Assembly: GCA_002900995.3 (NCBI GenBank) | Contig: CM035306.1 | Location: 4,330,008-4,394,007 of the forward strand | Length of the DNA: 64,000 bases | Source of the DNA: Ganoderma boninense | Taxonomy: Eukaryota > Basidiomycota > Agaricomycetes > Polyporales > Polyporaceae | Direction of reading: 5' to 3' | Shown here: positions 1-64,000 of the stretch, in pieces | Position numbering within the stretch: the first letter of the stretch is position 1 | How the letters are laid out: each line of letters opens with the position of its first letter | Program-made: the position numbers and the translations under genes | Notes under the pieces: generated by a model | The model's database searches: none | What the model saw: the letters and a program-made list of their open reading frames with translations, nothing else | What the model was told of the DNA's origin: nothing

Positions 1-234
1 TGACCTGGGTGGGATTGGTCGTGCGGCGGTAGTAGCCCCTCCGAGGTGGGGGCTGGGGGGGCGCGTTCTCGGGCTGTGGCTGCGGCTGTGGCGTGGTCGC
101 AGCTTGGGCGCCGGGCTCGTCGAGCTACGTAGACAGTCCGGGCCTCATCAGTCTGAAGACAGTGGCCGCACTACAGACGAGAGAGAGCTCACTGAGAGTC
201 CTTGTAGCTGTAGCCGAGCGGTAATGGAAGGCAT
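1..234 (-). CDS. 5' end of a proline/glutamine-rich protein, running off the left edge
   Basis: Seen: on the minus strand an ATG at 234 opens a 14-codon exon (193-234) ending at a GTGAGC donor. A TACGTAG acceptor leads in phase 0 to a second exon (124 down to 1) that stays open to the window edge. The intron is 68 nt. The encoded stretch is rich in Pro, Gln and Ala with short PQ repeats, then RRGYYRRTTNPTQ. No domain is recognisable in about 55 residues, so no function is assigned. The last bases before the edge (CAG|GTCA) could be another donor. The case rests on phase-compatible splicing and continuous reading frame; an untranslated or non-coding origin is possible. Confidence 0.42.
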
Positions 235-1492
235 CGTGAAAGAACGGCGTGTACTCGGATGATAGGCGGAGGAGAGCTCAAGTGGGTGAGCGCTGAGCGG
301 CAGGAGTTCGCGTGGCTGGCGGTTGAACCGTCCTGACACGGTCACGTGGGACGCGTAACCTGCGCTGCGATGTCGTTCTGTGAATTTCTTTTTTCTCTTC
401 CACCGAGCTCCTGTGCGCCGCATGTCCCTCTACTGGATACTGGATGCCGTGCAGAATGACTGGTAGGCTTAGCACCCACGATCATATGAGAGAGGGATCC
501 CCATGGCACTCGGTGACGGCGGCGCGGACTCGTGGCCTGACTGCACCAGTGTCGTACGCCTGCCTTCAGAGACACGCTCGTCGTGGTTCCCGCCTTCGCA
601 CACTGGAACCTCTCCGCCGTGGTGTCAGAGTTAGATCACAAAAAAAACGCCCGCAGCCCCCAGCTTATGTAGTACGCTTCCGCTGATTGCATACGCCACC
701 GGTGGCTGAGCGGGAGGTCATGCATCATACGTCATGGGAGACACGAAGACGTCGAGATCCTTGCAATTGTTCTTGCTTTCTAACCTGCGCCGACTACATC
801 GCACCGCGCAGGGAGGTGGAAACGTGCGCTCAGGGGAGCAATACGTTGCGGACCGCGTTGTGAACTTGTTCGAGTTGTACGCGTTGGTTGCAGGATGCAG
901 CCAGAGGTATCCGGTCGATATCGCCTTGGGCCGCCCCTTGCTGGCCTCCATGCCACCCTAAACAAACGAATCTGTCTGTATGTCTGTATAGATATCTGTT
1001 CATCTGTCTGTCTGGATAACGGTGAAATTAGGGTTGCCCCTGCATACCATGTGGCGGGCCGTGAGTTGGGATAGTCTCACTGTTTATGATCGTCAGGATT
1101 GCCTCCACCAACCGACTCTTACCAAGGCAAACGGAGTTGCCATATACGTCCTTTACTAGCGTCGAAATGGGCGGCCGGTGGCGGTGGGCACGAGAATGAG
1201 AATGAGCCGCGAAGGCTGTGTCGATATTTTTGCGGGCCCCTTCCAAATACAAGGGAGTCGGTGGCCGGGGCAATAGCCCGCTGGAGCGGGATCGGACGAA
1301 TATGAGTTGTCGATCGGGCGGCGAGAGCGCACAATAAGCTTTTCATTTCAACAAGGGCAGGCTGCTTTGGTGCTACAAAACGGCGCACTTCCTTCCCCTT
1401 TGTTCTCGTGCCTAACCCTTGGTACCTCTGTTGAGCATGGATTCTCGAGTCGCGTCGGTCGCCACAACACGTGAAACGACCTTACGAGCACG
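235..1492. other. Intergenic, no gene supported
   Basis: Both strands hold only short overlapping frames with no recognisable domain or consistent splice structure. A short CTGT/TGTATGTC simple-repeat patch lies at about 971-1016. The stretch probably contains the upstream region of the left-edge minus-strand gene and, at its right end, the promoter of the Asi-like gene. Confidence 0.5.
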
Positions 1493-1500
1493 TATAAAAG
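1493..1500 (+). promoter_or_regulatory. TATA box of the Asi-like RING ligase gene
   Basis: A perfect TATAAAAG lies 109 nt before the proposed ATG at 1609. This supports transcription starting near 1525 and the choice of a first exon well upstream of the longer open exon at 2236. Confidence 0.55.
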
Positions 1501-1608
1501 GAGTCCCTCATGGAACAGGGTCGGCAGTCCCCCCCTCCACCGCCGCCTCCCCCCTCGCCCCCTCACCGCTGCCGCGCACGACTACGATCCATCCCAAACC
1601 ACATAAAA

Positions 1609-4600
1609 ATGTCGAACGCAGACGATCGATACGACCCAAACTCACCGGTGAGTACTCGAGTATGAGCACGTCCTTGCGCATTGTTGAGAGCGAGTGCCTG
1701 CTAGGTGGATACCGAGCCTCATGGGATTAGCACCACCATCATTGCACCCACACCCCCTGGCTCGCCGGAACCCCAAAATAGGAGGTCCTAGGATCCTGTA
1801 GTCCAGGTGAGCAACACCAACTCATGTCCCGATTCATTCTCAGTGCAGTTTGGATACTCAGGTGCCAGGATCTGATTGTGGAAGACTGAGACGTTCATCT
1901 TGTATGGCGGCGCGCTGCGAGCGCGGTAGTAGTACTTATGACATAGTGAAGCAGCGTCCGAGTTTTGATAGTAGTAGCCGTCGTTTCGAGTGTTGCAAAA
2001 ACACTTCCCTTGTACAACCTGTTTCATAGAAAGCAATGTTCTCGAGTGCTTTCCACAAGCCCGTTGGTGGGAGACGGTGGTTGAGAGGAAAGCCTTTTTG
2101 AGTTTCTCGAGGGACCACGCGGCACCTGCAGGTGACCGTGTGATTGGATCCTGTAGCGCCGTGATCGGGATTGGGAAAGCGCGGTGACCACACGACATCA
2201 CCGCTGCCGAGATCGTCACCGCTCGCCGCCTTCAGCCACAATCGCCCTCCCACTTCCCTTCCTTCAACTGTCCTTCTCTTAATCTCGTCTCTCGCCATCC
2301 CCCCGACCGGCCGCCGCCGCGCATGCTGCCCGATGCCCAGCCCGCCGAGGCCCTCCGGGGCGATCCAGACGCGCTCTTCAACCTCAACTTCAGCTTCAAC
2401 AGCTCGCTGCTGCTCGACACCACCGTGAAGCTCGCACACCGCCTCCTCGGCCTCCCTTCACGCGTCCTCGCACGGCTCCGCCGCCTTGACGACATGGCGC
2501 TCGAGCTCCACGTCGCAGCGCAGGAAACGGGTTCCGGGACGGCGGGCTACAGGAGGCACCGGAATGCGGGGGGCGTCGCGCCTATGCCGATGCCTGGGCC
2601 GTGGGGGTTCCTCACGTCTGGCTATTTCCTTGGGCTGTTTGTGATGGTGAGTGTTCATTTTTCAGTTGTTGGGATTGTGGACATGCGACCGCCATGGTCG
2701 GGTGGCTTTTGGGCGGGCAAGTGGGGCCATTCCTTACAGCGAACGGGCTGTGAGTATCCACTCTGTCGTATGACATGACTACCCCGGCGCGGCGTGAGAC
2801 GCCAAGAGTCGGAGCACGCTGCTCCGCACCAGGCGGTTTCTCGGCCGCTCGCTCTGGGGCGGCACGAGAGAGTTTCTCTGGCGTCGACGCTGAGCCTCTT
2901 CGTAAAGACGAGCCTTCCATGCGAAGCAAGTGAGTTGATGCAAGGGTCAAATGTCGTTGGTGAGCGTCGGATGGTTGGGATATGCGCTGGGCATTCCGTG
3001 TGACGACCTCACGAATAGATTCCCTTCCAAGCAATGGAACCACTCTCGTTCCCCATACCCATCTTTGCTGCTTGAATGCATGCTTCAGCCTCGGCGCATT
3101 TGTCAGCAAGCAAGACGCTTCACCTTTCTTATTGAGCGCAGTAGCGGCTCGTGGGGACAGGGACGTGGGGCAAGAATGGCTGAGGTTTCTGAGGTTTCGG
3201 TATTCGCGTCGGAGACAAGGATGCGAATTCGTCCTGTACTTGGTTCATACTCAGAGCCACCTTCATGAGAAGTGCGGTAGTTTCATAATCATTGGTTTGG
3301 AATGCGTCCCAGGAGGGGGCAGACACGTTCCTGAACGTATGGTCCGTTTCGTGTAGGCGTATCAAGTGCTTCCCTCTCTACTTATTTGCCAGGTTGTTTG
3401 CTCGTGATCACGATGCACTGCCTAACTTTCCGCGCGACCATGTCATTTGCGGAGGGCTGAAAGGGCCTTCCTTCCACCGAGACTATATAGGCAAGTTTCA
3501 TACCAATTGTCGGGTGGGTACCTACACTGCCGTGATGGTCTCTGCAAACAGCTGTGAGGGATGCGTCGTGTCGAGCAAAACGCGCATATAGCCAGAGATA
3601 TCTTGGGGACGTGTTCCAAAATGACCTGCAACCGAGACTATGTCACTGCCGCGCGACAGGAGAGCTGCACATACCCCAGTTGTACAGTGTGAAGGCGGAA
3701 ACATCGTGTACCGCTTCCGAGGGATGGCACTCGGTGTTTTGCATGACTACCTGTCTGTGCATCTACATGATACAATCTAAACCCGCATATCTTCCTCATA
3801 TTTTTCTGAATACGAGGAGTAATTGACTGAACCCTAGAACAGGCTTTTGTGCTCAATCGCATTCAAAACATCGTAGTCCCTCCTCGGCGGCCGCAAACCT
3901 TCCGTCTCCATCCGAACCACACCGCATACCCAGGCCGTAGACCTATGTCATTGCGTCGCGCGATGCTTAGCGCAGTGTTTCCCATTGACTTCTCGTCGAC
4001 ATTCTCTCGCGCAATGTTTCGCGGGCCGTCACTCTACTTCCTTGGCAGGTCCCTCGTCATGTGGCTGGTCCTCCTTCTCCACGCGCATGACGAAACTCTA
4101 TTCACTCGATCGGCATGGCTAACATCTCTATGCGACTGGGTCCTGAACAAACCAATGGAAGATCTCTGCTGGCATACATTCATGTCGGCTTGCCTTGCGC
4201 TGTGCATAGGAACACTTACCACTGGCCTGGAGGGTCTCAACATCAACGATAGCGCGCCATTCAACCTCGTGAGTGTCTTCGAACAGGAAATCGGAGACAA
4301 GATTGATGAGCTGACCTTGGTGCTAGTTCGCTTTTGCCTTCCAGCTGTACGTGGAGACGGCATCCCACCCCACGAAAGAGGGCGAAGCTTCAACGCGACC
4401 CAACATCCACGTGATCATCACCGTCTTCCTACCTCTACTCCAGTTGGCCATGATGCACACCCTTGAGATCCAGCGCCACTGGACACACTACCGCCTCTCG
4501 TTTTCCACTGTGATCGGGCTTCTCGCGCTTGTGCATTTCCACTACGTCGTCTGGTTCTCTCCGACACCGTTCCCGCTCACGACGTACGCGGCGCGCGTCG

Positions 4601-5908
4601 TCGAGTCGGCCATGCTCGCGCTCATCACGCTCACCGTGTCGCTGAACGCGCTCACGCAGCTCCTGTCTGAAGGCACGCTCGCACGCCCGCTGTTCGCACA
4701 CGCTGCGCTCCTCCCCAAGGCTGACGAGGACTTCAACGTCGCGCTCTTCCGCCTCGGGACCGCGAGCATGGAGGCGACGGCGGTCGCGGGGCTTGGGAAC
4801 GAGGTCGGGGGCGTCTCGCAAGCGCATGGGGGCCATAGCGGGTCCCGCGAAGTCCTCGTCCGCGGGGAGCTCGAGATCGACCGTGGGGGCGTCGCCGCGC
4901 TCAGGGCGGCGTACGAGCGGCGCGGAGCGAGGCGCGTGAAGAGGAAGGGGTTCAGGAACGAGATAGTCGATGTCAAGGTCCGCGCGGCGAGCACGGACTT
5001 CTGGGTCAATACGGTCCTCAACGTCGCGTGGCACCGGGACTTCGGGTCGTTTGTGGTCAGCATGTGGCGTGCGGTGCGGAGGGTGTGGGCCGCTGCCGTT
5101 GAGAAGGCGAGGGGATCGTCGGGGTCGGAGGGCGAACGCGAGCCTTCTGTGGAGATCGTGGAGGGCCACGGGGCTGCGTGAGGACGGGGGGGACGACCCT
5201 TATGAGCGGTTCATTCGGGGCGAGTCTGTCAGCGACGATGAAGACGACGACTTCCACCCGGATGAGGGGACGCCGCAGCCGGAGACAGACTCTGGTGCCT
5301 CTGAGGATGAAGGCGAGGAGGAGGATACGGACGAAGAGGAAGAGGCCGGCGAACAAGCACGCCTGTACGCAGACCTCTCCCGGTCCGATGCGGGCTCAGC
5401 CCCGCTCCTGCTTGCGCACATGACAGACAAATCAGCCTCGCCGTTGACCCGCCGGGGATACCGCGAGCTTGTCAAGAGGCCGGCCAGGGTACGGAACGTC
5501 GACGATGCTGACGATTGGGAAGTGCTCGCAGAGGAACGCAGGACGGCGAAGCGGATACCCCTGCCCCATCCGGACGAAGATCATGCGTCCCAGAACACCC
5601 GTTCTTGCGTCATCTGCACGGTCGAGCCTCGCGATATCATCTGTTGGCCATGCCGGTGAGTGCTCGCCGCGTCCACTTAACACTCGCCTTGCTCGGCGGA
5701 CTTAACATCTGCCAGGTGTCTGGCACTCTGCGACGACTGCCGGAACAACCTGGCCTCGCGCTCCTCGGCCTCCAAGCACACCTGCCCCTGCTGCCGGAGG
5801 AGGTATGCCCCTCGTTTTCTTCCGTTCCCCACGCACCTGTATTTAGAATGTCCTGACGGCCATTGGCGCGATAGCGTGGAAGGCTACTCGAAGATCTACA
5901 TCCCGTGA
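1609..5908 (+). CDS. Asi1/Asi3-like multi-pass membrane RING-type E3 ubiquitin ligase
   Basis: Proposed exons: 1609-1647, 2236-2646, 3843-4268, 4327-5655, 5716-5802, 5875-5908 (about 774 aa). Seen: about six hydrophobic segments across exons 2-4, an acidic linker rich in D/E (about 5240-5350), and a C-terminal C3HC4 RING spanning the last three exons. The RING reads SCVICTVEPRDIICWPCR, then LCDDCRNN, then CPCCRR, and the protein ends VEGYSKIYIP. Known: this RING plus terminal tail is characteristic of yeast Asi1/Asi3, inner-nuclear-membrane ligases that degrade mislocalised membrane proteins and latent transcription factors. Odd points: introns 1 (588 nt) and 2 (1196 nt) are far longer than the 50-60 nt introns elsewhere in the gene. 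The frame also shifts by one base near 5160-5180, between the membrane part and the acidic/RING part. The first exon is inferred from the TATA box and phase; a start at the internal ATG 2323 is the alternative. Confidence 0.8.
2647..3842 (+). other. Oversized (1196 nt) intron of the Asi-like gene
   Basis: The GTGAGT donor at 2647 and the ACAG acceptor at 3841-3842 join two hydrophobic coding segments in phase 0 (…FLGLFVM / AFVLNRIQNIVVPP…). A branch-like TTGACTGA sits about 20 nt before the acceptor. The interior has no sustained open frame or recognisable domain. Its length suggests an inserted, decayed element, but I found no terminal repeats. Confidence 0.55.
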
Positions 5909-6863
5909 GGCCGTGGACCCGTCACAATCACAATCAAACGCACTGGTGCCGTACACTGTAATTTATACGCACACGGATGGATGTAATACCATGCAGGCCG
6001 ATAGGTGGCTCTACTCATCGCCTTCTCCCGCCTTGCGCCCAGGTGTGCGGGCATGGCGATCAGTGCCCGTTGCGTTCCCGCGCAATGCGCGGAGGAGGGC
6101 GTGGATTACGGACAATGCATTGGGAGTCGGACGGCCGGGGATGGTTCACCGGTGACTGCATCATCGGCCTCACCCAAGAGCAAAAGAATGTCGGCGAAAG
6201 GGCTTTCGACTCAGGACCTCCTGGCGTTGCTTTGAGTCCTTTGTGCGCTGATTGCGGATACATCGTGCGTGCGACTTCTTTGAGCTAACCGACCTGGGCG
6301 CACTATCGGGTCTACTTATCACGGATATTCTTCGCCTCCCCCCCTGGCTTCTTTTCCTCACAATACCCTTGTCAAGGTTCGATGACGGTGGTTGATATTT
6401 TAACACTCGTAAAGCGGTCAAAGTACAGTTCTCACAATGGCTTACAACTTACTAGGTATTTCTGTCCGCCTTCAAGATCAACCTCGGACTTGAATACCGA
6501 GTGAGGACCCATCGAGCGCGTTACACATGTCTTGCGGGTTTTCCCCGGCTGGCGGCCATGAGCGACCCTTCCTGCCACCTTCTTCGCCATTAGGCTTGTG
6601 CAGGTGACCTCGCTTCAGTACTGCCGCCCAGGACGAATATACTTCGTCGTCCTGGCCCCTCTCAGTCCAGAGCAAGGAAGCTTGGAACCCTCGACCAGGC
6701 GCCGATGGTCGAAGCGTTCTCACCAGATCCCTCACCCCGCCGTCGGTCCGCAGTAGCCCATTCTAGGCCCTCTCGAAGCGTCGGGCTTCGGGCGCGGCAG
6801 ACCTCCGTACGCGGGCGTTCCAGTGCGCATCGACGCCCGGAGCCTGACAATTCAGAACAGAAC
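5909..6863. other. Intergenic, no gene supported
   Basis: Lies between the end of the Asi-like gene and the TATA box of the secreted Kre9-like gene. Short frames occur on both strands without recognisable domains or splice continuity. Probably the 3' UTR of one gene and the promoter of the next. Confidence 0.5.
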
Positions 6864-6872
6864 ATATATATA
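6864..6872 (+). promoter_or_regulatory. TATA box of the Kre9-like secreted protein gene
   Basis: An alternating TATATATA run lies about 105 nt before the ATG at 6973, with no other gene between. Confidence 0.45.
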
Positions 6873-6972
6873 CACCCTGCCCGTCGCCACTGAAGTCCCT
6901 CAGGCCTTCACTCAGGTTTCCCCTGCACACACTGTGTTCTTCGTGCACGCAACGACCCCGACGACGACAGCC

Positions 6973-7681
6973 ATGTTCGGAAAGCTCGTCCCCGTCGCCG
7001 CGTTCCTCGCGCTCGCCATGCAGCCCGTCCTGGGCATGGCGGTCGCGCCCCGCTCCGCTCTGGACGTGTTCGTGCCCCAAATTACGTACCCTACGGAGGG
7101 TGTGGTGTGGACCTCCGGGGAGACGCAGAACGTTACCTGGTACGTAGGCTTTGACTGGATCCTATGCATATAGGATCGGAAAGTGACCTTTTCATCATCC
7201 CGCGCTCCGTTTCTTTCGTAGGGACATCTCGAACGCCCCGGTGAACATTACGAACGGCGAGGGGTTGATCATCCTGCGCAAGAGCGGTGTTACGACGCCA
7301 GGTGGGTCCATATCCTCCCACTCAGGCTGCAACATGAAATCCGGCCGATGAACGTTGCCGGACCGGCAATGTCGGCAGCCTCGAGGCGCTCTTTGAGCCA
7401 CCGTTGTTACGATGGTGTATGAATTCACTGCTCACGCTGCCACCACAGTTATCCTCCAGAACGGCTTCGACATCCTGCTCGGGTCCATTGAGTTCACTGT
7501 CCCGTTGGTCGTGGAAGCCACTGACTACTCCATCATCCGTTCGTATCTTCTTTCTTTCTCGCACTTGTTTATCTGGTCTGAATGCATGTGGCTTACGTGA
7601 ATGGGCGATTTGGTAGTGTTCGGCGACTCTGGCAACGACAGCCCCAACTTCAGCATCACTGGCAGTGGGGTCCAATTCTAG
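6973..7681 (+). CDS. Small secreted protein with a Kre9/Knh1-type Ig-like domain
   Basis: Exons 6973-7139, 7222-7301, 7449-7538, 7617-7681 give 133 aa; all junctions are GT-AG and in phase. Residues 1-20 form a signal peptide (MFGKLVPVAAFLALAMQPVLG). The mature part starts with the family signature PQITYPTEGVVWTSGETQNVTWD and continues with beta-strand-like segments ending in GDSGNDSPNFSITG. Known: this N-terminal Ig-like domain occurs in fungal Kre9/Knh1 cell-wall glucan proteins and in many small GPI-anchored or secreted Agaricomycete proteins. Here the protein stops right after the domain, with no Ser/Thr-rich tail or GPI signal, so a soluble extracellular product is likely. Three N-glycosylation sequons are visible (NVTW, NITN, NFSI). 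A precise role cannot be given. Confidence 0.85.
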
Positions 7682-10051
<2,370 letters not shown>

Positions 10052-10157
10052 AACGTTGTGTACATCATGTAGAACAGTGTAGACGAACAAAGCAGCTTCA
10101 AGTGTGCGCGCTGAGTCGGAGTCGGGAGGAGACGCTGTGTTCCCACGCCACGAAGGG

Positions 10158-10165
10158 TATAAGAG
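10158..10165 (+). promoter_or_regulatory. TATA-like element before the basic-region protein gene
   Basis: TATAAGAG lies about 150 nt before the ATG at 10315 and about 105 nt after the ADE12 stop, so the two genes are separated by only 263 nt. Confidence 0.35.
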
Positions 10166-10314
10166 GGCGTGTGACAGCGCGGGGCCCCTCCTGGTCACCC
10201 CGTCGTCACAACTGTTACCACCGCCCACCCCCGCGGCCGCTGCGAGCCTCGCCAGACTTGGACTGCCCGGCCGTCACTGTCACTGGCACATCCCAATATA
10301 CGAGTTTCCTCGCC

Positions 10315-11568
10315 ATGGATCCCAATGGGCAGCACGTCCCAGTAACCCCCTCCTCCTCGCGCAAGCGGTCACGCGAGAACGAGACCCCTAGCCAAAGACA
10401 CAAACGCGAGAAGGCCGCAGAACGGCAGCGCCGCAAGCGTGAGCGCGACCGCCAGGCCGGTCTCCAGAACATCCTCGCGCTCTCTCAACAAGCCCAGCAG
10501 TTGCCCCCACCTCCCGTCGAGGTCCAGCCGCCACCGACCCAGCCGTCGCCGGCACAGGTCGTCGAGGAGTTCAAGCTCGGCGAGGAGCTCAGCCCCGAGG
10601 AGATCCAGAAGCGGGAGAGGATCAGGGCTGCCGCGCGAGAACGTCAGCGCAAACACCGTGCGCTCGTCAAGGCCCGCAAGCTGCGCGAGCTCGGGCTGGA
10701 CATGGGCAACGACATCATGCCGGCGTGGACGAGGTGCAGTACCGCATCAACGCGCAGGGCGAGTACCAGCAGGTCCTCCCGCACGAGCTGCCCCCGCATC
10801 CACACCCGCAGGCACACCCGATGCACGAGCCGCCGTTCCCGCAGGGCCAGCCCCTCGGCGGGCAGACGTTCGCGAGCACGCTGCTCCTGTCCTTCTCGTG
10901 TGCGCCGCTGCTCAAGCAGCATCTCCTCCGGACCCTGTCGATGACCAACGAGGAGCTTGCGTCGCTCGAGCCGATTATTGCACAAGCTTGGGATCACTGG
11001 GATCAGCAGGTGTGTACTCGTTGCCATCGTGCCCCTTTACATCCTATCCGTCCGTCTGCCTGTTCCCCGACTCTCAACCAAGACTCTTTTTCCTCCCCCT
11101 GCTCCCCCATCTCCCTTTTTCCATGGCCCACCGCTTATCGTGTCCGCATAGCGACGAATGCACTACGCCCAAGCGCACGCCCCGAAAGCCCCAGACGGAT
11201 CCACCCTCCCCGACCCGAACGCCCCCTACAGCCAGCTCGGCGAGCACGTCCCCGGGCACCCGTTCGTGCACGATCCCGCTCAGGCCAACGACTTCCGCGC
11301 CCGCTTCCACCGCCCGCTCGTCGCCCCCTCCCCCTTCCGCTCCACGATCGTCGCCACCGGGTCCGCGCCAGTCCCGCCGCAGGAGGGCCCCGCGCCGCCC
11401 CCGCAGCAGTCGGCCTCGGCCCCCCCTGGCGGCCCAGGACCAGGACCAGGACCAGGGCCGTCCGCTCAGCCGCCCCCGCCACCGGCCGCCCCGCCCGGGC
11501 CCCCAGCCGCGGCAGTAGCAGCGGCGGCGAACGGGATCGAGGGCGCGCTGGCGGTGGCGGGCTCCAGC

Positions 11569-11605
<37 letters not shown>

Positions 11606-11708
11606 TCAGCGCCCGATCTCGAATCCGCCGCCACCGCCGATCGACCCACAGCTGGGACAGGCGAGGGACGAGGCGGCGGGCGTGGTGGGGAAGCTGGAGC
11701 GGTCGTGA
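10315..11708 (+). CDS. Basic-region (bZIP-like) polyQ/Pro-rich protein, apparently frame-broken
   Basis: Exons 10315-11009 and 11152-11708. Seen: two strongly basic helices (KREKAAERQRRKRERDRQ near residue 30, and KRERIRAAARERQRKHRALV near residue 105, followed by KARKLRELGLDMGND), separated by a Gln/Pro linker. Then come HELPPHPHPQAHP, a Pro/Ala/Gly-rich stretch, a CAG-encoded polyQ run (about 11570-11603) and a C-terminus ending DEAAGVVGKLERS. The basic heptads resemble bZIP DNA-binding regions, so a nuclear regulatory role is inferred; there is no clear leucine zipper. Odd: the frame must slip at about 10720 (just after GNDIMP) and again inside or after the polyQ tract (about 11600). Both look like one-base gaps in the sequence. 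Without the second slip the protein would run into an Arg/Trp-rich nonsense tail. Confidence 0.6.
11573..11603 (+). repeat. CAG trinucleotide repeat (polyQ)
   Basis: About ten consecutive CAG units within the coding sequence of the basic-region protein. The reading frame on the two sides differs, so repeat length may be wrong in this assembly. Confidence 0.85.
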
Positions 11709-13372
11709 GGTGCGATGGGTCGGACGGACGGACGGGCGTGAACGTTTGCGGGTTGCGGGTTGCGGTCGCGTTGGTGCGTTGTTGCGTTGGTGCGTGGGTT
11801 CGTGCTTGCTTGCTTGCTCGGGGACCCGTCCGTCTTGTCGCGGCAGGACGTCTCCTCCTTCGTCACGGTCTCCTCCTCCCCCCTTGGCGGCCCTTCCGGT
11901 TCCCCTCTTTATCCTCCTGCATTTCTCCCTGCGTCCCTACCTCTCCCTCTCCCTCTTCCTCTCCCTCCCCCTCCTAGCACTCTTCTTCTTCCCTCCCCCT
12001 TCCCCCTCTCGACGGCGCACCAGGGTGTACGTATGAATTTTCTGTATCTTCCTAGCAAGGACTACCTGTACGGCTTATCATGCACCATGGTCCACGAAGC
12101 AGCTTTGGCACTGTATTATACGCGGCCGCGCTTACTTTGTATGCCGGCGGCCGAATCTTCACGTAATCGTGTATCTTCCTCGTCTGCATATGCTGCCTTC
12201 GAGTCGCTGGTTTGCGCGGCAGGCTGCGAACGGGATTTCTGACTCGGAACGCCTGGGCCTGGGGCGGGCCGGGGTGGTATCCCATTTATTCTGTGGCTTT
12301 TCAACGCATACGGTTCGCACTTCGAATCCTCTGCTGACTGCGTCTTGTGGAGAATCCTTATAGAAGAGGTTGTGAGTCGTGATTGGTAACCGATAGGTCC
12401 GTATCTCGTTGTAAAAGCTCGTATCCGTCGTTGCACCTCTCTAACCACACTTTCGCAGGGCGCCTCTGCTGGCCGTTGATGTGCAGGTCACCGAAAGCGT
12501 GCATATAGTCAAAGAGTAATCGAAATATCGAGTTGACGAGATCCACTCATACGTCCTCCTTAACTGACACCAAACAGAGGCAGCAGAAACATCCACATGC
12601 TTACCCTCGCTTCCATATGGCTTTGGCACCTGCTCCGAGCTCGAGCGTGTCATGTCCGCTTTCAACTGCCCTCCAATCCCGGCCCTCAACTTACCATCCA
12701 TGGCGCCATCGGAATCTCCCAATAGGTATATAAGACGGGTAAACGTCGCCCTTCCAACATCCCAGCTTCTTTTCTCCCCCCACCACTTCGCCACTCTACC
12801 CCTCATTGGCACATTCAACTGCCCTGTCGCCACCATCGCCTCCACTGGACTATGCGTATGGAGCTCGGAACATTGAGCTCGATTATTATTCAGCTAGATA
12901 AGTCCAGTGCTATTTACTTTCCTGCAGCGTGCCCGCCAGCACTAATACTGTGCAAGTGAGCACAGGGGTACCGATCTACCCCAATTTCAAGTTGTGAGCT
13001 CGTTTTACCTAGTATTCAGCCGCTCTCTGTAGGGTGTATGCGCCGGTATGGAGGAGTGCGCGACAATGACGTCCGGCGGGGGCCTTTCATGGTACGTTTG
13101 GAGTTTGGTCATTCGGAGTTTCGTGCAGTGACAAGGGGAGATATACATATACGCGACGGGGAAGACCTGTATTGCACATTAGAGTCGCAAAATACACACA
13201 GAGTATGTATCGAGGCAGACATCGAAACAAACGCAAACGGAAGGGGGGCGCAAACCCGGGCCGGCATCAGGTCCGCATTCAGTTGCCACGTGACCGCGCT
13301 CGACCGCCAACACCTTCGCGCTCTCGACTTCCTTCCACTCGTCCGCCGCCCATCCACACTGAACTCTTCGCT
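11709..13372. other. Intergenic; pyrimidine-rich 3' flank, no gene supported
   Basis: 11860-12010 is almost pure pyrimidine on the plus strand (CT-rich, probably 3' UTR of the preceding gene). A TATATAAG at about 12725 and a short open frame from 12652 (74 codons, no domain) hint at a small transcript, but nothing confirms it. Confidence 0.45.
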
Positions 13373-13965
13373 ATGCCCAGTAATACTGCTCAGATGCAAG
13401 AGCTATCTGTATGTATTCCACCCCTATTGCTCAATACTTTATTCAGACAAACGTCTAGCTCCATGAGCCCGCCGAAACCGCCACCTCGCCACAAACACTG
13501 GACGCCGCGAAATCTCAGCCACAAGCTGCCAGACCCGTTCAAGTCAACCCCAGGCCTTTGCCTTCGGTCGAGGAATGTCGCGCAGCCAGAAGGCGTTGCA
13601 TGTACTACGGCTTCTACGCCGGCGAGCTGGCTCTCCAGAGGATGGTGATCAAATCCTTCCCTGATCAACTCGGCGGGCGGGACCCCTTCGATGTCGGTCT
13701 TTTCATCATTGGCCTAACTTACGTTCGCGACATCACCGAGCGCCCTGACATCGGTCTGCACATCGCGTACGTGTCCAAGCGGACCAAGGAGATGGTCCCC
13801 TCGATTGGACTCGAGGTTGGCGAGCTCACGTTCATCGTTGGCCTGTTCCCGCTCGAACAGGAGGCGTACATGAACAGGATCACGCAGGAGAAGGTCGACT
13901 TGCTAGAAGAGATGTTCGAGACGAAGCCAACTTGGTGGGAGATAGAGCACTTGAGCGACCTCTGA
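13373..13965 (+). CDS. Uncharacterised 180-aa protein
   Basis: Exons 13373-13408 and 13459-13965 with a 50-nt phase-0 intron; the nearer AG at 13446 is excluded because it leads straight into a stop codon. Residues 1-45 are polar and Pro/Gln-rich. Residues about 50-180 look like a compact folded domain (CMYYGFYAGELALQ, then DPFDVGLFIIGLTYVRD, then FPLEQEAYMNRITQEK), ending WWEIEHLSDL. There is no signal peptide, membrane segment or motif I recognise. The frame is clean and codon use matches neighbouring genes, so it is likely a real lineage-specific protein. Confidence 0.6.
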
Positions 13966-14380
13966 GGGCCGAACAGGTGCGTGTTCTGCCATGTCCCAAA
14001 GGGCCACTCTTGCCCGATTGCTCATGGAAGTAGTTTGACTCCGCCAGGCGGTGGTTAACCCGTCCTTCGTTGTTCTGCCGTGTGTTGGCATCGTCCTTTG
14101 TGGTGTTGTTGCTGTTTTACCTCCGCGCCTTGTTCGCTTTGTGTCGTGTTATCAACACCATGTTCTTCCAACCATTTATCCAGTTTTGTTTCAATCAAGA
14201 AACATGTTGTATGTCCAGATTTTCCCCAGGAAACTGCTGCTTACCTCGACTGCTTACAGGGTCCCAGGACCTTCATGCACACCAAGCATGGTACGCCGAC
14301 GAGGAGTCACTGGGCAAAACCAACAGATCATCGGATGACATATTTAACGGATCCAGCGTCCCGAGCGTCATCGGTCGGCG

Positions 14381-14960
14381 TCATGCCTACCTTTCAGCGC
14401 CTTTCAAGTTGTATCGCCATCACAGGCCGCGGATCCGGGGGCCCTACCCTCCACCGCACGACCATTCGAATGGGAGCTGGGGTTCAACTTCAGCGCACAC
14501 TTCGGCGCCATGCTCAGCCTCGGATATATACCCAACGGCCAACGCGCGCTCCGCGAGAACGGAACCGCCTCGGTAACGGTCGGCAACGCCTTTGCCCACT
14601 CCCGCCCCGTGGTCAACGCCTACTGCCTCAACGATGCCGGAGATACCGTCCCATAGTCGACGCGACGCCCACCGTGACCCCACGACGGCATATCGTGAGG
14701 CCACGCTCTCACCGCCGGGCACGAGCTCACGTTCGCGATTAGGCCTGCCACCGGCGTCGACATCCTTGTCGGCGCGGAGAGCGGGCTCGGCGCTCGTGTC
14801 TCCTGCCACACTGACACCCATTATCACAGGATCGCCGCGGTGGAGTTCCTCGAGCCGCCCGCTGTTTGCGTTGAAGAGGCCGGAAATCGCGAGCGCTGTC
14901 CGGTTCCCCGTGCTTGGGTCTGTAGTCTGTGCGATCGCGGAAGGCGCAGATGCGCGATGA
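14381..14960 (+). pseudogene. Possible decayed coding sequence of unknown family
   Basis: One frame reads as plausible protein from about 14381 to 14653 (for example FEWELGFNFSAHFGAML and GYIPNGQRALRENGTASVTV) and stops at 14654. The same frame becomes protein-like again from 14699 (AGHELTFAIRPATGVDILVG, later RVSCHTDTHYHRIAAVEFLE). Three stops lie between and no GT-AG pair restores the phase. No start codon or upstream exon is convincing. This could be a remnant with small deletions or a missed intron; no family recognised. Confidence 0.25.
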
Positions 14961-15692
14961 CGACAGCATCCGCATGATCGCAGGAGGAGAGCTTGAATGT
15001 GCCTTCGAGATACGAGCATGTCAGTCCTAAAACCGTCCATGGACCGTGACATTGCTTCGGAACTGAGTTTGCTCCACCTTCCACAGCTAAACCAGATTCT
15101 TTGTCTTTTGTTGAAGATACATATCGATGAATAGCCACCGCTGTCACACCGATCTCTTCTATCGCCGACACGATTCTAGTCCGACTGTTGACAGCAGGAG
15201 GGGCTAAACAATCAAAACGTTGCGAGGATAGCCTCTCATGTGATGATACATGTTCAGTCGATGGGTGCCTTTACCCCTTCAGCTGCTTCTCCTTGCCATC
15301 ACGCGTTCGAAACAATGACGTATTTACTGACATACCTTTAGTTTCTGACAGGACGAGGGGACCGTCGTGGCCCTGAATTCTGAGGGAGCTGCAGTCAACC
15401 TCAGGGCAAACCGTCTTTCTTGTACCCAACATTGACAACCAGGGCGGCCGCACACTCACCGGCGGCCTCCCAAGTTCGGGAAGGCCTCGAGAGAGGCATT
15501 ACGTCATTTCATCTCGACTGCGGGAAAGCGTTGCTTCTTCTGCACAGCTTTTCGCCAAATCTTGTCGAGGCGGACCGAGCGACGAGGTAATCCCCTACTC
15601 AAATGCGGACCGAGCATTTTGAACCGCAGGTAGCCCGGATGCAGAGCTTGGTGAGAGGACTTCGCACAAGAGCGTTTGATGCCAAAGAGAGG

Positions 15693-15699
15693 TATATAA
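15693..15699 (+). promoter_or_regulatory. TATA box of the lipocalin-like gene
   Basis: TATATAA 119 nt before the ATG at 15818, followed by an ACAACA/CAACCAA-rich leader typical of well-expressed fungal genes. Confidence 0.5.
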
Positions 15700-15817
15700 G
15701 GGAGGGGAATAGGACAACGACATCCATAACCACGACAACATCGCACACCCAGCCTGTCTAGCCAACCCAACCAAGCAACCCAACCAATCAATATAACCAA
15801 CCCAAGATCTCGACGAC

Positions 15818-16556
15818 ATGGCCGCACCTGCTGACATGACCTCCGCCAACATGAGCGGCAAGTTCACTCTCGTAAGTTCTCTCGAGGCTCTCCGAACCGT
15901 CGACGGTGACTGACAGAGACCCGGCCGAGCACAGAACAAGGCGCAGAGCGAGAAGAACGACGAGATACTCAAGAACCAAGGCGTGGGCTGGGTGACGCGC
16001 AAGGCCGCCATGCACGCGACGCCGCACCTTGCCGTCAAGCATTACAAGGACGCCTCCGGGGTCGAGCACGTCGAGGTCGAGCAGGCCGTCGCGGGGAGCA
16101 CTGTCTCCGAACACCGCGTCCTGGACTCCTCGGAGAAGGCGATCGACTCTCCGCTCGTGGGCCCGCTGGTGCAGCGGAACCGCCGTGTCGCCGTGGGCGA
16201 GCTCGGGGTCGACTGGCTCAAAGAGGGGTGGCTGGCGGAGTCGTTCGTCGACGGAGGCATCATCCACGTCACCGCGGACAGCAACGCCGGAAAGAGCGAC
16301 GGGACGTGGCATATGGAGCAGGTGAGTCTGTTGAGGGCCGCGAGGCTTTTAGACGGAGAGGATATTGATGGAAGTGCGGTAGACATGGGGCTTTCAGCTC
16401 GTCGGTGGCCAGAAGAAGTACGTGAGGCGCATCCATTGTGTTGGCCAGAAGGGAGAGGTCGTCCATGGCTGCATGGTGTACGATTATGGTGAGTGTTTTG
16501 GGGAAGGGCTAGCTGTAGAGCGAAGTCTGAATCACGGTGCAGAGGGACCGCTGTGA
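15818..16556 (+). CDS. Fungal lipocalin/FABP-like protein, 181 aa
   Basis: Exons 15818-15871, 15935-16321, 16398-16488, 16543-16556; all in phase, GT-AG. Seen: after a short N-terminus (MSGKFTL) comes NDEILKNQGVGWVTRKAAMHATPHLAVKHY, a mid-region of alternating strands, then HMEQ, KKYVRRIHCVGQKGEVV and a terminal VYDYEGPL. Known: this order is typical of the small fungal lipocalin-like (fatty-acid-binding-type beta-barrel) proteins annotated across Agaricomycetes and Ascomycetes; their ligand is not established. There is no signal peptide, so it is cytosolic. The last exon is only 14 nt, and family agreement at the C-terminus supports including it. Confidence 0.82.
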
Positions 16557-17949
16557 GGCAAGCAAAATCGGCGGAGCTCCTGGAGAGGCTGTACGCTTGC
16601 TACCCTGTGGATGATAGAGCGGTGTCGGTGGAGATAGGATAATCCAGCAAGCCGACTTCTTTCGACGTCGTCTGGGTTCGCCTAGTAGCAATCCAGCAAT
16701 TGTCTGAGCAGAAGGCTGGACATTTTTCGTTTCTGCCGGACAAGGCATGCATTCCGCACAGTAAGTTCTACAATCACCAGGGAAACATCAACGTTTAACC
16801 CTCACCCAAAATATGCTTGGCCCGAGCCGGCCGTAGCACTGTCGTTGACATCATACACCATCAGTCTGAGCTCGACCCAGACCACCGACATAATTGGACG
16901 TATGCAACCAGCCGCAGGCCAACCAACGTCCTGTCCAACAAAAATTTTCAAAGTGTCGCAGGAGGGTCCTCCGACCGTCGTGGTCAATGCCAGAGGTCGA
17001 GAGTCCCGAGAGATCCCGAGTCCAACAGTCGGGGCTGACGACGAGAGCCTCGTGCCGCGCGGAGTGGAAGTTCTCGTCCACGTGGTGGGCAGTGACGTGT
17101 GCGCGGGCTTGCCTGAAACGAGCCACCGCAGGGCGAACTGTCCAATGAGCGTCGGCGGAGTCTCCCTGTCTACTCAACGGCGCTGGAGCGTTTCGAAGCC
17201 CTTTTTCCGTATCAGTCTCGTCCCTGAACAGCAGGCCTGTCAGTGCTCCAAAATTCAAAATTCTCGTCTCCCTTCCAGGCTTCCACCACCCCGCCAGTCG
17301 GTCTGTACGATGATCGAACATCAACAACGCATGCTCCGGGAGAAAATAACACTCTCCTGCGGGTGCGTTGCGACGCAAGTGAGTGCCCTCGTCCCAGGTG
17401 CCTGTGAAAGAAACCGTTTCAATCGATGAACCAGGACAGGCCACATGTCCGTTGAAACATTTTGATCGCTCACCCGATGAATCATCCCGTCGGGAGCTGC
17501 ACGCAGATTGGTCGTCGGTTGTTCCACAGGTACGTCACCGACGAATAAGACAGGTGTATGACTTTTTGAATCGGCACCCATTCAAACCGGCAATATGTTT
17601 CCTTCCTCTCCGCGGGCTGCGCCGTAGTATCACCTCACTACCGCTGACACGCAGACGCCGCTTGCTCAGCCATTGGCAAATAATCTCGTTTTGAGGAGCA
17701 CGTACTCGGTTCACTCAGACGGCACGCAGGCATCAGTCATACAAGAACCCCACCGAGTACCCGATCGCGAGCCCAGTGCAGCGCTGTCCCCGCCCTTGCC
17801 CTCGCTTCAGCGCTCAGTGCCTCTCTCGTCCACACCCAGCCCATACCCAGCCCTCACTTCCGTCGCAAACCCCTCCAACCGAGAGGTTCCTGCTACTCGG
17901 CGAACCAGTGATCAATTGCGAAGACCGACCTCGCCCGGTGACGCGCGCC
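16557..17949. other. Intergenic up to the first F-box repeat unit, no gene supported
   Basis: Several frames of 60-200 codons overlap here on both strands without domains, consistent starts or splice continuity. The left edge of the duplicated F-box unit is near 17950, where similarity to 22451 onward begins. Confidence 0.45.
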
Positions 17950-18123
17950 GCAATGTCCGGCCCGAGGACGAAATACATATTGAGCACAGCCCAGACGACT
18001 CTTCGAATCTCAGATCACAGTCAGAAGCCTGAAAATGAGAAAACATTCTGCAACCGCACCGCCACGGCGAGTCACCTCTCATCCCCACTCCAGCAGCAGC
18101 AGCAGCAGCAGCCACGAGCCAAC

Positions 18124-20222
18124 ATGATATTCCTGCAGGCCAAGAACGACCCGAACATCGTCGCCCAACGCTTTCTAGACGGCCTCCAACATGGGCAGTA
18201 CAAACTTGGGTGAGTGTCCTCGGAATCCACGTCCTTACGTTACCCCTCTCCTCCCCGGAGAAGGACTGAATACGAGTCGGCTTGATACTAATGTAAACAC
18301 TATCCGCGGGTTCCACAGGCATGAAACGGTACGTCCTGCTCCCCGAGCTCCTGGAAAGTTACTCATTTCTTTCCCTTTCTCTCACCCATACGACTGATTC
18401 CGAAATTCACCGGTGCTCACCGCGTTTCCTCCCGGGCAGCTCAAAGACCTCAACAACACAATGACCCTCCTCCTGTCCTTCGTGCGGCACCAAATGAACG
18501 CCCACGCACCCATCCACGCGCTCCCCACCGAGCTCCTCCAGCTCGTTTTCGCGCACACCCTTGCGCCCTCCCCGGCATTCCTCCCATTCGACGCAGACGG
18601 CGCTAGAGCGGACGTCCGCGCGGAGGCCCGCCGCACCCTCGCCCTCACCCACGTCTGCCGTCGCTGGCGGACCATCGCGCTCGATACTGCCGCCCTCTGG
18701 ACACGCGTACCATTCGCCACGCATGCTCCCGGCAGTGTTGGCGACGGCACGCCCGCACAATCCGAGTCCGAGCCTACCGCGAACTCCGACTCCGCCTGCG
18801 CGGCCGCGTTCCTCGCGCGATCCAAGGCCGCGTCCCTGCACATCCACGCTCCGTTCCCAGCATCGCCGTTCTTCCGGATGGCGCTCGTGCCGCACGCAGG
18901 ACGCGTTCGTTCTCTTGCCCTCACTGTCCCTGCCGAGGAGCGCTCCACGGTCCCCGATAAGAGCGCCTCCGACCTCGCACTGCCCTTCTCCCTCCCGGAC
19001 TTGGAATCTCTCGCGCTCACGACGGAGTGCGATCCCTTCGATGATCGCCGGCCTTTGCTTGACCTGCACGCACCTTGCTCATTGTTCTCCCCCACGCCCA
19101 ACCAACACCGACCTGCAGAAGACGGAGACGAAGAGGAGGAGGAGGAGGAGGATGGGGGTATGCCCCGTCTGCGCCGCCTCCTCCTCCGGAACATGTGCTG
19201 GGTCCCACAGGCGCCGCTCAGCCAGCTCACGCACCTCTTCCTGACCGAAGGCACCTCCGTCCCGCTCCCGTCCCTCCTCTCCTTCCTCGCCCGCTGCGCC
19301 GCCCTCGAGGTGCTCATCCTCGCCGACGTCTACGTCGACGTCGCCGGCACACACACGCCCCTGCCGCCCTCACCAGAACACCGCGTGGCTCTGCCAAGGC
19401 TGCGCCGGTGCACGCTGGGCATCGCGGGCGCGCTGCTCAACATGCGGCGCGTGCTCGCGCACGTCGAGTTCCCGCCCGACGTGACCGTGCGCGTGATCGG
19501 GAGCAGGGCCTTCCACGCGCTCTCGCACCTGTCGCCCTTCCCCGACCTCGCGTTCGCCCAGGCCCTCGACACCCTCTCCGTCGACTTTGCCCCGCACACG
19601 CACGCGCCCTCTCATACCCATACCGGAGGCGGGGGCATCGTGATCCGCGCGTCCGGGCCTGTGAGCGAGAACGGGAGGCGGCCGGGGCTGCTGCTCGGAC
19701 TTCCCGACGTACCGCGGGACCCCGGCCGAGTGCGAGCTGATGCGGGGCCTGATGCGCGCGCTCGTCCCGCTCGAGCGGCTCGCCGACGTGCGCTACCGCG
19801 TGTGCGCGCACCAGAAGGAGCCGATGCACGTCCTCGGGGGCGACGGCGTCACCTTGGACGCGCTCAGGACGTTCAGGCTCGTCGAGGGCGCGTGTGCGCA
19901 CCACGACCAGGGTCAGGGCGGGGAGGCGTTCGGAGATGCCGTCAGGAAGGTGCTGGGCAGGTGTCCAGGGCTCGAGGAGGTGGAGGTGTGGGCCGATGAC
20001 GCGGGGATGCCGGCGAGGCTCGTTAGGGACGGATGTCCTGCGCCGGCGCTGGCGAAGATGGTCGTGCATCGCAGCGGCGGCGGTGGGATGATACGAGACG
20101 AGGACATGGCGGCCCTCCGGGAACACGTGGGCGACGTCGCCGTGTGTCGGCGCTCGTGCTCGCCATCGATGGAGATCGCAGGGACGGACATCGACTGGGT
20201 GGAGTCGCCGTTCGAGTGGTAG
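18124..20222 (+). CDS. F-box protein (copy A), frameshifted
   Basis: Exons 18124-18209, a 10-nt microexon 18319-18328, and 18440-20222. Seen: an N-terminal F-box (HALPTELLQLVFAHTL, then THVCRRWRTIALDTAALW), an acidic DGDEEEEEEEDGG tract, and Leu-rich segments (PRLRRLLLRNMCW, LEVLILADVYVDV) consistent with an LRR-like target-binding half. Known: F-box proteins link Skp1-Cullin1 ubiquitin ligases to substrates and are expanded in Agaricomycetes. Compared with copy B there is one extra G at 19697-19698. It throws the last ~175 codons out of frame and gives a stop at 19999; the original frame resumes at once (19700-20222) and ends identically. This is either recent inactivation or an assembly indel; the substrate is unknown. 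Confidence 0.82.
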
Positions 20223-21020
20223 GCGAGGGGTCGGTTTGGCGTGGGGGCGATTAGGCGGGTGAGTCGGTCCTGTCTTGTCATCTTTATGCGAGGCCGCCGA
20301 GGTTAAACCAATGTTCCAGGACATGGTGGAAGGCGAAGAGGTGTCCGGGGAGGAGGCACGCGACGTCCTGCGGAGGTGTCCGGAGAAGATTCAGATGGAG
20401 GTGCAGGCATGGGACTCGAAGATGCCAGTACGACCCACAAGGACGCGCGCCCTGCGCCTGCGCTTGCAAGGATGGTGGTTCGGACATGGTGACCCACAGA
20501 GAGCTCGCGCCGATGTCGCTCTGTGTCGGTGGTCGTGCTCGTCCATCGATGAAGCCCCCCTTAGAGTGGTTGGCCGGTCTGCCGGTTCGGTGGGGGTCAT
20601 TAGGCGGGCGAATCGGTCTTGTAGTCCATTGACTGGCCCGGCCGCCAAGGTCGAGTCAGCGTTCTAGGAGGAGGCGGAAGACAAGGGCGCGTTCGGGGAG
20701 GCGACGAGGGGTGCCGTAAGGACGTGTGAGCCGAGGACAAAGCGATGCCGGCGACGCTCGTGAGGGACGGAGCCCTCCTGCCGCGTTGGGGCTCGTGCCC
20801 ACCGAGCGATAGGAGGCCTGCTACAGCTGGTGGGGGGATTAGGCGGGTGAGTCTGTCCTATCTCCTCCTCTCGGACTTGCGAGGCAGCCGAGGTTAATTC
20901 AGTGTTCCAGGGCGGGGTGCAAGGGCATGGAGACGTACGTCCGTGGAGGCGATTGGGTCGACTCGTCCTTGGTCTTCAGGTGGTAGGAAGTCTGCCAGAT
21001 GGTGGGGGCGGGGGGGGGGA
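20223..21020 (+). repeat. Tandem degenerate copies of the F-box gene 3' end (unit A)
   Basis: After the F-box stop, three successively weaker copies of the gene's last ~300 bp follow (about 20290-20580, 20660-20830, 20900-21000). Each is introduced by an intron-like spacer beginning GGGTGAGTC and ending CCAGG or GCAGG. The first keeps protein-level likeness (EEARDVLRRCPEKIQMEV against the parent's DAVRKVLGRCPGLEEVEV). The last keeps only the terminal GDWVDS-like codons and stop. Confidence 0.7.
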
Positions 21021-21935
21021 TTAAGCGGGTGAGTCGGTGCTCTCTTGTTCTCTATTGACTCGCGAGGCCGCCGAGGTTAATTCAATCTTGCAGGCACCTG
21101 TCGGCTAGCAGACAGACGGTCAGCGCACATCCGCCCCTGGCCTGAAAGCGTGCTTCCTGGAACTTACACCTCGTCGGAGCGCGGAGGGGGGCACGCGGAG
21201 AGAGGCATCGCCATGGACGTGAACAATGTGGGCCCCGCGCATGCACGTCGCGGGCGCACTCTCTCGCCCATCGCGTTTTACACTGGTGCGCAGAGCAGAG
21301 CGGGATCCTGATCAGCTGTTGAATACCATAATAATAGGGCGCAGCGTAGCATCGTCATGTGGGCGAGTCGCGTACTTACCATTGTATATAATAGGCACTT
21401 GTTCCGGGACGATTCCACAGCGCGCACGAGGGCAATGCGGCAGTAGCACGCAGCTAGTACCCCCACTTACGAGACGGCGAACTGGCAGAGGTCTGAGATG
21501 GGGCGTAGGGACGCCCCGGGCTGGGGGAGGCGGTGTGGCACGCCAAGGTTCGCAGAGGACGTCACTATGTCCGGTGTTCGCAGGATGTCGGTGTGCTTCG
21601 AGAGCCGTCGCAGACAGTGCGAGACTCACAGGACTTGGAAGTGGCGCGACGACTGTGCCGCTGATTGTTCGGAACCGCGTGCCGTGGGCATACTACAAAT
21701 TACGACGAAGGCTTCTAGGCATGGGCCCCTCTAGGCCCCTAATTCTAGGCTGCGGGGCAACAACTGGGACTTTCTACTTACCATCGCGTTATTCATCCAG
21801 TTATCAACAGTTAGGGAGGGAGGGTCAAAATGACCAACAAAGCGGCAACAAGTTGTTCTATCAAAAAATACACAAACTTTGTGCAAGTCAACCCTAGTCA
21901 ACCTCGATGTTCGAAAAAGGACGTGTACGAGAAGG

Positions 21936-22035
21936 NNNNNNNNNNNNNNNNNNNNNNNNNNNNNNNNNNNNNNNNNNNNNNNNNNNNNNNNNNNNNNNNN
22001 NNNNNNNNNNNNNNNNNNNNNNNNNNNNNNNNNNN
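21936..22035. other. Assembly gap (100 N)
   Basis: Exactly 100 N, the conventional size for a gap of unknown length. Its left edge corresponds to about 26395 of unit B, just before the Helitron. Its right edge begins with the 47-bp sequence also found at 41741-41787. Confidence 0.98.
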
Positions 22036-22082
22036 GTCGGTCGAGGAGGCAGACGCCGGCGTCCTCGACCGACAAGCCATGC
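22036..22082. repeat. 47-bp contig-end repeat with 12-bp inverted arms (left copy)
   Basis: Identical to 41741-41787. The first 38 bases form an imperfect hairpin with perfect 12-bp arms (GTCGGTCGAGGA and its complement at 22062-22073). It lies directly against the gap. Confidence 0.9.
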
Positions 22083-22617
22083 AAGCGGGTAGATAGAGAA
22101 CCGGGTGTCGCAGAGATGGAACACGATGGGTGTGGTCCGTGCGGCGCGGAAATGCGGCTCAGACGAGACAAAAAAACAGCCGAGGTTGAGCCAGCCGAGA
22201 GGAATGCGACGGAGATGGAGAGCTGCGCGGAGAGCCCGCGGACATCAACGGAGAGCGTCGCGGACGACGTCGCAAAAACGCTGGCTCCTGCGGAGCTCGC
22301 GATCGCGGAGAGCAGCGCAGGGACACGACGCGGGAGGCGTTGTTGGTTCGTGTCCTGTCCGACGCTGTCTCTTGAGCTCGAGTCTACGCTGGCTCTGTCC
22401 GCGAGCACGGGCTGTCATTGGCTAGATGGGCGCCCGGGGGCCCGCCCCGCGCTGTCCGGCCCGAGGACGAAATACACATCGAGCGCAGCCCAGACGAGTC
22501 TTCCCATCTCAGATCACAGTCGCAAGTCTGAAAACGAGAAAACATTCCGCAACCGCACCGCCACGGCGTCGCCTCTCGTCCCCACCCCAGCAGCAGAAGC
22601 AGCATCCACGGGCCAGC

Positions 22618-24695
22618 ATGATATTCCTTCAGGCCAAGAACGACCCGAACGTCGTCGCCCAACGCTTTCTAGACAGCCTCCTACATGGGCAATACAAACT
22701 CGGGTGAGTCCTCAGAACCCAACGCCTTACGTTACCCCCTCCCGCGAGGAGGACTGAATACGAGTCGGGCAGGCACTAATGCGACCCTACCCGTGGCTTC
22801 CACAGACATGATACGGTATGTCCCCTCCCCGAGCTCCTGGAAAGCTACTCATTTCTCGTCCTCCTCTCGCACAACCGATCCCGAAATTCACCGGTACTCA
22901 CCTGCTGCGCCGACAGCTTAAACACCTCCACGAAACGGTCATCCTCCTCCTGGCCTGCGTGCGGCACCAAATGAACGCCCACGCGCCCATCCACGCCCTC
23001 CCCACCGAGCTCCTTCAGCTCGTCTTCACGCACACCCTCGATCCCGCAGCGGCCTGCCTCCCGTTTGACCCGCCGGGCGCTAGAGCCGACGTCCGCGCGG
23101 AGGCCCGCCGCACCCTCGCCCTCACCCATGTCTGCCGCCGCTGGCGCACCGTCGCGCTCGACGCCGCCGCCCTCTGGACACGCGTCCCTTTCGCCATGCA
23201 ACCTCCCGGCAGTGCTGGCCACCGCACACCCACACAGTCCGAGTCCAAGCCCATGTCCGACTCCGACTCCGCCTGCGCGGCCGCCTTCCTCGCGCGATCC
23301 AAGGCCGCGTCCCTGCACATCCACGCGCCGTTCCCAGCATCGCCGTTCTTCCGGATGGCGCTCGTGCCGCACGCAGGACGCGTTCGTTCTCTTGCCCTCA
23401 CTGTCCCTGCCGAGGAGCGCTCCACGGTCCCCGATAAGAGCGCCTCCGACCTCGCACTGCCCTTCTCCCTCCCGGACTTGGAATCTCTCGCGCTCACGAC
23501 CGAGTGCGATCCCTTCGATGATCGCCGGCCTTTGCTCGACCTGCACGCACCTTGCTCATTGTTCTCGCCCTCGCTTGACCGACACCGACCTGCAGAAGAC
23601 GGAGACGAAGAGGAGGAGGAGGAGGATGGGGGTATGCCCCGTCTGCGACGCCTCCTGCTCCGGAACATGTGCTGGGTCCCGCAGGCGCCGCTCAGCCAGC
23701 TCACGCACCTCTTCCTGACCGAAGGCACCTCCGTCCCGCTCCCGTCCCTCCTCTCCTTCCTCGCCCGCTGCGCCGCCCTCGAGGTGCTCATCCTCGCCGA
23801 CGTCTACGTCGACGTCGCCGGCACACACACGCCGCTGCCGCCCTCGCCCGAGCACCGCGTCGCCCTGCCAAGGCTGCGCCGGTGCACGCTGGGCATCGCG
23901 GGCGCGCTGCTCAACATGCGGCGCGTGCTCGCGCACGTCGAGTTCCCGCCCGACGTGACCGTGCGCGTGATCGGGAGCAGGGCCTTCCACGCGCTCTCGC
24001 ACCTGTCGCCCTTCCCCGACCTCGCGTTCGCCCAGGCCCTCGACACCCTCTCCGTCGACTTCGCCCCGCACACACACTCTCATACCAATACGCATGCCGG
24101 GGCCGGGGGCATCGTGATCCGCGCGTCCGGGCCTGTGAGCGAGAACGGGAGGCGGCCGGGGCTGCTGCTCGACTTCCCGACGTACCGCGGGACCCCGGCT
24201 GAGTGCGAGCTGATGCGGGGCCTGATGCGCGCGCTCGTCCCGCTCGAGCGGCTCGCCGACGTGCGCTACCGCGTGTGCGCGCACCAGAAGGAGCCGATGC
24301 ACGTCCTCGGGGGCGAGGGCGTCACCTTGGACGCGCTCAAGACAATCCGCATCGTCGATGGCGCGTGTGCGCACCACGACCAGAATCAGGGTGGAGAGGC
24401 GTTCGGGGATGCCGTCAGGAAGGTGCTGGGCAGGTGTCCGAGGCTCGAGGAGGTGGAGGTGTGGGCCGAGGATGCGGAGATGCCGGCGAGGCTCGTTAAG
24501 GACGGATGTCCTGCGCCGGCGCTGGCGAAGATGGTCGTGCATCGCAGCGGCGGCGGCGGGATGATACGAGACGAGGACATGGCGGCCCTCCGGGAACACG
24601 TCGGGGACGTCGCCGTGTGTCGGCGCTCGTCCTCGCCATCGATGGAGATCGCAGGGACGGACATCGACTGGGTAGAGTCGCCGTTCGAGTGGTAG
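22618..24695 (+). CDS. F-box protein (copy B), intact
   Basis: Exons 22618-22703, a 10-nt microexon 22806-22815, and 22917-24695 give 624 aa. Same architecture as copy A: a short N-terminal helix (MIFLQAKNDPNVVAQRFLD), F-box around residues 50-110 (HALPTELLQLVFTHTL, VCRRWRTVALDAAALW), acidic EEEEEDGG tract, Leu-rich repeats, and a C-terminus ending AGTDIDWVESPFEW. The microexon is needed to keep frame (K-L-G-H-D-T-L-K) and both its splice signals are conserved in copy A. Upstream of the ATG, similarity between copies extends about 170 bp, so both likely share a promoter. Role: substrate receptor of an SCF ubiquitin ligase by family; the target is unknown. Confidence 0.88.
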
Positions 24696-25475
24696 GCGAG
24701 GGGTCGGTTTGGCGTGGGGGCGATTGAGCGGGTGAGTCGGTCCTGTCTTGTCATCTTCGTACGAGGCCGCCGAGGTTAAACCAATGTTCCAGGGCGCGGC
24801 GGAAGGCGAAGAGGCGTCCGGGGAGGAGGCATGCGACGTCCTGCGGAGGTGTCCGGAGAAGATTCAGATGGAGGTGAAGGCACAGGACTCGAAGATGCCA
24901 GCACCCGCGCGCCCTGCGCTTGCGCTTGCAAGGATGGTGATTCGGACATGGCGGCCCTCAGAGCTCGCGTCGACGTCACCCTGTGTCGGTGGTCGTGCTC
25001 GCCATCGATGAAGCCTCCCTTCAAGTGGTTGGCCGGTCTGCCGGTTCGGTGGGGGTGATTAGGCGGGTGAATCACTCTTGTCGTCCATTGACTGGCCCGG
25101 CCGCCAAGGTCGATTCAGCGTTCCAGGAGGGGGCGGAAGCCAAGGAGGCGTTCAGGGAGGCGACGAGGGGTGTCGTAAGGACGTGTGAGCCGAGGACAAG
25201 GCGATGCCGGCGACGCTCGTGGGGGACGGGAGCCTTGCTGCCGCGTCGGGGCTCGTGCCTGCCGAGCGGTAGGAGGTCTGCTACAACTGGTGGGGGCACT
25301 AGGCGGGTGAGTCTGTCCTGTCTCCTCCTCTCGGACTTGCGAGGCAGGCGAGGTTAATTCAGTGTTCCAGGGCGGGGCGGGAGTGCAGGGAGACGTTCGT
25401 GGAGGCGATTGGGTCGACTCACCCTTCGCCTTCGAGTGGTAGGAGGTCTGCCAGAGGGTGGAGGCGGGGGAGTTT
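24696..25475 (+). repeat. Tandem degenerate copies of the F-box gene 3' end (unit B)
   Basis: Same series as in unit A, at about 24763-25050, 25125-25300 and 25365-25450, again separated by GGGTGAGTC…CCAG spacers. The presence of the same decay series in both units shows the tail duplications are older than the unit duplication. Confidence 0.7.
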
Positions 25476-26718
25476 AGGCGGGTGAGTCGGTGCTCTCTTG
25501 TTCTCTATTGACTCGGGAGGCCGCCGAGGTTAATTCAATCTTGCAGGCACCTGTCGGCTAGCAGACAGACGGTCAGCGCACATCCGCCCCTGGCCTGAAA
25601 GCGTGCTTCCTGGAACTTACACCTCGTCGGAGCGCGGAGGGGCACGCGGAGAGGCATCGCCATGGAGTGAGCAATGTGGGCCCCGCGCATGCACGTCGCG
25701 GGCGCACTCTCTCGCCCATCGCGTTTTACACTGGTGCGCAGAGCAGAGCGGGATCCTGATCAGCTGTTGAATACCATAATAATAGGGCGCAGCGTAGCAC
25801 CGTCATGTGGGCGAGTCGCGTACTTACCATTGTATATAATAGGCACTTGTTCCGGGACGTTTCCACAGCGCGCACGAGGGCAATGCGGCAGTAGCACGCA
25901 GCTAGTACCCCCACTTACGAGACGGCGAACTGGCAGAGGTCTGAGATGGGGTGTAGGGACGCCCCGGGCTGGGGGGGGGCGGTGTGGCACGCCAAGGTTC
26001 GCAGAGGACGTCACTATGTCCGGTGTTCGCAGGATGTCGGTGTGCTTCGAGAGCCGTCGAAGACAGTGCGAGGCTCACAGGACTTGGAAGTGGCGCGACG
26101 ACTGTGCCGCTGATTGTTCGGAACCGCGTGCCGTGGGCATACTACAAATTACAATGCAGGCTTCTAGGCATAGGCCCCTCTAGGCCCCTAATTCTAGGCT
26201 GCGGGGCAACAACTGGGACTTTCTACTTACCACCGCGCTATTCATCCAGTTATCAACAGTTAGGGAGGGAGGGTCAAAATGGCTAACAAGGTCGCAGCAA
26301 GTTGTTGTTCTATCAAAAAATACACAAACTTTGTGCAAGTCAACCCTAGTCAACCTCAATCTTCGAAAAAGGACGTGTACGAGAAGGAGGTACAAGGCTT
26401 TACAGTTTCTATGTGACATTGCCAGTAGCGCGTGCCTTGTACTATTGCAGATTAGGTGATTAGGTACTTGCATTCATCTACGCCGTTGTGTAAAGGAACG
26501 AGGCGTAACGAGCTCCCCAGCGTTGAGTGGCAAGCGAGACAGCTTAACAACCGGCTTAACAATTACTACCATATTACGCTTTTCCCCCGTATCTGTTGAC
26601 CTTTATTTACCTCATCTTAGGCGCTTTTCACTGCTCATCGTTGTCGTCATCCGTTCCTCCTCATCGTCTTCGCTGCTCCGACCTTCCTCCTATACATACA
26701 CCTCTGTCTCCATCCACC

Positions 26719-27743
26719 ATGCCCACTGTTCAATCTACGTTCGTCGTCCTCGGCTTCTTCCAGCTTTGCAATGCTTCTCGTCTGGAGTCGCCACGACGCA
26801 CAGATCCTTCATCCTCGACATTTCACTATCAATACGACACTGCTCTTCAATGTGCAGACGACTCAGCCCTCGCTGCAAAACTTCGCTTCTTTAGTCCCCC
26901 TGGAGATGTCCCTGTACCTAACAAAACGGTGTGCTTAGTAGAGGCCAAAGTTCACGTCTCTGCGCACCGCGGACCTGTCTTCCTCGAAGGCATTCGCTAC
27001 GCTCCTGTTCCTGGCGATGCCAACGCCGACGATTATCAATCGGCCGTACCGGACTTGACGTACGGCATCGTTCACGCGGTCGGCGTCGTTCAAGATGTCT
27101 CTGCAGACGCGCGACCTGGAGACAACCGGTATTTTCGTATGCAGTTGCAAGCTTGGGTACGTGACGATAATCGTCCGTGTAGTATCATGTACGTCTTTAC
27201 ATTCTCTTCATTTCCATGTCGTAACCTCCTTTTCCTTTTCAGCTGCGTCATGCCCGGTACCGTTGCGCGCTGGCGCAACATCCGTTTGCCTCACGTCAAT
27301 ACAGGCGTCTACATCTCTGGCATCTGTGGTCGCATTCGCGACGACGGCATGCTTGAAGTCATTCTCGACAACATTCTCTTCAATCTCATCGTTGTTCCCG
27401 CTACAGCGCTAGGCGATGACGTACCTTGGCCAACTCCTCCTGCAGCCAAACGTCAGAAATTCAATGCTATTCCATTCAAACCGTATGTTGTGCTTACTTC
27501 ATTCTTATGCTTCGCATTTCTTTCTTACGCACTGCGTCATCTATTTGTAACAGCGATGAGCTTTCCACACCGTCGTCTGCTTCATCTCAACAGGCGCCTC
27601 TTGACTCCTCTCATCCCGCATCTCCTCACGACAGTGTCGCATCTTCACACACTGCTCGCTCTACGTCTCCTACTCGTAAGTCAGATCATGCCCAAGCTCA
27701 CATGTATTCAACGCGCGCCGCAGAGAAGCGCAAAATGTCGTAG
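26719..27743 (+). CDS. Helitron-linked OB-fold-like protein
   Basis: Exons 26719-27188, 27243-27482, 27554-27743 give 299 aa. The first intron (54 nt) is divisible by three and open, so it can be missed. Seen: a central domain with strands typical of a single-strand-binding OB fold (YFRMQLQAWVRDDNRPCSI, CVMPGTVARWRNIRLPHV, NTGVYISGICGRI, MLEVILDNILF), then a Ser/Pro-rich tail ending AAEKRKMS. It lies 191 nt before the Rep-helicase start, in the same orientation. Known: some Helitrons carry RPA-like proteins. Inference: this protein binds single-stranded DNA during rolling-circle transposition. The fold is judged from pattern only. Confidence 0.65.
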
Positions 27744-27934
27744 CTTATCTTCGTTCCCCTATCTTACTCAGCAGTGACGCACGATGCTTTCCTACATATT
27801 GTTCCGTGTTCTCTTTCTTTTCCGCGCTCTTCTACGTAACTCGACGTCGTCTCCTATCGTCTCTATGCTCAATGTAACGTACATCTCAACGTCTGTTTCC
27901 TGTGTATTATATTCACCGATTCCTAGCTTCTGCT

Positions 27935-30900
27935 ATGACGCAGCCTTCGAATACATGGACAATAGTCCTCTCTTCCAGCAGCTCTCTTCAATGGGGTGCC
28001 GTGCGTGGTGGTCGTGCACATGCATGTCCTACGTGTGGTATTGCATTGTTGACAGGAGAACAAGCAGGATTTTGTTGTGGTCCACATGGAAGCCATCTTG
28101 CCGACGTTCCACCTCTACCTCCTTTACCCCCTGAACTGACTGTCATCCTCGACGATCCTCGCATCTCTTTTTTATCACGCAAACTTAACCTTCTCTTCGC
28201 GCTCGCCGCAATGGAGACCACCATTCCTTTCGTCAAACTTCGAGGCCCGCAAGGATTCTTCTCCATTCAAGGCCGAGTTTTTCATCGACTACGTGCCGAG
28301 CATGAAGACTCACCCGTACACTGGATAGTGTACGATGGGTTCTCTCTCCAAAACCCTCCTCACTCCCGCTACGCCCACGCACTGCCTCAAACGTGGATTG
28401 AGCACATGCGAAATGCTCTACTTCGCATCAATCCCTATATACGCTCTCTTCGCATCTTAGGAGACCTCGACCCTACGTCGTGTCCTGAAGCACACGTTAT
28501 CCTTTCCGACGCCGCTGGATGCACTCCTGAGCTTGCCGCCATCATACGGTACGACAACTCTACGCAACCGGACGTCCGTCCACGTCGACTAATCGTCGCA
28601 CGTACTGACAATCAAAACGTCACTGTGCCGACTACCAGCCGCTTCTGGGAGCCGTTATCGTACCCACTGTTTTTCCCCCACGGCACGTTAGGATGGGGCA
28701 TCCCTCGCTCTGATCCTTGCGTTACTCAGTTCACGTCGTCGCAGCCAACTTCCTCAGCCGGCGATTCTGAGCCTGTGTCCACTCAAATCTGGCGTTATCG
28801 AGGATTGCTATTGCGTGAAGAACGATTCGCGCGCTTCGGTTGGCTCACCAATGAGTATGTTGTCGACATGTTCAGCCGCAATCTCGAAACTCGCATGACG
28901 TTTATCCGCGAAAATCAACGCAAAATTCAAGAAGAAGATGCGGCTCAAATGGGCGTCGACTTCGTTCAGCCGAACGAAAACGTCTACCTCCCTGCTTCCT
29001 TCTTAGGATCTAATCGCTGGGCTTCAGATCAAATCGCAGACTCTCTCGCGATCGCCGCGGCGTATGGTCCTCCTACGTTTTTCATCACCATGACGTGCAA
29101 TCCAGATTGGCCTGAAATCAAAGCACAATGTCGCCCCGGTCAAACCTTTCGCGATGTGCCAGTCGTCGTTTGCCGCGTCTTCAAACAAAAGCTCTCTATG
29201 CTAGAACATGATCTTCGTACCATGTTCCCCAACGCTGGTGGCGTCGAATACATCATCCACTCCGTTGAGTTTCAGAAGCGTGGTCTTCCTCATGCCCACA
29301 TCCTCGTACGCTACGCAAAAGATTGTGTCCTTCCTGACGATATCGACAGCGTAGTTTCTGCTGAAATTCCCGACGATCCTGCTGATGCTCAACTCGTACG
29401 CGAATTCCTCATCCACGACCATAAACCTTATTGCTCTCCTCAACAACCAGACGGAACACGTGGTCAATGTCGATTTCATTATCCCAAACCTTTGCAACAG
29501 CACACTTCTGTTGACAGCATTGGTCACGTTCACTACCGACGCCGAAAACCCGAAGACGCTTTCGTCGTGCCACACTGCTTACCACTGGTGCGCAAATACC
29601 ACTGTCACATCAACTTCGAGGTCGCGAACACGTCGCACATCTTTCAATACCTCTTCAAATACATTCACAAAGGTCTCTGCTTCGCGTCTCTTAATATAAC
29701 AACCACTTACTTTCTTTCGCTCCCTTAGGTCCTGACAGAGCAAAATTTGCTGTTGTCTCCGATGCTCCTTCTTCGCAATCGTCTACCGCTCACGTAGACG
29801 AAATCAATGAATACTGGGATGGTCGTTATCTCTCAGCGGCGGAAGCCACTTGGCGCATCCTCGGTTTTCATATCACCAAGAAAGACCCTGCGGTATCAGC
29901 TCTTCCTGTTCATACGTACATCAACCGCTCCCACCATCGTCAATACGGGCACCAAGAGCAATCTCTTTCATTCTTAGAGCGCTACTTCCGACGTCCGCTT
30001 GGCACATTCATCCGATCGACTGGCGACACATCCACCTTCGACTCTCTCACATATTCCGACTACTTCACTCTTTTTCGCCTCACACCGTGGAATGCTTCCA
30101 ACGACGATCGTCCTCTATATTACAATGAAAGTGTCCGCGATGCAGCACCACGCTGTCACGTTGTCCAACGCCAAATGTCACACCCTCATGTCGCACGCTT
30201 ACATGCTGCACGTCCCACTGAAGGAGAACGCTTCTACTTGCGCACCATTCTTCGCAGTCGTCCCGTACGCTCCTTCGTCGATGCCCGTACAGTCGACGGT
30301 ATTGTCCTCGACACCTTTCAAGATGCCGCACACGCACTCGGATTATTCGCAGATGTCAACGAAGGTGAACTCGCACTCATTGAAGGCATTCAATCCCTCC
30401 GTACCCCACTTCAGCTTCGCGTGCTCTATGTCCACCTCCTCGTCAACGATTGCCTTCTCGATCCCCGCTGCATATGGACAACTCACAGCAACGCCCTATC
30501 TTTGGACTGTATTGATAGACGTGGTGGTGTCCTCTGTTTAGGTGAAGACGACGCTCTCAATCACATTGCCTCCCTTCTCGAAGAATATGGTCACTCTCTC
30601 GATGACTTCGCTCTTCCACATCCTTCTCAACACTCCACAGAAGTCGCCCATGAACTAGCACGCTGGAATCCTATTGCACATGAACTCGGCACTCGCGCAC
30701 AGAATGCACTATCTCAAATGAATTCCGATCAGCTCAGCGCTCTCCAGCCCATCCTCTCCGCTGCTCATAACAACACTCCATTGCTCGTTTTCATCGATGG
30801 TCCTTCAGGCACAGGGAAAACCTTCGTTGTCAATGCTTTATGCGACTTTGTCCGTTCCCTCGGACTCATCGTCCTCGCCACCGCAACATCTGCATATGCT

Positions 30901-32128
30901 GCTCAATTACTACCTGGCGGCAGGACCACCCACTCCACTTTCAAAGTAATAGTCGTTATTCACTTTCTTATCTCTCTGTTTTTACTCACCATCAATATAG
31001 ATTCCTGTATCTGACAACAATCAATTCGTGGATTCTACTATTCCCACACACTCTTCTCGAGCCGACCTCATCCGTGAAAGTCGTGTCGCCGTATGGGATG
31101 AAGCTCCGATGGCCAACAAAGCCGTCTTCCATAGCGTCAACGATCTCTTTCAACGTCTTCTCGACAACCACGACCTCTTCGGCGGCAAAATTGTCGTGCT
31201 GTTGGGGGACTTTCGACAAACCTGTCCTGTTGTTCCTCGTGGTTCTCGCGCTGAAGTCGTCGATGCCTCCATCAAATCATCTCCTCTGTGGTCTGCGTTT
31301 CATATCTACCACCTCACCATACCTGTCCGCAATGCTGAAGACCCTGAGTTCGCGCACTTCGTTGACTCTATTGGCAATGGCGCAGGCCCCGTTGTCAACA
31401 TCGACCTCATTTCTCACGTCCACAGCTCTTCTGAATTGATTTCTTTCGTTTTTCCTCCCGATATTGTCAATAATCCCGCCGCCTGTCTCCAACGCTCCAT
31501 CCTCGCTCCCACAAATGCTCAAATCGACGCTTATAATACTACCATCATCGACTCCGTTCACGGTCAACAACAAACCTTTTTCGCCGCCGACACTCTCAAA
31601 GAAGCCGCCGACGCCGGTATCCCTATCGATCACTCCATCCTAGACTATACTGCACGCCACCCCCCTGCCGGCCTTCCCGCACACGCTCTTACTATCAAAG
31701 TCAACGGCGTTTACCGTCTCGTCCGCAACCTCTCTATTGATCGAGGGCTCGTAAAAAATGCTCGTGTACTTATCAAACACATTGGCAGACGTCTCATCAC
31801 TGTTCGTTTATTACGCGGCATGCGCGACGTCAATGCCTTCGACGACGACGTCCTCATTCCCCGTATCTCTTTCTCTGCTGTTCTTCCTTCAGGACACACC
31901 CTCCTCCGATCTCAATTTCCCCTCGCTCCTGCTTATGCTACGACTTTCAATAGTTGCCAAGGTCTCACATTAGACCGAATTGCTGTCGATCTCATCCGTC
32001 CCGTCTTTTCGCATGGTCAACTATACACAGCGTTGTCGCGCATCCGTCACCGTTCTCATGCTCGCGTACGCTTACCTCCAGGTGAAACCACTACTCCTAA
32101 CATCACATACAACGAGCTCCTCGTGTAA
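27935..32128 (+). CDS. Helitron Rep-helicase (RepHel) transposase
   Basis: Exons 27935-29672, 29729-30945, 31001-32128 give about 1360 aa, with phase-compatible introns of 56 and 55 nt. Seen in order: a Cys-rich N-terminal segment (CPTCGIALLTG, FCCG); the HUH relaxase with TMTCNPDWPE, FQKRGLPHAHILVRY (HAH, about residue 452) and the two catalytic tyrosines in YLFKYIHKG (about 570); and a Pif1-family helicase with Walker A GPSGTGKT (about 936), Walker B VWDEAP, GDFRQTCPV, NSCQGLTLDR and LYTALSRIRH. It nicks, transfers and unwinds DNA in rolling-circle transposition. All key residues are present and no stop interrupts the frame. The start could lie slightly upstream (ATG at 27866 with another intron); 27935 is the first ATG in the long frame. 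Confidence 0.93.
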
Positions 32129-32324
32129 TTCTATCATCTTTCAAGCTCGCGACCTTGACCCGCCGGAGCGAAGCGACGGCGCGTCTTGTGGTTGTTCACT
32201 GTTGTTAACTCGTTCTAGCGCCCGGTTTATTAATCATTAACAAGGCCAGTCAATTGAAAGGTCTTGAACTATCCGTTAATAATTGTTCGTTACTAATCGA
32301 TTGGCCGCACCCTTCCGAACTCTC

Positions 32325-32889
32325 GAGGAGACGCTACAGTGTTCGTGTGAGCGCGACGGCCAGCGACCTCAGAAGAAACTGGAAGCGGGTCAGTCAGACG
32401 ACAGTCGTCGTGTAAGGGATGACGATGGGGGAAGCGGGCGCCGAGAAAATCGGAATTCGGCAGGAGGGCGAATGCCGCGGGGATTGGAAGGGCCCAGGCC
32501 CTGGGCCGACCTGGGTCTGCGGTCTAGAGCTGCGACCTGATTCCGCCGCGCCTCCTGCTGTCTTCCCTTGTGGCGTCCGAGGGCGGGCGGATGGACGTGT
32601 GCGCTGGCCACTGCCGACGAGGTCGTTATGCGCGGGCGGGGGGCGCAGCGGCGTCGGACGAGACACGCGCGGGTGGTGCTGTATTTGGATCGGGCGATTG
32701 CGGCGATCGATAACGGGGCAGGTGCGTGCAACGTGTTGGTGGCCCCGGCGACATACGGCGGGGGGGCCGGACGGAGAGGTTTGGGAGGTCTGCGGCTGGG
32801 GTTTGGAGGACATAGAATCGTATTGCGGTGTGGTAAGATCTGGAGGAGTTGCGCGGTGCCTGATTGTTTGACTGCGAGGGTAGCGGGCT
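32325..32889. repeat. Duplicated block R, copy 1
   Basis: About 90% or more identical to 42648-43219, starting at CGAGGAGACGCTAC and ending at GACTGCGAGGGTAGCGGG. It is GC-rich. The minus strand carries a Pro/Ser/Arg-rich open frame in both copies, which I treat as compositional. Confidence 0.85.
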
Positions 32890-33432
32890 CGCGATCGGAC
32901 AAGCGTGAAGGATCCGCGTCTGGCGCCCCGTCACGTCCACAACGACCGGACAGAACGCGTTGGTTAGGGAGGGCAGAGATCGAGCATCCGGACGGTGGGG
33001 TGGTGGATCGAGCAGCCAGGGTGGGAGTGCACAATCGGACGGGGGAGCGCTGCAGGATTCAGACGCAGAGGACGAGGGCTGCGCTCGTAACACTTACATG
33101 TGCGCTGCTATATCCTGTCTCCGAGAAGTGTGCAAAAGCCCGCCGTGCCCGCGCCCGAGCTTTGCGCAAGATGAGCACACAGATGCAAGCACACACAAAG
33201 AAGGCGCATGTACAAGCTTGAGCTTCCGTGCACACACCGGCCCACATCTCCTCATCGCAGCAAGTACTCGCCCCAGATCGCACACGCACACGCAACGCCG
33301 AAGTCCTCGAGCCACACAGGCACGATCAACGCCCGGCATCCTCGTGCACCCCGCCGCAGACCGACGCACTCGCCGCCCTCCACGCCCGTGTGCAGCTAGA
33401 TGCTGAGAAAAGCACGCACCAATTCGACGCCA

Positions 33433-34888
33433 GAGGATGGCGGTATCCGCATCCAACTCAGCGACGCTGCGACGCTCTCCGCGTGCTCAGCCCTCAGTCG
33501 CCAAGTCGAGGGGGTATATGCAACGCCGGACGATCGTTTCTACGAGAAACAAACCGGATCGTTACCGTACAACGGCGCCGCGCGCTGTCCAATAAGCATT
33601 CGCCTTGTCCGAAAACAGACGGCAGCCCTCGCAGTCCACCGCCACCTTGCCCCGTCGGCGGACATCCTGTCGGGAGCACATCTGCAGTCTGCACATGGAC
33701 GAAACAGCGCGGTCCGACGTCGAGCTATACAGACATGAACGGCACCGGAAGTCCTCGCCACCCCTGCAGCGCGACATCCCACCGGACACAAGCAAGACCG
33801 ACCGACACACTCGGAGTCCGAGTGTCCCGCCTAGTGAAATGGCCGCGGATGGCGGTATCCGCATCCAACTCTGTGATGCGCGACCCCGCGCTCTCCATTG
33901 CCTAAGCCCCGCGTTAGTCGTGTGTCGAGGGAGTGGGTACGACATCCGCAGAGCGATCCTATGAACAAATCTGGAGATAGTGAGCATACAACCACGGCCG
34001 CAGCGTTAAAGTAAGCACTCACTTGGTCCAGAAGACAGTCGCAACGCAGACACCGCCAGGAGAAATCTCAGAAGGAAGCGCCTCGACATGAGGATCCAAC
34101 TTTCAGTTGTATCGCAGTGTCAGTATGCAGTCTGGTGAGGGCGACCGAGGATGGCGGAATCCGCATCCAACTCTGAGATGCGGCCCCGTGCGCTCTACAT
34201 CCCCCGGACTGGTCGTGTCTCGAGAGGGAACCCTAGGAACACACCAAAAGACAGTGAGCGAACGACGGCGGCCGGACTGACAAATCAGCACTCACTCGGT
34301 CCGGAGGACGGCCGCAAACCAGAACAGTTGGGCGCAAGCTTACCTGAACAGCACAACCCGGCGTTGAATCTTCGGGAAAGGCGCCGTCCCGGCGCGACGA
34401 TCCAGCAGTCAACTGACCGCAGGAAATCCGAGGCCGATACACTTGTATTCGAGTGTCCATACGCAGTCTGATGAGGACACCCGAGGATGGCGGTATCCGC
34501 ATCCAACTCAGAGGTGCGGCACCGCGCCTCTCCGTCCCCTTGGCACCAGCCTCGTAAGCTGTCGAAATGGGAAATACGAGACCGGCTGAGCGTTCCTGAG
34601 AAGCTAACAGGGTGGTCAGCAAACGACAGCAACTGGAGACTCGAAACAAGCACTCACATGTGCCAGAAAACCAGAACAGTCGAGGCCGCGCTGCCCTTCC
34701 CGAATCCGACTTTGAGCCGGACAAGCGTGAACTTGGCGAGAAGAACGCTGGAGATCTTCGGGGAACGCGCCAATAATACATTCGTCAACTGACCGCAGGA
34801 AATACAAGAACAACGCACTCGTACCTGAGCATCCATCCACAGTCTGGTGAGACCGGCCTGAGGATGGCGGTATCCGCATCCAACTCAG
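33433..34888 (+). repeat. Degenerate tandem array, ~300-410 bp period, five units
   Basis: The core GAGGATGGCGGTATCCGCAT-CCAACTC recurs at 33433, 33846, 34147, 34483 and 34860. A second block (AAGCACTCAC-t-TGGTCCAGA-like) follows each of the last four cores at about 34011, 34290, 34648 and 34998. A third (CTGACCGCAGGAAAT, about 34415 and 34790) precedes two of them. No long frame survives across units. Confidence 0.75.
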
Positions 34889-36709
34889 AGATGCGGAGCC
34901 CTGGACAATAGTCGTCTGTAGATACGAGATCCGCCGTTCGTTCCTGGAAGATCAACGGAGGGTGAGCAAAGATCAGCATCCGGTGCTTTGAAACAAAGGC
35001 TCACCTTCACTGGAACAACAGTCGCAATTCACAACGGTCGAGCGCTGCCGTCGTCCATTTGGCGGCCGTCGAGACGACGGTTCAATCCGGACATCGACAT
35101 AGAGTCGGACACGCGTTCCTGGGTTCTGTGGAACAATGGTCAGCGAACAGAATACAGCCAACACGACCATGCGATGCATATTCTGAAGGCTTGACGGCAT
35201 GGCCATGTTGCCAAAGATACCGGGAGGAAGCTGGCATCCGGGGAAGAGATCTGTCGACGATGACGGCCTCCCTCTCGACTCACGACGTATCAAAGCCACA
35301 ACGACGAGGGCACAGTAGAGCGGAGCACGGGCTGGAGTCCAAGTCTTGCCGGCTCACGAGCACGAGACTTGAAGGCAGGCAGGACGTACAACAGCGCCGA
35401 AACACACACGAACAGCGACCGCCCGTCACGAAGATGCTCAAGATGCCTCGCATCCGTGAACGGACGAAAGCTTTCCTGCCTGTAATGGACGTTCACCACG
35501 CGTGCGCAACCTTGTGAAGACAGGTACGCACGCGGGCGAGTCGTCTAAACGACTCTCGAGCTCGCCACCACCCCGAGACCGTGTTCAAGACATACAACAA
35601 CCTGAAACTCACCACGTAAAACATCTACACGGCGCATCCTGTACGTCCGAGGCTCCTGCGGATGCGACCTGTGATGGGGGAACGAGGACATGCAAGGGCG
35701 GGATGGCGAGATCGACGGATGGGGAGGAGTGATCTGCCGGTCGGAGGGAGAGACGCAGGGTGGCTGAGCGAGACGAGGGATGTGCGGGAGGAGGAGACAG
35801 GACGGGATATTGACGGCGCGAGTCCTGTTTTGTTCGCAGCCAACAAAATTCGGAACATCTGGGAAAGCGGATAGCGGATATTAGCGACGGCGCCCGAGCA
35901 CAGACTAAGATCTCGCGTTACTAGGTGGTTTGGCAGGCGCGCCGGCTCTATCCGCACGTCTCGCACCAGGCGGCGGAGCTGAGAGGTTACTCCTGCCGCG
36001 CCCATGGTTTACATACATTGGGGCACTTGAAACGAGCCTTGCCGGCCGTGACTCAGATCGCACTGACCAGTCCGCCTCCGCCCGCGCGTGACCGGAGGCT
36101 GGGCAGAGACTCACTTTGTTGCTTCCAGTCTCCTCCGTCCCACCGACGTCCGATGTTTTGATACGGGGCATTGCGCTTGGTGGATCGAAGGAAGTCACGG
36201 CCGCCGGTACTGACAGGGAGAGATCTCAAGCACCCCATGGCCGAAGTTCAGGAATGTTAAACATCATAAATCTTACATAGCAGCGGGTTAGTAATCGATG
36301 TATGTTCTAAGCGGAATGGGGCTCACGGTGGCCGACAGGACTGGTGTTGCGATTCAGCATCTGCGTGCCGGCACACGCTCGGCTCGCCGCGGGTCGGCAG
36401 CCTGTGACCAGTTGAAACCTGCAGTGATTATGCGAACACCATAACGGAGAGTGCGAAATGGGCCTGGATCCAATTTCTGGCGAACGGAGGAGATAGAAGG
36501 CTGGGGCCGTCGTGGAAGTAGAGAGCCAAGGCCCGGCAATGCAGCAAGGCAGTGCCACAAGGGTCCAGGCGCCGGACGCTGCCTTTTGCGGTCACTCTCC
36601 CAACCGCCCTCCCGCCGCTCCTTGTCCCGAACCACATACCCGTCTACCCAACCGCCGCCGCCGACGGCGCATTGATCGCATACAAAATTGCAAGTCAAAT
36701 ACAAGGTGA
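34889..36709. other. Gene-poor stretch, no gene supported
   Basis: Continues the array's decayed sequence to about 35050, then unique sequence without supported coding regions on either strand. Confidence 0.45.
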
Positions 36710-37278
36710 CTAATCAGTGAACTCGTCGATCTCTGACGCCTCGCCCTCGACCTCCGACGGCCAGACGGCGTCCTCGATCGGGTCCTCCGAGTCCTCCTCT
36801 CCCTCGACGGTGTCGGCGGCCGCGGGCTGCGGAGCAGGGAGCGGTGTGCCCGGGAGGACGGCTGTTGGGTTCCAAACGGCAAGGTCGACGTCGTCTTCGC
36901 TTGCATCCTCGAAGCGGAGCACACCCGACGTCCACAAGGAGAGGAGAAGGTCCATGACGGGCTGGCCGCCCGGGACGTCGCTCAGGTTGCCAAACGGCAC
37001 GCCCGCGTACGTCGGCCACCCCTTCAGAATTTTGCCGCCCCTGATGACGATGTGCCGCGCGTAGCCCTTCGCAGACCACCGCATGCGCGCCCTGCGGTTG
37101 CCAGTCAGGTCTTCTGCTGACGACGATTAGCATAGATTCTGGACAAAAATGGCTGGTACGTACTTAGATTCTGGTCCATGAGCTTGCGAATGCGCGCCCG
37201 AAGCTCGACTAGCCGGCTCGACTGGGACTTTGTCGTCCGAGTCGCCCTCGCTCGGCCAGTGCGGCGGTGCACCGGCAT
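36710..37278 (-). CDS. Uncharacterised 172-aa basic/acidic protein
   Basis: Minus-strand exons 37278-37164 and 37113-36710, one 50-nt phase-1 intron; an upstream in-frame ATG at 37356 would add 26 residues. Seen: an N-terminal basic segment (MPVHRRTGRARATR), an RxR-K-rich middle (VELRARIRKLMDQNLKDLTG, ARMRWSAKGYARHIV), then a conserved-looking core (KILKGWPTYAGVPFGNLSDV, DLLLSLWTSGVLRFED) and a strongly acidic C-terminus (DTVEGEEDSEDPIED). The GWP…PFGNLSDV…L…LWTSG pattern resembles a family of unknown function common in Agaricomycete genomes, often in repeat-rich regions; this is from memory and unverified. It is the only supported gene in the 33-41.7 kb stretch. Confidence 0.6.
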
Positions 37279-40200
37279 GGAGGTGGTCGTATTTGAGCGA
37301 GGGTAGGCTGTGGCCTTGCGGTGGATAGGCGGTACGTAGACGGCGAGCACGAGCACGCGTTTGGCTGAGGTTTTTCGTCTGCTGGCATTATATGGTAGAT
37401 ACGACTGTGCGTTCTCGGGACGAGCCTCTCCCGTCCTGTTTGCCGGTTTGGCACAGATTCAATACATTCCAGCCCCCCGGGCGTGGTGCTCACCAAACGA
37501 AGCTGACCCTCGCCTCTAGTTCCTGCAGCCGATCCTGTCAGGTCACCGTCGCGGCGGTAACTGTTCGCTCTCTCCCGCACTGGAGCGTAACAGGTGCATT
37601 GCAGGATAATGCCTGGCTTGCGCACGCCGCGTATCGAATTGCCGCGGCTAGAACACCTCGGGCACACTCATGCGGCCGTCCCAAAGCGGGATCTGTGGGC
37701 GCATTTGAGCTGTCTCCCAGACCGGCGAAGCGGTAAGCCTCTCGTCCTTTCATTTCTTCCTTGTGCTCGGTGTGGGCGAGTGCAACTTGCTGCGGTGATG
37801 AAACATTGTGTCTCTGTATGTCAGCATCTGTCTGCGTCCTTTTGGTGCTCGTGTCATTTCGGAGGCTCCGCAGGTGAGTACGCTTCGGTTCCCTGCCTCG
37901 ACTGGTCGAATGAATCGATTCGATTCCTCGGTCCGCAGGCCTTCTAGCCAGCAAGGCACCTCGCGCCTGCCTTCCGCAGTGTCCGCTTGTACTAGAGACG
38001 CTGCTTGTTACAACCCGGGAGCAGTCTGCACGGCTCAGTCCCGAGTGTTCCACCACGCTCCGCAATCGCGCACATGCTTGGCAACCGAGGTATGTGCCTG
38101 GTAATTTCCAACGGCGGCCTCTTTGACCAGAGGATGTTCAGTGGCATCATGCGTCCTGTCGAACGATTCTCAATTTGATTCGCTAGGTCGCGAGGCGCTA
38201 TTCAGGTCTGCCGTCATGTTTCTCTTCAAGGCTGCCGTTGCTGAGGCATTTGCAGCGGCGTGCAAATGCCCGTGTTGGATCTTTCGTATGTCATGTACAT
38301 ATCTCGGGCATCCGATGTCTCTCCTCACCAGTAACAGTTTCAGCATCCCGAGCCCTCGCGTGTTCAAGTGTATGGCGGCGTACATTCAAGGCGCATGCCC
38401 GCTCAGTGTTCCTAGGCCTGGGAAACACTTGCGCTCAGCAGACTCGGAGTGAGTCGGTGTTATCGGTGAGTGACTTGTTGTGCATTCGGTGCGTCCCAAT
38501 CTCCGAACATGACAGTAAGCACGAGTAGTCGCGAGTGCCCACTTACTCCCTGGCACCGCATCATCTCGCGTGTGCCTTGGCTTTCGCGCTATTTCTCTGA
38601 CAGCGCAGTCAAGGTTATCCCTCCAATGTTATTGCTTAGCGAATGACGGCCGGAAGGCGGAGATTGTTGCTCTTGATCGGCAACGTCTGGGGGCATGGAA
38701 GAGCCTTACGAAAGCAGGGCTGGAGCTCCATTGTACTGTGGCTCTCTTATGCTTCGCTGGCCTTGAGTCACCATTCATTCGATGGCTTTTTCGAGCCCCA
38801 TGCTGCTATTCTAGCCGTTGATACTCTCCAGGTTCCAATGTTTCCCGGATGCGGACATTGGGGCGCAGACATTGTCCACACGCGAGGGCAGACACACCGC
38901 AGCGTGCCAACGTCAGTCAGCTGACAGTAGGGCCGTGTTCTGTTCGGGTATGGAGCGGTCACCACAGCGAACACGCCGGTCGCTGCGCTGCTTGGCGAGT
39001 TGTTTCATGAGATATACATCAGCATTTGCGAACGGACGTGTCCGGACATGTCCATTTGCTTTGCCCAGCTCGCCTGAGCTCCAGGTAAGTGCCAGTGGTA
39101 GATGAAGCATTTATGGCACAGTATTCAGTGCTGATCCGCATCTCCGCAAGCTAATTCGAACGAGCACTCTTGAGTCTCAGGACCCTGTTTCTTCTGTCCC
39201 TCCTCTCCAAGCTCCGAGCGGGACCAATTCCTCCACCAAGTTATTTCAAACCGTTGCTCTGGGTACCGGCAATCCCGTCAGGCCTGTGTGCATCTGAAAA
39301 TCTGAGCGTGATTGCCTCGGCCGTGGTGAGCATCCCAACCGACGGCTGCGTTGCTGCCTCGTGCATCCTCGCACCCTATACCGGATGATCTATTCTTAAA
39401 TTCTAACCGATGTTTTCCAGGTTCGGTCACTTCCAGCCTACGGCCGAATCTGGCTGCAGGTTTGAAATTAGGAGATGTGAGCATGGACTCGACCCGGGCG
39501 TAGGTTAGAATGTCGAAAGGTGCTTCATTCGCGCTGTGAATCCAGAAGGAATATAATTAGTATTTCATGGCCAATGCTGGCCACTATGGGACAGCAAAAA
39601 TGACAGAGAGCACGAGAAACTGTGGACGGGCACGGCGACCGGACAGCCGTGAACGCAGCACATTGAGTTCATGCAAGAGAACTTGAGGTGACCATGCCAG
39701 GGGCGGCGTCCGGACTTCGGCCGCGAGCCCGACTGGCACGCCAAGGCTGGCGTCCAGTAAGTAGTGTTTGCATCTTGCGCCCATATTTCAAAGTGCACCC
39801 GTCCCTGGTCCGTCCGGCACGACATCCTAGTATCCGATTGACCAGGTCCTCCTGGTGTCTGGCAAAAGGACAAGCTTGCCGCAAATTCTGGTTGGATACA
39901 CACAATTCGAAGGGGGAGCAAGCCCGCCCAGCCACACGCGCGAAAGGCGCAAGGGACAAGATTCGAACAAGATATCATTAGACGTTGCAAGCGAGCCCGC
40001 CCGGACGGTCCCACGTCGCAAACGCAGGTACGTACACGCTGTGGCTACCAGATCACATCGATCACATCTCGTCTCGCGTACACGCGCAGATCTCCAATGT
40101 CCCGCGTACCGCCACGGCCCCCGAGACTACTGTAATTGTCTTGGCCCAGGTCGTTTCGGAGCGCCTGCCATTGCACCGACATCGTCATTCGCCGATCGCG

Positions 40201-41740
40201 ATGCGCCTGGGCCAGTGCAAAGGCGATGGCATCTGCTGGATCTGAATATCGCTTGGTGAGCGGCGTGGTCACTGGTGCGAACTGGCGAGCTCCGGGGACG
40301 CGGTACGTACCTTTCCCTCCATCCGGCACCGCCGTTACCGCCGTGCGCAATTCCTGGGCAGGCGGCCGGCTACGAAGATTAGGTGCACGTACGTACCGAG
40401 TTCAGGGACCAAGGTCCGTGAGACTCTGGCCGCGATTACCGCCTCACACGGGGGGTTCGGAGGTTCGGGGCCGCGTCGTCTCTCTCTGCGGATGGACGGC
40501 GGGCGGATTAGCACTGAAACAGCAGTCGAAATGTTCGGGTGAGCACGCACCGCAGGAAGGAATGCGCGCTCAAGCGGAGAGCGAAGCGGTCAGGAGCCAA
40601 ACGGGGCATACGTGCATGCGCAGGTACGTACTGTCGTTAGGGCCGTGCGCCGCCCAAGCGAAATCGGACGCCGCTCGCGAGCAACAATCGACCTGTTGCG
40701 GAGACAAGCACACAGGGCAGCGGTCAGCCAGATGATGCTATGGCGGAAACGACTGACCGGCCGCTCGTTTCACGAGGCCCGCCTCCACGCACAGACCAGG
40801 GCCAACGGCGTATATAGATGGCGCTCGAGGTTGGACAGCGACCGGCGTCCCCCGTCGTCCGTCTCGCCACCGTTGATGCCCCCTGTTCTCGCTTCTATCC
40901 TCCGCCCCGCGCACAGGCCGCGCGCCATCGAGTAAGGGCGGAGACCGCGTCTTGCGCTCGTGCATCGAAGATGCCCCCGAGAGCAGTAGGTGCCGCGTTC
41001 GGTGCGGTCACGGACCATACCCACTGCGGGCAGCTGGTTATCAAGACCGAGGGCCAAGCTGGTACGTCGTGTGCTTGCTGCTTCGACCCGACCCCATTTC
41101 TGATCGATTCCGGGCTAATTCTGAAGGCTGGCCGTCGGCCCGAGAGTCAAGGGATGCATGCCCAATCGGGCTCGAAGTGCGAAGGGTGGGAGAGGGCACT
41201 CGCTGGACACTGGAGCGTGTGTAAGCGGGCGTACATACCGTAGATAGACAACGTCGCATAGGTCCAGCAGCCAGGGCCCCGACGTGTGGGGCAGATGGCA
41301 TGTTGACATTGAGGAGGCAGGTGGTGCCGACGGAGAGGTGCGATGCGCGATGCGGGGGAGCGCAGATAACCGCGACGAGTGGAGGAGGCGGTCCGGAGGC
41401 AGCAGCCGGCTGGGGGAGGGCGCGGAGAGGCGCAGTGGTGACCGTTGGCCGTGGCCAGTGGCGGACGCCAACATCGGGCGGTACGAGATGTTCGCGCAGA
41501 ATCTGCAAGAACACCAGAGGGGCGGCGGAAGCGTTGGAAGAGGCGGACCGTGAATCCGATGTCGGGCTGGAACCGCAGTGTGCGCAGTGAGAGAGCAGGG
41601 CCGCTACGGGGATGTGCAGACTGTTGCCTAGTCAGAAACAGTCTGGAGGGTAAAGCGTGGAGAGCGAAGACGAGACGTCGATGGCGACGACGGGGTCAGG
41701 TGCGGCAGAGAGGCTAGTCGGGGACCGCGGGCGAAGACTC
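37279..41740. other. Gene-poor stretch with many short frames, no gene supported
   Basis: Both strands show only short frames without domains. GTACGTA, resembling splice donors, recurs at about 40026, 40303, 40385, 40622 and (partly) 41061, suggesting another eroded repeat series. Nothing supports a protein or RNA gene. Confidence 0.45.
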
Positions 41741-41787
41741 GTCGGTCGAGGAGGCAGACGCCGGCGTCCTCGACCGACAAGCCATGC
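41741..41787. repeat. 47-bp contig-end repeat (right copy)
   Basis: Identical to 22036-22082, and it ends exactly at the second N gap. The two copies terminate the sequence block between the gaps. Confidence 0.9.
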
Positions 41788-41887
41788 NNNNNNNNNNNNN
41801 NNNNNNNNNNNNNNNNNNNNNNNNNNNNNNNNNNNNNNNNNNNNNNNNNNNNNNNNNNNNNNNNNNNNNNNNNNNNNNNNNNNNNNN
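41788..41887. other. Assembly gap (100 N)
   Basis: Exactly 100 N. The left flank equals 22036-22082 and the right flank equals about 25472 onward of unit B. The missing piece would therefore correspond to roughly 22083-25471, which includes a whole F-box gene. Confidence 0.98.
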
Positions 41888-42640
41888 ATTAGGCGGGTGA
41901 GTCGGTGCTCTCTTGTTCTCTATTGACTCGGGAGGCCGCCGAGGTTAATTCAATCTTGCAGGCACCTGTCGGCTAGCAGACAGACGGTCAGCGCACATCC
42001 GTCCCTGGCCTGAAAGTGTGCTTCCTGGAACTTACACCTCGTCGGAGCGCGGAGGGGCACGCGGAGAGAGGCATCGCCATGGAGGTGAGCAATGTGGGCC
42101 CCGCGCATGCACGTCGCGGGCGCACTCTCTCGTCCATCGCGTTTTACACTGGTGCGCAGAGCAGAGCGGGATCCTGATCAGGTGTTGAATACCATAATAA
42201 TAGGGCGCACATAGCATCGTCATGTGGGCGAGTCGCGTACTTACCATTGTATATAATAGGCACTTGTTCCGGGACGTTTCCACAGCGCGCACGAGGGCAA
42301 TGCGGTATTAGCACGCAGTTAGTACCACCTCTTACGAGACGGGGAACTGACAGAGGTCTGAGATGGGTGTGGTCGTTGAGGCGTAGGGACGCCCCGGGCT
42401 GGGGGAGGCGGTGTGGCACGCCAAGGTTCGCAGAGGACGTCACTATGTCCGGTGTTCGCAGGATGTCGGTAGATGTCGGTGTGCTTCGAGAGCCGTCGCA
42501 GACAGTGCGAGACTCGCGGTCCTGCGAGAGGACAGGGAAGTGGCGCGACGACTGTGCCGCTGATTGTTCGGAACCGCGTGCCGTGGGCACACTACAAATT
42601 GCGACGCAGGCTTCTAGGCATAGGCCGCTCCAGGCCCAGT
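41888..42640 (+). repeat. F-box segmental duplication, unit C (3' part only)
   Basis: Matches about 25472-26176 of unit B and 21018-21730 of unit A, starting in the last intron-like spacer of the tail series. It switches near 42625-42645 into the start of block R copy 2, without the ~220 bp of unit B that precede the Helitron and without the Helitron itself. Confidence 0.88.
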
Positions 42641-42647
42641 ACTGTCG

Positions 42648-43219
42648 AGGAGACGCTACAATGTTCGTGAGATTGCGGCGGGCAGCGTCCTCAGAAGAAA
42701 TTGGAAGCGGGTCGGTCAGACGACAGGCGTCGTGTAACGGATGACGAGGAGGAGGTGCTGGGGAAGCGGGCGCCGAGAAAATCGGAATTCGGCAGGAGGG
42801 CGAATGCCGCGGGGCTTGGAAGGGCCCAGGCCCTGGGCCGACCTGGGTCTGCGGTCTAGAGCTGCGACCTGATTCCGCCGCGCCTCCTGCTGTCTTCCCT
42901 TGTGGCGTCCGAGGGCGGGCGGATGGACGTGTGCGCTGGCCACTGCCGACGAGTTCGTTATGCGCGGGCGGGGGGCGCAGCGGTGTCGGACGAGACACGC
43001 GCGGGTGGTGCTGTATTTGGATCGGGTGATTGCGGCGATCGATAACGGAGCAGGTGCGTGCAACGTGTTGGTGGCCCCGGCGACATACGGCGGGGGGGCC
43101 GGACGGAGAGGTTTGGGAGGTCTGCGGCTGGGGTTTGGAGGACATAGAATCGTATTGCGGTGTGGTAAGATCTGGAGGAGTTGCGCGGTGCCTGATTGTT
43201 TGACTGCGAGGGTAGCGGG
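42648..43219. repeat. Duplicated block R, copy 2
   Basis: Second copy of 32325-32889. It ends about 450 bp before the SKN7 start codon, so part of the duplication sits in or near that gene's promoter. Confidence 0.85.
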
Positions 43220-43672
43220 GCCCAGACCGCCGCCGGCCCAGGCCCAGACCCATGTCCGCCAGAGAAGTGAATCCCATGCGACGCTCTGGGCCCACGCAGA
43301 CCCCGCATGCGCTAATGTCGGTGAGAGAGCACTTTGTGCAGTCGACAGAGGCATTGAGGGCAGCGACGGGACAGCGATGGGCGAGGGCGCGGGCGCGGGC
43401 GGCGGGGGAGGCTGGGGGAGAGAATTGAGACCCCGCAGAGGATTGAAGGAGCGCAGAAATGAAAAGGGAGCGCGGGAAAATGAATAAACGGGCTGGGGGC
43501 GGAGGTGATGGGTTGCCATACGGAGAGGGGTTATTTCCGAATTGGGAGATAAGCTCGGCGACCGGGAGGGAATGGAGGGAGGGGGCCGTGGAGGAGGATT
43601 GACGGAGTGGGATATCAACTCGGCCTCGTCTCTGCTCCTCCTCCTCCAACCCCTCATAACAGTCCAGGCCAA

Positions 43673-46600
43673 ATGGACAACTCGCCTCAGTATCCGCCGC
43701 TCCAGAGGCAGCTCTTCCCCTCCTCGACCCTCCCGCCTCCCTCCCAGCTCCACCTCAATTCCTTTCCGAGGAACAACACCCTCCCCCCCATCTCCCAGCT
43801 CCCCGCCGCTTCTCGCTACCCCCCGCCCACCTACACCCATCCGTCCCTCTCCTCCACCGCGTCTCCCCTCTCCGGCCACTCTCTCTCCTCCTCATCCACC
43901 CTCCCCTGGTCCAACCATCGCGCCTCATCATCGCGCGACGACATTCCCCCGCCCTCGCGCCGCCTCTCCGAATCATCACCACATCGACCAGACCGAGAGA
44001 TGGCCCGCGACTCTTCTCAGGACCGTATCCTCTCCTCCTCTCATGTCAAGCATGAGCCGGAGGATAGCATGCCCTCCACATCAGACTTTGTCAAGAAGCT
44101 CTACAAGTGCGTACCTGCCTTTTTCGTATTTGGCCCAGGCCCAGACGTTCATATTCAATTTGCCACAAAGGATGCTTGAAGACACCAACTTCGCCGACGT
44201 CGTCTCGTGGGGTCCTAACGGCGACTGCTTTGTCGTCAAGGACATGAACGAGTTCACGAAATCCATCCTCCCCCGCATGTTCAAGCACTCAAATTTTGCG
44301 TCATTCGTCCGCCAGCTGAACAAGTATGACTTCCACAAAGTGCGTCTTCTTCCATTCACTCTCCACGATGCGCGGCGTGAACAAAGAATCCCCAGGTCAA
44401 GAACACGGACGATAACCAGTTCGGCGAACACGTGAGTTCCCCGTCTCTCCTCCCGTGCTTCTTAGAATCGCGTTCACCGGGACTCTCGCACGTTGTAGAG
44501 CTGGACTTTCCGCCACCCTGACTTCCATGCTGATCGCCGCGATGCGCTTGAGAACATCAAGCGTAAGGTGCCCGCGCAGCGTAAATCCACCGGCCGCGGG
44601 GCCAACTCGCCCAGTCCATCCTCCTCTGCTACCGTTGAGGCGCTCCAAGCGCAGTTAGACCGTATGGCCCGCGACCAGGAAGAGATGGCCGCGCACATAC
44701 GCTCGCTTGAGACCAACTACCAGAACGTGCTGTCTGAGATGGTCAACTTCCAACGAAACATGGCGCAGCAGGACGGGCTCATGCAGAATTTGATACAATA
44801 CTTCTTGCAGTTGGAGAATGGTGGGACTGTCTCCTCGTAGTTTATTAATCCCCAGGCCGGAAGCTAATTTGTACTATTGCTTTTTTTATGGTTTCGCTCT
44901 CTCTCCCGTCTCCGTCTCCTCCCATTGTGCAAATCCCACGGACGCATCTGCCTTGCACTCGAAACGGGGATGGAAAAATCCTGGACGTGGTTCTCGTCTG
45001 CTGCTACGTCGTGGTCGCCTTCCTGCGCACGCACACAAACACGCTACAATGCGAAACGTCCGTCTTCGTGACGATAACCTCGTTCCGAAAATCCCCGCCG
45101 TGGCTCTCACACCACCACCACCGCCCCCGTCGACGGGTCTAGGCAAGCTGAAGACCGAACAGATCTCGAACCCCGCCCCAGGGACCTACGCCCCAGACCC
45201 CAACAACCCCTTTCTCCCCGCGACCGAGGCGCAGCGCATGATGGGCGCCTACCCCGACGGCGACATCGCCCGCGCGTCCCTCGCGCAGATGAACGAGATC
45301 TCGCGCCGCGCCGAGGTCGCAGGGATGACGTTCGGCACGGCCGCCAGCAGCGCGGGCGCAGGTCCCAGCGGGAGTGCGAGCAGCAACAACAACAACAGCG
45401 CTGGGGCCCCCGCGCGGCCGAGCTCGCGCGCGTCGACGATCATGGCGGCCGCCGCGGGGCTGATGCCGGGGGGCATGGACGCGCCTGCGCGCCCGATGAG
45501 CCGGCAGGACGCGCTCGCGCGCATCGAGGAGCTCTCACGGATGCGGCCGACGCCCGCCCTCGACCCGGCCCAGAACGCGGGCCAGGCCCAGGCCGGCCGC
45601 CCCCCCGTGTCGTCGCCCAGCCATAGCCAGAGCCAGAAGGCGCGTTCCCAGCAACAGCAGCAGCAACGCGAACGCGAGCAGCAGCAACAGCAGGCCCAGG
45701 CCCAGGCTGCCGCGGCGTCGTCGTCCTCGAGCGCGCCGCCCCCGCCCGCCTCCGGGGCCGCGCTGGACACGGGGGCGTTCGACGCAGCGGCGGCGCCGTT
45801 CCTGATGTCGGAGGAGGCGGCGCGGTACGGGCTGAGCGTGGACCCGAGCACGATGAACCACGAGGGCCTGCAGGTGTTCACGGTGGGCCACCTGATGCCG
45901 CGCTCGTCGCTCGAGGACGCGAACGGGAACTGGGCGTTCGACCCCAACGTCCTCAACCAGGTCGTCATGCCCACCCCCGAGGGCATGGGCGGCGACCCCG
46001 AGGAGGAGGGCGAGAGCTCCGCCGCGCCCGCCCCCACGCAGTTCATCAGCGCCCCCTCCGCTTCCGCCAGCGCATCAACAAGCACGGGTGCGGGGGGGCG
46101 GCCGGGGAGCGCGCAGACGCTGCGCGTAAGGCGCTCGACGTACGTGCCCGGGTGGGCGGTGCCCCCGCGCGTGCTGCTCGTGGACGACGACGCGGTGAGC
46201 AGGAAGGTGTCGAGCAAGTTCTTGCAGATCTTCGGGTGCACGATCGACGTGGCCGTCGACGGCGTCGGCGCCGTCAACAAGATGAACCTCGAGAAGTACG
46301 ACTTGGTGCTCATGGTGCGTGGTTCTCGCCCTTGTTGTCGTGTGGGGTTTGGGTCGCCGGAGGCTGACGGGGATCTATCTATCTTTCTCTATGTGTTTTA
46401 TGGGGTGCCTGGCCCTGGTCCTGCGGTCTTTGCGCGCATCGCATTTTTTTGCGGTTCGTTTTGCTGCGCGTGTTCGCATCTGCGTCTGCGCCTGCGGTCT
46501 TTGCGTGCGCAGGACATCGTGATGCCGAAGCTGGACGGCGTGTCGGCGACGTCGCTCATCCGCCAGTTCGACCACATGACGCCCATCATCTCGATGACGA

Positions 46601-47097
46601 GCAACTCGAAGCCCGCGGAGATCATGAAGTACTACTCGTCCGGCATGAACGACCACCTCCCGAAGCCGTTCACCAAGGACGGCCTCTGGGACGTCCTCGA
46701 GAAGCACCTCACCCACCTCAAGGTCATCCAGACCCTCTCCCGCGTCCCGCGCTCCGTCGGCGTGCCCCCGCTCTCGGACCCGTCCTTCGACAACGCGCTC
46801 GCCGTCCAGGCGAGCGCGCTCCAGCAGCAGCAGCAGCAGCAGGCCGGCCTTGGGGCGCTCCCCATCGGCTTCTCGCTCGGGGGCGCGGGCGACGACGAGG
46901 AGGGCAAGATCAACCCGCTCGCGGGCATGGGCCTCACGGACGAGCAGTACACGCTCATCCTCTCGAACCTCGTCAACGGCGAGTCGTTCCAGGGCATCGA
47001 CGCCGTGCACGCGCTCGGCGAGTCGAGCAAGCGCTCCCTCGACGACCCGCACGACGGCCGCGAGCCCAAACGCAGCCGCTTCGAGGTCATCGAGTGA
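43673..47097 (+). CDS. SKN7: SKN7-type HSF-domain response regulator
   Basis: Exons 43673-44106, 44171-44339, 44396-44431, 44499-44820, 45143-46314, 46513-47097 give 905 aa in one frame. Seen: an HSF-type DNA-binding domain at about residues 137-236 ([47 protein letters not shown]); a coiled coil at about 257-310; long Gln/Ala/Pro-rich linkers; a receiver domain at about 660-778 with the acid pocket VLLVDDD, the phosphoacceptor Asp in [10 protein letters not shown] (first codon of the last exon), Thr/Ser in ISMTSNS and Lys in LPKPF; and a polyQ and acidic tail. Known: HSF plus receiver defines SKN7, the nuclear output of the multistep phosphorelay for oxidative, osmotic and cell-wall stress. 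Odd: the two introns separating DNA-binding and receiver parts are long (322 and 198 nt). Retention of the first would end the protein after the coiled coil. Confidence 0.94.
45648..45710 (+). repeat. CAG/CAA-rich low-complexity tract in SKN7
   Basis: Interrupted glutamine codons ([18 protein letters not shown]) in the linker between the DNA-binding and receiver domains. The frame is intact across it. Confidence 0.8.
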
Positions 47098-48259
47098 GCG
47101 CGAGCGCGCACCGTCGACACCGTTGGGTGCTGCTGCTGGTGCGGACGCGCATGGGAGAAAAGGCAGGGGGGGACGACGACGGTGCAGAGCTGGGCGGAGA
47201 CGCGAGGACGCGAGGCACCGAGAGACAAGACATTATAGTATTGCGGGGGGCAGGCGCGACCCGCTGGATCGACACGCCCTGCGGCGTGGGCCCGGGGCCT
47301 GGCTCGTCGCCCTGGGGGCGGGTCCGCGCCTGCTCGCGGAGTGTGGGGCGAGGCCGAGGCCGCGGCTGGCCGCGAGGCGGGAGAGGCGATCTCGAATCTC
47401 GATGGCTGGCCAGCCGAGGCACACACCGGCTTTCCAAAGTGCAGCTTCCTCGCCTCGACTCTGGCTGGCCGTGGCCGGTCGCCGTGTTTCATCGTAGGTG
47501 CTGGGCCCGCTCGACCCGTGTCGTCATCCGTCATCGCTGTCCGTGGCGTGGCGTGGTTCGGTGTTCGCCTCCGCCGCTGCCGTTTCCGCTGTGTTGGCTC
47601 CTGGTCCTGGTCCCTGGTGCTCGGATCGGTAAATTCGCATAGTATGTACTGTACGTGATGTCGATATCCCGCTGCGTGTCGATATCCCGCTGCGATGTCT
47701 TGCCTGGCTTTGTTTGCATGTGCATGCGCATGTCCCACGAACGCGTACATACGCACGACGCTGTGTATGTCCCGTGTATTTGTAGCCGTATAACTACGTA
47801 GTCTATACATACCTGTACTGTAATAACACCACTGCCCAGTCCCACATCAGTAGCTCGCCTGTTTTCTCTTCTTTTTTCGATCGCATCTCGGCCTCCCGAG
47901 ATGTTAAAATGTATATATGGAATCCGCGGACAACAGAGACAATGGAACGTAGGCTCTAGAACCCCCACATCTGCTCGTGTGTGTTTGACGTTGGAACCTG
48001 GATCGTGGTGCACTGCTTTGCAGGCCTAGGCAGTGGTTACAGTGTGAACCGCGACAACCTTTCAACCTGACGAATCATCCGACCTTGCTTATGACGAAGG
48101 ACGAGCATGAATTGAATGCTATTGAATGCGAGATCGCAAGGCGCACAAGGTCTCGAGCGGTCGGACCCTACTTACGCAGGAGCAAATACAACACGTATGG
48201 AATGGGGTCCAGGATGCAAGACGAAGATGGATCGAGAAAAGAAGACTACATACGTAAGG
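47098..48259. other. Convergent intergenic region between SKN7 and VPS11
   Basis: Holds the 3' ends of both genes. An 18-bp sequence (GTGTCGATATCCCGCTGC-like) is tandemly doubled at about 47656-47692. No gene supported. Confidence 0.5.
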
Positions 48260-51200
48260 CTACGCTGCAAGTTCGTCGACCCTCGACATGTTCAGCGTCC
48301 CCCGACTGAAGCCAGCCGCGAGTGCACTGAACCCACCCTCGCGCACCTCGGACAGGAAGAGGTCGTGCTGGTCCGCGAGCCGTTCGTTGTTCCGCCGGAT
48401 CTCCCTGATCATGCCGTGCTCCCGCGCACAGTTCGGGCACTCCGTCTCGTTCTCCGCCAGACAGCTGTGAAAACACAACACGGCACGACACGAAACAAGA
48501 CGAGGTCAGCGGCAAAACGGATGGCGCGGGGCTGGAAGCACGCACCGCTGGTGGTAGCTGTGGTTGCACATGAAGTGGACGGCGGGGAGGTCGAGGCCGC
48601 CCTGGCACGCCGCGCACTGCGTGACGTGGAAGACGCGGGGCTTGTCGAGGTCCGAGAGCTCCTGCACCTGCCGCAGCCTCGCCTGGGTCTCCGTCCGGTA
48701 CGACTGGATGAGGTGTTGGTCCTGCGCCACGCCACGCATCGCGCGTTAGTACTTGTACCTACCTGGGAGCACCGAGAAGGAGGCTTCGACAGGGGCCAAG
48801 ACGGGGGAAGGGGGAAGGGGAAAGGGGAAGGGGGAAGGGAAGGAGAGAGAAGAGAGGACGCACCGTCTCGACCTCCTCGCGCGCGCTCTTATCCGCGCCA
48901 TGAGCCACTCTTTGACGAGTCCGACGCTCGCGACGCCGTTCCGGCTGAGCACCTGCACGACGCTGACGGGCGGCATGATCTTCTCCTCGTCGATGACGCG
49001 CAGCACGCGCACGACGTCCTCGCGGTGCTTCGCCAGCAGCGCGGGGGTGCTCGTCAGGAAGCGCAGCACGAGCGGGTAGAGCTGCGCGCGGCCCCCCGCG
49101 CCGTACTGCCCGAGGCGGCGGACAACCTCCGCGCTCGCCGCGGGGTCGCCCTCGCGGTGGCGGTCCATGAAGAAGCGCACGACGTCCTCGTGCATGCCCA
49201 TGCGCTCCCAGAGGACCACGAGCCCGGGCGTGAACGCGCGCGTCGAGCAGAGGATGAGCGCGTGCGTGGGGTCGTACGGCAGGCGCGTGTTCTCGAGCAG
49301 CGCGAGCGCCTTCGCGTTGTGCGCGTCCGCGTCCGCGCTGGAGAGGTAGAGCTCGAAGAGCGTGTTCCACACTGCGACCTGGTCGCGCGCCTCCGCCTGC
49401 TCGTCCGCGTTCGGGTCCGCCTCGACGGGGAGCGCGTCTGCGGCGTCCTCGACGGTCTGGCCCCACCGCTTGCGCGCGACGGTCTCGAGGAAGCGCACGA
49501 AGTAGTCCGTGTGGTCGACGAAGTGCGCGAAGTAGAGGCGGGGAGAGGGGCGTTTGACGGTCGGGGCGGCCAGCCGGGGCTTCGTCGGGCTCGTCGCTGT
49601 CGGGGTGTCGGTCGGGCGAGTCGCCCTGTCCTTGTCGGGGCGTGTCCTGGATAACGGAGGTGGGGCGGGCAGGCTCGGTTGGCCTTGCGGAGTTGGGCTG
49701 GATTGCTGAAGGGGCGTTCTCGGATGGTGAGGGGATACTTGCGACCGAGGCCCGGTTCAGCGCGAGGTAGGACAGGTAGGACGGAGCACCGCCCCTCTGC
49801 CCTGTGGGTGCAACCTCTGGTTCCTCGGTCTCAGTGGTGAGAGGGGAGAGGCTGGTGCAAATGTCGATCAGAAGGTCGGTTGTCTCTTGAGGTAGGTTCT
49901 CGAGCATTGCACGACCATACCGCGCAAGATTGCTCTCGGCCTGAAAAAGAGATGTCCATCAGAAAAGCCACACGTATATGTGTTGTGCTGCAGGCGAACG
50001 TACAGCTTCCGCACCCAGCTTCCGGAGATAGACCAGCGCATCTTTGTAGTTGCCCGCGTCCTCGATCTGTATCCGGAGGTAGTCCTCGTGCCGCTCGTAC
50101 TTCTTCGCGAGGTACGAGGCGTGCTCGAAGTAGCCCGCCTGCCGACACACCCGAATCGCCGTGTCGAGGTCGAAGGGAAGCTCGTCCTTCTCGCCATCCG
50201 TCGCTGTGCGCAACGACTCGCGCTTGATGAAGCTGTCGAGGCGCGTCACGTCCTTCAGCTTCGTGTACGTGTTCAGAAGCAGGGTGGTGTGGTCCGAGTT
50301 GGCCAGGCCGAGCGAGTGCAGCTCCTGCAGATACGTCACAAGGTTGTGTATTCGCTGGGCGTCGAGGAACTGTCACGACAAATCAGCAGATGTTCAGTTT
50401 GATGGCGCATGGGAAGTACCTTGCGGATGACGTAGCTAGGCTGGACGTGCCGGATGGTCTTGATGTACTGAGCCATCGCACCGTCGTAATCGCCCTTGTT
50501 GTACAGATGGTCGCCGTACTGCTTGTGGATGTCAGCGATGTGAGACTCGTCGAGCTTCTGCGTGTCAGCGATGTTGAGCGCGAGGAGGTACAGCCCCTTG
50601 CGGTACAGCATGTCGAGCTTCGCAGAGGTCGGCTTCTCCTCCAGACATGTCAGCTGATAATCATGGTAGGTGTCAGTGGACGCTTAGGAGATCCAGCGTA
50701 TGCAGCCACAGGTACGAACCGTGCCGTTGTTCGAGAGTACATACAGCTTGCCCCACGCCGAGAAGATCTCGCGAACGCCATCCGTGAAAGTGTTTGTATG
50801 CGCGACGAACTTGTTCTCGGGGTCGAACACCGACACCTTGGTGATGTCCGAGCTCGCAGGCGCAGCGCTCCGAGCAACGAAAGTTCCGCACCGTCGCGGA
50901 CGCGGCAGAGGCGGAAGGCGAGAAAGGCGGGGACACGATGACGATGTAATTGCGGTGCGTGTGGATCCTGGACTTCAATCCTGCAACCACCCGGATCAGG
51001 GATTCCAGCCGCATGATATAATATGTGAGAAGCGGGAGTGACCTTCGTAGGCGTAGCATCCCCCCCGACTCTCGATCCCAGCCAGATATATAGCCTCCTC
51101 CCGCGCGACGACGATCTCCTGCGCCTTCCAGTCCATGATCGCGCATCCGAGCCCCGCGCCGATCTCGTCCACGACTGCGGGAGTGCCACCGCTTCCCTTC

Positions 51201-52102
51201 CCCGACGCCTGATAGCAGAGGACGCGGTTCGTCGTGACGATGAAGAGGTAGACGTTGGGGGTCTCCTCTGTCGGTTCGCGGAAGCCGAGGCCCGTGATAG
51301 GTTCTGTGGAGGACTCGTGGATGACGCGGGGCTTGGGAAGCGTGGTGAGCGAGCCGGAGGTGGAGTAGATGGACTGGTCGAGGTGGCGGTAGAGAATGAC
51401 CGTGCCGTCTCCGAGACCGACGGCGAGGTATGAGAGGGTGGCTGAGAGCGCGATAGTGGACACCTTGTGATGCATATAGGCACATAAACCGCAATTTGGT
51501 AGCATAGACGAGACTCACGGGATGGGGACGGCTGCCGCTCTGCACCTTCGCTGAGCGGAGGAGAAGGGGTGCTCCGGTCTTCTTGTCGAAGGTCTGGAGA
51601 TCCCAGACCCTCAGGAAGGGATGCCGCGCGTTGTCTTCTTCCTGTGCGCGCAGCCTTAACCCGCGAAGTTTCCGTTATGCAGTAACGGAGGTGGACGTAC
51701 CCCAAGCGTGATCAAGATGCCTCTCCTCTCCGCCATATGCGTGACCCGCCCGCCAGTATGCGCAATCCAGCTCTTCGCGATCTCGAAGTCCCGGGTGAGG
51801 AGGTACATGCTGCCATGGATGTCCGCAACGACGAGGCCGACCGAGGACGCGACGATGGTGGAGATTTCTGGTGTTTTCTGCATGCATCGGTCAAAGGCGC
51901 GACGTGCGCGAGGTAGAGCTTGTACCGTACCTGGAACACCTCTGGCGCGCTGCCGAGGTCATGTATGTCCTTGACGGGGACCTCGTCGAAGAAGGGAAAT
52001 TGTCTCCACTGAACGATGTATTCCGTCAGTGGCTGAAGCGCGGGGGTGCAGGAATTGACATACTGCTGGCGCGGCAGCACTTCCTGTTGGTTGCTGCGCC
52101 AT
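48260..52102 (-). CDS. VPS11: VPS11 (Pep5), HOPS/CORVET core subunit with RING-H2 domain
   Basis: Minus-strand exons: 52102-52064, 52008-51931, 51877-51701, 51641-51519, 51463-51043, 50980-50720, 50653-50420, 50369-50004, 49940-48864, 48721-48546, 48464-48260 (about 1051 aa). Seen: the start MAQQPTGSAAAPA spliced to WRQFPFFDEVPVKD; an N-terminal beta-propeller (GLVVADIHGSMYLLTRDFEI, YLAVGLGDGTVILYRH); an alpha-solenoid (ALNIADTQKLDESHIADIH, YLAKKYERHEDYLRIQIEDA, LYFAHFVDHTDYFVRFLETV); and a C-terminal RING-H2 (CAACQGGLDLPAVHFMCNHSYHQRC, CPNCAREH). Known: Vps11 scaffolds the HOPS and CORVET tethers for endosome-vacuole fusion. Odd: three single-base frame breaks, at 50880-50882 (extra T in the coding strand), about 49585 (extra base) and about 48893 (one missing). 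The last two cancel, so a gene finder would keep an open but wrong frame of about 230 codons between them. Confidence 0.9.
48801..48850 (+). repeat. (GGGGAA)n purine tract inside a VPS11 intron
   Basis: Imperfect GGGGGAA/GGGGAAA repeats lie in the 142-nt intron 48722-48863. On the coding (minus) strand this is a long polypyrimidine tract ahead of the acceptor. Confidence 0.75.
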
Positions 52103-52627
52103 TGCGAGAGAGGAAAGGAGCACGGGTTGTCAACACAAGTATGTTGAAGGGTATCCTATGATGTCACGGCTTTCGAAAGCCTTGCGCAGCAGCAGATCCA
52201 GAATATTGAAAGCAAAAGGCCAGCTGAAGCCCCGAGAGGTGAGTGTGAAGTTGGGTCGGGCACTGGTGTTGCGGTCCCTCCGAAGAGCCAGGTATGGATG
52301 GGAAAGCCGCCTATGTAGGTCGTAGTCGACGTCGACAGCGAGGACGCAGGTTGAGGACGTAACCTCGGCGAATAGACACCTGGTAATAGGCGATAATGGT
52401 ATTGTTAAGGTGGTTAAACAGACGTTATGGAAAGACATTAATTATGTAAGGACGGCGTTGTTACTTACAGCGTGTTAACAAATTGCCGCCCAGGGCGTCA
52501 TTCCGTAAACCGCCGCGTTTTCTTCTACTCACCGAACATCCACCACCACCACTCCTTGCTCCGTGCGTACCGCCCAGCTGCTTCAACGACTAGACGTCTC
52601 ACTAGCTTGCACCAGAAATCATTCATC
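52103..52627. other. Shared divergent promoter region of VPS11 and ATP18
   Basis: 525 nt between the two start codons, which face outward. No TATA box is obvious and no gene is supported inside. Confidence 0.5.
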
Positions 52628-52929
52628 ATGAGCTTCCTCGGTCTCCGCAAGTGGCCTACTCCCGTTCGTCCATCCTCGTTCACCCCTGCGCGACATGCTC
52701 TGACACCCAGCGCAGGTCGCTAAGCCGATGTGGCCCTTCATTGCAGCAAGCGGTTTGACGTGGTTCTTGGTGGGGAAGATGCAGGACCTCGGTGTTAAGT
52801 GTGAGTTCTTCAGCCCGCCATCACGAGTTCGAGCCAGTTAACGTGACACGTCGACCTGCAGCGGAAGGCTACCGCAACGACCCGCGCAACCCCTACGCGG
52901 CGCAAATCGCAAAGGAGTCCCACCACTAG
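52628..52929 (+). CDS. ATP18: Mitochondrial F1Fo-ATP synthase subunit j (i/j)
   Basis: Exons 52628-52663, 52716-52800, 52862-52929 give only 62 aa, the usual size. Seen: the family opening MSFLGLRKWPTP, then VAKPMWPFIAASGLTWFLVGKM as the single membrane segment, then EGYRNDPRNPYAAQIAKESHH with the conserved NDPRNP motif. Known: subunit j sits in the inner-membrane Fo sector and helps dimerise ATP synthase. Both introns are needed to obtain the motif-bearing exons in frame. It is divergent from VPS11. Confidence 0.9.
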
Positions 52930-53673
52930 AGAGTTCCAAAACGTCTTTGTACTTCGACCGCAGTAGAGCAATCCATTCCGGTGTCCAACCAGTGTCGGCA
53001 CGACACGCGTGTCGCTGCCCAGTCCCACTGCCGGGTGAACTCGCGAACTTTGACGTGTCAACCGGAGAGGCCACTATGCCCACTAATGTTGCGGCGTATG
53101 TCCTTTATGCTCTCACCCGGTCCTAGGTCATATGTATAGCGGCGAAGGAACGGATCCAAAACCTGCTCGCACTTGGCTCGCACAGACACAACTATCCGGA
53201 CCACAGGCGCTTGTTGGGGCGCCCGGGTTCCGGATGCTGAACGGAAGTTGGATGCAATCCTGACAACCATTCCAGCATCCTGCAGTCATCGCTGTTGACG
53301 CACATCACTTGCTGAGACAATTATGAGGGTGCATGTCTCTCGGCCATTGAAGTCACTGTGCCTGAGGAAAGATGTTGCTAAGCAAGTCCTGGAGAGTGTC
53401 GTTGTCTGGGCGCTGTTCAAGGCGAAACATACACCTTGCTGCCCAATACTAGGAAGGTGATGGCGATTGTCCCCATCCTTCCATCCCACCGTTGATGATT
53501 TCCGTACGACGGCTTGAGTCATATCCCTGCCGATCTCAGCTGATGGCTGCCTCACCACTGCTTCGAGCCCAGTTCGAGCCTAGCGTCGTGGCAAACCATC
53601 ACTTTCGTTGGGCGCTGTTAGTGTGGTCAGTGCGGGGCTGTGCTACTGTCATTGACCGGGTACGAAAGGGCCC
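52930..53673. other. Intergenic, no gene supported
   Basis: Between ATP18 and the TATA-like element of the NmrA-like gene. Only short frames without domains. Confidence 0.5.
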
Positions 53674-53681
53674 TTATAAAA
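53674..53681 (+). promoter_or_regulatory. TATA box of the NmrA-like gene
   Basis: TTATAAAA 75 nt before the ATG at 53756. Confidence 0.45.
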
Positions 53682-53755
53682 CCCACAGTCCAACTCGATG
53701 GCATCCAACGTCCAACACCCCTCTCAATCACTTTAGCTCTCGAGTCGGCTACAAC

Positions 53756-55060
53756 ATGAACGTTTTCGCAATCGGTGCGTCCAAGAACATCGGCTACTTC
53801 GCCGGCCTCCGCCTCCTGAGTACGTTCATCACGATGTTCCAATGTGGCATCTTTGCTGAGATTAGCTGCTGTTGCATAGACCAAGGAGCGACCATCACTT
53901 ATCTCCTGCGCTCACCAAGCGCGTTCGACAACGATGCTGAGATGCTCCAGTTCATCAAGGATGGCAAGGTGAAGCTCGTCCGTGGCGACGGCCTCAAGCC
54001 TGACTCCATCCGCGAGGGCTGGGCGAAGGCCCTCGAGGTCGGCAACGGCAAGGTTGATGTTGTTCTGTTCACTCTGGGTGCGTATTTCCTCTCCGATGCT
54101 GTATTAAGGGGTGGACAGAGTGCGCGTTTCTGCACGACTTTGAACGTGATTCAGGGACCAGACTCGTCTCAGAATCGCATTTTGAACTGAACGGGAGTCG
54201 TCGACTTTGACCGCCCCTACTGTCGACCCGTAGGAGTGGTCAAAGATGTTGTAGCCCTCGTTGACGCAGGGCACATACAGAGCACGAGAGGCGAAGTGAA
54301 TTTGCGCGAAGCGGCATCGGGCTTGCGATGCCTTTCTAGAGTAGCAGAACTGTTGCGTTTCCCGCTCAAAACGTCTCTTGAAACGAGTCCCCGGAGCACC
54401 CACCAAAGCAGCACTGCTTTTATTCAAAATAACAACATCTTGCGCTTCCCTCGAGCTCCTTTGCTGATCTGTCTGAGTAGGCGGCAAGCCAGAATTCACC
54501 GTAACCTGCGGCTTCGTCTTCAACCCGCCCGACCTCGTCGCCCGCTCCCTCATCAACACCTTCAGCACGATCCCCGACGAGCTCCGCGCGCCCGAGAAGC
54601 AGCCCCGCTTCGTCGTCATCACCTCGATGGGCATCACCTCCGTCTCGCACAAAGCGCTCCGCTCGCACTCAAGCCGCTGTACGGCACGATGCTCACCGGC
54701 CCGCACGAGGACAAGCTCGGCGCGGAACGGCTGCTCGCGCACGTCCGCGGGCTGCCCTGGACGGTCCCGGACGAGGTGAAGAAGGAGGTGCTGCCCGACG
54801 GGTGGCAGGACACGCCGGGGCTGCCGAAGGAGGGCGAGATCCGGCAGCTGGTCGTCGTGCGCCCGGCGCTGCTGTCCGACGGCGAGTGCAAGGGCGACGC
54901 GGGTGCGAAGAAGGGCAAGGCGCCGTACCGGACGCTCAAGGACGGCGACTTCGGGGACGGGTACCGGGTGTCGCGCAAGGACATCGCGCACTTCATCGTG
55001 TGCGACGCGCTGCCGAACTGGGAGAAGTGGGAGGGCTCGGGCGTCACGGTCGCATACTGA
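53756..55060 (+). CDS. NAD(P)-binding Rossmann protein, NmrA-like
   Basis: Exons 53756-53819, 53880-54077, 54481-55060; about 280 aa if one missing base is allowed for. Seen: an N-terminal dinucleotide-binding strand-turn-helix (MNVFAIGASKNIGYFAGLRLL, then NQGATITYLLRSP), KVKLVRGDGL, a VDVVLFTLG strand, then GFVFNPPDL, RFVVITSMGI, YGTMLTGPHEDKL and a terminal DALPNWEKWEGSGVTVAY. Known: GxSxxxG-type atypical SDR/NmrA-like proteins act as NAD(P)-sensing regulators or reductases; the substrate is unknown. Odd: the second intron is 403 nt and contains a 41-nt imperfect palindrome. The frame breaks once at about 54660 (a C appears to be missing in GCTCC-GCTCGC), after which the rest of the domain reads cleanly. 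It is convergent with the hydrolase gene, 210 nt away. Confidence 0.75.
54205..54245. repeat. Imperfect palindrome in the long NmrA-like intron
   Basis: Arms 54205-54220 and 54230-54245 match at 14 of 16 positions (CTTTGACC… and …GGTCAAAG) around a 9-nt loop. The same 16-mer, with one change, occurs at 57394-57409 in the long intron of the neighbouring hydrolase gene. Confidence 0.7.
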
Positions 55061-55270
55061 GTCACTGTCTGACTATCTGACTCATGACGTCGAGACGATG
55101 TGGTGCTGATGCTGTCGTGTTCCTCTCCACACTGTGCATCGCTTTCTCGCGAGCAGCTCACATAGATGGTTCGGATATAGCTATAATTTATACGAATACG
55201 ACGTACAAGTGTCTGGTATATTATGTCGTGACCTCGTCTCGAAACAAACAGATTCTCGTGAAACAGGCAT

Positions 55271-57713
55271 TCAGACGGAGCTACTCAGGAGAACGCTGAC
55301 CAGCAGCAGCCCACACCCCGCGAACTCGTCGAGGACGTCCAAGATCGGCTGCCGACGCGCCTTGGTATCAAACACCTGCGCATGGTCGAGGTCATGGTAC
55401 CACAGCACCCGCAGGCCGCCCCCCGGCTCCTGCCAAAGGAACAGCGGCTCGTCGCCCTCAAGCAACTCTTCGCCAGTGAGGTACTGCCGCACCTCGCGCG
55501 CGTCGACGATCTGGTCGCGCCCGCTGAGGACGACGGCGACGTGCTCGCCGGCCAGGTCCTCCTTCCACAGGATGTTCTCCGCCCAGAAGAAGTGGCGCGC
55601 GAGCGTGCGGGCGATGTCCGGGTCGCGGCTCGCGAAGTACCACAGCTGCCACTCGTTCGCTGCGCGCGGCGCGCGGTACACGAAGTTGTATGCGACGGAT
55701 GGCTGGTGCAGGAGGAACGGGATCGGGTCGACGAGCACCCATGCGGAGACGCAGGCGCGCAGAGCGGGGTCGCGCAGCATGTGTGCGGCGACGACGGTGC
55801 CGTAAGAGTGGGCTGCGACGACGACACGGGGGATGGAGTGGGCGGTGAGGAGCGCGGAGAGTGCGGAGAGCATGGCAGGGCGCGGGAGCGGGGGCGCGGA
55901 CATGCGCATGCTGATTGCGAGGGTCTCGATAGCGATTATGCCGACGGAGGGGTCGGTGGTGGCGAGTTCTTGGAAGAAGGGGACGTAGGGCCATAGTCCG
56001 ATCTAAGACGCTGTTGGTGAAAGGGATCACAAAGAGAAGCATGAGGACGTACACCGATGCCATGGAGGAAGAGGATTGGGTCCTTCGTGGTGGAGCGGTG
56101 GGGTCGGAGCCAATAGACCAAACCGTCCTGGCTCGATTTATGGGAAAACGCGGTCAATGGGCGAGGAGGGAAGCACTCCGTCCAGGAGCCGTAGGTATAA
56201 TGCTCAAAACCGTTGAGGCGCATTTTCACGAATGTATAGGTATCGACGAAAGCAACGATCTACCGAAAGTTAGGGGGATCTTCGTGTTCGTAAACATCAA
56301 CCCGACTCACAAGGTACCAAAGCAGAGGTCTATGAACAGTGTGAACCGGGTCAAGCGAGACCTTCATGGAGCCTACCGAATGGGTTCGCCCATCATCCAT
56401 CTTGTGGCCAAAAAGTTCTTCGATGTCATGCAGATATCCGTCGATTTCGTCGGCCCATTCGTCTTGCAGACCGTCTCGATGCGTACCGAAAATGGCCCAC
56501 AGCAGCCAGTCCACCATATTATCGCGCTTGATGAGTACCGAGTCTGCAGAGAAGAACCAACCGGTGGCCATTCTGGTTTCGCGGACCTTGGCAAAACATT
56601 TCGCGAAGAGTTCCTCGCGTTCTTCACGAGAGGGTAATGGGGGATGGGTCGCTGCCTACACAATGCCATATACGTGAGCGAAGAAACCCCACCACGGTAT
56701 ATAATACCGATACCACCGAGGAGAATAGTCATCAACCTTGCTAAAGCCTGCGCAAAGCCCTCAAACACGGAAACTCTCAGAACATGGCACTCCCCGACTG
56801 GCCGACTACGACTATGGCCATGGCGGCGAAAAGGGATTCTCGCCGTTTCGCGAGGATCCCCTTTCGGGAGGAGGAAGGCGAGGACACAGCGTCCCGGGAT
56901 GTGAGAATGCGCTTTGCGGCGCTTTAGAACGTCGAGTGTGTCGCCCAGTGCGCGCAGTCATTAAGCGATCTAAGTCTATTACACTACACACGTCCCATGG
57001 AGGGCGACCACATTGGAAATCCTATGTTCTGGTTCTCCCAACGGCTGAGGCCGCTTCGTCGTTTTTCTCACTTTTTTGGGTAAGCACCTTAGCGGGCCGG
57101 AAGCGGGGTCCAAGCGACCATCACAGTGGACTATGGCTATGGTTATTATGGCCATGGCCATAGTCGGCCAGGCGGTGAGTCCTATGTTCAAGTTCCCCAG
57201 TTCCGCCCTGCAACTTTCTCCTCTACGTTCCTTATGCTCCTGCCACTCCTTGAGCAGTCAATGGGTGAATCGAGGGTATGAGACCCTCTACAAAATCGAG
57301 GACGCGATTCATGCTGCACAAGCTACTCCAGAGTCGCTTCTGCAGAAAAACATTTTCCAGGTCAAGTCCCGAATACTTCATCGGGGTCGCCCACTTTGAC
57401 CACCCCTACATGAACCGTTCCAAGTGCACATTGTACATACGCCATGATATGCGAATGCACAACGTGCAACCTTCGGAGGTGCCGAACGAAAGAGGATGAC
57501 TCTCACCTTCTGCAAAACTCGTCTCCGTGGTATCGCGACTAGGAGGCAGAAGGAGGCCTCTGCTGCCGCATATATGGCGAGGCCTGTTGAGAACAACGGG
57601 TGCCCATGATACCAGCTTGCAGCCAAGTAGGTTATGCTGAGCGGTGCAATGAGACGGAGGCCTAGGATGGAGAGGCGGATGAAGACGTATTCAGTGCGAG
57701 AGCGTCCGATCAT
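55271..57713 (-). CDS. Membrane-anchored alpha/beta hydrolase
   Basis: Minus-strand exons 57713-57507, 56655-56311, 56259-56053, 56002-55271 give 496 aa, all in phase. Seen: two hydrophobic N-terminal segments (residues about 12-62), a linker domain (EEREELFAKCFAK, NMVDWLLWAIFG, LDPVHTVHRPLLWYL), then the hydrolase core. The core has an oxyanion HGIG, the nucleophile elbow AHSYGT (Ser about 319), Asp in LSGRDQIVD and His in WYHDLDHAQVF, and a hydrophobic C-terminus (GCGLLLVSVLL). Known: this layout is a common fungal family of ER or lipid-associated hydrolases without defined substrates. Odd: the first intron is 851 nt and holds a MITE-like element; the others are 50-51 nt. Its promoter is shared with the BuGZ homologue. 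Confidence 0.85.
56798..57171. mobile_element. MITE-like element with ~20 bp inverted ends inside a hydrolase intron
   Basis: The left end at 56798-56823 (CTGGCCGACTACGACTATGG…) and right end at 57152-57171 (CCATGGCCATAGTCGGCCAG) are inverted copies apart from a 6-nt insertion. The ~374 bp between has no coding capacity. A diverged direct repeat, TCCTATGTTC…GTTC, occurs at about 57020 and 57180. No clean target-site duplication is visible, so the class is open. Confidence 0.5.
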
Positions 57714-58078
57714 CGCAGAGGAGAAACAGGAGGTCGTGGGCTCGTGGCAAGGCTTTTTTGCCTTATGCAGACGTAGTCAATATCGCTGTCATAGTCAAGC
57801 TAGACGTTGTCGGCCTCGACGGTGACAACCGCAGTGTCGACGATGGGAGAGGCAGTGAGCGCAGGCCACCCGGCTGCGCATCGGACGATGGGAACTGTCA
57901 ACTCCTAGCTCCGATCAATCTCCGACAGAGCCTTTTGTGAATGGTTGGAAGTCCGCATCGCCGCCTCAATATGGGCTTACGAGCAAACTTTCCTTGAGCG
58001 ACCACTCTCAGCACCGCCCGTCGCCTCATCCCCGAACCCTACCCCGCCGTATCTTCCCCTCCGTCCTTCTCAGCTATC
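57714..58078. promoter_or_regulatory. Divergent promoter region of the hydrolase and BuGZ-like genes
   Basis: 365 nt between outward-facing start codons. CT-rich sequence precedes the plus-strand ATG. No TATA box or coding region is evident. Confidence 0.45.
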
Positions 58079-59608
58079 ATGGCCAAGAAAAAGAACAAGC
58101 AGGTATGTGATCCTACTGCACTGCTATGCGGGTCCTAAAAGCTTCCCAGGTTCTCCGACCTTGGTGCTGGTATTGTGAGAGGGAGTTCGAGGACGAGAAA
58201 GGTGAGCACTGCATAGCCTGTATGCGCATATACTATTTGCTAACGGGCTTTCCAGTGCTAATGCAGCACCAGAAAGCCAAGCACTTCAAATGCAACCTCT
58301 GTCCTCGTCGCTTGAACACAGCCGGCGGTTTAGCCGTCCATATTCAACAGGTTCACAAGCTGGAGCCCGAGAAGTGAGTCATTCGTGGTGCCCTCCGTTT
58401 TTCACTTCCTCATTCTTTCAGCCTCCCTCGAATTGAAAACGCCCTTCCCGGTCGTGATGGCTACGAAGTGGAGATTTTTGGTATGGAGGGTATCCCCGCC
58501 CCTGACGTGGCAGACTATAAGCGACGTAAGGAGATCGAGCTCGGCTTGAACCCTGGTTCCATTACACAACCCCAATCCAAGCGTCCGAAAATCGAGAATC
58601 GCCCTCTTTCCGAGGACGAGCTCAAGGCCCAACTCGAGGCCCACAAGGCTCTCATGGGCGCTTCAGAGGCATCCGCCGCGCCCGCAGTGTCAGACGCTGC
58701 ATCAGGCGCGGTCTATGCAGCTCCTTCGCAAACATATGCCGCCCCACCGACTCCCGCAGTGCCGACGCCTGTTATGTCCCCTCCTGGGGGTCCTCCCATT
58801 ATGCCTCCAGGTGCGCCCCCTTTCATGCCCGGAGTTCCCCCTCCAGGTTTCCCAGGTCAGCCGCCCTTCCCCCTTCCCGGTATGCCTCTGCCGCCTGGGT
58901 AAGTCATTTTTCTTATGGAGTCGGGGTAATGCTCATAACCTTTCAACAGCATGCAGCCGCTGCCGGGGTTCCCGGGCATGGCACCACCTCCTTTTGGTGG
59001 TTCTCCTCCGCCTGGCATGTTGCCACCGGGTGTGCCACCGTTCCCTCCAGGTGTGAGACCACCTTTCCCCCCTCCATTCCTGCCTCCGGGTATGCCTCTG
59101 CCGGGCATGCCACCAACAGCATTCTCTCCACCTCCGGGATTGTTGCCTCCCGGCGTCAATATCCCACCTATCCCCGGTGCGTCACCAATATCACCTCCTC
59201 CCGGAGTGCCTGGCGCTCCTCCCCCTGGTGCTCCCATTTTCGTACCCGCTATTGCGCCTCCCTCCCAAACACCACCTACATACGACCAGCAACAGCATCA
59301 AGAACAGCAGCAGCCACCCGCGTCCACGGTACCGCCGACCCCGCTCGTTTTACCGAACCCGTCTTTGGCGCAGGTTAACCCGACCTTCAAGAAGGCGACG
59401 ATCCTGAAGTGGTCAGAAGCAAACTTTTCGCCGGTACGTTATTGTCAACGGCTGTCTTTGTCCCCGCTGACTAATTATCCCACAGGAAGAGACACGGTCA
59501 AGACACCCTAAGTACTTCTTCCCCGTATCCGCTGACGGCCCCGTGCCCAACGTACCCGCTGAGGAGATGCGTGGAAAGAAGCGAGCAAGAGCTGAGGATT
59601 TCCTGTAG
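58079..59608 (+). CDS. BuGZ/ZNF207-like zinc-finger, proline-rich protein
   Basis: Exons 58079-58102, 58150-58201, 58256-58373, 58422-58898, 58950-59433, 59486-59608 give 425 aa. Seen: an N-terminal pair of C2H2 fingers ([20 protein letters not shown]…[10 protein letters not shown]…[16 protein letters not shown]), then [20 protein letters not shown], a nuclear-type basic SKRPKIE, and a long Pro/Gly/Met low-complexity region of PPG, PGMPPP repeats, ending [10 protein letters not shown]. Known: the fingers and the EIFGMEGIP block are hallmarks of BuGZ/ZNF207. In animals this is a spindle-assembly and kinetochore protein that binds Bub3 and phase-separates through its Pro-rich region; roles in splicing are also reported. 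The fungal role is inferred from this likeness. I cannot point to a clear Bub3-binding motif. Confidence 0.88.
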
Positions 59609-61833
59609 TCGACGTACGCAACATTGGGGGTCTCCGTCGCCGAGGACGCTCGAGAGGTCGACGGGATGCGCTCACCAGTCCGTCCCATCCACCCCTTCCT
59701 TCTCCCCATCGTCGTTTTGACTCATTGCTACTTCGTGCATATGCTCGACGGCTGTACGAGTTGGCCCCGAGAATCAAGGTCGAAGAGTGGTTGTTGGTGG
59801 ACATTCGGTGCGGTACTATTCACCCTTCTTATGTTACGTCACTTTACCTATAGCCGCTACTATGATACTACGTCCGGTCGGTCGTTTCTCTTCTCTTATC
59901 TTTCCCCTATTATTGGCGCCGCGACAGCTAGCACCGTCTGGCGTCGTAGCGTGTCGCCTATGTAAGCAAAGGTTTGTGTGTATGGAGCGTATGATGTTTG
60001 TCTGTTGCAGGTGTCGCTTACCAATAATCGAAAAGATGCCCTGTGTCTGTCTGTGACTGTGCGATGAATTCCGCGTTGGGAAGGGGGTCTGCTGAAGATG
60101 GGAGAAACCATAGAAACGTCCGTCGTCATCCATCTGTTGTTGACGAACGCTCCTGGAGGCTGATTGGTGGTAACAGTCACCTTAGATTTCATACACAAGG
60201 TCGAAGGGAGCACTGCGTGTCGCCCTGAAGTCGTTGCTGCATTAGGGTGAGGAGCGTTTTGTGAGTTTTTCTAGGACTTTCGCGTCTTCCTGTCCCGCTG
60301 CAGGGGTGAGCTGCAGCGCGGGCGTGCTGCGCAATCCGGGTTGAGCAAGCTCCTCTACAGTCGATGTGGTGCTGGGGATGCATGGCTGTCCGGCATGTTT
60401 CGGTCGCGGAAATATATTTCGATCTCCTTCGATCAACGTAATGCTGTATACCCTGCGCCGATGGACACTGGCTCACCTTCGCTCACCTCTGTCGGCGTGC
60501 TGGTCCGACGCTACCTTTCCGCATGTGCCTGTGCGATGTGAGCGTATATCTAGTCCGCCGTAGTCACCCCCTAGGGTCTCATATTCATTGCTTTCTGCTT
60601 CTTCCATCATTCGGGTCGCCGTCCTCGGTCAGAGAACCTCCGACTGGGTTGTGCGCACGCACTCGTGTGATCAAGCTCAGGTGCGGTAACTCCTCTGGTG
60701 TTCCTCTCTGCCGATCGTATTCACTGACATTTAACGCAGACTGCTGCTACGTTTCCCCAAAGGTCCGTCCGGCGAGCTGCCCATTATCATTATCATGTCT
60801 ACCTACGTGTCCTGACGAAGAACCAAGCAGGACTGCCATGAGCGGCTGTCGTTACAATCGGTTGACCCCGACTCCCGTCCGCGCCAACAGGAGCGAGGAA
60901 AAGGAAATCGAGGAGTCGGCGCTGTTCGACAGCGCCTGAGACCACGAGCCCTCGAACAACTCGTGGAGCTATGTATACCACTTAGCGCTATCCGGCCTAA
61001 GCGCTGAAGAGCTACGCCTTGCACGGTAGCATCCAGTTCCAGTTCCAGTTCCTGTTGTGGGCCTAGAAACAGAAACAGGTCGACGAGCGCAATTCCTCCG
61101 GTCATCCTACGTCACACCCTTCCTGGAGACGAATTAGAGACCTGCACCCTTCGAGTGCCGTATCCCGTGGTTCGTTCTGTCTAGCATCGCCCACCGGCCA
61201 CTGAGCTGGTCTCACCTCTGTCGCGATTGCAATCGGAGCGCGCGTACCGCTATCGGCCATTTCGAAGATCGCGGAATGACGTCGTGGGGGCTCGCCATAT
61301 CACGGCTATGGTATTCAAGGCTTCGTGTATGGCCACAGAGCGGACAACGTGGGTAGAGCGCTCTAGCGGTCAATGTGGCCAGCTCTACTCGCGACGTTCA
61401 CCGGACCCGGACCCGGAGCAGGGCGAAGGTGAGCGTCACCATGCCAAGGCACGTCCGCACGCGGGCCCGAACGAGGAGCCTGCAAGCTCCACTCACATAG
61501 ACTGTTCAGCGCGCACTCTCCCAGGCGGTCTCTGCCACCGTCGACCCGGCAGTTCCAGTGGGCATCGTCCTGGCGCTTCCCCAGTTGCGTCACCGCGGGG
61601 TCGGTCGACACATCCATCCATTCGTGCTTCATTCTGATACGTGTCACTCACTCGGTTCCCTGTCAGCTAGGAGGGAGATTAGGTTGCAGTGTCAGGACCA
61701 ATCTCGCTGGGCGAGCGAGAAACGCGCTGCACGGAGGGGAAGATATAAGGCCTCCTGCGAGGTCTGTCCTTTTCTCTAGTCTTGTTGGACTCCACTCATC
61801 CTTCTCCCTCCCTCTTTTGTCCTTCTCATCGTC
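59609..61833. other. Long intergenic region, no gene supported
   Basis: 2.2 kb with only short frames on both strands. A weak ATATAAG at about 61744 may serve the FAD-oxidase gene. Confidence 0.45.
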
Positions 61834-63776
61834 ATGCGCAGAGTCCTTGCATGCTCTGTCGTCCTTTCTGCCATATCCTCCGCGCTCGGTTCTTGGATCC
61901 CGTACAGCCAGCTCAAAACCCGCGGCAGAAATGGCCTCCTCGACTGTCTCGAAGATGCCGGTCTCGACCCCGTCGTTGAGGGCGACCCTGAATATGCTAC
62001 CGAGGCTCTGCCCTTCAACCTCCGGTAACACACTCTGGGACACTTGAATCCTGGCTTTTATCGCTGATCGATTTCCTCAGATTCCACTGGAAGCCTGCCG
62101 CTCTCGTATATCCTACGGACGCCGAGGGCGTCGCAGCCGCCGTCAAGTGCGGCGGCGACCACGATGTCAAGGTCAACGCACGGAGCGGCGGCCACTCCTG
62201 TAAGAACACCCTTCCGTACGCCTTCGCTGTATACCGTTGACGTTGACACATTCTGTGCGCTGCATCAGACGCCGCGTTCGCCTTGGGCGGTGAGGACGGC
62301 CACCTGACCGTCAGCCTCGACCACCTCCGCCACCTTTCCCTCCGCGGCGACGAGGTCACCTTCGGCACCGGCAACCGTCTCGGCGACGTCGCCCTCTACC
62401 TCTGGGAGAATGGTGCGTCTGCTCCTGCACGAGGCGCGGTGGCTCTGTGGCTCTGTGCTCGCGGGGCGCCTGCACCCAAACGGCGGCCTGAACTCTAACT
62501 CAACGATGCTGCATGCTTGACAGGCCAGCGCGCAATGGCGCATGGTACTTGTCCGTACGTCGGCTCTGGCGGTCACGCTGGCCAGGGCGGCTTCGGGCTG
62601 CCCTCACGCGCATGGGGGCTGCTCGCGGACCAGATCACGTCGCTCGAGATCGTCACCGCCGACGGTACCATCCGCACCGCGTCCCACACGCAGAACGCGG
62701 GCCTCTTCTGGGCGGCGACCGGGGCGGGCGCGTCGTTCGGCATCATCACCTCGTTCACCGCGGCGACGCACCGCGCGCCCGACTCTGTCGCGTTCTCGTA
62801 CACGTTCGCCGACTATGGGGCGGAGGAGGCGAGCAGGGGCCTGCAGGCGTGGCAGAGATTCGCGAGCGACCCACACAGCAAGCTCGACCCCGCCGTCGGC
62901 CTGCAGATCCACGTCGAGCCCGACGACGAGAAGGCCATCGTCTTCTCCGTCTCTGGCGTCTACTGTGAGTAGTGGCAGCCGTACTTCCTCCGAGTGCTGC
63001 ATGATGACGTTAACCCGACGCATCCATCCTCTGGATCTGATACATGATGGTGCCCCAAAACAGACGGCGTGGACATCGCGACAGTCAACGCCACCTTCGC
63101 GCCGCTCCTCCAGGAGCTCGGTGCGCCGACCGGCATCTCGCTGCAGGAGCAGGACTGGATCACGTCCGTGCTCAGCCTGGGCGGCGCGAGCAGCATCGCG
63201 GAGCTCAACACGACGCTCGCGCCGGACGGCAACGACACGTTCTACGCGACGTCCACGTTCGTGCCCGCCGCGGCGCCGATGATGAACCGCGCGGCGTCCG
63301 ACGCGCTGTTCGCGTACTTCTACGGGCCCGGGGCGCGGACGGACGTGGAGTGGTTCGTGATCTTCGACCTGTATGGGGGCGGGGACTCGGCTGTGACGAG
63401 TAAGGGCGCGGACTACAACGCGTTCGACGCGCGCGACGCGCTGTACTCGATCCAGTACTACGGGACTATTCCGGAGTCCGTCACGGACGCGGACGGGATC
63501 GCGTTCATCCAGGGCATGAAGAAGGCCGTCGAGGACAACCAGCCCGAGACGCGGTTCAAGGAGTATGGTGCGTGCTTGCGTTCGGCACGCTGTCGTTCGC
63601 GGGGCTTGGGGCTGACTGTGACTGTGTGCCGGCGTGGTGCAGTGAACTATATCGATAGCACGTACACCGCGGAGGAGTCGCACAAGCGCTACTACCCGAC
63701 GCACACCGAGAGGCTCAGGGAGCTCAAGGACAAGTATGACCCGAAGCGTGTCATCAGCTTCCCTCAAGACTTCTGA
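61834..63776 (+). CDS. Secreted FAD-linked oxidase (glucooligosaccharide-oxidase/BBE-like)
   Basis: Exons 61834-62024, 62081-62199, 62269-62412, 62524-62964, 63064-63567, 63643-63776 give 510 aa, all in phase. Seen: a signal peptide (residues 1-19), a PCMH-type FAD-binding domain with KVNARSGGHSY (His102) and GTCPYVGSGGHAGQGGFG (Cys161), LEIVTADGTI, LFWAATGAGASFGII, and a C-terminal berberine-bridge domain ending NYIDSTY…RLRELKDKYDPKRVISF. Known: the His plus Cys pair marks bicovalent FAD attachment, as in fungal glucooligosaccharide and chito-oligosaccharide oxidases of carbohydrate family AA7, which oxidise sugar reducing ends and release H2O2. The exact substrate cannot be read from sequence. 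Confidence 0.92.
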
Positions 63777-64000
63777 AGACCGTGTCTCGGACCTGGCTGA
63801 GGTCTGGGAGGGCGTTGTCAGGGATTTGTTCCTGGAAGTGGTATGGACAAAGTATAATGAACCGTAGATTATAATGTTCTCTGTCTATAGTACACATAGT
63901 CTGCATCGCTGATACTACACGTTTTCATGAAAGACAAGGCTGCGGTATTGAATGTCTTCGTTCCGTGCACCGACGCTGCCAGTGTGGGTTCGGGAGACCG

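What the first reader, a model, noticed from the sequence alone, without database searches (positions are those of the whole stretch)
17950..43219. A ~19.7 kb tandem duplication, with the two N gaps marking collapsed copies
The block between the gaps (22036-41787) starts and ends with the same 47 bp, as expected for one period of a tandem array or a circular molecule. Gap 1's flanks correspond to about 26395 and 41741 of that block, so the missing piece would be a second Helitron plus the 33-41 kb stretch (about 15 kb). Gap 2's flanks correspond to 22082 and 25472, so about 3.4 kb including a third F-box gene would be missing. One model explains both gaps, the F-box copies and the identical ends.
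Basis: partly seen in the sequence, partly recalled or inferred. Interest (0 to 1): 0.82.

Follow-up and report, generated by a model that had tools for sequence, protein, structure and literature searches.

The report
Diverged F-box gene array around gaps

Summary
Two 100-N gaps flank a 19,752-bp contig whose first and last 47 bp are identical, with no other exact copy in the assembly. The contig's F-box block resembles the end of the left contig (91.6%), and two of its parts resemble the start of the right contig.

The tandem reading is partly supported. Three dispersed paralogous loci carry the contig's right-end sequence upstream of sequence matching its left end and/or the F-box start, in the same orientation. 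One alignment crosses the predicted 41787-to-22083 junction. The 47-mer probably marks the same position upstream of copies B and C.

Collapse of identical copies is not shown. A and B are 84% identical up to about 18.78 kb and 95% after it. They are 95% identical in the last 197 aligned sites before gap 1. C lacks the 6.1-kb Helitron-bearing stretch, and A lacks the upstream module. The missing lengths (15.35 and 3.39 kb) are arithmetic, not measured. Three distinct tails and flanks without a full second copy argue against haplotype artefacts.

Best reading: an ordinary, diverged F-box array with a mosaic middle copy, broken in assembly at two places.

The parts
17932..21935 (+). Copy A: F-box gene (one frame shift near 19.7 kb relative to B), downstream tail, and the first ~197 bp of the insert; cut by gap 1
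21936..22035 (.). Gap 1, 100 N (apparently a default size)
22036..22082 (+). 47-bp element X, B-side copy; contains a hairpin with 12-bp perfect arms
22083..22430 (+). Upstream module of copy B; homologous sequence at C12 (upstream of an F-box paralogue) and C11; not found upstream of copy A
22431..26187 (+). Copy B: F-box gene (open frame 22812-24695, PF12937) and downstream tail; mosaic relative to A
26188..32318 (+). 6.1-kb stretch in B (first ~200 bp also in A), absent from C; carries Helitron Rep and PIF1 helicase frames; single copy found in the assembly
32319..32887 (+). D block of copy B, 95% identical to 42641-43219
32888..41740 (+). S: stretch between D of B and X; relatives of its last ~1.6 kb lie upstream of F-box or upstream-module paralogues on C12, C5 and C11
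41741..41787 (+). 47-bp element X, C-side copy
41788..41887 (.). Gap 2, 100 N; expected to hold copy C's upstream end and F-box gene
   Evidence: content inferred
41888..43219 (+). Copy C remnant: F-box downstream tail joined directly to the D block, without the Helitron-bearing stretch

Best explanation
This is a real, diverged tandem array of at least three copies (A, B, C) of an F-box gene neighbourhood in a Ganoderma-like fungus. The unit reads upstream module S-end, X, F-box gene, tail, (Helitron-bearing insert), D. The middle copy B is a mosaic: its 5' end and upstream module have a different history from A's, and its 3' part is A-like. Unequal crossing-over or gene conversion between older copies separated by S would produce this. 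The contig 22036-41787 runs from the upstream region of B to the same point upstream of C, so its ends share X. The gaps are ordinary assembly breaks in this array. Gap 2 probably hides the 5' part of C. Gap 1 hides the rest of A's insert and at least some S-like sequence upstream of B. Shown: the homologies, the identity break in A-B, and the order S-end, X, left-end sequence at paralogues. Inferred: crossing-over, the donor being C-like, the gap contents. Not shown: gap lengths or collapse.
Confidence: 0.62

Rival explanations
1. One reading: a ~19.7-kb tandem duplication in which near-identical copies were collapsed, with ~15.35 kb (rest of the Helitron, D, S) missing at gap 1 and ~3.39 kb (F-box gene of C) missing at gap 2.
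For: The phase arithmetic fits, and the contig-end junction has support from paralogues. A's insert is present for ~197 bp and then lost, and no second copy of this Helitron was found in the assembly. The last ~460 bp of D differ by only 5 mismatches between B and C (my count on the alignment). Contig ends sharing an overlap is what a collapsed loop would give.
Against: The last 197 aligned sites before gap 1 are 94.9% identical to B (187/197), with exact identity only in the final 26 bp. Overlaps at the three contig edges differ (26, 47, 113 bp), so they are not one k-mer length. C lacks the insert and A lacks the upstream module, so the period is not uniform. The assembler kept apart 15 exact matches of 51-197 bp between contigs 1 and 2.
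Confidence: 0.25
2. Same array, but gap 1 is short because A's insert is truncated by a real deletion; the 47-bp hairpin X caused a sequencing break at the same place in two copies.
For: X folds into a hairpin with 12-bp arms (-18.1 kcal/mol, z -4.8, 0 of 200 shuffles as stable), and the contig begins exactly at its first base. Many Helitron Rep domains are assembled in this genome (36 of 37 matches over the cut-off, one of them the window's own), yet A's element is missing.
Against: Both contig ends read right through the hairpin. Paralogues predict S-like sequence upstream of X, so something is missing.
Confidence: 0.25
3. Haplotype artefact: contig 22036-41787 is the other nucleus's allele of a dikaryon, placed in series.
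For: A polymorphic dikaryon has been suggested for the G. australe assembly (PMC8955403, passages read). About half of the 258.5 kb of non-N sequence examined is covered by duplications of 500 bp or more.
Against: Three distinct tails. The flanks have no full-length second copy, only partial matches. The contig's end sequences (22036-22430 and S) do not match the flanks.
Confidence: 0.08
4. A circular molecule (extrachromosomal circle) of 19.7 kb.
For: Identical 47-bp direct ends.
Against: Its sequence is homologous to both neighbouring contigs in order. Paralogues give a simpler reason for the shared ends. No origin or plasmid gene was looked for.
Confidence: 0.02

Closest known systems
Tandem gene arrays evolving by birth-and-death with unequal crossing-over and gene conversion (recalled concept, from no call)
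   Same: Direct copies, mosaic identity, a frame-shifted copy, dispersed paralogues
   Different: Nothing essential; one copy is mostly hidden in a gap
Collapsed repeats at assembly gaps (recalled concept)
   Same: Gaps lie in a duplicated neighbourhood; contig ends share sequence
   Different: Copies differ by several per cent next to gap 1; depth not measurable
Fungal Helitrons such as HELPO1 and HELPO2 of Pleurotus (PMC4289320, passages read)
   Same: Rep domain and PIF1-type helicase; by eye a short palindrome followed by CTTG near 32.19 kb, the 3' end reported for HELPO2
   Different: Single copy found in this assembly; termini not defined here; open frames split by apparent introns

Membership tests
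F-box-like genes (PF12937) | F-box domain above the curated cut-off | tested here: met
   A 28.2 bits and B 28.6 bits against a cut-off of 24.3
Tandem array of the F-box unit | Three or more distinct direct copies in series | tested here: met
   A, B and the C tail, same strand, each distinct; order across gaps depends on scaffolding
Tandem array of the F-box unit | Uniform 19.7-kb period | tested here: not met
   A lacks the upstream module; C lacks 26188-32318
Tandem array of the F-box unit | Right end of the contig precedes its left end in the unit | tested here: met
   C12 spans the junction; C11 and C5 keep order and orientation in part; C13 and two S relatives on C3 do not show it
Collapsed repeat | Excess read depth | not testable with these tools
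   No reads held
Collapsed repeat | Copies near-identical next to the gap | tested here: not met
   187 of 197 aligned sites identical before gap 1, only the last 26 bp exact; sequence inside the gap cannot be seen, and at gap 2 the first 113 bp after contig 3's first base are exact
Helitron | Rep and helicase domains | tested here: met
   PF14214 135.2 bits; PF05970 64.4 and 89.8 bits
Helitron | 5' TC, 3' hairpin and CTRR (CTTG in HELPO2) | tested here: inconclusive
   By eye a palindrome followed by CTTG at ~32.19 kb, inside the stretch missing from C; the computed fold pairs differently there; 5' end not identified (definition)
Haplotype false duplication | At most two versions, with allelic flanks | tested here: not met
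   Three tail versions; flanks without a full-length second copy

The most novel reading that the evidence does not exclude
A recent unequal exchange inside the F-box gene duplicated a ~19.7-kb block containing an otherwise single-copy Helitron family. The strain would then carry two near-identical Helitron copies and three F-box genes in series, with almost 19 kb absent from the reference.
Probability: 0.22. Interest if true: 0.35.

Novelty: new member of a known kind. Interest (0 to 1): 0.2.

Why it matters
Mainly for genome users: F-box gene counts near such gaps may be too low, and the locus is a small case in which conserved upstream order at dispersed paralogues suggests what lies across an assembly gap. 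It also shows a mosaic F-box copy in a diverged tandem array. It opens no new class of system.

Tried and rejected
Fixed-k overlap as the cause of the gaps: rejected, because edge overlaps differ (26, 47, 113 bp) and suffix-prefix overlaps directly across the 5 gaps of 264 kb are 0-1 bp.

Gaps caused by duplicated flanks in general: 5 of 5 gaps lie within 1 kb of a duplication of 500 bp or more, but duplications cover 49.5% of the region and P is 0.13, so this is not significant.

Missing copies lying elsewhere in the assembly: not found. The Helitron is single, D is found twice, S is single apart from short or 65-72% relatives, and the nearest other F-box copy is C13 at 77%. The tool says its counts are lower bounds.

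Haplotigs: judged unlikely.

What S encodes: 10 of the 121 open frames of 50 aa or more in 32888-41787 were scanned, with no Pfam match at E 0.1. Rfam: no match over the 64 kb at gathering thresholds. tRNAs: 0.

Species and assembly method: the named best protein matches are Ganoderma at 67-74%. Paper searches for 'Ganoderma' + 'genome assembly' + '74 scaffolds' and 'Ganoderma' + 'genome' + '55.6 Mb' gave 0 papers. Passages of the G. sinense paper PMC4457147 describe a different assembly (69 scaffolds, 48.96 Mb). Searches were seen as listings and abstract starts; I saw nothing on this locus in them.

The last 2.2 kb of the scaffold holds no telomere repeat run, so 'subtelomeric' is not claimed.

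Full report
WHAT IS THERE. The window is C3:4330008-4394007 of a 55.6-Mb, 74-contig assembly. The F-box protein's closest named relatives are Ganoderma proteins at 67-74% identity. Two runs of 100 N bound a 19,752-bp contig. Its first and last 47 bp (X) are identical, and X has exactly two exact copies in the genome. Copy A (17932-21935) matches B (22431-26387) at 91.6%. The right contig starts with ~750 bp matching B's downstream tail, followed 3 bp later by 579 bp matching 32319-32887 (D). In B these two blocks are 6,131 bp apart, and that stretch carries Helitron Rep and PIF1 helicase frames. A has about 197 bp of the stretch before its contig ends; C has none of it.

GAPS. In 264 kb of C3 (7 bases next to the window not fetched) there are five gaps: four of 100 N and one of 5,091 N. 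I infer that 100 is a default size, so it neither supports nor excludes large missing pieces.

WHY COLLAPSE IS NOT SHOWN. A and B are not near-identical: 130 mismatches in 829 sites left of A 18783 and 155 in 3,123 right of it. Of the 197 aligned sites of the insert before gap 1, 187 are identical, and only the last 26 bp are exact. The assembler kept apart 15 exact matches of 51-197 bp between contigs 1 and 2, and 10 of 48-170 bp between contigs 2 and 3; one of the latter, 113 bp, begins one base inside contig 3's edge. The overlap lengths at the three contig edges differ. Against this, A's insert is broken off and its remainder was found nowhere else in the assembly, although Helitron Rep domains are assembled in numbers (36 of 37 matches over the cut-off, including the window's own). 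Either identity jumps to near 100% beyond the gap, or A's insert is truncated, or small contigs were dropped. These cannot be told apart here.

MOSAIC. The identity break at A 18783 has chi-square 104 against a maximum of 20 in 500 shuffles. In a three-way comparison with the C13 paralogue, the 5' part gives A-B 83.3%, A-C13 85.3%, B-C13 79.2% of 538 sites; the 3' part gives 94.9, 80.7 and 81.3% of 1,810 sites. So in its 5' part B is no closer to A than A is to a dispersed paralogue, while its 3' part is A-like. Together with A lacking B's upstream module, this suggests that B took its 5' end and upstream module from another copy, most simply a C-like one, by unequal crossing-over or conversion. 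But about 5% divergence has built up since, so the copies should not collapse unless later homogenised. Rapid evolution of B's 5' end is not excluded.

HAPLOTYPES. The tail exists in three versions (A-B 97.1%, A-C 96.2%, B-C 95.8% of aligned sites). The 8.4-8.8 kb of flank searched on each side has no full-length second copy: the right flank gives one 72-bp match, and the left flank gives partial matches, the best 86% over about 470 bp, on the same scaffold. Passages of PMC8955403 report a possible polymorphic dikaryon for G. australe, so the rival was worth testing.

CONTEXT. About half (49.5%) of the 258.5 kb of non-N sequence examined is covered by duplications of at least 500 bp, including a resolved direct pair about 10.3 kb apart at 96.5%. 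The array is one among many in this region. Against three Ganoderma proteins A and B score higher than C13 or C12, consistent with a lineage-specific duplication.

VERDICT. A real but ordinary diverged gene array.

Noticed in passing
C3:4230001-4266245 (L008-L011): Nested inverted duplications (arms up to ~3.6 kb at 86-92%) roughly centred on a 100-N gap at 4249654-4249753: a large imperfect palindrome or a false join.
   Followed up: no
C3:4407647-4415155 and 4417971-4425472 (L019-L021): Resolved direct duplication about 10.3 kb apart, 96.5% identical, with no gap between; it contains a 65% relative of part of S.
   Followed up: partly
C3:4397076-4405767 and 4447529-4456237: 8.8-kb direct duplication at 91.5%; each copy starts within 1 kb of a gap.
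   Followed up: no
window 33426-34896: A ~25-bp motif (GGATGGCGGTATCCGCATCCAACTC and variants) recurs about five times at irregular spacing.
   Followed up: no
window near 19.7 kb: Copy A's F-box frame shifts once relative to B, so A may be a pseudogene or carry a sequence error.
   Followed up: partly
window 26188-32318: 26400-32318 has no other DNA match in the assembly; 26188-27700 also hits A's stub and three short pieces on C9 and C10, although 35 other Rep-domain matches lie over the Pfam cut-off.
   Followed up: partly
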